Below are positions 1 to 64,000 of a stretch of 64,000 nt of DNA, piece after piece. The notes under the pieces are model-generated. The model ran no database searches. It saw only the letters and a list, made by a program, of their open reading frames with translations, and was not told where the DNA came from. The stretch's first letter is position 1, and each line of letters opens with the position of its first letter. Both the position numbers and the translations under genes were made by a program. Source of the DNA: Yponomeuta sedellus (Eukaryota; Arthropoda; Insecta; Lepidoptera; Yponomeutidae); contig OW203722.1 in assembly GCA_934045075.1 (NCBI GenBank), forward strand, positions 6,740,763 through 6,804,762. Reading direction: 5' to 3'.

Positions 1-237
1 GCGTGGACATGGCTCGTATCCCCTTATTGTGTTCAGTCGTGTTTGTTTGAAAAAAAGTAATAAAAATATAACTTTTTTTTATTTAGTGTTTAATTTACGT
101 TTTGTGTTAGTCTGTGTGGCGATAAATAAAATATGTATTTCTACTTCTTCTTCTGCTAGGTATAAAGTATGAGGCTGTGCGGAAATGTCAAGTCTAAGTA
201 ACTAAAACGCTCGAGATTAGAGACGGTAATTAACGGT
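1..237. other. AT-rich intergenic DNA, no gene seen
   Basis: No ORF or recognisable repeat core was found. The last 17 bases (221-237) are the left target-site duplication of the retroposon that follows. Confidence 0.5.
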
Positions 238-478
238 CATCATTATCAAGCCATTATCTCCCCACCGAGGGCACAAGTCTCTTCCCTGAGGAAGGTATAG
301 GCCATACTCCACCACGGGATTCAAGTCCGGATCGCTGAAGGCTTGCAAGACTAGTGGCTTGTCTTACTGTCAGAAGTTTTCAAGCCGCCCTAAGGCCTCT
401 GACTTGGCTTAGCAACTGCCATCTACCGACGGCAGCCACCACCAACTGCTTAACGTGCCTTACGAAGCACGGAAATGC
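238..478 (+). mobile_element. Repeat A, complete retroposon copy with 17-bp target duplication
   Basis: A 241-bp non-coding repeat running from the 'ccccaccgaggg' motif through 'ggaaggtataggccatactc' to a 3' end near 'acgaagcacgg'. It is flanked by 17-bp direct repeats (221-237 and 479-495, 16 of 17 identical, agacggtaatt[a/g]acggt), the sign of LINE-type target-primed insertion. At least nine more copies or fragments lie in this window. It encodes no protein, and I cannot assign it to a named family. Confidence 0.7.
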
Positions 479-723
479 AGACGGTAATTGACGGTATCGA
501 ACAGAAAATGTACCTCAATTATTCAGTAATCAATCAACAGCAGGCCTGCCAAATTTTACAAGATTTAAGACACTTAAGAGAAATGTTCTACTAACTACAT
601 AATAATATCAAGTTCTGCCACATTGCAATGCGCCAATATCGGCGTCGATTAGCCAGGACTATGATGGCAGGAGTCACGCGTTGTATGGCGATGAAATGTC
701 AGAATTTGACAATTATTGTTATC

Positions 724-900
724 AACCCTTGTATGTCCCCACTGCTGGGGCACGGGTCTTTTCCTGCATCGCAGGAAGGTTAGGCCATACTCCACCACGG
801 GGCCTAGTTCGGGTTGGTGGAGTATTGTAAGACAGTGGCGGGCCTTACTGTCAAAAGTTATTAAGCCGCAGGCCTCTGACATCGCTTAACGACTGCCATT
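724..900 (+). repeat. Repeat A, diverged copy
   Basis: Shares the order of motifs seen at 238-478 (cacgggtctt, aggttaggccatactccacc, ttactgtcaaaagtt, gcctctgac, aacgactgccat). The sequence is clearly diverged and ends where the 9-bp minisatellite starts. Confidence 0.6.
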
Positions 901-901
901 A

Positions 902-1115
902 CATTTCATTCGTTTCATTCGTTTCATTCATTTCATTCATTCGTTTCAATCGTTTCATTCGTTTTATTCTTTTCATTCGTTTCATTCGTTTCCTTCGTTT
1001 CATTCGTTTCAGTCGTTACATTCGTTTCATTTGTTCCATTTGTTCCATTCTTTCCATTCGTTTCATTTGTTTCATTCGTTGCATTCATTTCATTCGTTTC
1101 ATTTACATTTAATTT
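902..1115. repeat. Degenerate 9-bp minisatellite (cattcgttt)n
   Basis: About two dozen imperfect tandem copies of cattcgttt. Because 9 is a multiple of three, the minus strand reads as an open frame of Asn-Glu-Thr repeats. This is a by-product of the repeat and not a gene. Confidence 0.9.
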
Positions 1116-1142
1116 CATTTCGTTATAATATTACGGAAATAG

Positions 1143-1180
1143 GAAAGAGACCCGTGCCCCTCGGTGGGGGCATAATGGGT
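1143..1180 (-). repeat. Repeat A, short 5' fragment
   Basis: Reverse complement of the start of repeat A (agagacccgtgcccctcggt, then gggggcataatgggtt). Confidence 0.6.
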
Positions 1181-1620
1181 TGATGATGACGATTACGAGA
1201 CTAGAGACGTCTCTCAAGAGAAAGCCCGAGGAACAGAGAAATACTATGTTCAGAATAAGCAAAACCTTTTATAAACCCGACGTAAAAAATAGCCCCTAAA
1301 CGCGCCCTTTCAGGCAAATAGCTCACTCATTACTGCCCTTTAGACGTCAGGCCCACAGCACAGATCACGCCGAGCCCGCCGGACAAACGAGCGCCACTAA
1401 GGACCAAAGGCTGACTGTACCCTAATAAATAAAATGGGGGAGAAGTCGCCCGAGGGCGCTTGGCGATCGGCCCACTGAAAAAATGCACCGGCCACCTCGC
1501 CAAGATATATTGGATAGCAACCGTGGAGCCTTAAATACATACGAAATATAGACAAGACATAGGCATCATTTATTGATAATATTCATTACAAATCAAGGTA
1601 AAACAAATTATATATGAAAT

Positions 1621-1945
1621 GAAAAGGTTTTATTGAAAGTAGCACAGAAACTGCGGCTTAATGAACGTTGCAATTCAAACTAGGTGTCCATTTCAAAATC
1701 TAGATCATTTTGGAGTAAAAATGGACAAAAAAAACTCCAAACTTAGTCTTTCCTAAGTCCTTAATTAACATAGTTTACATACTCGTATGTAATTATTATA
1801 AAACATAGAACTCATACATTGTACTGGCTTTAATTCCAGACCTCATTGTCATCTAAATAATCCTTTATATTATAGTAGCCTTTTAGGCACAAAGTGTGCT
1901 TAACGTATTTTTTGAACCGCGATTCAGGCAAGCTTAAAATATGAA
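1621..1945 (-). pseudogene. 3' end of a jockey/CR1-like LINE (5'-truncated)
   Basis: Minus-strand translation of about 1830-1935 gives a short C-terminal reverse-transcriptase tail with the pattern LPESRFKKYVKHTL then YYNIKDYLDD, ending at a stop. It is followed by a non-coding 3' region. A second copy of the same region lies on the plus strand at about 42930-43205 with a near-identical tail. The bulk of the element (endonuclease and RT core) is absent, as expected of a 5'-truncated insertion. The clade name is an inference from the tail alone. Confidence 0.55.
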
Positions 1946-1989
1946 ATATAATATAATAGGAATCAAATTAAAAAAAAAAAACAAATTTA

Positions 1990-2190
1990 AGTGAAGTTAT
2001 AGTAGCAATACCACTTGCTAACCTTGAAGGAAAACATTGTGAGGAAACCTGAGTGTCCGAGGTGTTCAAATATCTTAGAGCTTGAAATTGCCAATCCGCG
2101 GTGGGCACGCGTGTTAATTAAGCCCATACTCTCTCTCTCTCTCTCTCTCTGAGACAAGGCCTGTGCCCTGCCCCCAATGAGACGTTTATA
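1990..2190 (+). repeat. Repeat C (SINE-like), partial
   Basis: Contains the family landmarks 'tagcaataccacttgctaac', 'aaacattgtgaggaaacctg', 'gaaattgccaatccgcgg' and a (ct)n run before 'gagacaaggcctgtgccc'. The best copies, at 39290-39560 and 44010-44300, continue into a tRNA-like head. The head is missing here. Confidence 0.55.
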
Positions 2191-2499
2191 AGCTACATAA
2201 AAAAAAATTGACAAATGTCAAAAATTACATGACAATAACATAAAATGTCGAACTATTAAACTATCTATACTTAATTTTATTTAATATTTTATTGTGAAAA
2301 ATATTTTAGAAAAATATTTTAGTAAAATATTTTTAACGTCCATTTTATAAGCGAGGAATTCGTCATACATATAACATCCAAAAACACTTCTCGATAAGCT
2401 TTAATTTTTATAATCTTTTTTGTTTCATTTTAAACGCAAACTCACTGCTTGCACTCATAATATACTCCAAAAATTTGTATTTGTTGTATTTATACGTGT

Positions 2500-2605
2500 A
2501 CTAACTTACTTGTGCACGTTGATGACGCGAAGGTGATCTGTCAGCATCGTAGCAATAGCAAGTGGCAGTCCCTGGTCTCTGCCCCTCTGGGACAAAGGCG
2601 TGAGG
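2500..2605 (+). repeat. Repeat E (LINE 3' tail), fragment
   Basis: Non-coding tail with 'gatgacgcgaaggtgatctg', 'gtggcagtccctggtctctg' and 'ctctgggacaaaggcgtgag'. The same tail follows a short RT-like C-terminus in the better copies at 7895-8200 and 28181-28500. It ends directly in the TATG microsatellite. Confidence 0.6.
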
Positions 2606-2771
2606 TTATGTATGTATTGTATGTATGTATGTATGTATGTATGTATGTATGTATGTATGTATGTATGTATGTATGTATGTATGTATGTATGTATGTATGT
2701 ATGTATGTATGTATGTATGTATGTATGTATGTATGTATGTATGTATGTATGTATGTATGTATGTATGTATG
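2606..2771. repeat. (TATG)n microsatellite, about 41 units
   Basis: An almost pure tetranucleotide run of about 166 bp. It is read through by spurious open frames on both strands (Met-Tyr-Val-Cys and Ile-His-Thr-Tyr repeats). It sits at the 3' end of the LINE E tail and may have grown from the element's tail. Confidence 0.97.
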
Positions 2772-2944
2772 TTATGTGTGTACGTATTTCTATGTCGCAT
2801 TATAGAATGAATTAAGGATTGAAGCACGACTTCGGAGGGTAATTAGGGCACAACAAAGCTTTAAGTGCTTGAGTTGTATGGATTACAGGCTTTCACTCGC
2901 ACGGGTAATTCCATTTGGGGGCAATCGGTGTCTATCATACTTTC

Positions 2945-3130
2945 CCACCATCCCACCAATATTATAAACGCGAAAGTTTGTAAATATGGATGGATGGATG
3001 TTTGTTACTCTTGCACGTAAAAACTACGGAATGGATTTTAATGGAACTTTACAAGAATATAACTTATACATCAGAATAACACATAGGCTACAATTTATAA
3101 AGATATTGTGTCATATTTTTCAAATACGAC
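2945..3130. repeat. Dispersed repeat fragment ('ataaacgcgaaagtttgt' type)
   Basis: The phrases 'attataaacgcgaaagtttg', 'ggatggatggatgtttgtta' and 'aaactacggaatggatttta' recur in diverged form near 3530-3660. This is a common form of dispersed, non-coding insect repeat, but I cannot name the family. Confidence 0.4.
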
Positions 3131-3173
3131 CCAAGAATTATTTATGTGATAATTGTAATGTCATATAATGTTA

Positions 3174-3436
3174 TTTTTTAAAACCTATTTAGAGGCTAAA
3201 AATTTCACCCATGCCGGGATTCGAACCCGCAACCTCTGGCTATCCGTACCAGCGCTCTATATTGAGCTCTCAATCTCAATACTCAATTAATTAATACTCA
3301 ATTGGTAGAGCGCTGGTACGGATAGCCAGAGGTTGCGGGTTCGAATCCCGGCATGGGTGAAATTTTTAGCCTCTAAATAGGTTTTAAAATTTGTTCCTTA
3401 GCACGGGTTAGGGCATTAAAAATAAAAATAGTGTAA
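3174..3436. mobile_element. Head-to-head inverted dimer of tRNA-derived SINE T
   Basis: Two copies of the tRNA-like SINE T face each other. The left one is inverted (about 3179-3265), the right one forward (about 3300-3436), giving a near-perfect hairpin. Both contain the B-box motif ggttcgaatcccgg (inverted on the left) and the tail 'agcctctaaataggtttt'. The whole is flanked by a 13-bp direct repeat (TCATATAATGTTA, 3161-3173 and 3437-3449), so it was inserted as one unit. These are not working tRNA genes. Confidence 0.75.
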
Positions 3437-3568
3437 TCATATAATGTTAGTTCTTTTCTATGCCATACTAATATAAGCAACTCGAAATACTAATCCTGCG
3501 CAGACGAAGTCGCGGGCACCAGCTTGTAATGTTATAAAATGTGAAAGTTTGTGTCTTCACAAATTCTG

Positions 3569-3648
3569 TGTTTGTGAAGATGTCTGGATGTTTGTGAAGA
3601 TGTCTGGATGTTTGTGAAGACGTCTGGATGTTTGTGAAGACGTCTGGG
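3569..3648. repeat. Four tandem copies of a 20-bp unit
   Basis: Unit tgtttgtgaagatgtctgga. Copies 3 and 4 carry a shared t-to-c change, which suggests stepwise duplication. The array lies within a dispersed repeat of the 'gaaagtttgt' type. Confidence 0.9.
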
Positions 3649-3678
3649 TGTTTGTTACTCAATCACGCAATGCAAAAT

Positions 3679-4291
3679 TAGGTACGTAATTTTACCGAAA
3701 AACCAGGTAAAATACGGATATTTTACGGTAATTTATATATATTACGGTAAAATTACCGGCTACGTATGTATGCTGAAAAGTATGGCGGGGAGTGAGACGA
3801 GCGTGAAAGAAGTGTTTTATGGTGGATTATTTAACCACCATATAGCAAATAGAACAAAACAGTGCAACATCACTTTTCAAATTCTCTCAAGAAGTCCGTG
3901 TGAAGTCTCATGAAAGTCCCACATCTTTATTTAACTAAATATCACATACATTCGACATCTATCATCACTCATTCATTACCTAGCATTTATTGATGATAAT
4001 TAAAGTTTCGCAAGAAATCTCACTGACACTGGCTAATTTGCAAACCGCACAAGCCATGAAGAAGAGAAAAAAAAATAGTGATAATCGGTTGCAGTGAGTG
4101 ACTGGCTCCATCTGTTGCACGGACTCGGAACTTTCATAAATTGCAGCTGCGCGGTCGCAATAGTATTCTTAGTAAGAGTAAATCATATTTTACCCATTTT
4201 TACCGTAATTTACCATAAAATATAATATTTTACGTAAAATATGGTAAATTACCGAATTTTACGAGAGTAATATTACCGCTTTACATCCCTA
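3679..4291. mobile_element. Candidate non-autonomous DNA element with ATTTTACCG-rich ends
   Basis: Both ends are rich in inverted attttaccg / cggtaaaat words (3680-3760 and 4185-4291). They read TAGGTACGTAATTTTACCG and, on the reverse strand, TAGGGATGTAAAGCGG. The ends resemble hAT-type non-autonomous elements, but the terminal repeat is imperfect and I could not find an exact 8-bp target duplication. No coding content is seen. Confidence 0.35.
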
Positions 4292-4866
4292 TCTGCAACG
4301 CATTAGTGGTCATTTAGCATACATGTTTAAATGCATTTACTGAATATGTGACAATCCACCTAATCTCGCGTAATAGTTACAATTTGGTAGTACCTTATCT
4401 TATTTTATCTTAGGTAGGCTTCACAGTTAAGTGCCCACTTCTCAGAATACGGCCAGAAAAACGTTCATCAAAGGACCGTACAAAATAACGCGCCGATTCT
4501 GCGACAATCGATTCACGTGTCCGGGCACGCGCGCTAAATTACTCCCAAAAAAACAGGTAATGCGCTGCCGGAGCCGGCCTAGATATTTATATCCGCGGGC
4601 CCCATTAGCCTTCTTCTGGCCGCCTAGAAAAACATAATACCTACGAGCGAGCAGAGGAAAATAATGATAATAACAATGGCCTGAATATCCCATATCACCT
4701 GAGCGATCGCGCCCGCAATATCGGCATACCGACGCGGCGGCATCCGCTTAATAGTTGTGTGTTAATATCGCCCCTTAATTATACGTCGAAGATGGCACAT
4801 CTCAGCCGCCTCTCACCACCCTATACGGAGATTCTTAATACCTATAATAAAAATTATGCAGTCTTT
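4292..4866. other. Intergenic, no feature recognised
   Basis: Overlapping short open frames exist on both strands at 4431-4693, but neither shows family motifs or codon-like periodicity that I can see. It includes a GC-rich patch near 4570-4620. Confidence 0.4.
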
Positions 4867-4990
4867 ATACGTCCCATTGTCGGGCGTAGGCAGTCTCTCA
4901 GAGAGAGTATGGGCGTTGGCCGTCTCTCAGAGAGAGAATATGGCTTTCAATGGGCTTTGGGGTGCCAACTAGCGCCACCAATAGAATGAA
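4867..4990 (-). repeat. Repeat C fragment
   Basis: Shows the 'tacgtcccattgtcgggcgt ... ctctcagagagagtatgggc' landmark of repeat C, partly duplicated (the ctctcagagaga motif occurs twice). Confidence 0.45.
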
Positions 4991-5204
4991 AATCGAAACT
5001 TATTTTATAATACATTTTTCATACAGCAATCATCAAAACCCTTAATAGCTATTATAACTATATTTAGAATATGCAGCCTAGAACGTAGTATCAACATACT
5101 ACTTTTTAGGCTGTATGTTGACAACTAGTTATAGAACGTACACTCTAGATTCTAGGAGCAACAACCTAGGACTTTAATCGATTTCCGCTAAAAACGCCCG
5201 TTTT

Positions 5205-5400
5205 TCATTCATAGTCGTTGGCATTAGCCCGTTCATTCGTCTTTGCATACACGCACGACGGTTGCGGGTACTTTTTATCCTGCACTTTGCTAATATGTGG
5301 GGAGTCCCTTGCCAGCCCTCCCACCTACATTGGCTAAATTTATTTGTTTTGTCAATCTTCTTCTTTCATCGCCTCCACACGCAACATTCCTTTTTCAATT
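5205..5400 (-). repeat. Repeat E (LINE 3' tail), diverged copy
   Basis: On the minus strand it matches the order of motifs in the 28181-28500 copy: a ggtgggagggctggcaagg stretch, then 'actccccacatattagcaaa', then a 'gataaaaagtacccgcaacc' stretch. Confidence 0.5.
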
Positions 5401-6029
5401 ATAAACAAACAGCAACATAGAATACGCTTACTTTACTTTTCAAAATTCTTTATTATATAACATGATTTATAACAGTTACAGCTTTTACACAAAATAATAA
5501 ATGTATAAACTGGCATCTAAATTAATTGTATTTACTTTATTAGACTGCAGTCGCCTTTAAAAGTTAAGTAAAATGTGGAAATAACAAGATGATAATTATA
5601 CCTTAGAGAATAAACAATTGCATTACAACCATATTTTTGACTACTTAGTTAGGTAGTTCATTCAACGACAGGGACTGTATGGAGAACATAGAATATAGTG
5701 ATTAAATAATTAACAGCGAAACAATGTCATAACCATTGAGACCCAATAAAAGGCCGAATCCGAATAACAATTTCGATAGGGACAGATATAAAACTGGGCT
5801 AGATGACCGCGATGCGAACGGGACGAATGTTATCCGTTAATCTTGATTGGGCGAAAATGTTTTGTTTATTTATCATTGCGGATGAGAGGAGCGGGCTCGG
5901 TCACTGTATAAACTGCAGCGAGAAGCACTACTTCGCTTTATTTTACAGTTTTGACACGTTTTTTGTAATAGGCATCGATTTTAATTAGGCCGGTTCCAAC
6001 TACTTTTTATCTTCCCCTTCCTTCCGGCG
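5401..6029. other. Intergenic, no feature recognised
   Basis: AT-rich. A 61-codon open frame at 5803-5988 has no recognisable motif. Confidence 0.4.
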
Positions 6030-6145
6030 TGCGGGCATGCAACAACTTATGAACATTGATGAAGCGGAGGTGATCTGTCAGAATCGTGGCAACTGGCAGT
6101 CCCTGGTCTCTGCCTACCTTTCTGGGATACAAGCTTGAAGTTATG
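6030..6145 (+). repeat. Repeat E (LINE 3' tail), fragment
   Basis: Contains 'gatgaagcggaggtgatctg', 'ggcagtccctggtctctgcc' and 'tctgggatacaagcttgaag', then a short (gttac)n run. Confidence 0.6.
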
Positions 6146-6166
6146 TTACGTTACGTTACGTAATAA

Positions 6167-6331
6167 GGCTTAGCACGCATTGCGAATAATATCGCCGCGA
6201 TATTTTTTTTCTGACGGATTTTCGCGAAATCGCGTACCGATTTGGTTGGGGAATTATTATTGGAATTATTTTATCTCAAAGGTTTTCTCGAAAAAAATCA
6301 CGCGGTGATAAATCGTCACGCGTGCTAAGCC
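6167..6331. mobile_element. 165-bp MITE, Harbinger-like, TAA target duplication
   Basis: The ends are inverted: GGCTTAGCACGC on the left and GCGTGCTAAGCC on the right. The match continues imperfectly for about 45 bp on each side (both arms reach a poly-T run). The element is flanked by TAA at 6164-6166 and 6332-6334. A 3-bp T-A-A-type target site and GG-starting ends fit the PIF/Harbinger superfamily. The assignment is inference because there is no transposase. Confidence 0.65.
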
Positions 6332-6604
6332 TAAGTTAACTGTTACAATCATAGTGGTGGTGTCGCAGCGGTTACGTGCGAGTGTTCGTGAGTTCAAAAC
6401 CCGGCGTATATCAATGACTTTGTTTTCCAAATTTGTCTTTGTGACTGAACCTTTGTTTTTGTAACTAAATCTTCAGATTATGCACAAGCAGGTATACATC
6501 TGGCGCATAATCGAAACGAATGGAGAGCTCTGGTGGCGGAAGCTGCCCCATAGTCACGTCGCTCAGCCATCACTCAGAAAATCCAAATAAATGATTCATC
6601 TATC

Positions 6605-6790
6605 TATCTAAGTAAAGTTAGTGTCGATACCACTCGCTAAGTTAAAAAAAATAACCTGAGCGTCTGAGATGTTCAGATACCTCAGAGCTTGAAATTGCCA
6701 ATCTGTATTGGCCACGCGTGGTAATTAAGCCCATGCTCTATCTCTAAGAGAAGGCATGGGCCGCGCAGGGAAACGTATATATTATATAGG
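6605..6790 (+). repeat. Repeat C, partial copy
   Basis: Shares 'gataccactcgctaagtt', 'gcttgaaattgccaatctg', 'ggtaattaagcccatgctct' and 'gagaaggcatgggcc' with the copies at 1990-2190 and 21002-21140. Confidence 0.55.
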
Positions 6791-6943
6791 CTTTATAAAA
6801 ACCCATTCCAGTTTACCTAACTGTCCTGTCGTAGCTACATAAACTATTACGGTAAACCTTAATAATCGACTTATAATTGAACACTAGCCGATGCCCGCGA
6901 GTTCGTCCGCGCCGAACTTTCGATGTGTCATCATTATCACCGT

Positions 6944-7375
6944 CATCATCAAACCATTATAATATATCCCCACCGAGGGACACGGGTCTCATCCCTAAGG
7001 AAGGTATAGACCATACTCCACCACGTCGGTAAGGCCTGCAAGACTAGTGGCTAGTCTTACTGTCGACGACCTCTGTGGCGTAGCGGTAGCGCAAGCCTAC
7101 CATGCAAGAGGTCCAGGGCTCGAACCCCGGCTGGGGATAAAAAAAACCCCAGGTCTTGGATGTTTACATGTTTGTGATGTCGTTGTTTCTGGTTCCCACG
7201 ACACAGGGCAGCCTAGTGTGGGACCAGAAGCAATGTATGTGCCTGTATGTAAATGTTATGTTATGTTAGTTTTCAAGCCGCCTAAGGCCTCTGAGTAGGC
7301 TTAACGACTGCCTTCTATCGACGGCGGCCGGCATCAACTACTTAACTTGCCTTACGAAGCACGATGTGTATTTTC
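6944..7375 (+). repeat. Repeat A copy split by SINE B
   Basis: Left part 6944-7060 runs from 'atatccccaccgaggg' to 'ctagtcttactgtc'. Right part about 7263-7375 resumes at 'gttttcaagccgcctaagg' and ends near 'cttacgaagcacg'. SINE B lies between. No clear target duplication is seen at the junctions, and a few bases of repeat A (corresponding to 'agaa') are missing. Confidence 0.65.
7061..7262 (+). mobile_element. SINE B (tRNA-derived head), inserted in repeat A
   Basis: The head starts 'gacctctgtggcgtagcggt' (A-box-like) and has a B-box-like 'gggctcgaaccccggc'. The body reads 'ccccaggtcttggatgttta', 'tgtttctggttcccacgaca' and ends in a (atgtt)n tail. The fold and boxes resemble a Gly-type tRNA. 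Closely related copies sit in both giant elements (19631-19839, 27487-27695). Confidence 0.75.
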
Positions 7376-7894
7376 ATAGACAAAGAACCTTCTTTGTCTA
7401 TGGTATTTTCTATAATCTACCCAGTGCTACACCTCCGGATATCGCCGGTCAACCGTTCTGACTTGACTTAGTCACAAACATACACTTCAAACACACACAC
7501 ACACTCGCTTTTCTAGTGGTAGTAACATTACATATTCATTACATCGATAGAAAGAGACCTGGAGGCTTATTCTTAGACAAAAGTTAACGAAACTAGTGGA
7601 AGACAACTGGTTTCGTAAACTTTTACATTACCGCCACAAAGGCTTAACGCGTTTGTGTTTCTGAACTTGGAGTGCCAATGTAAGAAGCTTGAAAATGTTT
7701 TTTTAACTCTTCTAGCGTTAAAACAGTAGAAAGATCCTCTTTGAATGTAAATGCGACTTAAATATATCTTTTTATTGAAAACTTTGAAGCTTCACATGGA
7801 ATTATTTATAGCTTCAAAAGAAAGTAAAAATGAGAAAGAAATTAAATGAGTAATGAGGAGTATGTGAGATGTTACTTTCAACTACGTTTCATTC
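7376..7894. other. Intergenic, no gene seen
   Basis: Contains a short inverted match 'aaagaaccttctttgtct' near 7380-7400 and a (ac)n run near 7490. No convincing coding signal. Confidence 0.4.
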
Positions 7895-8200
7895 AGGTTT
7901 GATTAGAAAACGTTGTGGACTAAAAGAGGATGTAGTAACTCGAATTGAGCATGGAATGTTGAGTTGGTTTGGACACGTGTTGAAATGTTGACAAAACAAA
8001 TATATCGAGCAAATGTGGGTGGATGGTCCGGTAAGGCACAGCCCAGGTGAATATACTTCGACTAAATAGGGATAAAAAGTACCCGAAACCGGCGTTCGTG
8101 CATGCAACGTATAATAAACGTTGATGAAGCGAAGATGATCTAATCAGGATCGTGGCAAGTTGCAGTCCCTGATCTCTTCCCACCACTCTGGGATACAGGC
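7895..8200 (+). pseudogene. Repeat E, LINE 3' end with degraded RT tail
   Basis: The first part reads 'gttgagttggtttggacacg ... gtgggtggatggtccggtaaggcac', the degraded equivalent of the 'HVxRM ... GGRAGKGRP' tail seen at 28181-28380. It is followed by the repeat E 3' UTR motifs ('gatgaagcgaagatgatct', 'agtccctgatctcttccc'). It is out of frame and 5'-truncated. Confidence 0.55.
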
Positions 8201-8228
8201 GGGAGTTTATAAACAATATATTGTTATA

Positions 8229-8365
8229 TTCTTTTTTAATGCACTAACCCGTACTAAGGACAATTTGTCGGGATTCGAACCCGCGACCTCTGGCTATCCG
8301 TGCCAGAGGTCGAGGGTTCGAATCCCGGCATGGGTGGATTTTTTAGCCTCTAAATAGGGTTTTAA
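8229..8365. mobile_element. Inverted SINE T dimer folded at the anticodon arm
   Basis: The left arm is inverted SINE T (aatgcactaacccgtac ... cgggattcgaacccgc), the right arm forward SINE T (gggttcgaatcccggcatgg ... agcctctaaatagg). The two meet exactly at the tRNA-like anticodon arm (ctctggc-tatccgt-gccagag). A 14-bp direct repeat AATATATTGTTATA flanks it (8215-8228 and 8366-8379), so it is a single insertion. Confidence 0.75.
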
Positions 8366-8496
8366 AATATATTGTTATAGTTATGTTTATCGTAGCTTCA
8401 GGGTGAACTGGCCTCAAAAAAACTTTGTGGCTGCAAAATCTTGCAGAGTGGTTCAACACGAGAAACATTAAAACTCCTCCGAGCCGCAAGGTCACG

Positions 8497-8632
8497 GTAC
8501 AAACATTGGCCTTTACATCTATGTAATGAGATGATTCATACAGCGTCCAGTGGCATCTTCACTCACACTAGATGGGTGAAGGAACCACTCGAATGCTGTA
8601 GTGCCTGGGAAATGGTTTTAGATAGTATTTCT
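8497..8632 (-). repeat. SINE D, 3' fragment
   Basis: Matches the 3' half of the full SINE D at 21177-21570 in the same orientation ('ggcctttacatctatgtaat', 'cagcgtccagtggcatcttc', 'cactagatgggtgaaggaac', 'tagtgcctgggaaatggttt'). Confidence 0.65.
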
Positions 8633-8639
8633 TAATGAG

Positions 8640-8780
8640 ATTGGTAGGCAGTCCACCGACACGATGGTCAGACGACATCGTGAGGGTTGCGGGTCAGAAA
8701 TGGATCAGATTAGCACAGGACCGTGAGGAATGGCGCAGTAAAATTTGTAAGTCTTTATGATGTTAAGTAACTTCAAAAAT
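8640..8780 (+). pseudogene. RTE-type LINE, extreme 3' end
   Basis: Plus-strand translation gives a C-terminal RT tail with the pattern PPTRWSDDIVRVAG, then W..LAQDREEWRSK and a stop. The R-W-x-D-D-I ... A-G-x-x-W ... A-x-D-R-x-x-W pattern is typical of the end of RTE-clade polyproteins. Only the last ~40 codons remain. A second RTE tail with its own target duplication lies inside Transib at 14464-14628. Confidence 0.6.
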
Positions 8781-8934
8781 GTATCCTTATGTTTGTAATT
8801 GAATAAATCTTTACTTTACTTTTCTTAAAACAGAGGCCTATGCCCAGCAGTGGGTTGATGTGCTTGATTATAGACAGATAGACCCGTTTAATATATAACT
8901 ATGGTTTTAAATGGTGTAGGCTTTCCCAGCACCT

Positions 8935-9320
8935 ATGGTACAAAACAGCCACAATTATAGCCAACCTCCGATAGCAGATGGCGCCAGAAGAAGAAATAGA
9001 AGCACAAACACGTGCCTAGCGACAAATAAAAAGATCCCAACTCCTGTAAGGAAGAACCTGTACTTTCGTTCATAATCCGGCAGTCCCTGATCAAACACGG
9101 CCGGACGGATTCCTGTAAAGTTCCATCAATCGCTGCCGACGGTACATTAATTAATGTAACGGAGAGCAAATATCCGCGAGTGGAGGCGAGAGGCGCAAAC
9201 AGCGTCTGTTTGTGCCGATTTAGCTCTGTAATTAATAACCGGCCATCCTGAGAGGACTCCGCTCCTCTAGGTCGCTGCACCCATACCGAGTGTTTCAAAA
9301 AGGTGTATTGAAACTTGAAA
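8935..9320. other. Intergenic, no feature recognised
   Basis: A 121-codon minus-strand open frame at 8933-9298 has no recognisable domain, and I do not call it. Confidence 0.4.
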
Positions 9321-9329
9321 CTTTATTAG

Positions 9330-9517
9330 TGCCTAGCTGACCCAGCGAACTTCGTACCGCCTAACAGTCGATTCTTTTTTTTCATTATTCACTCCGTAAA
9401 AACCATCCTCGTACTTCAAAGAATATTCTAGAAAAAGAATTAGCGAAATCGGTTCAGCTGCTGTCGAGATTTGCGCTTACCAACACATTCAGCAATTAAT
9501 TTTTATATTATAGATAG
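9330..9517. repeat. Dispersed repeat G, copy 1
   Basis: Starts 'tagctgacccagcgaacttc', continues with 'gtcgattctt' and 'ccatcctcgtacttcaaaga', and ends 'cagcaattaatttttatatt'. Copy 2 at 22902-23086 has the same order and extent. Non-coding. Confidence 0.7.
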
Positions 9518-9534
9518 ATGAAGCGGTAAGTATA

Positions 9535-9541
9535 CTATTAT
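9535..9541. repeat. Left 7-bp target duplication of left giant element (CTATTAT)
   Basis: The same seven bases follow the other end at 20953-20959. Confidence 0.85.
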
Positions 9542-10649
9542 CATTGAATTTGAAGTAAGGATAGAAGATCATTCAATAGCTTTTTTCGGATCCTGGCGCT
9601 GACGTCGCTTGTCGGTAAAATTTGTGACTAACTTATTACATTTTCTGTATAATAACGAAATTGAACCACATTTCCCTAATAGTTTATTTTTTTATAAATT
9701 AATATTAAAAAATCCAATGATTTAATCAATAAGTTATTAAGATCGAGATAACTTAATTATTTTAATCAATCTTTCGTAACCCAGTCAGCTACCGTACTTG
9801 ATAATGAGTTGCTTGTGCCCAATCTCACTAGTCTATGCTACTCCACGTTAGATGGCGCTAATAGAAATAATTGGGCCACACAGAAGGGACTGGGGCGCGC
9901 GCAGACATCACTGATTAAACCGTTCGCAGATAGTAAATGTCACGGATATCCGTGGTAAATGTTTAGAAATTTTCGAAAACGATACACGAAAATATACCTC
10001 ATGGATGGTTCACAGATATTTCACATTTTGCAAAATAGGTGGAAGAAATATTTTTTTTTAAGGTTTCTAGTACAAGATCGATTAAGCTATGTTGGTACAT
10101 CTTTTAATTTTTATGTGATTTATTGACAAATAAGTTGCTTAAAACTTTACTAAAAACGGTACCGATTATTATGGCAGCTTCCTATAAGAACTCGTGGTCG
10201 CAGTTTGTACCCCCTAGTTTTTGAATTCGCAACTTGCTGTTGAGGAACAGTCGACAGCATATCACCTTTACATTTTATAATGTCTTGGAATAATTAACTA
10301 CATAAACAATAATTAACTATAGCCCTTTAAGTATAACTTCCAACTAAAACATAGATTTTAGGGTTCCGTACCAGAGGGTAAAAACGGGACCCAATTGCTA
10401 AGATGGTATGTCCGTCTGTCGGTCTGTCCCCAAGCTGAACGTAAACTCTCATGAACCGTGTAGCTACAGTTGATATTTTTAAAGATGATGTACATATTTA
10501 TTTAATGAAAGTCATTTCCATTTTAACCGACTTCAAAAGAGGTTATCACATCGACGCGTATGTTAATTATTTTTCACTATGTTTTCGCATTATCTTCGTC
10601 AAATCTTAACCTATTTCGATATTTTTTTTTGTTCTACTAGGTATAGCGT

Positions 10650-10860
10650 CCCATTCAGAGTGGCCTGTCTTATACCATCATTGGGGGTTAATGCCCATAA
10701 TCCCCACGCTGGGCATGCGGGTTGAGGATCGCAGATTGGTGGCATTGTACTGCAGGGGGCGCTGCTGCCCACCCCCCAGTTTGTGTCCCTTAGTCACCTT
10801 TTACGACACCCGCGGGAAGAATTTGGGTTGGTGCTATTCTTTAAGCCGAAACCACACAGC
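10650..10860. repeat. Dispersed repeat I, copy
   Basis: Landmarks are 'aatccccacgctgggcatgc', 'tactgcagggggcgctgctg', 'ccttttacgacacccgcggg' and 'gccgaaaccacacagcat'. Parts recur at 40910-40985 and 57245-57360. It looks like a LINE or SINE 3' region and has no coding content. Confidence 0.6.
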
Positions 10861-11063
10861 ATGATTGTCTAAAACTTTAAATTCGATTTATTGGTATAGC
10901 CGAAATCAAAAGTTGTGAACCGGAACTTATTTACGTGCAAATTTACATTTTGCGAATTTTCAAGACCATATTTCTTTGAAACTGATACTCTTACTTCTAT
11001 TGAAATACCCATAAGACAAACATTGTAGAGAATAAAATTTCACATTATACCTAAAAACTATTT

Positions 11064-12456
11064 TTATTTAATCTTTTCAGAGCACTCTCCACCAGCCTCT
11101 ATACCACGTATCATGCGTCTGAACCAATTTTCAAAACATTTATTCCAGTCCTCCGCAGACACCTCTTCCACGGCCTTCTCAAACGCTGCTAGCGCGTCTT
11201 CCGATGAAAACTGTATCCCTTTGAGCAGATTTTTTATTTTAGGCAGTAAAAAGAAGTCACACGGAACCTAATCAGGACTGTAAGGAGGGTCTCCTAAGAC
11301 TCTGATCTGTGTGGAGTCCAGGAAGTCCCTCGTTTTGATCGCAGTGTGCGCGGGCGCGTTGTCGTGGTGAAGAAGGACCCCGCGGAGCCCGTTGTTCAAT
11401 CGCTTGTTGCTCAATTCAGAAAAAAACTTCTGGCAGGCATTTTGTGTTATACCATTCAGCGTTTAATGACTTTGTTTAATTTCAAAGTTACGTACATTTG
11501 AGAATTTGTAGTTGCAATACCACTCGCTAACGGTGAAGGAAAACATCGTGAGGAAACCCGCGGCCTGGTTGGCTCCGCACGTATTGACTAGTCTTTCCTG
11601 TGGGCTAGGCCGACTAAGCTGTCAGGATGGTATAGGTGCTGGGCAAGCCTACACCATCTATAAAACCATGTCCCAGGCACTACAGCGTCGGAGTGGGCCC
11701 TTCACCCATCTAGTGTGAGTGAAGATACCACTGGACGCTGTATAAATCATCTCATTAAGTAGATGCAAAAAGGCCAATATTATTATTATTCAGCGTTGAT
11801 GCTGCTTTGGTCTCAAAGTGGAATTGAAGTTAGGTACCCCGTCAAAGTGAAGAAACCATAAAAAAAATCCTGCGCTCCTCGATCGCTTCACTTTCGTAGG
11901 CGTTGGTTCATTTTGAAACAACCAAACTGTCGACTGATGCTTTGTTTCTGGATCATATTGAGAAATCCAGGATTCGTCACCTGTCACAGTGTTGTAAACG
12001 CGCCGTGACGAGCCAGCATCAAATTTTTGTAACAAATCACGGCACCAATCCACACGGGCCTGCTTCTGAGCTTCGGTGAGGTTGTGCGGCACCCAGCGGA
12101 AAATTATTCTCCTTACGGGAAGGTGCTTGTGCAAAATCTTGTGAACACTTCCTGAACCAATCTGCAGTGTATGCTGAATCTTTTCGTACTTAATTCGTCT
12201 GTTTTCTTGAATTATTTTTTTTACTGCCAGCAAACTTTCTTCGGTGACAGCCGTGATAGGACGACCACTCCTTTGTTCATTCCCTCAAAGTAAGATGACC
12301 GCGTTTGAACTCGCTATACCAGCGGTAGATGGTTGTTTTTGAAGGTCCTTCATTCATAAAAGCAATTCGAAGTCGATCACATGACTCATCAGGTCTTAAG
12401 CCACATTTGAAATAGTATAAAATCATAGCACGAAAATGTTCTGAATGCCGATCCAT
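11064..12456 (-). pseudogene. Mariner transposase, broken (left copy)
   Basis: Reads from an ATG at 12456 on the minus strand (a longer open frame starts at a non-ATG codon, 12468). The N-terminal helix-turn-helix part is followed by a frameshift near 12290 before the R-S-G-R-P-I-T linker, then the catalytic domain. The first Asp is in TGDESW, the second in HHDNAPAHTA, the third in PCDFF, with 34 residues between the last two: a D,D34D mariner. Breaks: the early frameshift; a frameshift at a T-run with stops just before the SINE; the SINE insertion; and a stop codon in place of the residue after SPD in the third catalytic motif. The left copy also lacks 3 bp near 11202 that the right copy keeps. 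Clearly dead, and the same breaks occur in both copies. Confidence 0.85.
11464..11787 (+). mobile_element. SINE D, 5'-truncated, inserted in mariner (left copy)
   Basis: A 324-bp insertion flanked by the 10-bp duplication ATTCAGCGTT (11454-11463 and 11788-11797). It lacks the tRNA-like head but otherwise matches the full copy at 21177-21570 and ends in an (aat)n-type tail. It interrupts the mariner transposase frame exactly at the duplicated site. Confidence 0.85.
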
Positions 12457-13250
12457 TTTGGCTCTCAAAAAATGCGGAGGGAAATTTGAAAATCGAACAG
12501 TAGTATTTTTACTTTTAAATAAATGACGTTTTCATAACAACTACTAGTGGCCAATGTCTTATACATAAAAACTATTTTTCAAAACTTTCTGAGTGGCCTG
12601 GTATAGACAACTCAACTTTCAAATTCAGTTATTATCTAAGACTATATTTGCATGAATTCAAAATTATACTTTTTTCATTTTGCGGATTTTCCGTTAGTAT
12701 GAGGTGTGAAGTCTACATTTAAGGCAATTTGAGGGTAAGGAACATTTCAATGCAACATTTTAAGGACGCGGTCAGAAAACTAGAGATTCGAAGTAGGTAT
12801 TGTGAATGAAAAACTATTTTACGCAAGTGATCTTTAATTAGTACCTTAGGAAGCAATAGAAACATTAAAAATGAATGTGACATTGATAAAATATATAGAT
12901 ATGCAGCACAGCATTCAAGTTCCCATTTTCTTAGTTGTTGAAATTACCCGGTTCACAACTTTTGATTTCAGATATACCACTAAGCCTAATTACTTGTAAA
13001 TTTATATATTACTTGTTACTATAAATTCTTCTTAGTCTGTACCTACGCTCTACTGAGCAGTCGTGGTCTTCAAAAAAAGGCTTCATTATAGGCTAATGTT
13101 GCGTGTCTCACGATGTCTCGCCGACGTTTACAATATTTACAGAATATTTCGTTGTATTCACTTCAAAAATAAATAATTTAATTAATAATAGTACCTACGG
13201 AACCCTTCGTGCGCAAGTCAGACTCGGACTTGGCCAGTTGATTTTTTTAC

Positions 13251-13920
13251 TTACTATGCTTGCTTGCTAGATACCGATTTGGTACCTAATCCATAATTAT
13301 ACAAATTAGACATATTCATGCCTGCTCACACACTTGGTTCATTCATCGCATGGGTGCTATAAAACTATTATAACGAAGAACTAATTATTTTAGATCTTCT
13401 ACAAATGTAGTTTGTTGTAGATTCAACACTAGTAATTTGTATCTTTTTACATTTACATCAGCTCTTCTAAATAGGTAGATCAGATTTCTGTTGGTAGAAA
13501 GTTAAAACAAACGCAATCATTTTTCGTCCAACGAACGATTGCGCTCGGGGTGCCAGGCGACGTTGCCAAGTAGTGCGGGGTGAGTACCTAGGCGACGCGT
13601 CGTTGCCAAGTTGCCCTAGCAACATCTCTGCATCCATCGCCGTGTGTGGGAGCGTGTTTTACTTTTGAGAGTAGGTATGTTCTGCGTAAGATTGTAAACG
13701 TAGGTAGTGGTTATATACTCTGATAGTAAGCACGTGATATGTGAGTAAGCTACCTATGCTCTGGGTATCTGCCTTAGTTAAAATTAATATAGATAGTAAA
13801 TAATTTAGGAGCCCGCGCGACACATTAGCACACTAGCTAAAACGGCGAGGGCTATTGTCTGTCTTTGTGTTGTCTCACCGGCCCGGCACCGGCTCGCGAC
13901 TCCGGGGCCGGTCGGCGCCG
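13251..13920. other. Non-coding part of giant element with a GC-rich patch
   Basis: 13540-13660 has duplicated 'gcgacg.cgttgccaag' phrases and is locally CpG-rich. 13855-13920 is very GC-rich and abuts the Transib end. No gene is seen, but it could hold promoter or subterminal sequence of the outer element (inference). Confidence 0.35.
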
Positions 13921-14338
13921 CACGGTGGCCTGAGAATCACGTTTCAAAGACATATGAACTTGAGTTTTCAAGTGTCACTTTTTTCTCTCGAAATAGGTTT
14001 TATTACTCATTATATCATTACTATACTAAACAATGTGATGAGAGACTATTTAGAGAGCAAACGGATGTGTAAGAATTTTTCGAAGAAATATTTTTATGGA
14101 GCTGACATGAAAAGTGGCTATAGCTCTGGAATCGCAAGTTTGGCCGTAATATCCTTGGAGATGTAAAAAGTGCTATTTATTTGTGATTTTTCGGCATACT
14201 TTTTATAGCAGTGCCCTTTGCGATTTTTTTAAAATTAATAATGTGTATTTTATACTTAAATGACTAGTTAGACCAACTTTAGATATACCCTATACCATAT
14301 GCCCTAGCCTATGAAATTAAAATTAGGCGTGTTATATA

Positions 14339-14387
14339 TAATGTACATATTATCCCTTTATTTTGTAAAGGGATAATATGTACATTA
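14339..14387. repeat. Perfect 22-bp-arm hairpin
   Basis: Arms 14339-14360 and 14366-14387 are exact reverse complements around a 5-base loop. The core is attatcccttta / taaagggataat. It has no T-rich tract or context that would make it a terminator. The mirror copy is at 32939-32987. Confidence 0.95.
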
Positions 14388-14463
14388 GACGACATTCACC
14401 AAAGTAAGAAAGGTTTTAATAAAATACCAATTTTTCAAAATATATTTTTACTAATTGCACATT

Positions 14464-14628
14464 CACTGACCACGAACTGGCAGACGCCAGGTAGGACACC
14501 TACCAGTTCGCTCGACCGATGATCCCAAAAATATCGCTGGTGGCTGGGTGAGGATTGCTGAGGATAGAGTAATGTGGCTTGCCCTGGGAGAGGCCTATAT
14601 GCAGCAGTGGACAAATACAGGCTGATTG
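14464..14628 (+). mobile_element. RTE LINE 3' end inserted in Transib, 10-bp target duplication
   Basis: A 165-bp insertion between two copies of ATTGCACATT (14454-14463 and 14629-14638). The translation of the insert ends in the RTE-type tail (W.RIAEDR..W, then LGEAYMQQW), followed by a short tail in gattg units. It is a classic 5'-truncated retrotransposition product. Confidence 0.8.
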
Positions 14629-15309
14629 ATTGCACATTAAATATAAAGACCGTTTCTTTATCATGAATTCCCAAAAACGTTAATATCACTTTAATAATTC
14701 GTAAAACAAGTCTTATTAATTAAACACATAATATATATGCTCAGTTTTAATTTCATAGACTAGGGTACAGGAATATCTAACTACGCATAATCAGGACACA
14801 AAAGCATTAGAACTACTCATTTTAGTACAAAGTACACATTATAATTATATTTTTAAAAATCGCAATACAGATTTTTCTTCGAAAAATTCTTACGCGTCCG
14901 TTTGCTCTATAAATTGTCTCTCATCACATTGTTTAGTGTAGTAATGAGTAATAAAACCTATTTCGAGAGAAAAAAGTGACACTTGAAAACTCAAGTTCCT
15001 AGAGTCCCGCCGGTGCCGTCACCGGGGGTAGCAAGCAATATTTTTTCAAGTTATTTAAGCGTCTATCTTCATATTTTCACAATTAATATTAACAATAACA
15101 TCATGTATGATGACTAAATCACCAATTAGTTAATAACACCTGAGGTATACTAGGAATTGGAGTTTGATTACCATTAGGGGTATTGTAGTTGCGTATAAAT
15201 GGAAGGTAAAATATTTTATGTGCTCATTGACATTTTGTCCTGCTAAAAAAACATACCCAAATCATAAAGAGAAAAATATGGAATCGCAAGTCTGACAACT
15301 AAACTTGAC

Positions 15310-17332
15310 TTGTTCGTGGTTTTGAAGCAGTGTGGAAAGCTAAGCAACTACTCTACTTTGTTGGAAAAAGTTGTATCGCTATTGAACCTTCATCATCTGT
15401 CCGATGAAGATCTTGATATACTTCGAGAATTCTGTCGAAGATTCAGTCAACAAGTTACCAAGAGATGGAAGACAGCAAATAGAAACAAGGATATTTTCAG
15501 AAAAAAATATGAAAACTGGCTCGTAATGAGTATTGACTGGCCATGTTGTGTTGTTTCACATATTATACCAGATGGAACAGCTTCGGTATGCCAAGAAGGC
15601 ATAAGTTCTTGCACTGAAGTACCATTTGGATCTTTGGGAGCAAAACAAAGGAAAAGGAGGCTACAACATGAAAGTCATGAAGACACCGATGAATCAATCT
15701 GTGTTACAATAGAAAATTTGAAGAAAGAAGGAAACGAATGTTTAGGCAAAGTAATTTAAGAAGAATCCTGAAGAAGCAGTAAAAATCTATAACGATATAG
15801 AAATGAAGAAATTAAAGAAAACTACAGTTACGCCAGAAAAAGCGCTAGGCCTTTTATTTTCTCTGGGATTATCAAAGTGGAAATATATTACACTGAGAGA
15901 GATGACAATGCGTGAGGGCTTAACAGACTTTCACCCATCGTATTACAAGATTCAGCAAGCCAAGTCAAGCTGTTATCCTCCCGATCAGGCTTTCATTATA
16001 AATGACACCATGGCGAAACTAGATCTGCAAGCTCTGTTGAATATAACCATACAACAAATTTTGAAAACCTTACCAGAACTGTCTGCTTACATGGGTAAAA
16101 CACTGGTTTTGTTATCCAAGTGGGGTTTCGACGGTTCATCAAACCAAAGCAGATACAATCAAAGCATTGAAGGAGGTGAAACAGATGAATCTCTGTTTAT
16201 GACAACACTTGTTCCGCTGCAGTTATCTAACGGGACTGAAGTTATATGGAAAAACCCGAAGCCATGCTCAGTTTTCTACTGTAGACCTGTACAGTTTCTT
16301 TTCGCAAAAGAAAGCGAGTCTCTCGTAAAAGAAGAAATGAAGAAAATGGAAGAGGAAATAGCTGCATTGGTGCCCTCAGAATGCAGAAATATAAAAATAA
16401 ATCATGATCTAGTCATGACTATGATCGACGGAAAAGTTTGCAGTTATTTATCCGAAGCTCTTTCCAGTGCAGTTTGCTATTTATGTCTAGCAAAACCGAG
16501 CGAGATGAACAATATTGATGCAGTAATACGAAAAGAAGTAGCCAACAACATGTTAAAATTCGGCTTATCTCCGTTACATGCCCAAATTAACTGCATGGAA
16601 TGTTTGCTACATATAGCATACAGACTGGAGTTGAAGACTTGGGCAGTAAGAGGAGATAAAGATAAGGCTGTCATGCTGACCAAAAAGCAGTTGCTGCAAG
16701 AACGATTCCAACAGAAGCTTGGTCTTCTTGTGGACGTGGTCAAACAGAGCTCTGGAACAACGAACGATGGAAATAACGCACGAAAATTCTTCGATGACCC
16801 AAAACAGACAGCCGAGATAACAGGAGTGGATGAAGAATTGATTAGAAGATTTGCAGTCATACTTCAAGCCATTACATCTGGTGAAGAAATAAACGTCGAC
16901 AAGTACAAAGAATATGGCCGAAGTACTGCAGAAAGGTACCTGGACCAATACTGCTGGTACTATATGCCAGCTACAGTGCACAAGTTGCTAATCCATGGTG
17001 CTGAAATTATAAGGAACTCCTTGGTTCCTACTGGGATCTTATCTGAAGAAGCATCCAAAGCTCGCAACAAAGATTTTCGATGTTAACGAGAATTTCACTC
17101 GCGAAAGAACACCAGGAAGAATTCAAACGAAGATGTCATCAAAAGGATGCTTCTCACTTCTGATCCTTTTATTTCTTCAATGCGACCAGTTATGAGGATA
17201 GCTTTAAAGAAAAAAATGAGTCAAGAAGCAGTGGATCTTTAGGTATTACAACGACATCATATTGAGTTCTGTAACGTCGAAAATATTGAAAGTGACACAG
17301 ATTCCGAGAAAGAAACTGATTTATATGAATAA
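15310..17332 (+). pseudogene. Transib transposase (RAG1-like), broken (left copy)
   Basis: A first open segment (15310-15759, beginning at a non-ATG codon) carries the N-terminal domain. A +1 frameshift near 15755 leads into the catalytic segment from 15803. There, counting from the Met at 15803, the DDE core has D110 in KWGFDGSS and D209 in MTMIDGK, with a zinc-binding-like CYLC at 225-228, matching RAG1 D600 and D708 (established for the Transib/RAG1 family). The block GTTNDGNNARKFF (318-330) matches the RAG1 'SGNYARKL' region. The final catalytic Glu, aligned on the shared N-K, is K419 instead of Glu (the neighbours are E415 and E416). An in-frame TAA at 17084 and a TAG at 17240 interrupt a tail that otherwise stays in frame to 17332. 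Dead in both copies. Confidence 0.88.
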
Positions 17333-18105
17333 TTTATACGATTTTTGTTTGCAATATGTTATTGTAATTCTTTTATTTATATTTTTTATACATTGGTTTC
17401 TTTACTTGTCTTTTATGTACCTATTTTAATGTAAAGGATTCATAGCTAGTATTTTATTCATGTAGTTTTAAAGGCTTATTTTTTATGGTTACATGATTTA
17501 ACATTTTTAAAATGTATGTGTGTTTTAAAATGTAACTTGGACTTATTTCATGTATCTTTGTAAATATTTTATGCTTGTGTTTTTCCTCGTGTACAATAAA
17601 GAATATTCATATCTTATTTGATTTTCATGTGTATAATTTGTTCGCATATGACAATGTTTTAGAACAGTATTTAAGTAGTTATACTGTATGATTCTTTATA
17701 ATTATAAAGAATCCTTAATTAAGGAAGGTACATAATTTGACAAACACAAAATATACGCTTAAATACCTTAAAAAAATATTTTAAATGCATTTAATTTTTT
17801 TTCGACCAAAGTCGCACGAGTGCGCCCATAGTGCAGTATGTCAAAAAATCCATAAAAATGCAGGCAATAATCGTGCTGAAGGAAATAACGGGCAAGTGTG
17901 CGATAATCAAGTTATGGCCAATTTTATAGTAACTTCCATACATTTTTTTTAACCAAGTGGAAAAAAAGTACTTGCACAAAGGTAAACATACTGCACTTCA
18001 AATATGTTGAAAGATTAGCCTTCCTAAGTGGATTCCTGTGAAAAAAAAATAACAATTCAAAATTCGATCTCTAAGTCTATGGGGAGCGATTTTCAGCCCA
18101 CCGTG

Positions 18106-18829
18106 CGGAGGGTGAGACTCGTATTTCGTATCGGCGTCGTAGGTGTAAAAGATATAACAAATATAGTCGACGGCTTGGACGATACCATTGTTATATCTAC
18201 GCGTTTTACTTTACGTGTCGTCGTGTTGAAGTCCGTGTCAGCACTGTACCACTCACCGGGCGTAACCCGGCATCGACACCGGCACAATGGAAAAACGAAA
18301 CCCGGCACCGGTGCCTGATGCCTGTGCAACGGCCATGCCGGTGTGCCGTGCCGGTCCGGGCCGATGAGTCGAAACACGCCCAATGCCGATGCCGGCGTGA
18401 CGACGACGACGACGGCTCCCGGCGCGGCTCGAGCAGCAGGTCGCTAGCTGCTGCACTATAACGTCTAAGGCAGGCGGCTACCTCGTTCTTCATCAAATTT
18501 TAAAGAAAGTCTATGGTGTAATTATCTCAATTTCTGCTCAGCGTAAATCGTTTCGTAATCTTACTTTAAACAATTTAATAACTTTACTACATCGAGGGTA
18601 GCATAAATGAAAAATCAGTAAGTTTTATGGGGAATATAATTACAGGGAAAGTACACATTACCTAAACTTAAAACATAAAGTGTGTTGAACTTATGGGTAG
18701 TATCAATCAGGGAACGTGTCAACCGGATATTCTGAGCTTCACTTACAACAATTAATAAAATAGAAAATCTCATATTCAATAACTTATAAGTTTATAAATA
18801 GCCCATACCATAATATTAACCTCACACCT
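18106..18829. other. GC-rich non-coding block of the giant element
   Basis: 18240-18440 is very GC-rich and full of short palindromic ccggca/tgccgg and cggcaccggtgcc words, with a (gac)n run. Open frames on both strands here (up to 96 codons) are typical of GC-rich sequence and show no domain. 18500-18829 is AT-rich and featureless. Confidence 0.4.
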
Positions 18830-19145
18830 GCATTCCAATGGGGTAGACAGGCACCAAGGACTGCCACTTGCCACGATCCTGACAGATTACCTTCGCTTCA
18901 TCAACATTCATTAGTCGTTACATGCACTCACGTCAGTTCCGGTTACTTTTTATCTTCCATTTGCTAATACATTCCTTATCTGGTCGAAGTATGTGGGACG
19001 TCCCTTACCGGCCCTTCCACCCACATTCGCCATGTATATTTGTTTCATCAATATTTCTTCCTTCATCCTCTCCACATATATCACAGTACAATGAAGGTGT
19101 AGCTGATGCGTGCGTTTGCTTCTATGCAGAGTTAGCTGGCAACGG
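18830..19145 (-). pseudogene. Repeat E, LINE 3' end (left giant copy)
   Basis: The minus strand reads an RT-type C-terminal tail (ERMKEEILMKQIY then GGRAGKGRP.YFDQI) and a stop, then the repeat E 3' UTR ending near 18830. It is identical to 28181-28500 in the right copy. Confidence 0.6.
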
Positions 19146-19630
19146 CGCATATTAAAATCATGGGCCATAATCACAGCAGAAATTGGTAAAAATATCAGCC
19201 AGCTCCCATATGGATGGACAGATATGATTTTTAATGGAATACTAAATTGATTGGAATAGTTTGTAGCAGTACCTACCTACCTCTCGATAGGATACTGGTC
19301 TTAGGCCCTATTTCACAATGTTCAAATAAAGATAAAGATATTTATTGGGTCACAGCCATCGGTATACATGTAAAGTTAGGCTAGTTTACAGGCAAGTTCC
19401 AGATAAGCTATCCGCAACCAGGGCTGCCGTTTATTCTAAATTTAAATATTTTTTTCTATATTGTGTGTGTTCGTTTATGGCTTCAAATTTAGAACAAACA
19501 GCAGCCCTGGTTGCGGATAGCATATCCGGAACTTTATCTGCAGATTGTGAAACAGACCCTTACCCTACCCGAAAATAACTTAAACAAAATCTCGCAGCGT
19601 TGGGAAGTGTTTGCGATGGACTAGTAAAGG

Positions 19631-19839
19631 TTTTTCAATAACATAACATTTACATACAGGCACATACATTGCTTCTGGCCCCACACTAGGATACCCTGTG
19701 TCGTGGGAACCAGAAACAACGACATCACAAACATGTAAACATCCAAGACCTGGGGTTTTTTTTTGTTCCCAGCCGGGATTCGAACCCGGGACCTCCTGCA
19801 TGGCAGGTAGATGCACTACCGTTACGCCACAGAGGTCGT
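19631..19839 (-). mobile_element. SINE B (tRNA-derived), left giant copy
   Basis: Minus-strand head 'gacctctgtggcgtaacggt' with the B box 'gggttcgaatcccggctggg', body as at 7061-7262, and an (ataac)n-type tail on the plus strand. The intact B box and well-preserved tRNA arms suggest this is a younger copy than the one at 7061. Confidence 0.8.
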
Positions 19840-20952
19840 CTAATTATTATTAATAATTGTTTAAACCAGCGTTTCTTACTCTTTTTTGTACAAGCATCTC
19901 TTATGGTTTTTGCCACCAAGCACAATTTTAAGGACCTCCTTAATAATAGAAGCAGCAATATATTTCGAAACATTTATTGTAGTACAGTCAAAAAATATAC
20001 TTTTTTCATAATAAAATAGGTAAATGTGAAGGTTCGTGCTTGTGGGGTAGGCGGCGGCGTGTGTAGCAATTACGAAACTTTTGGTGGCATTTATTTATGA
20101 TTGTTAAATGGTCTATTGATAAGACTTCGGTAGAAGTTCGACCATTTTGTTGCGAAGTCGCCCATAATAATACTGAGGAGAGTGCGAACATGCAAAGTTG
20201 ATGTGCTGTCGACTGCACTGTGCAGGTAGGTCGGTGTGTGTGGTACCCAAATGGACTAAGGTACCTTTGAGGGAGTTGTCTAAGTATTGGCTTGATAAGA
20301 TCACAATCAGCGACCACAGGGCAGGTCTATACACGGAGGATGACGAAGTCTGGGTTACTGTTGCATGTTGAAAGCACTGATATCATTCACTAGAAGTTGT
20401 TGGTGGGTAAAGGTGGGTTACATTTCTTGCTGCTTGCTTTAAAATTCTGTTTTATAGACCCAATGCACTAATTCCGCAATATACTTTTTCCACAGATTTG
20501 AAATGTGTGATTTTTTCACATAGGTATTGTATTTTCTGAATTATCTCTCAAACAAACAATGTTTTTCCTATATTTATCCCATCCGTGGGTTGTCAATTTT
20601 ATGGCAGATTAGATTTTCCTTAAGGACTTACAAGAACACAGAACAATTAAACCATACAAGAACCAAACGTAGGTACTCTGTGTCTAGAATTGAACTGTCA
20701 ATTCTCTGCTCGCTACTGGCTACTAGAGTACACTGCTAAAATGTTTTACGTTTTGCTAGTCACCGCCAGATGTCAATAGTAAACTCGTGAAAACTATTAA
20801 CAATGCCATCTAGCGGTTTTAGACAAAGCGCTCCACACGTATTTTTCGGCTTTGCGCGCATTTTCAGTGGCGGCCTCTGGGCCCGGCGCGGTTTTTTGGG
20901 ATCCGATTTGCTTGTATGGGAATGGGTTTCTATGCTTACTTCAAATTCAATG
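19840..20952. other. Non-coding inner third of the giant element
   Basis: No gene is recognised. Overlapping open frames at 20006-20334 (minus) show no motif. 20763-20816 forms an imperfect hairpin ('ccgccagatgtcaatagt' against 'actattaacaatgccatctagcgg'). The last ~80 bp next to the terminal repeat are GC-rich. An internal palindrome close to the end is a usual place for transposase binding (inference). Confidence 0.4.
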
Positions 20953-20959
20953 CTATTAT
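20953..20959. repeat. Right 7-bp target duplication of left giant element (CTATTAT)
   Basis: Identical to 9535-9541. Confidence 0.85.
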
Positions 20960-21001
20960 CTTAATGCAGCGTTCATATTGTGACACAATGAAGGAGTAAA
21001 T

Positions 21002-21140
21002 TTTTTAGCCACTCGCTAACATCTTGAGGAAACCTGAGTACCTGAGGAGTTCACTTACCTCACCGACGGAAATTGCCTATCCGCGGTAAGCACGCGTGGT
21101 GATTAAGCCCATACGCTCTCTCTGAGAGAAGGTTAGTCCA
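21002..21140 (+). repeat. Repeat C, partial copy
   Basis: 'agccactcgctaacatcttg', 'gaaattgcctatccgcgg', 'gattaagcccatacgctctc' and 'tctgagagaagg' are present in family order. Confidence 0.55.
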
Positions 21141-21176
21141 GACTTATATACAATTGGATGTATATAAACTGCGTTA

Positions 21177-21570
21177 ATATTGGCCTTTTTGCATCTACTT
21201 AATGAGATGATTTATACAGCGTCCAGTGGTATCTTCACTCACACTAGATGGGTGAAGGGACCACTCCGACGCTGTAGTGCCTGGGACATGGTTTTATAGA
21301 TGGTTTAGGCTTGCCCAGCACCTATACCATCCTGACAGCTTAGTCGGCCTAGCCCACAGGAAAGACGAGTCAATACGTGCGGAGCCAACAAGCCGCGGGT
21401 TTCCTCACGATGTTTTCCTTCACCGTTAGCGTGTGGTATTGCGACTACAATTTCGCAAATGTACGTAACTTTGAAATTAAACAAAGTCATTGGTACATGC
21501 CCGTACTCGGGATCGAACCTGGGGCTCTCGCTTGCCAGTCCATGGTTCTACCCACTGAGCTACCCCCGCC
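21177..21570 (-). mobile_element. SINE D, full-length tRNA-headed copy
   Basis: On the minus strand the 394-bp unit starts with a tRNA-like head (ggcgggggtagctcagtggg, containing the A box, and ggttcgatccc as the B box, about 45 bases on). It continues through 'acatcgtgaggaaacccgcg' and 'ctgtcaggatggtataggtg' and ends 'gcaaaaaggcca'. It is flanked by TGCGTTA at 21170-21176 and 21571-21577. The copies inside the mariners lack only the head. This is the best candidate for an active or recently active SINE in the window. Confidence 0.85.
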
Positions 21571-21814
21571 TGCGTTATTAAACTGCGTTATTACTATACT
21601 ATGTAGCATTGTTGTATGTTTATTACACTTTATTGCACATAATACAGAATATAGAACCTAAAAAACAGGATCAACTTACATTATGCTTTGTTCATAATTT
21701 TAATTTAACTTTGTGCGGACTTATTTCAAGAGAAATTTCTTCTAGGCAGCCTTGATGTTTAGAATATCAGACAGCGGGAAAAGGTCAAGTGAAGCACAAA
21801 TAAAAAATAATTAC

Positions 21815-21985
21815 CGTTTAATACGTAATACAGAGAGTATTGTAAAGAGGTTCGAAATTTCACTGATGCCGGTGAGTCGCTCATTAGCTCAGTTGGAAGA
21901 GCGCTTGCACGGATAGCCAGAGGTAGCGGGTTCGAGTCCCGGCATGGGTGGAATTTTCAGCCTCTAAATAGGTTTTTAGAATTAT
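21815..21985 (+). mobile_element. SINE T, near-complete monomer
   Basis: 5' lead 'acagagagtattgtaaagag', then a tRNA-like head with the A box 'tagctcagttggaagagcgc' and B box 'gggttcgagtcccggc', then 'agcctctaaataggttttt'. The anticodon arm is cttgc-acggata-gccag, with a broken stem. It is the monomer form of the unit dimerised at 3174-3436 and 8229-8365. A tail-only piece follows at 22165-22210. Confidence 0.7.
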
Positions 21986-22243
21986 CAAGAAAATAACTTT
22001 TTTGTGATGGACTTATTTCATGAATCATTGAGAGATTCTTTACTAATTATTCGCCCGAGAGTAAATAACCATAAATACCAGTTTCTACTGAGTATTTGTT
22101 CAATATCATTGTCGTTTAATGTTTCCATATAATGAGCTTCAATGTTGTAAAATCAACGGGGAGGATGCCGGGGCATGGGTGGAATTTTAAGCCTCTAAAT
22201 AGGTTTTTAATACTGTTTTATTGCAAGTTAATTATAAATCACC

Positions 22244-22345
22244 ATCATCATGATCCGCCGGTGTCAGTCCACTGCTGGACATAGGCCCCAAGACACGCCA
22301 CTGAGCCCGATCTTCAGCTCTCATCTACCAGCCACTGCCCACCGC
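22244..22345 (+). repeat. Repeat F fragment
   Basis: 'ggtgtcagtccactgctgga', 'cataggccccaagacacgcc' and 'ccagccactgcccaccgctt'. Related pieces lie at 38375, 40985, 45262, 57000 and 57186. Confidence 0.5.
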
Positions 22346-22464
22346 TTTGCGAATGAATAATTATAAATATGAAACATTAATATCTACATGCTAATATACA
22401 TACAACACGTACAGTGTCTTCTTCGGTGCCTAATAAATAAAATGAAATAAAATAATTATTTTAT

Positions 22465-22640
22465 CTATAGATAGATAGAGATGGAGAACACTTTATTGTA
22501 CATAAAAATGGAAATTACACAGATATTTCTTAACCTAAGAGTACAGACGGCGGCCTTATCACTAAAAGTAACCTATAATACATATATGTAAATAACTTAC
22601 CTATATATATACTCTTAATAGTACATTACACAACTAGGGT
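22465..22640 (-). repeat. LINE 3' tail ('ctttattgtac' type)
   Basis: 'gagaacactttattgtacat' then 'cagacggcggccttatcact'. The same layout recurs at 24808-24930. Inverted 3' UTR with a (tagatag)n end, probably from a jockey/CR1-like LINE (inference). Confidence 0.5.
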
Positions 22641-22659
22641 GGTAATACAAAGAAAGGCC

Positions 22660-22880
22660 GAGATCGCAGAAGTTTGCGGCCCGAGCTGCAAGCGAGGGAC
22701 GTAAATATGCGATCGAGAGCTTTCTTTATTACCTCCCGTGTTGTGTACATCTTTTTATGTCTACACTTGGCCAGAAAGCGGCTTTTTCCGTACGCGCAGC
22801 GTGCGGTAAAAGCCGCTTTATTGCCAGGTGTGGCATAAAACATAATTATAACAATATTATACTTTAGAATGAAAGTGCTT
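22660..22880. other. Unclassified segment with internal inverted words
   Basis: 'aagaaaggccgagatcgcag ... gatcgagagctttctttatt' and 'ggccagaaagcggctttttcc ... aaaagccgctttattgccagg' form two nested inverted repeats. It has no coding signal and could be a decayed fold-back element. Confidence 0.4.
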
Positions 22881-22901
22881 TCCATTTTTATGTACAACTA
22901 G

Positions 22902-23086
22902 CTGAGCCAGCGAACTTCGTACCGCCTAACAGTCGATTCTTTAATATTTTTTTATTTTTCTCTCCGTAAGAACCATCCTCGTACTTCAAAGAATATTTGA
23001 AAAAACAATTAGCAAAATCGGTACAGCTGTTCTCAAGATTTGCGCTTATCAACACATTCAGCGATTCATTTTTATATTATAGAAGA
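22902..23086. repeat. Dispersed repeat G, copy 2
   Basis: Starts 'tagctgagccagcgaacttc', ends 'cagcgattcatttttatatt'. Co-linear with 9330-9517. Confidence 0.7.
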
Positions 23087-24805
23087 TAAAGTCTTCTCTA
23101 TCTATCTCTCTATCTACCTACTCTTTGAAAGTGCTCGTTGCTTCATCTTTGAAACAATCATTTCTTGATAACAGGAATATAGCAGCCAACAAGGCCCGAA
23201 GCATTTTATTCTTCGCGAAGGGTACTTTAGGGAGTAATTAAAATCCGCTTATGCCCGACTTAAATCACGTGAACATATCGTTTAAATATTAATTTGTTTT
23301 GGTAATCGCTGCTCGGCTCACCTGTGACGAGGTAAAGCGGAGAAATTTCAAATCAACAAAAGAGAGCTTTGCTCGAAAACTCATTATTACTTGCCTACTT
23401 AGAACACAAAACTTTGTGAGCTGTAATATTGCTGTCTGAAACACATGCCCTATCAATCTTATTATGAAGGTAATTAAATATTTAAATATACGAACTAAAA
23501 CTGAAGCGGGCGCAGTCGCGCTTTGGCACCCTGTTTCACAATCTATAGAATATCCTACTATCAAAAATCGAATGTCGATATGAATATTGATTAATGTGCC
23601 CGAAAAAATAGTGAGTTCTTCTGTTAGATAAACCAAGGAACTTATGTAAATAGGTGGTAAGTATACATTTTATGGTAACTTAGGGCTCAGTCACCCTTTA
23701 CTGCTGTCCATTGAAGAGTTCCGTTCTCCATCTCTGAAAGTCTTCATAAGATCCTCACTAAATAGATGAGACCAAAAGGACGTCATATCAATTCAAACAA
23801 GAAAATAATTGTTGAAATCTGTTGAAATTTGATGGAGTTATACGAGAACACATTGAATTGTTAACCTCCTCTTTTTTTGAAGCCGGTTAAAACTGTATAA
23901 CATGCACTTTGTTATTCCGTGCACACGATATAAAACACAGCCTAAACTTCACAAAGTCCATCGCTATTGAAGTTTCATAATTAGCTAGCCAGCCCATGGC
24001 AGGGGCACCGAAAACTTTGTAATGTTTATGTGTTGGCTGAAGGCTTCTTAGTAAAATATACACGCAAGCGGTTACCCAAAGCACCTGTCTTTAATGGAGC
24101 ACTGTTACTCAAAATATTAAACATAGGGAGTTAACTTATTGCACAGATGCGTAACTTTTGCTTCAGTTTGCCTATGGAATCGTATTCTCTGCGTGTCTAT
24201 TTTATTTTAATATTCATTAAAAGACCACAATAAAATAGTAGATTGCTTAACGAGGGTAGAAAGGAATCAATTCCCGAGGTATTTAGACTATAGTCCGAGT
24301 AGGAATTGATTCTTTTACCCGTGTTAAACACTACTTTTCATTTCGATTATGAGGAAAATAAAAACTCATTTTTAATATTCAAATCTTAGCATAAAAGATT
24401 ATTACACGACTAATACCTATTTTTTTGAATTCCGTCACAGATACTATAACAGATTAGTACCCGCCAATTTAAGTCGACTTTTTAAATATTAAATATGGAA
24501 CTCACCTCGTAATTGTTGCGACTTATTCCGCTTAAAGAATTTTGCGCTAAATTCACACTGGCTGTTTAGAAACTCATATGGCCGCAGCATTTTTTTATTT
24601 TTTTTTTAAAAGCCTATTTATTATAAAAACTCTTCACAACTGACAGTAGTTCTATTTTTAAAGTTCATTCCCGCCCTTGGGAGGTAAGTAATTTGTATGA
24701 GCTTTTCCCTCCCTATGGAGGGAAGCAGCATTTTCCACCCAATAATCAGATCAAAACAACACTACTTTCCAAGTATGAGAAATGAAAATAAAATTAGACA
24801 GCCAA
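23087..24805. other. Spacer between giant elements, no gene seen
   Basis: AT-rich sequence with scattered open frames under 120 codons (for example 23289-23636 minus) and no recognisable motif. 'cctcctctttttttgaagcc' near 23867 is a fragment of the same repeat type as 59700. 24255-24330 has an imperfect inverted match (aaggaatcaattcccgag / gtaggaattgattctttt). Confidence 0.4.
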
Positions 24806-24930
24806 AGTTTTTATAGATAGATAGAATATTCTTTATTGTACACAGAAATTACAGTAACAGAAATCATATTAAAAAATCAGTACAAATGGCGGCCTTATTA
24901 CTAAAAGCAATTTCTATTAAGCAATTTTTA
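24806..24930 (-). repeat. LINE 3' tail ('ctttattgtac' type)
   Basis: 'agaatattctttattgtaca', 'cagtacaaatggcggcctta' and 'ttactaaaagcaatt', co-linear with 22465-22640. Confidence 0.5.
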
Positions 24931-24998
24931 TAAAACACAGTTACAGATAAAAAACTTTATAAAAACATTACATGAAATAATGATGAAAGAATTATAGG

Positions 24999-25100
24999 GA
25001 AGAGCAGGTGACCGTGCTCTTCCACTATAAAGGGAAATTTCCCGCCAGGCAGATCTGCCTGGGGACGCCGGACGGCCGGTCCAACTATTGTTAGTTGGAC
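24999..25100. repeat. Run of five adjacent palindromes
   Basis: In order: gaagagca...tgctcttc (24999-25022), gggaaatttccc (25032-25043), ccaggcagatctgcctgg (25045-25062, perfect 18 bp), gccg-ga-cggc (25067-25076), and gtccaacta...tagttggac (25079-25100). All arms are perfect. No protein frame is evident. Confidence 0.9.
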
Positions 25101-25582
25101 ATTGTATTTATGGTATTTCATTGAAACACTTTGATTGCGCGATGCAGGAATGTTAGAGTTTGTAGTGCGCGCGCAGAGTTGACATGTGCTTGCCACAGAA
25201 TTATGAATCAACATATATATAGTATTCGTTAACAGTCCTACCAGTCATGAATTTGTTGTCTTTCTGTGGTTATGGCTCTTAAAAAAGTTCTTACTGTCTA
25301 ATATAAAATAGCCCTATTTCATTTGAAAACTTATTAAAAATGCTCATAATTCATTAAAGTACGCTATTTTGCCTTTAATTGTAATTTAAGCTTCAAATGT
25401 AATTTAATTCTCGTTGATGCTCTATGGGCCCTGCATGATACTAGCGAAAGTAAACTAGGGCAATTTTTGAACGAAAACTTTTGTAAGCACAAGTTAGGAA
25501 CTAGTTTGTAGTTCGTTTTTAAGTCGGTGAGTGCTAAAAAACAGCGAAGTCTACTGCTAAACAGCGAAGTCTAGTCGCCAGA

Positions 25583-25662
25583 GGCATTATTTTGTCTCTG
25601 GCGGCACACGCTGAGCACACACTGGCATTATTTTGTCTCTGGCGGCACACGCTGAGCACACA
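25583..25662. repeat. 41-bp tandem duplication
   Basis: The segment starting ggcattattttgtctctggc is repeated at a 41-bp interval. Just upstream, 'aacagcgaagtcta' is also duplicated (around 25540-25575). Confidence 0.9.
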
Positions 25663-26366
25663 CATTTTGTCGCCAACTAAGAAGTCATTATTTGTAATTT
25701 CTCCTTTTATTCTTTTTCTTCTATTGTTGGTCGCAATAAACGCATTTTTACTTATACATAAACCGACGACGCGAGCTCCGTCTATACTTACGATAATTTG
25801 TAAGTAAGTTTATCCAGTAGCAAATCAATTAACTGGGGCAATCGATCGGTCCTTTTGCGAGGCTGTAAAGAAACATGACATCTGTGATTTTTATAGCAAA
25901 CGACACTATGGCAAACCAAGGGCGCTACTATTCAACTCCTCCACTGTTTGCACTCATTCGACTTAACCTACTGCAAACTGTCAAGTACATTCATATTTTG
26001 ACACTTCAAAAACGTCTAAATGGATAACTCTATGCAGTAGGCAGTTATAAAATACGAAAGCTGGTTAGCCGAAGTAGTGAAAGGATTGCCAATCAAGCTT
26101 GCCTTATTCTGAATGTCAAAAAAAACATTATTGATCTAAAACCAGATTGACTAACTTGATTTGTTGTCGGAAGGTACCAGGTACCAGGTTACTTACCAAC
26201 CCAAAAACGTACTAATTCAGATGAGCCAATACAAGCATTTTAAGACTTTTTATCATTAATTGTTGGGTGATCCGCTTAATAATACACTTTTGGTGAAATG
26301 TCATTAGCTAGATTGTCTGAAATATCTCCAGACAAGAAGAAGTTTAACTCTTGTGGCACTTTTGTA
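25663..26366. other. Spacer, no feature recognised
   Basis: No gene or known repeat is seen up to the target duplication of the right giant element. Confidence 0.4.
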
Positions 26367-26373
26367 GTGGAAG
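26367..26373. repeat. Left 7-bp target duplication of right giant element (GTGGAAG)
   Basis: Repeated at 37788-37794. It differs from the flank of the left element. Confidence 0.85.
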
Positions 26374-27486
26374 CATTGAATTTGAAGTAAGCATAGAAAC
26401 CCATTCCCATACAAGCAAATCGGATCCCAAAAAACCGCGCCGGGCCCAGAGGCCGCCACTGAAAATGCGCGCAAAGCCGAAAAACACGTGTGGAGCGCTT
26501 TGTCTAAAACCGCTAGATGGCATTGTTAATAGTTTTCACGAGTTTACTATTGACATCTGGCGGTGACTAGCAAAACGTAAAACATTTTAGCAGTGTACTC
26601 TAGTAGCCAGTAGCGAGCAGAGAATTGACAGTTCAATTCTAGACACAGAGTACCTACGTTTGGTTCTTGTATGGTTTAATTGTTCTGTGTTCTTGTAAGT
26701 CCTTAAGGAAAATCTAATCTGCCATAAAATTGACAACCCACGGATGGGATAAATATAGGAAAAACATTGTTTGTTTGAGAGATAATTCAGAAAATACAAT
26801 ACCTATGTGAAAAAATCACACATTTCAAATCTGTGGAAAAAGTATATTGCGGAATTAGTGCATTGGGTCTATAAAACAGAATTTTAAAGCAAGCAGCAAG
26901 AAATGTAACCCACCTTTACCCACCAACAACTTCTAGTGAATGATATCAGTGCTTTCAACATGCAACAGTAACCCAGACTTCGTCATCCTCCGTGTATAGA
27001 CCTGCCCTGTGGTCGCTGATTGTGATCTTATCAAGCCAATACTTAGACAACTCCCTCAAAGGTACCTTAGTCCATTTGGGTACCACACACACCGACCTAC
27101 CTGCACAGTGCAGTCGACAGCACATCAACTTTGCATGTTCGCACTCTCCTCAGTATTATTATGGGCGACTTCGCAACAAAATGGTCGAACTTCTACCGAA
27201 GTCTTATCAATAGACCATTTAACAATCATAAATAAATGCCACCAAAAGTTTCGTAATTGCTACACACGCCGCCGCCTACCCCACAAGCACGAACCTTCAC
27301 ATTTACCTATTTTATTATGAAAAAAGTATATTTTTTGACTGTACTACAATAAATGTTTCGAAATATATTGCTGCTTCTATTATTAAGGAGGTCCTTAAAA
27401 TTGTGCTTGGTGGCAAAAACCATAAGAGATGCTTGTACAAAAAAGAGTAAGAAACGCTGGTTTAAACAATTATTAATAATAATTAG

Positions 27487-27695
27487 ACGACCTCTGTGGC
27501 GTAACGGTAGTGCATCTACCTGCCATGCAGGAGGTCCCGGGTTCGAATCCCGGCTGGGAACAAAAAAAAACCCCAGGTCTTGGATGTTTACATGTTTGTG
27601 ATGTCGTTGTTTCTGGTTCCCACGACACAGGGTATCCTAGTGTGGGGCCAGAAGCAATGTATGTGCCTGTATGTAAATGTTATGTTATTGAAAAA
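27487..27695 (+). mobile_element. SINE B (tRNA-derived), right giant copy
   Basis: Mirror image of 19631-19839: the same head, A and B boxes and (atgtt)n tail. Confidence 0.8.
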
Positions 27696-28180
27696 CCTTT
27701 ACTAGTCCATCGCAAACACTTCCCAACGCTGCGAGATTTTGTTTAAGTTATTTTCGGGTAGGGTAAGGGTCTGTTTCACAATCTGCAGATAAAGTTCCGG
27801 ATATGCTATCCGCAACCAGGGCTGCTGTTTGTTCTAAATTTGAAGCCATAAACGAACACACACAATATAGAAAAAAATATTTAAATTTAGAATAAACGGC
27901 AGCCCTGGTTGCGGATAGCTTATCTGGAACTTGCCTGTAAACTAGCCTAACTTTACATGTATACCGATGGCTGTGACCCAATAAATATCTTTATCTTTAT
28001 TTGAACATTGTGAAATAGGGCCTAAGACCAGTATCCTATCGAGAGGTAGGTAGGTACTGCTACAAACTATTCCAATCAATTTAGTATTCCATTAAAAATC
28101 ATATCTGTCCATCCATATGGGAGCTGGCTGATATTTTTACCAATTTCTGCTGTGATTATGGCCCATGATTTTAATATGCG

Positions 28181-28500
28181 CCGTTGCCAGCTAACTCTGC
28201 ATAGAAGCAAACGCACGCATCAGCTACACCTTCATTGTACTGTGATATATGTGGAGAGGATGAAGGAAGAAATATTGATGAAACAAATATACATGGCGAA
28301 TGTGGGTGGAAGGGCCGGTAAGGGACGTCCCACATACTTCGACCAGATAAGGAATGTATTAGCAAATGGAAGATAAAAAGTAACCGGAACTGACGTGAGT
28401 GCATGTAACGACTAATGAATGTTGATGAAGCGAAGGTAATCTGTCAGGATCGTGGCAAGTGGCAGTCCTTGGTGCCTGTCTACCCCATTGGAATGCAGGT
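28181..28500 (+). pseudogene. Repeat E, LINE 3' end (right giant copy)
   Basis: Plus-strand C-terminal RT tail (ERMKEEILMKQIY, GGRAGKGRP) with a stop near 28376, followed by the non-coding tail with 'gatgaagcgaaggtaatctg' and 'tggcagtccttggtgcctg'. Mirror of 18830-19145. Confidence 0.6.
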
Positions 28501-29993
28501 GTGAGGTTAATATTATGGTATGGGCTATTTATAAACTTATAAGTTATTGAATATGAGATTTTCTATTTTATTAATTGTTGTAAGTGAAGCTCAGAATATC
28601 CGGTTGACACGTTCCCTGATTGATACTACCCATAAGTTCAACACACTTTATGTTTTAAGTTTAGGTAATGTGTACTTTCCCTGTAATTATATTCCCCATA
28701 AAACTTACTGATTTTTCATTTATGCTACCCTCGATGTAGTAAAGTTATTAAATTGTTTAAAGTAAGATTACGAAACGATTTACGCTGAGCAGAAATTGAG
28801 ATAATTACACCATAGACTTTCTTTAAAATTTGATGAAGAACGAGGTAGCCGCCTGCCTTAGACGTTATAGTGCAGCAGCTAGCGACCTGCTGCTCGAGCC
28901 GCGCCGGGAGCCGTCGTCGTCGTCGTCACGCCGGCATCGGCATTGGGCGTGTTTCGACTCATCGGCCCGGACCGGCACGGCACACCGGCATGGCCGTTGC
29001 ACAGGCATCAGGCACCGGTGCCGGGTTTCGTTTTTCCATTGTGCCGGTGTCGATGCCGGGTTACGCCCGGTGAGTGGTACAGTGCTGACACGGACTTCAA
29101 CACGACGACACGTAAAGTAAAACGCGTAGATATAACAATGGTATCGTCCAAGCCGTCGACTATATTTGTTATATCTTTTACACCTACGACGCCGATACGA
29201 AATACGAGTCTCACCCTCCGCACGGTGGGCTGAAAATCGCTCCCCATAGACTTAGAGATCGAATTTTGAATTGTTATTTTTTTTTCACAGGAATCCACTT
29301 AGGAAGGCTAATCTTTCAACATATTTGAAGTGCAGTATGTTTACCTTTGTGCAAGTACTTTTTTTCCACTTGGTTAAAAAAAATGTATGGAAGTTACTAT
29401 AAAATTGGCCATAACTTGATTATCGCACACTTGCCCGTTATTTCCTTCAGCACGATTATTGCCTGCATTTTTATGGATTTTTTGACATACTGCACTATGG
29501 GCGCACTCGTGCGACTTTGGTCGAAAAAAAATTAAATGCATTTAAAATATTTTTTTAAGGTATTTAAGCGTATATTTTGTGTTTGTCAAATTATGTACCT
29601 TCCTTAATTAAGGATTCTTTATAATTATAAAGAATCATACAGTATAACTACTTAAATACTGTTCTAAAACATTGTCATATGCGAACAAATTATACACATG
29701 AAAATCAAATAAGATATGAATATTCTTTATTGTACACGAGGAAAAACACAAGCATAAAATATTTACAAAGATACATGAAATAAGTCCAAGTTACATTTTA
29801 AAACACACATACATTTTAAAAATGTTAAATCATGTAACCATAAAAAATAAGCCTTTAAAACTACATGAATAAAATACTAGCTATGAATCCTTTACATTAA
29901 AATAGGTACATAAAAGACAAGTAAAGAAACCAATGTATAAAAAATATAAATAAAAGAATTACAATAACATATTGCAAACAAAAATCGTATAAA

Positions 29994-32016
29994 TTATTCA
30001 TATAAATCAGTTTCTTTCTCGGAATCTGTGTCACTTTCAATATTTTCGACGTTACAGAACTCAATATGATGTCGTTGTAATACCTAAAGATCCACTGCTT
30101 CTTGACTCATTTTTTTCTTTAAAGCTATCCTCATAACTGGTCGCATTGAAGAAATAAAAGGATCAGAAGTGAGAAGCATCCTTTTGATGACATCTTCGTT
30201 TGAATTCTTCCTGGTGTTCTTTCGCGAGTGAAATTCTCGTTAACATCGAAAATCTTTGTTGCGAGCTTTGGATGCTTCTTCAGATAAGATCCCAGTAGGA
30301 ACCAAGGAGTTCCTTATAATTTCAGCACCATGGATTAGCAACTTGTGCACTGTAGCTGGCATATAGTACCAGCAGTATTGGTCCAGGTACCTTTCTGCAG
30401 TACTTCGGCCATATTCTTTGTACTTGTCGACGTTTATTTCTTCACCAGATGTAATGGCTTGAAGTATGACTGCAAATCTTCTAATCAATTCTTCATCCAC
30501 TCCTGTTATCTCGGCTGTCTGTTTTGGGTCATCGAAGAATTTTCGTGCGTTATTTCCATCGTTCGTTGTTCCAGAGCTCTGTTTGACCACGTCCACAAGA
30601 AGACCAAGCTTCTGTTGGAATCGTTCTTGCAGCAACTGCTTTTTGGTCAGCATGACAGCCTTATCTTTATCTCCTCTTACTGCCCAAGTCTTCAACTCCA
30701 GTCTGTATGCTATATGTAGCAAACATTCCATGCAGTTAATTTGGGCATGTAACGGAGATAAGCCGAATTTTAACATGTTGTTGGCTACTTCTTTTCGTAT
30801 TACTGCATCAATATTGTTCATCTCGCTCGGTTTTGCTAGACATAAATAGCAAACTGCACTGGAAAGAGCTTCGGATAAATAACTGCAAACTTTTCCGTCG
30901 ATCATAGTCATGACTAGATCATGATTTATTTTTATATTTCTGCATTCTGAGGGCACCAATGCAGCTATTTCCTCTTCCATTTTCTTCATTTCTTCTTTTA
31001 CGAGAGACTCGCTTTCTTTTGCGAAAAGAAACTGTACAGGTCTACAGTAGAAAACTGAGCATGGCTTCGGGTTTTTCCATATAACTTCAGTCCCGTTAGA
31101 TAACTGCAGCGGAACAAGTGTTGTCATAAACAGAGATTCATCTGTTTCACCTCCTTCAATGCTTTGATTGTATCTGCTTTGGTTTGATGAACCGTCGAAA
31201 CCCCACTTGGATAACAAAACCAGTGTTTTACCCATGTAAGCAGACAGTTCTGGTAAGGTTTTCAAAATTTGTTGTATGGTTATATTCAACAGAGCTTGCA
31301 GATCTAGTTTCGCCATGGTGTCATTTATAATGAAAGCCTGATCGGGAGGATAACAGCTTGACTTGGCTTGCTGAATCTTGTAATACGATGGGTGAAAGTC
31401 TGTTAAGCCCTCACGCATTGTCATCTCTCTCAGTGTAATATATTTCCACTTTGATAATCCCAGAGAAAATAAAAGGCCTAGCGCTTTTTCTGGCGTAACT
31501 GTAGTTTTCTTTAATTTCTTCATTTCTATATCGTTATAGATTTTTACTGCTTCTTCAGGATTCTTCTTAAATTACTTTGCCTAAACATTCGTTTCCTTCT
31601 TTCTTCAAATTTTCTATTGTAACACAGATTGATTCATCGGTGTCTTCATGACTTTCATGTTGTAGCCTCCTTTTCCTTTGTTTTGCTCCCAAAGATCCAA
31701 ATGGTACTTCAGTGCAAGAACTTATGCCTTCTTGGCATACCGAAGCTGTTCCATCTGGTATAATATGTGAAACAACACAACATGGCCAGTCAATACTCAT
31801 TACGAGCCAGTTTTCATATTTTTTTCTGAAAATATCCTGGTTTCTATTTGCTGTCTTCCATCTCTTGGTAACTTGTTGACTGAATCTTCGACAGAATTCT
31901 CGAAGTATATCAAGATCTTCATCGGACAGATGATGAAGGTTCAATAGCGATACAACTTTTTCCAACAAAGTAGAGTAGTTGCTTAGCTTTCCACACTGCT
32001 TCAAAACCACGAACAA
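29994..32016 (-). pseudogene. Transib transposase (RAG1-like), broken (right copy)
   Basis: Same layout as the left copy: N-terminal segment 31567-32016, frameshift, catalytic segment 30240-31523, then a stop-interrupted tail to 29994. The stops, the frameshift and the Lys in place of the third catalytic Glu are shared. One coding difference was seen: codon 60 of the N-terminal segment is Gln here and Lys in the left copy (position 31839 against 15487). Shared defects mean both copies descend from an already dead Transib. Confidence 0.88.
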
Positions 32017-32697
32017 GTCAAGTTTAGTTGTCAGACTTGCGATTCCATATTTTTCTCTTTATGATTTGGGTATGTTTTTTTAGCAGGACAAAATGTCAAT
32101 GAGCACATAAAATATTTTACCTTCCATTTATACGCAACTACAATACCCCTAATGGTAATCAAACTCCAATTCCTAGTATACCTCAGGTGTTATTAACTAA
32201 TTGGTGATTTAGTCATCATACATGATGTTATTGTTAATATTAATTGTGAAAATATGAAGATAGACGCTTAAATAACTTGAAAAAATATTGCTTGCTACCC
32301 CCGGTGACGGCACCGGCGGGACTCTAGGAACTTGAGTTTTCAAGTGTCACTTTTTTCTCTCGAAATAGGTTTTATTACTCATTACTACACTAAACAATGT
32401 GATGAGAGACAATTTATAGAGCAAACGGACGCGTAAGAATTTTTCGAAGAAAAATCTGTATTGCGATTTTTAAAAATATAATTATAATGTGTACTTTGTA
32501 CTAAAATGAGTAGTTCTAATGCTTTTGTGTCCTGATTATGCGTAGTTAGATATTCCTGTACCCTAGTCTATGAAATTAAAACTGAGCATATATATTATGT
32601 GTTTAATTAATAAGACTTGTTTTACGAATTATTAAAGTGATATTAACGTTTTTGGGAATTCATGATAAAGAAACGGTCTTTATATTTAATGTGCAAT

Positions 32698-32862
32698 CAA
32701 TCAGCCTGTATTTGTCCACTGCTGCATATAGGCCTCTCCCAGGGCAAGCCACATTACTCTATCCTCAGCAATCCTCACCCAGCCACCAGCGATATTTTTG
32801 GGATCATCGGTCGAGCGAACTGGTAGGTGTCCTACCTGGCGTCTGCCAGTTCGTGGTCAGTG
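32698..32862 (-). mobile_element. RTE LINE 3' end in Transib (right copy)
   Basis: Mirror of 14464-14628, with the same 10-bp duplication on each side. Confidence 0.8.
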
Positions 32863-34869
32863 AATGTGCAATTAGTAAAAATATATTTTGAAAAATTGGT
32901 ATTTTATTAAAACCTTTCTTACTTTGGTGAATGTCGTCTAATGTACATATTATCCCTTTACAAAATAAAGGGATAATATGTACATTATATATAACACGCC
33001 TAATTTTAATTTCATAGGCTAGGGCATATGGTATAGGGTATATCTAAAGTTGGTCTAACTAGTCATTTAAGTATAAAATACACATTATTAATTTTAAAAA
33101 AATCGCAAAGGGCACTGCTATAAAAAGTATGCCGAAAAATCACAAATAAATAGCACTTTTTACATCTCCAAGGATATTACGGCCAAACTTGCGATTCCAG
33201 AGCTATAGCCACTTTTCATGTCAGCTCCATAAAAATATTTCTTCGAAAAATTCTTACACATCCGTTTGCTCTCTAAATAGTCTCTCATCACATTGTTTAG
33301 TATAGTAATGATATAATGAGTAATAAAACCTATTTCGAGAGAAAAAAGTGACACTTGAAAACTCAAGTTCATATGTCTTTGAAACGTGATTCTCAGGCCA
33401 CCGTGCGGCGCCGACCGGCCCCGGAGTCGCGAGCCGGTGCCGGGCCGGTGAGACAACACAAAGACAGACAATAGCCCTCGCCGTTTTAGCTAGTGTGCTA
33501 ATGTGTCGCGCGGGCTCCTAGATTATTTACTATCTATATTAATTTTAACTAAGGCAGATACCCAGAGCATAGGTAGCTTACTCACATATCACGTGCTTAC
33601 TATCAGAGTATATAACCACTACCTACGTTTACAATCTTACGCAGAACATACCTACTCTCAAAAGTAAAACACGCTCCCACACACGGCGATGGATGCAGAG
33701 ATGTTGCTAGGGCAACTTGGCAACGACGCGTCGCCTAGGTACTCACCCCGCACTACTTGGCAACGTCGCCTGGCACCCCGAGCGCAATCGTTCGTTGGAC
33801 GAAAAATGATTGCGTTTGTTTTAACTTTCTACCAACAGAAATCTGATCTACCTATTTAGAAGAGCTGATGTAAATGTAAAAAGATACAAATTACTAGTGT
33901 TGAATCTACAACAAACTACATTTGTAGAAGATCTAAAATAATTAGTTCTTCGTTATAATAGTTTTATAGCACCCATGCGATGAATGAACCAAGTGTGTGA
34001 GCAGGCATGAATATGTCTAATTTGTATAATTATGGATTAGGTACCAAATCGGTATCTAGCAAGCAAGCATAGTAAGTAAAAAAATCAACTGGCCAAGTCC
34101 GAGTCTGACTTGCGCACGAAGGGTTCCGTAGGTACTATTATTAATTAAATTATTTATTTTTGAAGTGAATACAACGAAATATTCTGTAAATATTGTAAAC
34201 GTCGGCGAGACATCGTGAGACACGCAACATTAGCCTATAATGAAGCCTTTTTTTGAAGACCACGACTGCTCAGTAGAGCGTAGGTACAGACTAAGAAGAA
34301 TTTATAGTAACAAGTAATATATAAATTTACAAGTAATTAGGCTTAGTGGTATATCTGAAATCAAAAGTTGTGAACCGGGTAATTTCAACAACTAAGAAAA
34401 TGGGAACTTGAATGCTGTGCTGCATATCTATATATTTTATCAATGTCACATTCATTTTTAATGTTTCTATTGCTTCCTAAGGTACTAATTAAAGATCACT
34501 TGCGTAAAATAGTTTTTCATTCACAATACCTACTTCGAATCTCTAGTTTTCTGACCGCGTCCTTAAAATGTTGCATTGAAATGTTCCTTACCCTCAAATT
34601 GCCTTAAATGTAGACTTCACACCTCATACTAACGGAAAATCCGCAAAATGAAAAAAGTATAATTTTGAATTCATGCAAATATAGTCTTAGATAATAACTG
34701 AATTTGAAAGTTGAGTTGTCTATACCAGGCCACTCAGAAAGTTTTGAAAAATAGTTTTTATGTATAAGACATTGGCCACTAGTAGTTGTTATGAAAACGT
34801 CATTTATTTAAAAGTAAAAATACTACTGTTCGATTTTCAAATTTCCCTCCGCATTTTTTGAGAGCCAAA

Positions 34870-36265
34870 ATGGATCGGCATTCAGAACATTTTCGTGCTA
34901 TGATTTTATACTATTTCAAATGTGGCTTAAGACCTGATGAGTCATGTGATCGACTTCGAATTGCTTTTATGAATGAAGGACCTTCAAAAACAACCATCTA
35001 CCGCTGGTATAGCGAGTTCAAACGCGGTCATCTTACTTTGAGGGAATGAACAAAGGAGTGGTCGTCCTATCACGGCTGTCACCGAAGAAAGTTTGCTGGC
35101 AGTAAAAAAAATAATTCAAGAAAACAGACGAATTAAGTACGAAAAGATTCAGCATACACTGCAGATTGGTTCAGGAAGTGTTCACAAGATTTTGCACAAG
35201 CACCTTCCCGTAAGGAGAATAATTTTCCGCTGGGTGCCGCACAACCTCACCGAAGCTCAGAAGCAGGCCCGTGTGGATTGGTGCCGTGATTTGTTACAAA
35301 AATTTGATGCTGGCTCGTCACGGCGCGTTTACAACACTGTGACAGGTGACGAATCCTGGATTTCTCAATATGATCCAGAAACAAAGCATCAGTCGACAGT
35401 TTGGTTGTTTCAAAATGAACCAACGCCTACGAAAGTGAAGCGATCGAGGAGCGCAGGATTTTTTTTATGGTTTCTTCACTTTGACGGGGTACCTAACTTC
35501 AATTCCACTTTGAGACCAAAGCAGCATCAACGCTGAATAATAATAATATTGGCCTTTTTGCATCTACTTAATGAGATGATTTATACAGCGTCCAGTGGTA
35601 TCTTCACTCACACTAGATGGGTGAAGGGCCCACTCCGACGCTGTAGTGCCTGGGACATGGTTTTATAGATGGTGTAGGCTTGCCCAGCACCTATACCATC
35701 CTGACAGCTTAGTCGGCCTAGCCCACAGGAAAGACTAGTCAATACGTGCGGAGCCAACCAGGCCGCGGGTTTCCTCACGATGTTTTCCTTCACCGTTAGC
35801 GAGTGGTATTGCAACTACAAATTCTCAAATGTACGTAACTTTGAAATTAAACAAAGTCATTAAACGCTGAATGGTATAACACAAAATGCCTGCCAGAAGT
35901 TTTTTTCTGAATTGAGCAACAAGCGATTGAACAACGGGCTCCGCGGGGTCCTTCTTCACCACGACAACGCGCCCGCGCACACTGCGATCAAAACGAGGGA
36001 CTTCCTGGACTCCACACAGATCAGAGTCTTAGGAGACCCTCCTTACAGTCCTGATTAGGTTCCGTGTGACTTCTTTTTACTGCCTAAAATAAAAAATCTG
36101 CTCAAAGGGATACAGTTTTCATCGCCGGAAGACGCGCTAGCAGCGTTTGAGAAGGCCGTGGAAGAGGTGTCTGCGGAGGACTGGAATAAATGTTTTGAAA
36201 ATTGGTTCAGACGCATGATACGTGGTATAGAGGCTGGTGGAGAGTGCTCTGAAAAGATTAAATAA
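34870..36265 (+). pseudogene. Mariner transposase, broken (right copy)
   Basis: ATG at 34870; helix-turn-helix segment to about 35048; frameshift; catalytic segment (TGDESW near 35345) to 35528; SINE insertion; remainder from about 35873 with HHDNAPAHTA and a stop inside the SPD.VPCDFF motif (near 36056); end at 36265. The D,D34D spacing is preserved. It keeps the 3 bp missing from the left copy, so it is slightly closer to the ancestral state. Confidence 0.85.
35539..35862 (-). mobile_element. SINE D, 5'-truncated, in mariner (right copy)
   Basis: 324 bp between two copies of AACGCTGAAT (35529-35538 and 35863-35872). Mirror of 11464-11787. Confidence 0.85.
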
Positions 36266-37787
36266 AAATAGTTTTTAGGTATAATGTGAAATTTTATTCT
36301 CTACAATGTTTGTCTTATGGGTATTTCAATAGAAGTAAGAGTATCAGTTTCAAAGAAATATGGTCTTGAAAATTCGCAAAATGTAAATTTGCACGTAAAT
36401 AAGTTCCGGTTCACAACTTTTGATTTCGGCTATACCAATAAATCGAATTTAAAGTTTTAGACAATCATGCTGTGTGGTTTCGGCTTAAAGAATAGCACCA
36501 ACCCAAATTCTTCCCGCGGGTGTCGTAAAAGGTGACTAAGGGACACAAACTGGGGGGTGGGCAGCAGCGCCCCCTGCAGTACAATGCCACCAATCTGCGA
36601 TCCTCAACCCGCATGCCCAGCGTGGGGATTATGGGCATTAACCCCCAATGATGGTATAAGACAGGCCACTCTGAATGGGACGCTATACCTAGTAGAACAA
36701 AAAAAAATATCGAAATAGGTTAAGATTTGACGAAGATAATGCGAAAACATAGTGAAAAATAATTAACATACGCGTCGATGTGATAACCTCTTTTGAAGTC
36801 GGTTAAAATGGAAGTGACTTTCATTAAATAAATATGTACATCATCTTTAAAAATATCAACTGTAGCTACACGGTTCATGAGAGTTTACGTTCAGCTTGGG
36901 GACAGACCGACAGACGGACATACCATCTTAGCAATTGGGTCCCGTTTTTACCCTCTGGTACGGAACCCTAAAATCTATGTTTTAGTTGGAAGTTATACTT
37001 AAAGGGCTATAGTTAATTATTGTTTATGTAGTTAATTATTCCAAGACATTATAAAATGTAAAGGTGATATGCTGTCGACTGTTCCTCAACAGCAAGTTGC
37101 GAATTCAAAAACTAGGGGGTACAAACTGCGACCACGAGTTCTTATAGGAAGCTGCCATAATAATCGGTACCGTTTTTAGTAAAGTTTTAAGCAACTTATT
37201 TGTCAATAAATCACATAAAAATTAAAAGATGTACCAACATAGCTTAATCGATCTTGTACTAGAAACCTTAAAAAAAAATATTTCTTCCACCTATTTTGCA
37301 AAATGTGAAATATCTGTGAACCATCCATGAGGTATATTTTCGTGTATCGTTTTCGAAAATTTCTAAACATTTACCACGGATATCCGTGACATTTACTATC
37401 TGCGAACGGTTTAATCAGTGATGTCTGCGCGCGCCCCAGTCCCTTCTGTGTGGCCCAATTATTTCTATTAGCGCCATCTAACGTGGAGTAGCATAGACTA
37501 GTGAGATTGGGCACAAGCAACTCATTATCAAGTACGGTAGCTGACTGGGTTACGAAAGATTGATTAAAATAATTAAGTTATCTCGATCTTAATAACTTAT
37601 TGATTAAATCATTGGATTTTTTAATATTAATTTATAAAAAAATAAACTATTAGGGAAATGTGGTTCAATTTCGTTATTATACAGAAAATGTAATAAGTTA
37701 GTCACAAATTTTACCGACAAGCGACGTCAGCGCCAGGATCCGAAAAAAGCTATTGAATGATCTTCTATCCTTACTTCAAATTCAATG

Positions 37788-37794
37788 GTGGAAG
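37788..37794. repeat. Right 7-bp target duplication of right giant element (GTGGAAG)
   Basis: Identical to 26367-26373. Confidence 0.85.
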
Positions 37795-38370
37795 CAATAT
37801 CAATATACAAAGCTACTCATTTGCTAATTGGTATCAACATATTTTCGATTTGATTATACATCACCCTCCGACTATAATCTTCATGTAATTCACTCCATTC
37901 AAAGGTTGTCTAAAAGAGATCTCTCTTAGAGATAAGACCGCCAATGGCTAAGCCAATTGCCACATTACTTAGATTTAAGAAAACATGGTTGTATTGTTTT
38001 TCTGGTTGTGCAATAAAGTGTTCTCTATCTATATATCTACGCAAAGTCATAGTATAGCCAACAAGGACAAATTCATTAAATTCATTACAAAAATTTTACT
38101 CAACATATAAGCATACTATTTCGCTTAAAAGTTGAGTAAATCTTCTGTAATAAATACTTTTAGTGACTGTAATGGAGCTGCCCTTTTATGTGTTTGACAC
38201 AATTAAGCGCAACTTGCTGGGCGTAAACTGGGAGCTGTGAACTTCGGGTAGTTTGTCATTAGGAGATCCTCTCGGTCACACATGTAGATAGATACTTAGG
38301 GCGCGGTCATGAGTACGCGCGCTTTGCTGAGTTTACACGTAGCTTTTACTGACGAAGTTCAGTTTCACTG
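37795..38370. other. Intergenic, no feature recognised
   Basis: Only a short (gttctctatctatatatc) simple stretch near 38020. No gene is seen. Confidence 0.4.
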
Positions 38371-38374
38371 TTGT

Positions 38375-38515
38375 CGTAGTCGTCTTCGTCAGGCTATACT
38401 AGTCCACTGCTGGATATAGCCCTCCCCTAATGACCGCTATAGCGCCCTGTTTTTGGCTTGCCGCATCCAGCATCTGCCGATCGTCATCCCACCTAGTCGG
38501 AGGGCGTTCTACACT
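38375..38515 (+). repeat. Repeat F copy
   Basis: 'gtcaggctatactagtccac', 'tgctggatatagccctcccc', 'gcttgccgcatccagcatct' and 'catcccacctagtcggaggg'. Confidence 0.6.
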
Positions 38516-38574
38516 ACGTTTGCCGCGTCGCGGCTGCGCGATTGAAGGCCTTTCTGTGACGGCCAATAATTTTT

Positions 38575-38655
38575 ACTACAACCCATTATGTCCCCACAGA
38601 GGGACACGGGTCTCTTCCCTGAGGAAGGTATAGGCCATACTCCACCACGGGGGCC
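38575..38655 (+). repeat. Repeat A, 5' fragment
   Basis: 'cattatgtccccacagaggg', 'cacgggtctcttccctgagg' and 'aaggtataggccatactcca'. Confidence 0.6.
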
Positions 38656-38689
38656 AAGACTATTTATTCAGCCCATGAAAAGAGGCTAG

Positions 38690-39000
38690 TATTGGACACA
38701 GGCTTTTAACCGTCACACTAACCTACCCGGTCTCCTGCCGCCTTCCGACCTTCCAAACCATTGTTATTTTCAAGGTCAGGACTAAATAGGTAAATATCAT
38801 TGTCCTCAACCCGTGAGACAATGTCCTATACAAGTTCATAATGGTCAGACAGCCCTTGAAAGACACCCGGTATTAGACATAGGCTCTTCACTGTCACACT
38901 AACCTACACGGTCTCCTGCCGCCTTCTCAACTTCCCTAGTCCTGACCTTGAAAATGACAACAGAAAACCATTGTTATTTTCAAGGTCAGAACTAGAAACG
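38690..39000. repeat. Local duplication with inverted core
   Basis: The segment with 'cactaacctac.cggtctcct' appears twice (about 38712 and 38895). 'cattgttattttcaaggtca' appears twice directly and once inverted; the last pair forms a hairpin at about 38936-38996. It looks like a decayed small element that duplicated locally. Confidence 0.6.
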
Positions 39001-39289
39001 GTAACATTAAGTGTCTCTCTCTTCATGATACTAAACAAGTTTTAAACGCGGTTAAACGCTTTGCATTATTCATAAAAGATTCTTAGTTCAGCTAGAGGGA
39101 ATTTATTGAACCTCTAGGCGATATTGGATAAGTCGATTTTGTTCCCGTGCCGGGTAATATGCCGGATAAATGTCGTCTTGTCCAATGTACAAATAATGCC
39201 CAATTCTAAACACAATCTTCTGCTCTCTTTCTCATTTTATACCTAGGTCATATATATCTCCTACACCAACCAAAAACTGCAAAAAATGA

Positions 39290-39560
39290 TTATTTTTTAT
39301 ATTATATGGAGCCTATAAACGTCCCACTATAGTGCACAGATATTCTCTCAGAGAGAGAGAAACTAACCCACGCGGATTGGCAATAAAGGCGCTGAGATAT
39401 TTGAACATATCAGACATTCAGGTTTCCTCACGATGTTTTCATTCACGATTAGCGAATGATATTGCTACTATAACTTCACAAATGTACATAGAAAACAAAG
39501 TCATTGGTACTGACCATGCCCGTACTGGGAATCGAACCTGAGTATCTGGGTTTTAAATTA
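39290..39560 (-). repeat. Repeat C, long copy reaching the tRNA-like part
   Basis: 'acgtcccactatagtgcaca', 'ctctcagagagagagaaact', 'ggtttcctcacgatgttttc', 'aacaaagtcattggtactga' and 'gcccgtactgggaatcgaac'. The last motif is an inverted B box, so repeat C shares its head type with SINE D. Confidence 0.6.
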
Positions 39561-40610
39561 TGTAACATTACTAGTATTGCCCGCAGGCTTCAAGAACAAA
39601 AAAGAGGAAATAGAAAAACACATAATATTAAAGGCGAATTTGAAAACATAGATAACAGACAAGAAAAAATACACTGGCCTGCGAAACTAAGTATTCTACT
39701 TTTAAAATTGCAATAACTTTTCAAGTGCACAAGATACCTATATACCTACTTTCGAAATAAAAAGGACTGGAAAAGTAGTTTAATTTTGTGCATTAAGTAG
39801 GTAACCTTCTCTTAACACCTGGCTGAAAAAAATGTTTTTTATTGATAGTTTGGGATATTTTTTTTATTAAAACTGTAGTATGTACTTAGTTGTGCAAGTC
39901 AGTGTAGAACTCCAGATAAATACATATACCTACTACAAAATATACTATTCTCAGTAGGTCACCTACAGGACTGGAAAGTAGGGACTTTCCAGTCCTGTAG
40001 GTGACCTATTATCTAAGATGAAAATAGAGTGACTCTCCCCGCACAACTAGAACATCAGTGTCAAGGCTACAGGCAGCCTGATCGGGCGGGGCTCGGCGGT
40101 GCATTACTTCGCAATTTATCGCTCACAGAGAGCTAAGAAGAAAATTTATAGCAATTGTGGATCAAGCAATAATGCAAGGAAACTGCATTAATCAATCAGC
40201 CTGAGCCAAGGATGTTTTAATCAACTCGTTCACTGTTGGATGATGGAGACAGTCGGTGGATCTGATTCAACTAAGTTTAATTATATTCATGAAGTAGGCC
40301 TCTCTTAAGGCACGCAAACTTATTTCTGTCTTAGGACAGTCTCACGCATTCGGTTACCTGCTATCCACCTAGTCGTCCTACCCTTTGAATAAAAAAGGTT
40401 AGCACTTCTTTCTATGATCTGAGGCTTAGCAGTTACAGCGCCTGACTTGACCAACCAGAAGCGTAAAGAGGCCTAATTACCCGACTCCGGCCGAGTCTTA
40501 AAGAAGGGTAGTGTTTGGCTTTTATGTATGTAAGTATGTGAGTATCTCCGATTCTATGTTCCCTCATAACTTCTTAACCAGTCGTCAAATTTTGACACTT
40601 GATATCTCAT
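39561..40610. other. Intergenic, no gene seen
   Basis: Apart from the palindrome at 39955-40008, I recognise nothing in this stretch. Confidence 0.4.
39955..40008. repeat. Perfect palindrome, 25-bp arms, 4-bp loop
   Basis: Arms 39955-39979 and 39984-40008 (core ctacaggactggaaag and its complement) match exactly around 'aggg'. No decay is visible, so it is either young or an assembly fold-back. Confidence 0.95.
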
Positions 40611-40756
40611 ATTAAAAAACTGTATTTACACGGATTCCATTCGTTTTTTTACAATCCGTGGTCTTCCAAGACCAGAAGAAAAGGTGCCGCAACGTCGGAA
40701 AATTGTAAAAATATAAAATTAAACGAGTGGAATCCGTGTAAATACAGTTTTTTAAT
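40611..40756. mobile_element. 146-bp fold-back element (MITE-like)
   Basis: The 36-bp terminal inverted repeats (attaaaaaactgtatttaca...) at 40611-40646 and 40721-40756 match at 35 of 36 positions. No convincing target duplication was found, and the middle is non-coding. Confidence 0.6.
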
Positions 40757-40904
40757 GTCTAGTGCTCGTGGTTACCTTAGAAAATACTAAATTGATATCT
40801 CAATTTGTCGTTTTTGCGCCAGCGTCAAAGGCTGCGTAAGTACGTATTATCAGACAAAAGTTCAAAGTAAATAAAAACTGAAACAAAAATAATCCAACCC
40901 CAAC

Positions 40905-41045
40905 TATCCCCAACCCATGTGGGTTGGGGATGTGCCCAGCGTGAGGATTACGGGCATTACCCCCCAATGATGGCACAACCTTGCGCTATGGCGCTCATTA
41001 GGGGAAGGCTATGTCCAGCAGTGGACTAATATAGCCTGAAGAAGA
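40905..41045 (-). repeat. Pieces of repeats I and F
   Basis: 'gtgcccagcgtgaggattac' with 'accccccaatgatggcacaa' belongs to repeat I. 'ggctatgtccagcagtggac' is an inverted repeat F end, followed by (gaa)n. Confidence 0.5.
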
Positions 41046-41222
41046 AGAAGAAAAAGAAACAAAAATAACGAAAAACCCGACTGCTGAGCATTAATTATGA
41101 AACAGGCGGGACTAACCTAGATACCTCGTAAGGTGTTACATTCTTAAATTTGGGTCACGAGTGTATCCAGCTATTAATAATGAAAAGTAGGCCGAGTATA
41201 ATTTTGTGACCTAACGAATTAT

Positions 41223-41310
41223 TTAAATAATTATAATGCAGCCTAAATACGCCCCACTACAAGGCACAAACCTTCTCTCAGAGAGAGATTATGCGCTTAA
41301 TCGCCACGGA
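41223..41310 (-). repeat. Repeat C fragment
   Basis: 'cagcctaaatacgccccact' then 'cttctctcagagagagatta'. The 161-codon plus-strand frame at 41236-41721 begins inside this repeat and is not called. Confidence 0.45.
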
Positions 41311-42630
41311 CGCCCGCTGAGGGTGTGGAGAGTGAAACTTTCAACAATCTCTCGCCACTCTGTAGCGAATGGAGCGCATTTGGTATTCATGAAAATCAGA
41401 ACGGCCCCATTTGCTTACTCCAGCGCCCCTGCACGTCTCGCTTCGTCGCTCCAGGGTTGTGCGAGGCTCAGGTGTCGTCATTTACTGCGTTCTCAGCTTG
41501 CCGGTTATAAAGAGCTCGTTAACACGTGCACCGACTGTCTAATGAGTAATGAGAGTGCCGCATGCCGGTGGCTTTATTATTATTGTAATCTAACCGTCGG
41601 AGACGAGTCGTGTGTGAAGGAGTACTTAGTTAAGTTTTATCAAGTCTCGTTTCATATAGTTTATGAGAGTTGCTTAGCATACGGAGTTGCGAGTAGATTA
41701 GGTGCCTTTATTGTATATTAAAGAGCACTTTATATACTTTCTGACGCCTTCTCTCTTCTGTGAATGAAAAAGTAGGACTTGAAGTCTTGAGACTTTCAAA
41801 TTGAGCGGCTACGCTCTGCTAACTAGTGCCACCAATGGAATAAAATATTGACTTGTTTTATAATACGTTTTATTCTAAAAGTGAACATCATAAACTTTAA
41901 CGACTAGGACAACCATATTTAGAACAACCTTGTACCATAATGGAATATCGCTAAAAACAAAACCGCTTTATAGTCCTGGATTCTTTTCAGTCAGTTCTAA
42001 AAATAGCAGTTAAGTATATTTATTATTTATTTACTTTCCTTAGGGATTAGACCTGTGCCGGTGGGGACAGAATGTGTTGATGATGATGATATTTATTAAT
42101 ATTTATTATGTTCACCTTTTCCGAAGACGCGTTTGAGAATATATGACTTAATATCCATGGTTCGGGTCATTTCTTCTTCCGCAATTAGTGTTACACCTAT
42201 GTAAGGCTACTTGCTTTCACCCTAATGAATTCTCCTTTTTTAAGGTTTGACCATCGATCCTGTTCTTGTGTGAACACAGGGTTAAACTGCCTGAAACACA
42301 TCACTACGAATTTATGATTTTAAAAACAACTTTTGTTTCACGACTTTTGTTCGCTTTTCCATTTCCCATGCATTTTTAAAGAGTTTTTGAGTTTTTACGG
42401 CTGTGTGTGAGAGCGCTGTTAATCAATAATGCTTAAAGCATTGTATAATGTGTTAATTTGTATTCTTATTTTTCAATGTAGAGATTAGTTAAGAGATCTC
42501 TTTAAGGAAACTAACATCCTGACAGTTGCCAGTCAGTATATATATGAAAACATTATGTACGTCAGGAAAAAATATGAGTAACTTTAAAACTTTAGGTACT
42601 ATTTCTTAATGATTCGCAATACTCATACAT
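41311..42630. other. Intergenic, no gene seen
   Basis: 42035-42090 holds a short minus-strand piece of repeat A ('agacctgtgccggtggggac'). Otherwise unrecognised. Confidence 0.4.
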
Positions 42631-42795
42631 AGTTATATATGAAACCGGTCAAATCGCGATTATTTATTAGGCAAAACGTAATTATTACCTTAATTATTAT
42701 TAATTATTACCTTATTTCCCGACGTTTCGGCAGCGTTACAGTTGCCGTGGTTTACCTAATAAATAATCGCGATTTGACCCGTTTAATGTATAACT
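42631..42795. mobile_element. 165-bp MITE with ~46-bp inverted ends
   Basis: The ends read inward as agttata.at.aaac, then a shared caaatcgcgattatttatta core, and are matched by the other end with few mismatches. The centre carries 'cccgacgtttcggcagcgtt'. No transposase, and the target site is unclear. Confidence 0.6.
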
Positions 42796-42929
42796 TTAGG
42801 TAGGTTAGCCAACACATTGTAAATACTAGAAATAAACGTAAACTTCTGTTCCCACTATTTGGGCTGGCAAAGGTTAATACATCCTTCATGGGGCATTGTA
42901 TATGCTTCTATAATAAAATCCCAGAAGAT

Positions 42930-43205
42930 AATTATATTAAGCTTGCCTGAAACGCGGTTCAAAAAATATGTTAAGCATACTTTGTGCCTAAAGAGCTACT
43001 ATAACATAAAGGCTTATTTAGATGGCATTTATGTCTGGAATTAAAGTAAACTAATTTAATTAAGGACTTTGGAAAAACTAAGTTTGGAGTTTTTTTATCA
43101 ATTTTTTCTCCAAAATGATCTAGATTTTGAAATGGACACCTAGTTTGAATTGTAACGTTCATTAAGTCGCAGTTTCTGCGCTACTTTGAATACAACCTTT
43201 TCATT
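42930..43205 (+). pseudogene. 3' end of a jockey/CR1-like LINE
   Basis: Plus-strand tail LPETRFKKYVKHTL then KSYYNIKAYLDG and a stop near 43044, followed by the same 3' UTR as the minus-strand copy at 1621-1945 ('tgaaatggacacctagtttg', 'cattaagtcgcagtttctgc'). Confidence 0.55.
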
Positions 43206-43544
43206 TCATTTTAACGTAACACCACTTATCAGTGTATTAACCGGTAGCTGTGACAGTGGTAAGTAAGAAGTTTATTTATTTCCTTCTCTCAGAGGTATCA
43301 AACACAAAATATGTACTACAAAATATGTCTACAGTCTATTTATTCTTACTTGTCCAGTTTAGTAAACAAGATTCTACCCTTAAAATGTGACTTTTTAGTC
43401 CAAAACTGCCATATTTCTATAAATGAAGTAACCTGGAACACTCTTTTAGACAACACGCTGCCAATTTTATAAACATAGTTCATGATAGTTCATGAATTTG
43501 CGAGAAAATGTCTAGTTTAGCCAATTGAGTCAATTGGCGACTCA

Positions 43545-43975
43545 CCGCATCAGTGAAATTTCCAACCTCTTTACACTATTCTCTGTATTACGTACAGGCA
43601 GCGACATCTGGCTTAAGCAAATTGCATCACTTACAGCCCCGACTACCTACTTTGCAGTTAGGTTTGACATCGGAACGATATCACTGTACCCACATGAATA
43701 TACTATTTTTATTTTTAATGCACCAACCCGTGCTAAGGACAAATTTAAAACCTATTTAGAGGCTAAAAATTCCACCCACGCCGGGATTCGAACCCGCGAC
43801 CTCTGGCTATCCGTGCCAGTGCTCTTCCGATTGAGCCAATGGGCGACTCACCGGCATCAGTGAAATTTGGAACCTCTTTACACTATTCTCTGTATTACGT
43901 ACAGGTTTAGGTTTCGTATAGGTTTTTAAATTTGTCCTTAGCACAGGTTAGTGCATTAAAAATAAAAATAGTATA
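43545..43975 (-). mobile_element. SINE T copies, one with an inverted extra tail
   Basis: A 5' piece (43545-43605) is followed by a complete minus-strand SINE T (about 43706-43905) and then a plus-strand copy of only its tail (about 43920-43975, 'ttgtccttagcacaggttag'). The outer ends 'ctatttttatttttaatgca' are therefore inverted. This is a third fold-back form of SINE T. No clear target duplication was found. Confidence 0.65.
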
Positions 43976-44009
43976 GTCGGGTTAAAGAGTTTTAATAACA
44001 ATAATATGT

Positions 44010-44300
44010 TTTTTTTTCGTAGCCTAAAACGTCCCACTGTAGGGCACAGGCTTTCTTTCAGAGAGAGAATATGAAGTACCACGCAAGCCTACTGCGGATT
44101 GGCAATTTCAAGCGCTGAGGTATTTGAACAACTGAGATACTCAGGTTTCCTCACGACGTTTTCCTTCGCCGTTAGCGAGTGGTATTGCCACTATTACTTC
44201 ATAAATGTACATAACTAAGAAAACGAAGCCATTGGTATATGCCCGCACTAGGAATCGGTCCTGGGTTTCTCGCTACCGAGTCCATCGTTCTACCCAATGA
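44010..44300 (-). repeat. Repeat C, longest copy
   Basis: Runs 'aaaacgtcccactgtagggc', 'tttcagagagagaatatgaa', 'ctcaggtttcctcacgacgt', 'gcgagtggtattgccactat', 'tatgcccgcactaggaatcg' and 'tctcgctaccgagtccatcg', the last part being a decayed tRNA-like head. Confidence 0.6.
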
Positions 44301-45260
44301 TGATGGATGTCATCTCATCACCTCGTCGTGATCCCACGACGGGACCTTATAATTATGTTGTGGGACTTTTGCAACGATGGGCGCGGATGTGGCTCGCGAA
44401 ACCCGGCTTGTATTTCAAAGTCCCTAGGTATACTACGACCAGACTGTATCCATATTTATTTGGGCAGAGCTTCACCCTATAAAATAATCAGCACAGAATA
44501 ACGTTCAACAGTCGTACACGGCTTACATAGGCAGGCGTTGCTACTCCTACTCTAGCAATCGGCCGGTGCGAGCGAGGTGGGGCTAGCGGGCGGCGGCGGT
44601 GACGTATGCTGAAGTCACGGCTGGTAGACTTGGGCAAAGTGTGTCCTTAGAGGGAGTTCTTATATCTCATATCTTTGCTCACCGAGACACACTAAATCTC
44701 TATCATATCTCGCTCACCACTTGTGTCCTAGCTCATACGACGACGTCTAATCAACTTTACTAAGTGCGTGTGGAAACAAGAGACACAAGAGAGTCAGTCT
44801 AGTCTACCTATTCCCTACTTTATCCAGATCACACGTTTTTTTGGTGAACTTTCTCTCATCGCTCGTTGGTTACGACTAGAAATGCGGCCGAATGTAACCG
44901 ATGTCAGACGATGTTGATCTCGCTCTCGCGCATTGTGTGTGAGCTGGATAAAGTAGCAGGAGATGACTACCGTACTGAATTGAGAGTATGTGTGAGGGAG
45001 CCAGATATAGTTGACTTCTCTGGGATATGATATGTGCTCTGGTGTACAATAAAGAATATTCTTATCTTATCTTTTGTATGCGACACACTTGACGGCGAGG
45101 GAGTTTTGTGTCCACTCATATCTGGCTCTTGAGTTACCCAAGGCTAACGGCTGGTCTGGCTTGGCTATGGCTTACTCGCGCGGACTAACAACTTTACAGT
45201 TTGTTAGTCCGCGTTTATTTAATTCAATTAATTAAACGGATTTAGAAGTATAGTTATTCT
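44301..45260. other. Intergenic with an inverted repeat
   Basis: 44815-44834 (ctactttatccagatcacac) and 44935-44956 are inverted copies with one internal mismatch, 100 bp apart. 45033-45077 ('gtgtacaataaagaatattc') is a LINE-type 3' tail also seen at 17593. No gene is seen. Confidence 0.5.
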
Positions 45261-45261
45261 T

Positions 45262-45390
45262 CTTCTTCTTCTTCAGGCCATATTATGTAGTCCACTGCTG
45301 GACATAGTAGCTGGACAGTAGCCCTGCCCTAATGAGCGCCATAGCGCCCTATCTTTAGCTTGCCGCATCCAGCATCTGCCGGCAGTTTTT
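45262..45390 (+). repeat. Repeat F copy
   Basis: 'cttcttcaggccatattatg', 'agtccactgctggacatagt' and 'tagcttgccgcatccagcat'. Confidence 0.55.
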
Positions 45391-45427
45391 CCGCAGAAGT
45401 AAAGTTAATACATGTATAAATTCTAGT

Positions 45428-45625
45428 ACATTATTGGTCGTTAAGCCAAGTCAGAGGCCTTAGGGCGTCCTTAAAACTTCTGACAGTAAGTCCAGCCACT
45501 AGTCTTGCGAACCTTCTCCAATCCGGACTTGGCCCCCGTGGTGGAGTATGGCCTATAGATACCTTCCTCAGGGAAGAGACCCGTGCCTCGCTATGGGGAC
45601 ATAATGGGTTCATGATAATGATGAT
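45428..45625 (-). repeat. Repeat A copy
   Basis: Reverse complement in family order: 'gaggccttagggcgtcctta', 'cttctgacagtaagtccagc', 'cgtggtggagtatggcctat' and 'gggaagagacccgtgcctcg'. Confidence 0.65.
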
Positions 45626-46756
45626 GATTGGTCCCGTTGGCCTCTTCTTACCCAGGGATACAGGTGTGACTTATTTGTAGATGTCACCTTCACACGAATT
45701 CTTTCGATGAAACACAATGTACTCCAAATTTCACCCAATGCCAATTAATAAAAGGCATTACTTGTCTTATAATAACGCTTGCCCCTTGAATCAAATCACG
45801 TCTGTACGTAACTTGATTCAAAAGGGTAGCGTTATTACCCGATCTACTCATTTCTGCTTTTCTATAGGTATATACGCTTGCACCTTTGTGTAACTTAAGC
45901 ATTACATCTCGCAAAGGGATACAAATTAAGTTACGGCAGTGTGTAACGTTTCCGTCACAGAACAAACTAAGCCAGATTATTCTACTAAGGCGAAATATAC
46001 TCGAGAGGGATGATTAAGAGTCGGTGGCAAGATCGCCTCAATTCCTTACTAAAATTCTTAGTTTTATTCACTAGTTTTCAGAGAAGCTCGCCTTTGTACA
46101 TTAATTATTTCTTGATTCTTAATTCTTATGTAATGTCCCGTGAAATGTTTCAGGTGCCATTAAGCATAATAATAATGAACTATAATAACTTGACTATTTT
46201 AGTCTTATACTATTTTAGTAAATGTAAAAGAAAGAGAAATGCATTTAAGAAAGTTTGACAAAAGAAGAAAATTTGGCTTACAAATAATGAATTTAAAGTT
46301 GCCGACAAAATTTATGTGCTCAGTATGCCGCCAGAAATAAGACATGCCTGTTGACCACGCTTTTTTTCAGCGCTCACCTGCTTAAAAACCTAACTACAAA
46401 CTAGTTCCTAATCCTAAATATAAAATAATAAGTATAACATAATTCAATTGTCCAGCCTGCTCATTTCATGCAACTTCTTATTTAAATAAATAATTTTAAC
46501 TCGTACATACGTGTTTAATAAATAAAACTTTCACTCAAATATAACTTTTGTTTTCTTTGTAATAAAAGAAAACTTTAAATTCCCCCTTTTGTACGTGGTA
46601 GATTATTTTCCGCGCATAGGCGCGGAAAATAAAAAAATCTCATCCCTTTAGTCTGTGGCCAATCTCAATGCGCGCGCATAAGAAAACTGATTATTTTTTC
46701 CCGCCATAGCGAAAAATTTTTTACAAGTCGTTTTCACTATTGAAATAGTATAATTC
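45626..46756. other. Intergenic, no gene seen
   Basis: Short open frames (45690-45965 minus, 46010-46258 plus) carry no recognisable motif. Around 46605-46650 'cgcgcataggcgcggaaaat' is locally repeated. Confidence 0.4.
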
Positions 46757-47950
46757 ATTACAAGTGCGGAAAGGCTGTCATTGCAAAGAGTTCCGACAAA
46801 TGTCTACCCGAGCCGAACCGAGGCGCAGCCGAAGGCTAGGGTTGACAGTCGGAACAAGTTGCAATGACGGTTCCGCACGTGTACTGAACGACAATTTTTA
46901 ATACAGTTACGAAAAAAATAAGCAAATTATTAAAAAAAAAATATTTGTAAAATGGCGCGAACCGTAAAAAAATATAAGCAAAGATTTTTTTCTTCATTCA
47001 TTCTTGTAGGCAATGGGAACTATGCCCATAAAGCCAAGTCATCAGTAGAATTTTTTTATTCATATGAAATTAAAATGAAATTTGATGAGATGAAATGAAA
47101 TGAAACCTAACCTACCTCATTCAATCAAATCATTAAATCTGATATTGAAACAAATTAGTAGCTCATAAAAACTTCTATGATTTTTTTTTGTAAAAACTTC
47201 ATGGTTGGTTTTTCTTTTTAATAGACATTATTTTGACAGTTGGGAAAGAGAACGCACGAGTGCGGGAAAGGTAAAAAAAGCACAAGTGTGTAATAGCCCA
47301 CATCCGAACGCTATACGTCCCTGCAATACGCCACTTTTTGAGCAACTGTATTAAGATAGTATATTTCATTACAAGTGCGGAAAGGCTGTAATTGCAAAGA
47401 GTTCCGAACAGTCGGAACAAGTTTCAATGACGGTTCCGCAAGTGTACTGAACGACTATTTTTTAATACAAAGGCGAAAAAAATAAGCAATTTAATAAAGA
47501 AAAAATATTTGGAAAATGGCGCCAACCGTAAAAAAATATAAGAAGAGTTTTTTTTTCTTCACCCATTCTAGTAGGCAAGGGGGACCATACAGCTAAGTCT
47601 TCAGTAGAATCGTTTTATTGATACAAAATGAAAATGAAATTTAATGGGATGAAATTAAAACTAGCTTAACTCATTCAACAAAATCATTAAATCTGATATT
47701 GAAACAAATTAGTAGCTAATAAAAACTTCAATGATTTTTTTAGTAAAAACTTCATGGTTGGTTTTTCTTTTTAATAGATATTATTTTGACAGTTGGGAAA
47801 GAAAACGCACAAGTGCGGGAAAGGTAAAAAAAAGCACGAGTGTGTAATAGCCCACATCCGAACGCTATACGTCCCTGCAATACGCCACTTTTTAAGCAAC
47901 TGTATTAAAATAGTATATTTCATTACAATTGCGGAAAGGCTGTCATTGGT
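46757..47950. repeat. Two-copy tandem repeat of ~0.6 kb plus a third start
   Basis: The phrase 'cattacaagtgcggaaaggc' starts at 46757, 47367 and (with one change) 47921, giving units of 610 and 554 bp. The first unit has an extra piece near 46800-46858 that the second lacks ('ccgagccgaaccgaggcgca'). The third copy stops after about 30 bp. The translated frames are shared between units but short (64-79 codons) and not gene-like. Confidence 0.85.
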
Positions 47951-48311
47951 ACACACTAGTACCATAATGTACTATTTTTTAACCGGGTCCATCACAGTGA
48001 ATTGTGTTATGTGGAAATTAATTATTAACTAAACTCTACTTGCAGACTATTGTCCTCTGATAGTCTTTATTCTATAGTACCGTCGTTATTTCTTTCACGA
48101 AACATCGCGGATGATTTATCTCTTGCGAAAGAACAATTCATTACCGGAGCGTCAAATCATTTTTCCCATCTCGTCGCCTGTCGGATGAGGACTGTGCCTA
48201 TTTCACTAAGCAACTTACCGTCCTATAGAAACCGTTTATACTTTTGCTTTGCGAAATTTTTAAGGTTGCTCTTTATAAAAAATAATACTAAAATAATAGA
48301 CCTAAAGAAAA

Positions 48312-48316
48312 CAATG
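48312..48316. repeat. 5-bp target duplication of BEL element (CAATG)
   Basis: Repeated at 55218-55222. Confidence 0.85.
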
Positions 48317-48539
48317 TGTTTGATTGTTTTAGGCGCTGATCAATGAAAAGTCTTATTTACACGTTGTCCACTTATATTTTATTGCTTTTGGGGCACACTG
48401 CACACTTTTTACACCAATATTTGAATTTAATATATGGAGCGACCGAGAAACGTTATCGCTGCTATCAAACGTAGTACGGAACGAAAGAGACAGATAAAAT
48501 GAAAGAAAGAGATACAAGATTTAGACACGATTCTAAACA
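48317..48539 (-). repeat. BEL 3' LTR
   Basis: Downstream LTR with respect to the coding strand. TG...CA ends. Confidence 0.92.
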
Positions 48540-48554
48540 TTCTCGGCCTCTTTG
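48540..48554 (-). other. BEL polypurine tract
   Basis: The coding strand reads caaagaggccgagaa directly before the 3' LTR, where the plus-strand primer for reverse transcription is expected. Confidence 0.6.
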
Positions 48555-49048
48555 TTTGAAGTTAGCAAATTATATTAAACTTTTCAAATGAAACTCTTAA
48601 AGTAAAACAAGAATACTTAACAATACGTTAGTGCACTTTACAAATTATAGAACTATGCATGTGCACCTAATAATTTAAAACATTTAGCCAAGCATTATAG
48701 AAACGATAACAATCAAGTTTATCGAAAATAAACATAAACGCACAAGCGTAACTTAGTTAAAAGATGGTACTTATATAAATTTTGAATTTAATTATGTTAA
48801 ACAATTCTAGTTTAAATTGTTATTAAATCTTATGCAGTCTTAATTATTAATGTGTTAAGCATACATTTTTAGTCTTATTTATTTAATTAGACTTCTGCAC
48901 TTATGTAACTCAAATTACTCTTGACAACTTAACTTAAATAGATAGTTAAATCTCTTAAAACTATAGAAGCACTTAGGTATAGAGAAATTATAATTTTAAA
49001 TTTAAGCAAGTACTAATATCATGTAACAGATTTACAAATTAAGGAAGT

Positions 49049-49613
49049 TTAAGCAATATTAGGTAGCAGAACCAATTTATGAACAGGCCTAGTATATTCT
49101 CCTTTACAGGTACGAATTACAACAGATCTGATAAGGTTATCAGTTTTATTAACATTGACTGATATAACTCTACCCAGCGCCCAAAAGGTAGGGGGTGTAA
49201 TTTCCTCCTTTATAACAACTAGGTCCCCGATCTTTAGATTAGACTGAACATTTGACCATTTATTTCTAGGCTGTAATTCTGACAAATAATTGTAATAAAA
49301 TTCTTTCCAAAATTTTTGTTTTATTTGCACAATTCTTTGATAAATACTCAACCTATTTTCATTTAAATGCAAAACACTAGGTTCAGGAATATCGGTCATG
49401 ACTGCCCGATTATGAAATGAGACCGGGTGAGACAGGTTAAATCATTAGGTAAATCAGTAATCGCGTACTACGGTCTAGAGTTTAGCACACCTTCTATTTG
49501 TACTAAAACGGTGTACAACAGTTCGTAGGTAAGTTTGGTACTAAATAGGTGTCTTTTAAGTAGAGATTTTACAGATTTTATACCAGCTTCATAAAGACCG
49601 CCCATGTGACTGG
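49049..49613 (-). pseudogene. BEL integrase C-terminal part, out of frame with the polyprotein
   Basis: Continues the integrase after the end of the long ORF. In the next frame the motif SHMGGLYEAGIKS (with the third catalytic Glu) follows at about 49612-49575. A stop interrupts the NSRP motif near 49476, and another frame change near 49400 enters the 116-codon segment 49399-49049. That segment has the K-W and KIGDLVVIKEE features of the C-terminal domain (DUF5641 type) of BEL integrases. So this copy has two or three frame breaks in an otherwise intact element. They could be real mutations or sequencing errors. Confidence 0.75.
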
Positions 49614-52600
49614 CTAGTGGGACTGTAACTTATATTGAATGCTGTTAACTGTACAGTAATCTATTATTTCACTGTAAGATTTATCATTACGAAACATTTT
49701 GTAGAGATCGTGAAGTTCAGAGCTAGAACCTTTGAAATTTGTCGCGTTGTCGCTAAATAAACATGTACATAGACCTCTACGGGATACGAACCTTTTTAGA
49801 GCGTAAATAAATGCCTGGGAGGTAAGGTCAGTGACCAATTCAAGATGTATGGCCCGTGTGGCTAGACACACAAATACACATATATATCCTTTTGTGTATT
49901 TACAATTTCTAGTCATTGAACTTCTGATCGAAACAGCACCACTCAGATCGATACCTACATGAGTAAATGCGCGGTTGCTTAACGTTACCCTGGGTGCCGG
50001 AAGATCCGCCATTTGCTGCCCACAGACTTGTGCCCTAAATCGTGTGCAACGGGTACAAGAATGTATCATCTTTTTCACTTCATTCCTGCCATTGATTGGC
50101 CAATATTTTAATCGAATATTTGCGAGAGTGTTTTGTATACCAGAATGAAGTAGCTTCAGATGGTAGTATCGTACGAGAAGTGAAGTTATGTGGTTTTTGC
50201 TCGGAAGTATGATGGGATGTGCCTGTTGAAATGGTATGTTTGCGTGACGTATGCGTCCTCCCACACGCAAGATTTGCTTGCTGTCCAAGAATGGATTGAG
50301 TTTCCGTAACGGACTGGACTTAAACGTGTACAAATCACGTGTGTGAGCGAGTGAATGGTCTGCGATTGTTTGAATGGACTGTAATTCTGAAATTTCCTTC
50401 GAAAATGAATTTTTCTGTGTGACTCTGATGATGAAATCATGAGCATCGTTAAGCTCTTCAACAGTCAAGTGTGACGTGCGTTTTTGTGTTTTATTTCTTA
50501 CATTATGCGTGAACCTAAATATGTAAGCTACAGTTCTGATAAGTCTTGTAAAGCTTGACTGTTTTAAAAAGCAACTTGTTAGAAGCGAATCATCTTGATG
50601 TAGAGTCGCAGAAACATGTGCAGTTTTAGTGACATCTATGAGTGACTCAACTGTGTCCGAGGATGGGATAGTGGTTATAGGCCAAGTCCTTTGGTCTTCC
50701 AGTAACCAAGCGGGTCCCTGCCACCAGAGAGCACAGTGAGGTAAGTCTTGAGGGAGAACTCCACGCGTGAGTAAGTCAGCTGGGTTCTGTTTTGTGTTGA
50801 TGTAGTGCCAATCATCGCCTTTAGTGATGTCAATTATCTCCATCAAGCGGTGAGTAACATAAGTATCAAGTTTTTTGTATTTATATGGTGATTTAATCCA
50901 ATTTAGAACAATACAAGAGTCTGTAAATAGAAACAGGTTGTCAATTTTAATCTTATTTTTTATAATCTCTAGGAACCTTTTGGTTGCCCGGGCTAACAGT
51001 AGCGCTCCACAGAGTTCTAGACGTGGAATAGATTCGATTCTTTTAATCGGTGCAACTCTAGTTTTAGCCGTAACCAATACGCAAGTAGGTGATTTATTGG
51101 GATAAGTAGCCCGCAAATAGAGACACCCACCGTAAGATTTGCAAGACGAATCGCTGAATCCGATTAAATAAATGTTTAATGGTATATCTGAGAAATACCA
51201 TCTAGGAATAGCAATCAACTTTAGATAGTGTAATTGTTTCAAAATTGTCAGCCAAGTACGCTGTAGTTCGTCTGAGATTGGAGTGTCCCAGTTATTTTTT
51301 TCTTTCCAAATGTCCTGCATCAATATTTTCGCTAAAATAGTTGATGGTGCTAGGAAACCTATTGGGTCAAAAATCTGTGATATCTGTGATAAGATTTGTC
51401 TTTTTGTATTTTTAGTGTCTGTAAAATCTGGTATAGAAATAAGAAACTTGTCTTGGGATGGATGCCATTTCAGACCAAGAGTTTTCACAGTATCTTCTGA
51501 AATAAATTCATAAGATGGGCTGTCAGCTTGTAAACAAGACTGTGTTTTGTTTGTTAAATTTTGTTTAGTGTCATCAGTTGTAGAGTCTGAAAACGGAATA
51601 TTTTTTAGAATATTATGATCGTTAGCTGTCCATTTATGTAACTGAAATCCTCCTTTATTTAAAAGGTCTATCAGCTCGTGACATAGTTTTGTACAGGATT
51701 CAAGAGATTGACTACCACTCAAGTAATCATCCATGTAGCTACACGAATCAATGCATTCAGCAGCCATTTCATGAGAAGCTCTGTACTTTTCAGCAAGATC
51801 TTTCAGAGTGCGGCAAGCCAAATATGGCGCGCATCTAGTGCCGTAAGTGACAGTTGAAAGTTCCAAACATTCAAGTTTGTCATTTCTAGAGTCTCTCCAT
51901 AGAACTCTTTGCAAGCTTCGCTGTTGTGGGTTGATTAGAATGCCTCTAAACATTTTTACAATGTCACATGAGAAAACGTATTTATAGAGTCTAAATCGTA
52001 AAATTATATCGAACACATCATTGTAGATGTTTGGGCCTTCAAATAACAAATCGTTAAGAGAGATCCCTGTCGAGGATTTGCTACTGGCGTTAAATACAGT
52101 TCTTAATTTAGTGGATCGACTTTCAGGCTTTAGAACTGGATGATGAGGTAGATAAAATGCTTGAGAGTCAGAAGGACTGAAATTTGTAATGTATTGTGCG
52201 TGTCCTAGCTGTATGAATTCATGTATGAATGCTTTGTATTGCATGTAGAGATTATGATCTTTTTCGAATCTGGATTCAAGCTGAAGGAGACAGCGGTAGG
52301 CTTTGTTGAAAGAATTACCTAGCTCTGGCAATCTGTCTTCTTGCAGCGGCAGATTAACAACATAGTGACCTGACTCGTCCACAGTGGTGGTTGTTTGAAA
52401 TAATTTTTCACAATATTTTTGATCGGGAGACAATAACTGTACTGGCTTAACTTCTTCTTGTTCCCAGAATCGGGTTAGTAATGTGTCTGTAGTGGTGCTT
52501 GTAGTAAATAGACTGATCTGTGGCAATGATGTATAGTTATCGCCCTGTGCCTCTTCAATGAGTGGACCAGTGACCAACCAACCAAATACTGATTCTTTCA

Positions 52601-54599
52601 AATATGGTAAGCAAGGACCCAGTCGCATTTGACCTGACTGAATGACAGAATAGAATATTTCTGCTGATATGAGTAAATCAATGGAGCTTGGTATGAAGAA
52701 TGTAGGGTCTGCTAACTGGTTTGTTAGAGAAGCAGGTATGTTCCACGATTCAGTATGCAGCAATGTGTGTGGCAAAGGCACAGTAATGTTATCCATAACC
52801 ATGAATGTGAGGTTTGCTTGATAGTCATTGTAGCGTGAAGCAATATTAGTAGTGACACTTACTTGAGTTTGCTTGTTAGTGTTGCCAATACCTTGTATTA
52901 TGCAGGCATTGTAATTAAATCTATGTTGGAGTGCTGTAGCAAGTCTGTGGGAGACAATGTTGACTTCACTTCCGGAATCCAGGAGAGCTCGTGCATTTAT
53001 CCATTGACCCGCAGCATTCTTGATTCGCACGATAGCTGTGGATAGCAAAATTTGTTGCCTATTAGCATTTGAAATGAGAACCGTAGATGGTTTAGCAAAC
53101 TGTTGTGTTTCCTGTGGAGCAAGGGAAGTGCTTGATTGAGCAGGTTTTGACTGAGCAGTATAAAATTGAGTCGTGTTTGACTGAGCATTATCGGCTTGAG
53201 AATGAACTTTGTTTGTATGTGTCGTGTTCGACTGAGCAATATTAGATTGAGCATTAGAGAGTGAGAGAAGAGGTAGTTGGCTAGGATGCAGCTGTGAAGT
53301 AGCTGCTGCTTGCTGAGCAGTAGATTGTGTATGTTGGCAGGTAGCATTGTAAGCAGGTAAGTCAGATTGTGAGCATGAAATAGCTGGATATGTTACCTTG
53401 CATGGAAATTTGTTGTTCATGTGAACGCTTGTATGATGCCTACCCCGGCATGTAAAGCACCTGTATTTGGAGCATTTGTGTTGCACCGTGTAAGGCTGTA
53501 AGCAGTTGATACATAAAGATTTTGATTTTATGAATTCAATGCGGTTAGGGATAGTCATTTCCAAATAGGTTGTGCACTTATGCAAAGCGTGCATATTTTG
53601 ACATAAAACACAAGCAGTCTCTCGAACCTGTGAAGTTGCATGGCAAGTTTTAGGGTTAGGTTTACAATCCAAAGCTTTGTCATTCATTAATTCGAATGCA
53701 GTCATGCGCAGATTTAAGAATTCTAACAATTCTTGTAGTGTGGGAATGGAGGTATCCTTCCTATTGATTTCCCACGCAGCTCTTAGGGAAATGTCTAGCT
53801 TTTGTGTGATTAAAAACACAATCAATACATCCCAACTGTCTACTGGTAAGTTTATAGCTCTGAGAGAGTCTAAGCTTTGTTGAAGTGTGACTAAAAAGTC
53901 TTTTAAATTGTGCTTTGTCACTTGGGGGAAGTTTGTGATTAATTTCAAGTGATGATTAACTAAGAGAGTTTTGTTTTCATACCTTTTGTATAGAATTTCT
54001 ATAGCCTTGTCGTAGTTACAGTCTGTTATTAACAAGGATGAGATTAGTCCAGCAGCTTCGCCCTGTAAAGATGCCTTCAGGTATTGTAGTTTAATCACTG
54101 CAGGTAACTCCCTCTTGTGTACAGCTGTATTGAAGATATTTATGAACTCAGGCCACTTTTTAATGTCTCCATGAAACTTTGGTAATTCCAAAGTAGGTAG
54201 CTTTGTCTGTCCTGCGCTGCTGTCATGACGGATCACAGTTGAGTTATCATGGCACGGCGTACTACACGCAGCCGGCGCTGGCGGCATGTGGGGTCCGTTG
54301 AGAAGTGATTCCATTTTTGCTTTGACAGAGTAGTACCGAGTTTCGAAAAGTGATCTTTCTAGTTCTTGTAGGTTTTGCTGTTCTATATCCGTATCTTCGA
54401 TCATTGATTCTATTTGAAATTGTAGCTCTTCATACCTTTGCATGGTAGAATTGACTTCTTCTAGCCTCACTTTTATTTCGTGCAACGTGTCTCGTTTTGC
54501 CTCGAATTTATCGACGAAGTTGACGATTCGTGTGAGTTTTCCCTTAATGTGTGAGCGTTGTCCCAATAGGGTATTCAATTTCTGTTCCTTCTCTCCCAT
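49614..54599 (-). CDS. BEL/Pao gag-pol polyprotein (1,661 codons, integrase end missing)
   Basis: A single long frame from an ATG at 54599. Domains in order, approximate residues: coiled-coil N-terminus 1-100; gag (DUF1759-like) 135-310, with LPKFHGDIKKWPEF; Cys/His zinc-knuckle cluster 330-390; Gln/Ser/Thr-rich linker 410-500; aspartic protease with DSG at 541-543; reverse transcriptase with D879 in FSCDIVKMF and YMDD at 955-958; RNase H from D1150 in GFSDSS to NPADLLTRG near 1270; integrase zinc finger with C1515 and C1518; integrase core with D1551 and D1617. It stops at a frameshift just before the third integrase Glu. The order PR-RT-RH-IN and the A17/Pao-type region place it in BEL/Pao. 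It copies itself through an RNA intermediate. Gag and pol are fused in one frame, as is usual for the group. Confidence 0.95.
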   Translation of the reverse strand: MGEKEQKLNTLLGQRSHIKGKLTRIVNFVDKFEAKRDTLHEIKVRLEEVNSTMQRYEELQFQIESMIEDTDIEQQNLQELERSLFETRYYSVKAKMESLLNGPHMPPAPAACSTPCHDNSTVIRHDSSAGQTKLPTLELPKFHGDIKKWPEFINIFNTAVHKRELPAVIKLQYLKASLQGEAAGLISSLLITDCNYDKAIEILYKRYENKTLLVNHHLKLITNFPQVTKHNLKDFLVTLQQSLDSLRAINLPVDSWDVLIVFLITQKLDISLRAAWEINRKDTSIPTLQELLEFLNLRMTAFELMNDKALDCKPNPKTCHATSQVRETACVLCQNMHALHKCTTYLEMTIPNRIEFIKSKSLCINCLQPYTVQHKCSKYRCFTCRGRHHTSVHMNNKFPCKVTYPAISCSQSDLPAYNATCQHTQSTAQQAAATSQLHPSQLPLLSLSNAQSNIAQSNTTHTNKVHSQADNAQSNTTQFYTAQSKPAQSSTSLAPQETQQFAKPSTVLISNANRQQILLSTAIVRIKNAAGQWINARALLDSGSEVNIVSHRLATALQHRFNYNACIIQGIGNTNKQTQVSVTTNIASRYNDYQANLTFMVMDNITVPLPHTLLHTESWNIPASLTNQLADPTFFIPSSIDLLISAEIFYSVIQSGQMRLGPCLPYLKESVFGWLVTGPLIEEAQGDNYTSLPQISLFTTSTTTDTLLTRFWEQEEVKPVQLLSPDQKYCEKLFQTTTTVDESGHYVVNLPLQEDRLPELGNSFNKAYRCLLQLESRFEKDHNLYMQYKAFIHEFIQLGHAQYITNFSPSDSQAFYLPHHPVLKPESRSTKLRTVFNASSKSSTGISLNDLLFEGPNIYNDVFDIILRFRLYKYVFSCDIVKMFRGILINPQQRSLQRVLWRDSRNDKLECLELSTVTYGTRCAPYLACRTLKDLAEKYRASHEMAAECIDSCSYMDDYLSGSQSLESCTKLCHELIDLLNKGGFQLHKWTANDHNILKNIPFSDSTTDDTKQNLTNKTQSCLQADSPSYEFISEDTVKTLGLKWHPSQDKFLISIPDFTDTKNTKRQILSQISQIFDPIGFLAPSTILAKILMQDIWKEKNNWDTPISDELQRTWLTILKQLHYLKLIAIPRWYFSDIPLNIYLIGFSDSSCKSYGGCLYLRATYPNKSPTCVLVTAKTRVAPIKRIESIPRLELCGALLLARATKRFLEIIKNKIKIDNLFLFTDSCIVLNWIKSPYKYKKLDTYVTHRLMEIIDITKGDDWHYINTKQNPADLLTRGVLPQDLPHCALWWQGPAWLLEDQRTWPITTIPSSDTVESLIDVTKTAHVSATLHQDDSLLTSCFLKQSSFTRLIRTVAYIFRFTHNVRNKTQKRTSHLTVEELNDAHDFIIRVTQKNSFSKEISELQSIQTIADHSLAHTRDLYTFKSSPLRKLNPFLDSKQILRVGGRIRHANIPFQQAHPIILPSKNHITSLLVRYYHLKLLHSGIQNTLANIRLKYWPINGRNEVKKMIHSCTRCTRFRAQVCGQQMADLPAPRVTLSNRAFTHVGIDLSGAVSIRSSMTRNCKYTKGYICVFVCLATRAIHLELVTDLTSQAFIYALKRFVSRRGLCTCLFSDNATNFKGSSSELHDLYKMFRNDKSYSEIIDYCTVNSIQYKLQSH

Positions 54600-54973
54600 T
54601 TTTTGATATTTTAAGTAGAAAATTATTGTCGATTGTAGAAAATAAGCACTGTGTAACGTCGTGAATGTTGAAAAATTTTAGGTTATTGTTGACAATGTTG
54701 ACAACTTGAAAAAATTTAGTTGTCATAGACTAGATAAAATGTCTGAGGTTGGTAGACGTGTGCGTCGTGACGTAGTGTTGCGTGAGCGCAGTGATTGGCT
54801 CCGTGCGTAGTCGGTGCAGCAGATTGATAACCGAGGTCGGTAGTGCAGAGCTCGGGAACATCCGAAGCGACCCGAAGATTTCCGGTGGAATGTGACTCCG
54901 GCGCCTTGAAGACGGCGATGGTGAATAAAATGGCGGACTTGCCTTGTGATCGAAGCGATGCAACGTGACGTAG

Positions 54974-54991
54974 ACGGCGACGTAAGGACCA
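54974..54991 (-). other. Putative BEL primer-binding site
   Basis: Three bases inside the 5' LTR the coding strand reads TGGTCCTTACGTCGCC. A TGG start fits pairing with the CCA end of a tRNA. Which tRNA is not determined. Confidence 0.4.
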
Positions 54992-54994
54992 AAA

Positions 54995-55217
54995 TGTTTG
55001 ATTGTTTTAGGCGCTGATCAATGAAAAGTCTTATTTACACGTTGTCCACTTATATTTTATTGCTTTTGGGGCACACTGCACACTTTTTAAACCAATATTT
55101 GAATTTAATATATGGAGCGACCGAGAAACGTTATCGCTGCTATCAAACGTAGTACGGAACGAAAGAGACAGATAAAATGAAAGAAAGAGATACAAGATTT
55201 AGACACGATTCTAAACA
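54995..55217 (-). repeat. BEL 5' LTR (promoter side)
   Basis: Upstream LTR on the coding strand. Nearly identical to 48317-48539. Confidence 0.92.
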
Positions 55218-55222
55218 CAATG

Positions 55223-56995
55223 CTTCTTTGCACTGTGCACAAAAATGACACAATACAATTACAAACCGCTAAATTAAAATCAAACTCCTAAATTAAAATA
55301 ATATATCTGACTACTAAATATTTTTATCACTATAAATTAATGCATAGCTTTAAGAATATAGTTTAAATACTACAAAAAAAAGTTTCAATTTCTAATAGCG
55401 CTTTGTAAACTTAACAAGAGAAAGTTGCCTTAAAATGTAATCCTTAATTTCACCCGAGTCTCATTGATAGACGGGGAACATAATTATATCTTAAGTATTG
55501 TTGTCGCTTTTTAGTTTAGAAAAACTTTCGGTTTTCGGCTAAAACTTAACGCATTAAATAGATAAAGTGAGGCACAACATTAACATAAAAGAAAACTTCT
55601 CTTACAAATTCAATGTACATTTCAGATATTTTTACGCAATATATTCCGTTGAAAAACTCGTGCGATCCAACTGCGCAGTCCTCTCACGGACCTTCGGCAA
55701 TAGATATAAATCTATGCAGTGGGCAAAGATAAAAATCTTCCAGAATATACAAATGGATAAAAGTAAGCAGAAACAATCAATAGTGAATCGACGTTGTCAG
55801 AAGAGCTTTATTCTTGATTTTTATGTTTTGCAATTTCAAGAGTCAGGCCATTTGTACCTAATACCGTTAGTGTATTTCATGTTTGTGATGTTCTTGCCTG
55901 GTTACCATAGTGCAGGGAATCCTAGCTTGCAACCAGGATAAGTGATGGTATTGTGAGGAACTTTTTTGTTGCTGCAGATCAGCGATGAGGAATGGAGAAC
56001 CTACAGCCAAGACTTCGATAATCAAATACTTTAATAGGTTCTTAGCTAAATTCAATAGATTTTTAGGTTCTAAAAATAGCTGTCACCATTATTGATATTA
56101 AGGTGATCACTTAGCGTAAAAATTGTGAAAAAAAGAAGACATGATTCAGTTTTGTTCCATTTTACGGACTGTTGGGTTTTAAATTTAGTGCCAAGTTTAT
56201 CTGAACTAGATACGCGTTTCCATCCCTCTCTTTTAACCATCTAAGGACTGAACATAGTCGGTGGTACGAGTATTTAGTATATTGATAGATCATGACCACT
56301 AACTATCATGCATACTCGTACGCACGTAAACGGAATCGCAGGCACAGCTAATTAATTCTAAATTAAGCAAATCTATACAAGCCATATAACCACAAGGTAA
56401 CAAGACGTCAAAGATCTGTAGTAGTATCCTTGTAGACAACACGAGTTATTTACAAACCTAAACTCAAACTCCCTGCGATGTTAAAGTTATTCTTTGAAGC
56501 CCACTAAATTCTCGCAACCGGCGCTGCTCGTATTTAAGAATTTATTTTACAAGAAGCACGCAACAGCCTGACAGATCGTTCTATACAGCCCACGAGCAGG
56601 ATTTATAACGAAATCAAATAAAGTGCCGCCAAGCCGTTTATGAAGGGTTATGTTTAAAATGCGAAAATTTATTGGAACACGTCAGCTAGAATTATCATCG
56701 ACAGTTGTTTTTACTTACAGTTTGTTTGCGCATTTTTGAACTGTGATCGATGCTGAACTCACCTATATCGTAAGTTCAGTGAATCGTATTGTGAGTTGTA
56801 TTGTAAGTTCAGTTCTTATAATTTAACCAAATTACTTTAACTTCGTATGGGTATATTTCGGGACCGTATTTGGGGCTTACGTTTAGTCAAATTGACAAGT
56901 AATATTTAAAATATGTTTTTACGCCTTCACTTATCTTAACTGTGCCGTGCAAATGCTTCTTCAAGTTATGGGCAGGACATTACTCATCTTCTCTT
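55223..56995. other. Intergenic, no gene seen
   Basis: AT-rich. A 124-codon frame at 55567-55941 starts at a non-ATG codon and has no motif. No known repeat is recognised. Confidence 0.4.
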
Positions 56996-56999
56996 CCTT

Positions 57000-57360
57000 T
57001 TCTTCAGGCTATATTAGTCCACTGCTGGACATAGGTTTCCCCTAAAGAACGCCATAGCGCCCTGTCCTCTGCTTGTCGCACCCAGCATCTGCTGGCATTT
57101 TTTCGCAGTTCGTCATCCCACCTGGTCGGAGGGCGTTACTCATAGTCTAAATTTACTGTTTCTAATTTTGTAATGTTTAGTGAAGTCTCGTCGTCAGGCT
57201 GTACTAGTCTACTGCTGGGCATAGCCCTCCCCTAAAGAGCGCCACGTTGTGTTATCATAGGGGGTAAGGCCCATAATCCCCACGATGGGCATGCGGGTTG
57301 GGGATCGCAGTTCGATAGAATTGTACTGCAGGGGGCGCTGCTACCCACCCCGCGGTTTGT
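57000..57360 (+). repeat. Repeats F (two pieces) and I
   Basis: 'caggctatattagtccactg' with 'cgcacccagcatctgctggc' and 'tcccacctggtcggagggcg' (57000-57140), a second F start at 57186, then 'cataatccccacgatgggca' and 'tactgcagggggcgctgcta' (repeat I, 57250-57360). Confidence 0.55.
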
Positions 57361-57504
57361 GAAGTCTCATTTCTATGTATTTGGAAAATGAAGAAAAAGA
57401 AGTCTGACTGTTTGTATGACGCATTCTCTAATTGATACGCATTCAATTGATAGGTTTCAAGAACTGCTCCTTTATATGATAACTCTGTCTGCTATCATGT
57501 AATG

Positions 57505-57885
57505 GTAGTCGTTAAGCCATGTCAGAGACCTCATGGGCGACTTGATAACTTCTGACAGTAAGGCCTGCCACTGTCTTACTAGCCTCCACCAACCCGGACT
57601 TCGCCCCCGTGGTGGAGTATTGCCTAACCTGGCACTGACTGAAAATCAGCGCAGAAGGTTTGTCCATCAGCATATTGCTGAGTCAGTTGGCATTTATAGC
57701 AGCAGTGACACGCCGTGACCTTTCGTTTTTTTTTTGTTTTTTGTGAATGTTTAGTAATATGTTTTAAGTTTGTTACTGTGGCGTGTGCACTGTTTCCATA
57801 ATAAATGTTTTTTCTTCTTCTTCTTCTTTAACCTTCCTGCGATGCAGGAAGAGACCCAGACCCCGGGAGTGGGGACTTACCGGCA
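57505..57885 (-). repeat. Repeat A copy split by a retroposed fragment
   Basis: 57505-57638 is inverted repeat A up to 'tggtggagtattgcctaacc'. The repeat resumes at about 57833 with 'cttcctgcgatgcaggaaga'. The inserted ~195 bp is described separately. Confidence 0.6.
57639..57832 (+). mobile_element. Retroposed 3' fragment with (ttc)n end
   Basis: The insert begins 'tggcactgactgaaaatcag' and ends 'ccataataaatg', a T-run and (cttctt)n, with TAACC present at both junctions (57634-57638 and 57829-57833 region). An aataaa signal near the 3' end and a simple-repeat tail suggest a 5'-truncated LINE. Confidence 0.5.
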
Positions 57886-57889
57886 TGAT

Positions 57890-59240
57890 AACCCCACTGA
57901 CAGGCATTACACTGAAAGGCGTTGCGTGAACTGAAACAAACTGTAATTAACTTAAAAGAGATACACGTGTCAGCTTACTCGTTCTCACCAGTTTCCGATT
58001 TAAACATTTCACTGTAAATACTGTTATCTCTATGTAGCTTTTCCAGAAAAGTGGCTGACATACACCAAGACAAAGGCTTCTTCGGCCTATTCACTAATTG
58101 GGTAAAAAGAAATTTACGTGTTTCAAGAGTAGTTCTCTGAATCGGTACGCTTCGGAACGCAGGCCAGTTTGTCGAACAGAAGATTCCAAGTGGATTGGAC
58201 TAGTTTCGCAGATACCCTTTTCCAGTCGGATAAAGCGTGGGAAATACGAATACTAAAATCTATAAGATAAGCGAACCATGAAAACGAACTTAAATGGTTT
58301 TGAAATAACATCTATCATAACATAACATAACCTCACGCCTGTATCGTAGAGGGGCTGGCAGAGACCAGGGCACTTGCCACGATCCTGAGAGATCACCTTC
58401 GCTTCATCAATCAAAACGTCAATCATGTCTTATTTATGGTAGAAAGTACTCCACGTAGACCCTAAGTTCACGCTAAACCATTATTGTTTTTGTTTTGATT
58501 CTGGTACCAAATAAACGTTTTCTATTCTATTCTATTCATTCTTTACTCTACAGCAGCCCTACTAACTATAGACATTGACTTAATCTTTATGGATTTGAAG
58601 ACACATATAAACAAAAAAATCTGTTTATTTAGAAGGCGCAGCATCTTTCCTTCGCTGTTGGTCTAGCAATATAAGGGTTAATTTTTTAAGTGTCAAGAAG
58701 TGGCGTCTCCTCCAAACAAAACTGTATTCAATATCTTCTAAAAATCGCTGAGCTTGGCCCATAAATTTAAAAGTTACACAATACATTATCGTGTTTATAA
58801 CACTACTAAGGGCCAGTTTCTGAATTGAGAATTTGGCTTAGTAAATACTTGATTTTAGTGCTGTCTCTTCGGATTTCCAGCAAAGGGCGTGACAGAACGT
58901 TACATACTGTCTGTTAGCTTTTAGAATATACCTCGGCTACTGTCGGATAGAATCGGATATATTCGTGTGATAGAACTAATATGACACTTAATTTACATAA
59001 CTTTTCAAAATAGTGAAGTAAAGTTTTATACAGAGCAGGTATAGGAGCAGTAGTATTACGCTCGTGTGCTTTCGGCGAAGACCGAAGTCTACTCTAGAGC
59101 CCGAGGTATATTTTAAAAGTATCCCACCAAATAATAATAATAAATACGAAGGGTGTGTAAAGCAAGTTGATACAATTAATTACGCTGCAATGGTAATGCT
59201 GATTGAACAGCACAATGACAGTTCTTTACCTTCAATTAAC
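57890..59240. other. Intergenic; one LINE E fragment
   Basis: 58320-58412 is a minus-strand repeat E tail ('cataacctcacgcctgtatc', 'cacttgccacgatcctgaga'). 58500-58535 has an 'aaacgttttctattctattc' tail. No gene is seen. Confidence 0.45.
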
Positions 59241-59242
59241 CT

Positions 59243-59340
59243 ATCATCACCAACCCATTATGTCCCCACCGAGGGGCACGGGTCTCTTCCCTGAGGAAGG
59301 TATAGGCCATATTCCACCACGGGGGCCAAGTCCGGATTGT
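59243..59340 (+). repeat. Repeat A, 5' fragment
   Basis: 'acccattatgtccccaccga', 'cacgggtctcttccctgagg' and 'caagtccggattg'. Confidence 0.65.
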
Positions 59341-60439
59341 CTGAATTAACCTATAGCAGGAATGAATTCATATAATAGATGATGACGATATTCCCGCCAC
59401 GTTCGTCGTCATAATTATATATAGGTCAGTAGGTACTGTTTTCTAAAGAATGCGGTTGGTTTACATAGACTTAGCTTAGCACGACATGATATTGAGTATC
59501 AGATTACGAACATTGTAAAGGCGAAGAATGTGAGCCTGATTAAACGTTGCAGACTGCAGAGGCTTCGCAATTTTATGAAATTACAGAGAAAATTTAGTAA
59601 CCTGCGCTACATTTTTCTAGGCTTTTTACAGTGTGTTAAGTAACGTAAAAACAAAAAGACCACTTTCACTAAGCAAAAATGTAATATTCCCAATTTTTTT
59701 TAACCGACTTCAAAAAAGGAGGAGGTTATCAATTCAACGCGTATATTACGCTTTTTTTACAATCTTAGGTGGATGGGGAATATGCTTCATTTAGCAGTAT
59801 GGTAAACTTGAAATCCCCTGTTACGTGTCGAACAAATCCACGACCACAAGCGTTTATTCAAGGGAACTCCATAATCCAGTCAGTCCGTCAGCGTTTTGCC
59901 GAATTTCGCAGCCGAAAATAGGACGTGACTCTATTCCATTTTGTTCTATCCAACAAATCGTTTGAACGGCGGGCAAAAACCAGCTTTTGTTCGATTCCGC
60001 ATCCCTTATTTATGAATGTGCCATTAGTTCCGGCACCCGCCGCGACGCAGCGCTGCCAGCGCGAAAACACAAAAAGGCGCGGCCGGCTGTCCCAGGACAA
60101 AACCGCGTGAGTCTTTTCAGTGCGATTGCACTCAATAGCTTGATTTTTATAAGGTATACTTTGCCAGTTCGACTTAAGGCATTTTATCTTTATAGTTTGG
60201 CCAAAGTTCGTAACATTGCTGAAGTTGTAAATACCTCAGCTGCCAGGTTTTTCTCATTATCGAGTGGTAGGTATTTGCTACTAGAATCGCTCGCCCCGGC
60301 TGCCTGAGTGATCTTAAATGATCACGAAGGTTAAACAACATAGAGCGTTCAGTGCATGGAGGGGTGACCGTCTATGACTAACGCTAGTGACATTTTTCCG
60401 AGCGATTCCGTAATTCACAAGGTACGTTAAGCAGTTGAT
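59341..60439. other. Intergenic, no gene seen
   Basis: 59700-59740 ('taaccgacttcaaaaaagga') is a fragment of a common lepidopteran repeat. 60030-60085 is a GC-rich patch with overlapping open frames and no domain. Confidence 0.4.
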
Positions 60440-60560
60440 GCCGGCTGCCGTCGATAGATGGCAGTCGTTAAGCGAAGTCAGAGGCCTTAGGGCGTCTTGA
60501 AAACTTCTGACAGTAAGACCAGCCACTAGTCTTGTAAGCCTCTATCATTCCCGAGCTGTC
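60440..60560 (-). repeat. Repeat A, 3' part
   Basis: 'gatgccggctgccgtcgata', 'agcgaagtcagaggccttag' and 'gacagtaagaccagccacta'. Confidence 0.6.
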
Positions 60561-60790
60561 GAGTTCCAGATGCGCATTGAAATGAAATGCAACTCATGAA
60601 ATTGCGAAACAAAAGCGTTTTAAAAATATGAAAAAAAATGTACTTAAAATAAAAAATGTGTTATGTATTCGTCATTACGAATAGTAAATTCATTTATGTA
60701 CTCTGGAGAGATCTTATCCGGCGTTCATAAATGAGTAATTTTACCATATACCTACCTACTAATAATACATTATATATTATTATATATATA

Positions 60791-62462
60791 TAAAGCTACA
60801 ATGCGATATACTCACTGATCTAACATCCATACGTTTTCTCGGAAATGGCAAGAGTTGGACGAAAATGATGTATGAGAAAGTTGTAGGGAATGTACGATAT
60901 ACAGCCATCCTATGGAGCCGATTTTTGAATTTCGAACGCGTTCCACTACGCGAGGGTGCTAACTCTGTCGTTTACCGACCGATTTGGATGAAATTTTCAC
61001 CCGGCCTTTTCTTCGACACGCCATTTTCGGTTCCGCCGACGGTCGTTCCAAATTCAAAATACCACCGGAGATATAGCCCTCCGAAAATCGGCCTTTTTTC
61101 GACCTCTACGCAAAAAAGTCGGCAGCCAACTGGGCGCATGCCAGGGACCAGCGGTAAACGGCATCGTGTCGTCAAAGGACCCAGGTATATGAGAAAAATC
61201 CGACATTCTGACATTTCAAGATGGCGGCCGAGATATTGGCTTTCAAAGGTGTCAAATTTACTATGGAGAATTTCTACAAAAAATTTGTACTGAAAATCAT
61301 CTTTTTCGTAGAAAATCTTAATTTTTTTGTACCATCGATAGAGGCTAAGCGCCAAAATGAGTACTTGGCTGAGAATGGCGTCACCACGCCGAGGTGCTGT
61401 GGCATTCCAGTTGGCCATCGACCCATTAAAGTTTGAAAATCACCCACTTTAATAGAAAATTTTCACCCAAAATAGTTATTTTCATACAAAAATGCATTTC
61501 TTTAGTACCACCGACGGAGGCCAAAGGCCGAAACTACTACTCGGCTGGGAGCGGCTACTCAGTGCCGAGATGCTGTAGCATTCCAGTTGGCCATCGACTC
61601 ATCAAAGTTTGAAAATCACGCACTATAATAGAAAAATTTCACCCGAAATAGTTATTTTCATACAAAAATGCATTTCTTTAGTACCACCGACGGAGGCCAA
61701 AGGCCAAAACTACTACTCGGCTGGGAGCGGCTACTTAGTGCCGAGGTGCTGTGGCATTCCAGTTGGCCATCGACTCATCAAAGTTTGAAAATCACGCACT
61801 TTAATAGAAAAATTTCACCCGAAATAGTTATTTTCATACAAAAATGCATTTCTTTAGTACCACCGACGGAGGCCAAAGGCCGAAACTACTACTCGGCTGG
61901 GAGCGGCTACTTAGTGCCGAGGTGCTGTGGCATTTCAGTTGGCCATCGACTCATCAAAGTTTGAAAATCACCCACTTTAATAGAAAATTTTCACCCAAAA
62001 TAGGACTTTTCATACAAAAATGCATTTCTTTAGTAACACCGACGGAGGCCAAAGGCCGAAACTACTACTCGGCTGGGAGCGGCTACTTAGTGCCGAGGTG
62101 CTGTGGCATTCCAGTTGGCCATCGACTCATCAAAGTTTGAAAATCACCCACTTTAATAGAAAATTTTCACCCAAAATAGGACTTTTCATACAAAAATGCA
62201 TTTTTTTAGTACCACCGGTGGAGGCCAAAGGCCAAAAAAATTGCTCATCTGTGAATGGCATCGTGTCACGTAGATATTCAGGTCCCTGAGAAAAATCAAA
62301 CATTTTGAAATTTCTAATTGCGGGCCGAGTTATTGACGATTGATCAAGGCCAACTTTGTATGAACTTTTTGTACTGAAAATCGATTTCCTATAGAAGCCC
62401 TCCGCAAGTACTGCCTGCCGCAAATACCTACCGGGTGAACGACCCGAGTCATTATATATATA
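60791..62462. repeat. Higher-order tandem repeat, unit 1 (1,672 bp)
   Basis: Opens after a (ta)n run with 'taaagctacaatgcgatata' and 'ctcactgatctaacatccat', has a ~640-bp head, five 176-bp subunits and a ~240-bp tail ending 'tgaacgacccgagtcattat'. Open frames (for example 60865-61293 and its minus-strand shadow) are read through the repeat and have no domain. Confidence 0.92.
61492..62371. repeat. 176-bp subrepeat array, five starts
   Basis: 'atgcatttctttagta[c/a]cac' begins at 61492, 61668, 61844, 62020 and 62196, exactly 176 bp apart. The last start turns into the divergent tail after about 50 bp. Each unit holds 'gacggaggccaaaggccgaa' and 'ggcattccagttggccatcg'. Confidence 0.95.
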
Positions 62463-63958
62463 TAAAGCTACAATGCGATATACTCACTGATCTAACATCC
62501 ATACGTTTTCTCGGAAATGGCAAGAGTTGGACGATAATGATGTATGAGAAAGTTGTAGGGAATGTACGATATACAGCCATCCTATGGAGCCGATTTTTGA
62601 ATTTCGAACGCGTTCCACTACGCGAGGGTGCTAACTCTGTCGTTTACCGACCGATTTGGATGAAATTTTCACCCGGCCTTTTCTTCGACACGCCATTTTC
62701 GGTTCCGCCGACGGTCGTTCCAAATTCAAAATACCACCGGAGATATAGCCCTCCGAAAATCGGCCTTTTTTCGACCTCTACGCAAAAAAGTCGGCAGCCA
62801 ACTGGGCGCATGCCAGGGACCAGCCGTAAACGGCATCGTGTCGTCAAAGGACCCAGGTATATGAGAAAAATCCGACATTCTGACATTTCAAGATGGCGGC
62901 TGAGATATTGGCTTTCAAAGGTGTCAAATTTACTATGGAGAATTTCTACAAAAAATTTGTACTGAAAATCATCTTTTTCGTAGAAAATCTTAATTTTTTT
63001 GTACCATCGACAGAGGCTAAGCGCCAAAATGAGTACTTGGCTGAGAATGGCGTCACCACGCCGAGGTGCTGTGGCATTCCAGTTGGCCATCGACTCATTA
63101 AAGTTTGAAAATCACGCACTATAATAGAAAAATTTCACCCGAAATAGTTATTTTCATACAAAAATGCGTTTCTTTAGTACCACCGACGGAGGCCAAAGGC
63201 CGAAACTACTACTCGGCTGGGAGCGGCTACTCAGTGCCGAGGTGCTGTAGCATTCCAGTTGGCCATCGACCCATTAAAGTTTGAAAATCACCCACTTTAA
63301 TAGAAAAAATTCACCCGAAATAGTTATTTTCATACAAAAATGCATTTCTTTAGTACCACCGACGGAGGCCAAAGGCCGAAACTACTACTCGGCTGGGAGC
63401 GGCTACTCAGTGCCGAGGTGCTGTAGCATTCCAGTTGGCCATCGACCCATTAAAGTTTGAAAATCACCCACTTTAATAGAAAAAATTCACCCGAAATAGT
63501 TATTTTCATACAAAAATGCATTTCTTTAGTACCACCGACGGAGGCCAAAGGCCGAAACTACTACTCGGCTGGGAGCGGCTACTTAGTGCCGAGGTGCTGT
63601 GGCATTCCAGTTGGCCATCGACTCATCAAAGGTTGAAAATCACCCACTTTAATAGAAATTTTTCACCCAAAATAGGACTTTTCATACAAAAATGCATTTT
63701 TTTAGTACCACCGGTGGAGGCCAAAGGCCAAAAAAATTGCTCATCTGTGAATGGCATCGTGTCACGTAGATATTCAGGTCCCTGAGAAAAATCAAACATT
63801 TTGAAATTTCTAATTGCCGGCCGAGTTATTGACGATTGATCAAGGCCAACTTTGTATGAACATTTTGTACTGAAAATCGATTTCCTATAGAAGCCCTCCG
63901 CAAGTACTGCCTGCCGCAAATACCTACCGGGTGAACGACCCGAGTCATTATATATATA
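62463..63958. repeat. Higher-order tandem repeat, unit 2 (1,496 bp)
   Basis: Same head and tail as unit 1 with a handful of substitutions, but four 176-bp starts (63164, 63340, 63516, 63692). 1,672 minus 1,496 is 176. Confidence 0.92.
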
Positions 63959-64000
63959 TAAAGCTACAATGCGATATACTCACTGATCTAACATAATACG
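63959..64000. repeat. Start of a third higher-order unit
   Basis: 'taaagctacaatgcgatata' and 'ctcactgatctaacat' repeat again, then differ from units 1 and 2 in the last bases (aatacg instead of ccatacg). The array reaches or ends at the window edge. Confidence 0.8.

Follow-up and report, generated by a model that had tools for sequence, protein, structure and literature searches.

The window, the whole 64,000-nucleotide stretch of Yponomeuta sedellus DNA analysed here, contains two copies of one long element, A and B, which lie 5.4 kb apart and are inverted relative to each other. As the original prediction had it, the same inverted ends bound 9542-20952 and 26374-37787, the two copies are near-identical, and each is enclosed by a different 7-bp target duplication (CTATTAT/CTATTAT around A, GTGGAAG/GTGGAAG around B). 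The features of the pair are as follows.

9535..9541, no strand: left target duplication of copy A, 7 bp, CTATTAT
9542..20952, + strand: copy A, an 11,411-bp element assigned to the P superfamily as a non-autonomous member, deleted form of a ~12.65-kb family
9542..9559, + strand: left end of copy A, 18-bp terminal inverted repeat
10655..10656, no strand: junction of a private ~1.17-kb deletion in copy A (identical junction in copy B at 36673/36674)
11064..12531, - strand: broken mariner passenger with a Mos1-type HTH and a DDE remnant
15268..17086, + strand: passenger with a broken Transib transposase split over two frames, of which the second ends just past the residues aligned to 426 of PDB 6pqn
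20935..20952, - strand: right end of copy A, 18-bp terminal inverted repeat
20953..20959, no strand: right target duplication of copy A, 7 bp, CTATTAT
26367..26373, no strand: left target duplication of copy B, 7 bp, GTGGAAG
26374..37787, - strand: copy B, the 11,414-bp sister of copy A, inverted relative to it
26374..26391, + strand: right end of copy B, 18-bp terminal inverted repeat
30240..31571, - strand: the same Transib fragment in copy B
37770..37787, - strand: left end of copy B, 18-bp terminal inverted repeat
37788..37794, no strand: right target duplication of copy B, 7 bp, GTGGAAG

Aligned end to end over 11.4 kb, A and B are 99.939% identical, their only differences being 4 mismatches and a single 3-bp gap. 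Both target duplications are perfect at 7 bp and not at 8 bp, and the sequences flanking the two copies are unlike each other. The inverted ends, which begin CATTGAA, are perfect for 18 bp and extend to 25 bp with a single mismatch (base 19); identity stops after ~25 bp, and beyond the inverted repeat the two 400-bp ends have no 10-mers in common. The 25-bp end has no matches in viral contigs. The claim of two separate insertions stands, each copy having its own perfect 7-bp duplication; these duplications and the A/B identity of 99.94% likewise support recent movement by cut and paste. Elsewhere in the window, a BEL/Pao retroelement frame of 1661 aa (49614-54599, - strand) matches Pao peptidase and the integrase zinc-binding domain and, weakly, reverse transcriptase, and tandem arrays of a 176-bp repeat lie at the right end (61388-63733).

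The 18-bp end occurs 377 times without mismatch (196 + 181) in the 657.5-Mb genome and its reversed control not once, so the shared ends are not due to chance. Among the end matches listed (100 places, contigs C1-C5) there are at least 39 convergent pairs and at least 22 single ends. Sizes of the 39 listed pairs range from under 100 bp (4 pairs) through 0.7-2 kb (2), 5.7-7.9 kb (3), 10.4-11.4 kb (4) and 12-13.3 kb (17) to more than 13.3 kb (9), with 26 of them at 12 kb or more. Duplications were scored at both ends for 36 of these pairs: 30 have a perfect 7-bp duplication and one further pair has 8 bp. The other five have no clean duplication; in two of them it carries 1 and 2 mismatches, in two more the flanks do not match, and in the last the flanks are inverted. 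Pooled, the targets give the palindromic consensus GTANTAC. Further copies and empty sites had been proposed as the things to look for; there are many copies in the genome, their flanks differ, and paralogous empty sites are present in the window itself, where other copies of the repeats into which two elements have inserted keep the uncut target once.

720..904, - strand: paralogous empty site for the element at G000:C4:20855526, single GTATGGC, joined flanks 90% identical
43521..43696, + strand: paralogous empty site for the element at G000:C4:17358392, single GTATTAC, joined flanks 94% identical

Twenty long copies diverge by 0.14-0.51% from their majority sequence, with a median pairwise difference of 0.45%. 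Continued mobility of the elements is plausible. The 19.7-kb copy at G000:C2:1002048-1021699 contains a retroelement with frames of 979 aa and 371 aa, and the 7.6-kb copy at G000:C2:879406-886982, whose flanks do not match, has a retroelement frame of 1002 aa inside. A near-perfect palindrome at G000:C3:11742267-11744258 (L024) holds the right end of the element in both orientations, and its two flanks are inverted repeats with 100% identity for at least 167 bp; it reflects either hairpin-type repair or an error of assembly.

An element on contig C5 (G000:C5:17050198-17066666) joins the same ends to a P-type transposase. It is 16,469 bp long, its ends are identical to the 18 bp of the family, and GTATAAG lies on both sides. 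Its 746-aa frame matches the Drosophila P transposase (PDB 6p5a, E 4.9e-37) and scores above the Pfam cut-offs of PF21787, PF21788, PF21789 and PF12017; the catalytic residues of P transposase, D230, D303 and E531 as numbered in the excerpted text of PMC7776569, align to D, D and E in this frame. A 38-aa exon of the element, which has a splice-donor-like end, scores above cut-off for the first half of THAP. In database comparison the closest relative of the protein has 42% identity over 89%. Contig C4 carries a 5.7-kb relative of the C5 element that has lost internal sequence and is otherwise 97-99% alike. The genome is rich in P-superfamily elements, and the GTP-binding domain of P transposase has 85 matches in it, none of them in the window. 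THAP matches number at least 150 (150 of 1769 candidates scored).

Membership of the P superfamily is well supported, because the C5 element pairs the same 18-bp ends with a P-transposase frame and a THAP exon. The view that these ends belong to no named family must therefore be given up: they are P-superfamily ends, identical over 18 bp to those of a partner that encodes a P transposase. We infer from sequence that the 12.65-kb family owes its movement to the C5 enzyme or to one closely related, since the family and the C5 element have the 18-bp ends in common and the family includes one 711-bp and several internally deleted copies. What casts doubt on the C5 enzyme itself is that no P domain turned up in the family copies and that the sub-ends are only 75-80% alike (75% across 340 columns on the left, 80% across 300 on the right). 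That difference of 20-25% is what one would expect if the C5 element were merely a cousin and a closer autonomous partner existed elsewhere; the ends were listed on C1-C5 only, and the 85 domain matches in the genome leave room for such a partner. Against it are the identity of the 18-bp ends to those of the C5 element and the lack of any closer partner among the end matches listed. We regard a closer partner as only slightly short of an even prospect.

Four of the 39 listed end pairs are just 39-51 bp long and resemble excision scars. A search pattern that required 17 nt of both ends returned 11 sites against 2 control matches per strand; judged by their flanks, 8 of the 11 are real and 3 (L072, L074, L075) are due to chance. 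With the 51-bp case added, nine of the 12 examined are real, and perfect duplications surround seven of the nine. Stubs in these nine longer scars measure 17-20 nt on 17 of the 18 ends and 34 nt on the remaining one, and the fillers between them are partly copied from the element end. A second pattern, for which the outer 10 nt of both ends sufficed and the stubs had to lie 0-15 bp apart, returned 731 sites in the genome and none in the control.

Duplications and stubs of the second pattern were evaluated on 50 listed of the 731 sites. Perfect 7-bp duplications flank 34 of the 50 and are distinct in all 34 (shuffled right flanks: mean 0.8, maximum 4); five more have one mismatch, five have two and six have three or more, and four of these six sites make up two double scars, tandem duplicates of each other, in which the outer duplication does match. 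The longer stub is exactly 17 nt in seven of the 50 and exceeds 17 nt in none. A stub of at least 13 nt in 20 of the 50 allows assignment to the exact end of the family; 26 match the end over only 10 nt on both sides, and several scar types do not reduce to a simple joining of the 17-nt end, so some of the 731 may have arisen from sister families. Microhomology modelling accounts for 4 of the 11 types modelled. One 21-bp type is listed at 100 or more sites genome-wide (control 0); of 100 such sites, nine of which are also within the 50 listed scars, 83 have perfect duplications, 58 of them distinct (shuffled mean 1.9, maximum 7). Neither the window nor the 283,571 bases of analysed loci longer than 2 kb contain excision scars.

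The double scars L091/L092 (G000:C1:14387990, 14390072) each consist of two 21-bp scars 4 bp apart with GTAGTAC outermost, in two copies ~2.1 kb apart. Three copies of one repeat have been struck at the same GTATTAC, leaving a 39-bp scar, a 26-bp scar (L070, L090) and a full element (G000:C4:17358392). The repeat with this GTATTAC (cf. window 43521-43696) is a target hot spot.

It is very unlikely that the 731 short palindromes are tiny repeats that spread alone or within another repeat instead of being excision scars. Such spreading would account for one 21-bp type at 100 or more sites, some of which have the flank repeat TCTCTGTATTACGTACAGG in common, and for the finding that 83 perfect 21-bp sites hold just 58 different duplications, so that some were possibly copied with a host repeat; the L091/L092 tandem pair is indeed a plain local duplication. 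The listed flanks mostly differ, however, with distinct duplications in 34/34 and 58/83 cases. In cut-and-paste systems twenty base pairs are insufficient for a transposase to pair two ends. Furthermore, no stub in the unbiased set extends beyond 17 nt, and the junctions resemble those of induced P excision. In excerpts of the fly literature the latter leaves 17-nt 3' tails, which are joined by microhomology, by blunt joins or by templated fillers between the old duplications (PMC2895639, PMC7776569). We infer, on the reading of these palindromes as scars, that a P-type transposase cut such ends in the germline many times. If the proportion of 34/50 holds for all 731 sites, roughly 500 natural excision scars with perfect duplications are implied, a count affected by any scars that may have been copied along with a host repeat. 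Resident elements with perfect 18-bp ends number at most ~188, and the ratio of scars to residents is a rough one in which sister-family residents with other inner ends are uncounted and stubs shorter than 10 nt are missed.

The interior of the element is dead cargo. The original prediction saw no evident transposase of the element's own, and none that could work is present; there is, however, a 427-443-aa Transib fragment inside (15755-17086), a broken passenger of another superfamily. It resembles HzTransib over 421 residues (PDB 6pqn, E 3.6e-175) and stops directly after the last aligned catalytic block, with the N-terminal part in a different frame. Named relatives of this Transib come from moths and butterflies and also from a firefly and a bee. 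The frame is gap-free over its full length in 7 of 18 copies, among which 7 silent, 44 replacing and 4 stop changes were counted, with one very common change omitted, against a neutral expectation of 12.4/39.7/2.8. The gene is broken, and these changes bear no mark of purifying selection. Apart from the Transib frame and a 164-aa piece of mariner, copy A has no open reading frame above 150 aa. Searches of the window copies for a P-transposase domain gave nothing (Pfam on 10 ORFs; the PF21788 search had no match in the window). A Polinton/Maverick or virus-like element was rejected, as the 10 ORFs scanned are without polymerase, integrase or capsid domains and copy A is without any other ORF above 150 aa.

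Transib transposons have 5-bp duplications and CAC-type ends. It is extremely improbable that a Transib identity for the whole element, with its own enzyme as the mover, is correct: the likeness to HzTransib, full-length as it is, belongs to a fragment inside the element, which is split across two frames and changes neutrally, whereas the 7-bp duplications and CATTGAA ends are of another type and the same ends are found on the P-transposase element of C5. Transib as the mover was dropped in view of the neutral, broken gene and the 7-bp duplications.

A and B differ from each other by 0.035% and have 14 substitutions exclusive to them among the 20 long copies; the next-best pair shares 6. The ~1.17-kb segment missing from both is present in 17/17 other readable copies, though only partially in the one of them at C4:20632464, the copy at C4:4411774 being unscored because of its wrong orientation in that comparison. 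Because of the common private deletion and the 14 private substitutions, A and B must have a recent parent in common; the pair are siblings from one deleted element and not two unrelated arrivals. A short local jump is the simplest account, and a later inversion between the copies is argued against by the match between the duplications of each. Segmental duplication or an assembly artefact, suggested by two inverted copies 5.4 kb apart with just 4 substitutions and one 3-bp gap, is hardly credible and was dropped, since each copy has its own perfect 7-bp duplication, the outside flanks are unmatched, and A and B, which differ alike from other copies, each have private changes.

We hold with high confidence that A and B are non-autonomous members of the P superfamily moved in trans by a P-type transposase, and that the scars are the excision products of such elements. 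The transposase would recognise the shared ends and act in trans on non-autonomous copies, and it would cut so that ~17 nt from either end remain in the donor DNA as 3' overhangs. Insertion would follow at GTANTAC-like sites with a stagger of 7 bp, rarely 8 bp. The empty donor could be refilled from a sister copy, with the element kept; it could be filled incompletely, giving an internally deleted element; or it could be joined end to end, leaving two stubs between the old 7-bp duplications. A and B are descendants of one deleted parent, most simply via a short local jump.

More tentatively, and with somewhat less than even confidence, we propose that the 12.65-kb cargo-laden P element, larger than is commonly assumed for its transposase-bearing relatives, is the main moving form in this genome, still active and mobilised in trans by a P transposase of lepidopteran type. 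At least several hundred insertions of its own and sister families would have been excised and their breaks closed by end joining, and P-type cutting and the repair of germline breaks outside flies could then be read across the whole genome. P elements founded fly genetics, and their mechanism outside flies has been little tested. One assembly seems to hold both moving elements and hundreds of excision scars dated by context; where the enzyme cuts, which targets it chooses, how insertion compares with loss and by which route natural germline breaks are repaired can be read from it and then checked in other individuals. On the P-type reading of the family, it also documents transposition of 12-19-kb cargo in nature. 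Among the papers listed, titles and the beginnings of abstracts describe neither this family nor a single-genome catalogue of P scars, which does not in itself prove their absence from the literature.

1360/Hoppel makes 7-bp target duplications. It is the third P-superfamily member named in the Galileo paper, and is likened to the present family by description, not by sequence. Galileo, in excerpts of two reports (PMC4168063, PMC3573991), resembles the family in its P-type transposase, its 7-bp (rarely 8-bp) duplications with the consensus GTANTAC / GTATTAC and its many non-autonomous copies. However, its inverted repeats are ~300 bp to 1.2 kb long and those here 18-25 bp, and most pairs listed for the present family reach at least 12 kb. 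Membership of Galileo is unsupported because the long inverted repeats are missing, identity ending after ~25 bp. The Drosophila P transposase consists of THAP and HTH domains and an RNase H domain split by a GTP-binding domain, according to excerpts of PMC7776569. The C5 transposase has this architecture, and the family also shares with P the stub-type junctions and an end starting with CAT, but P is 2.9 kb long with 31-bp inverted repeats and 8-bp duplications. The scars are of the same design as the P excision junctions in the excerpted text of PMC2895639, but lie between 7-bp duplications. The P-MITEs of Anopheles gambiae, as excerpts of PMC1562414 describe them, are likewise non-autonomous, with only the ends of their master and an unrelated interior; those elements are short with an 8-bp duplication, whereas the present ones measure ~12.65 kb and duplicate 7 bp. 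The unusual features here are how large and how dominant the non-autonomous form is, and the record of scars.
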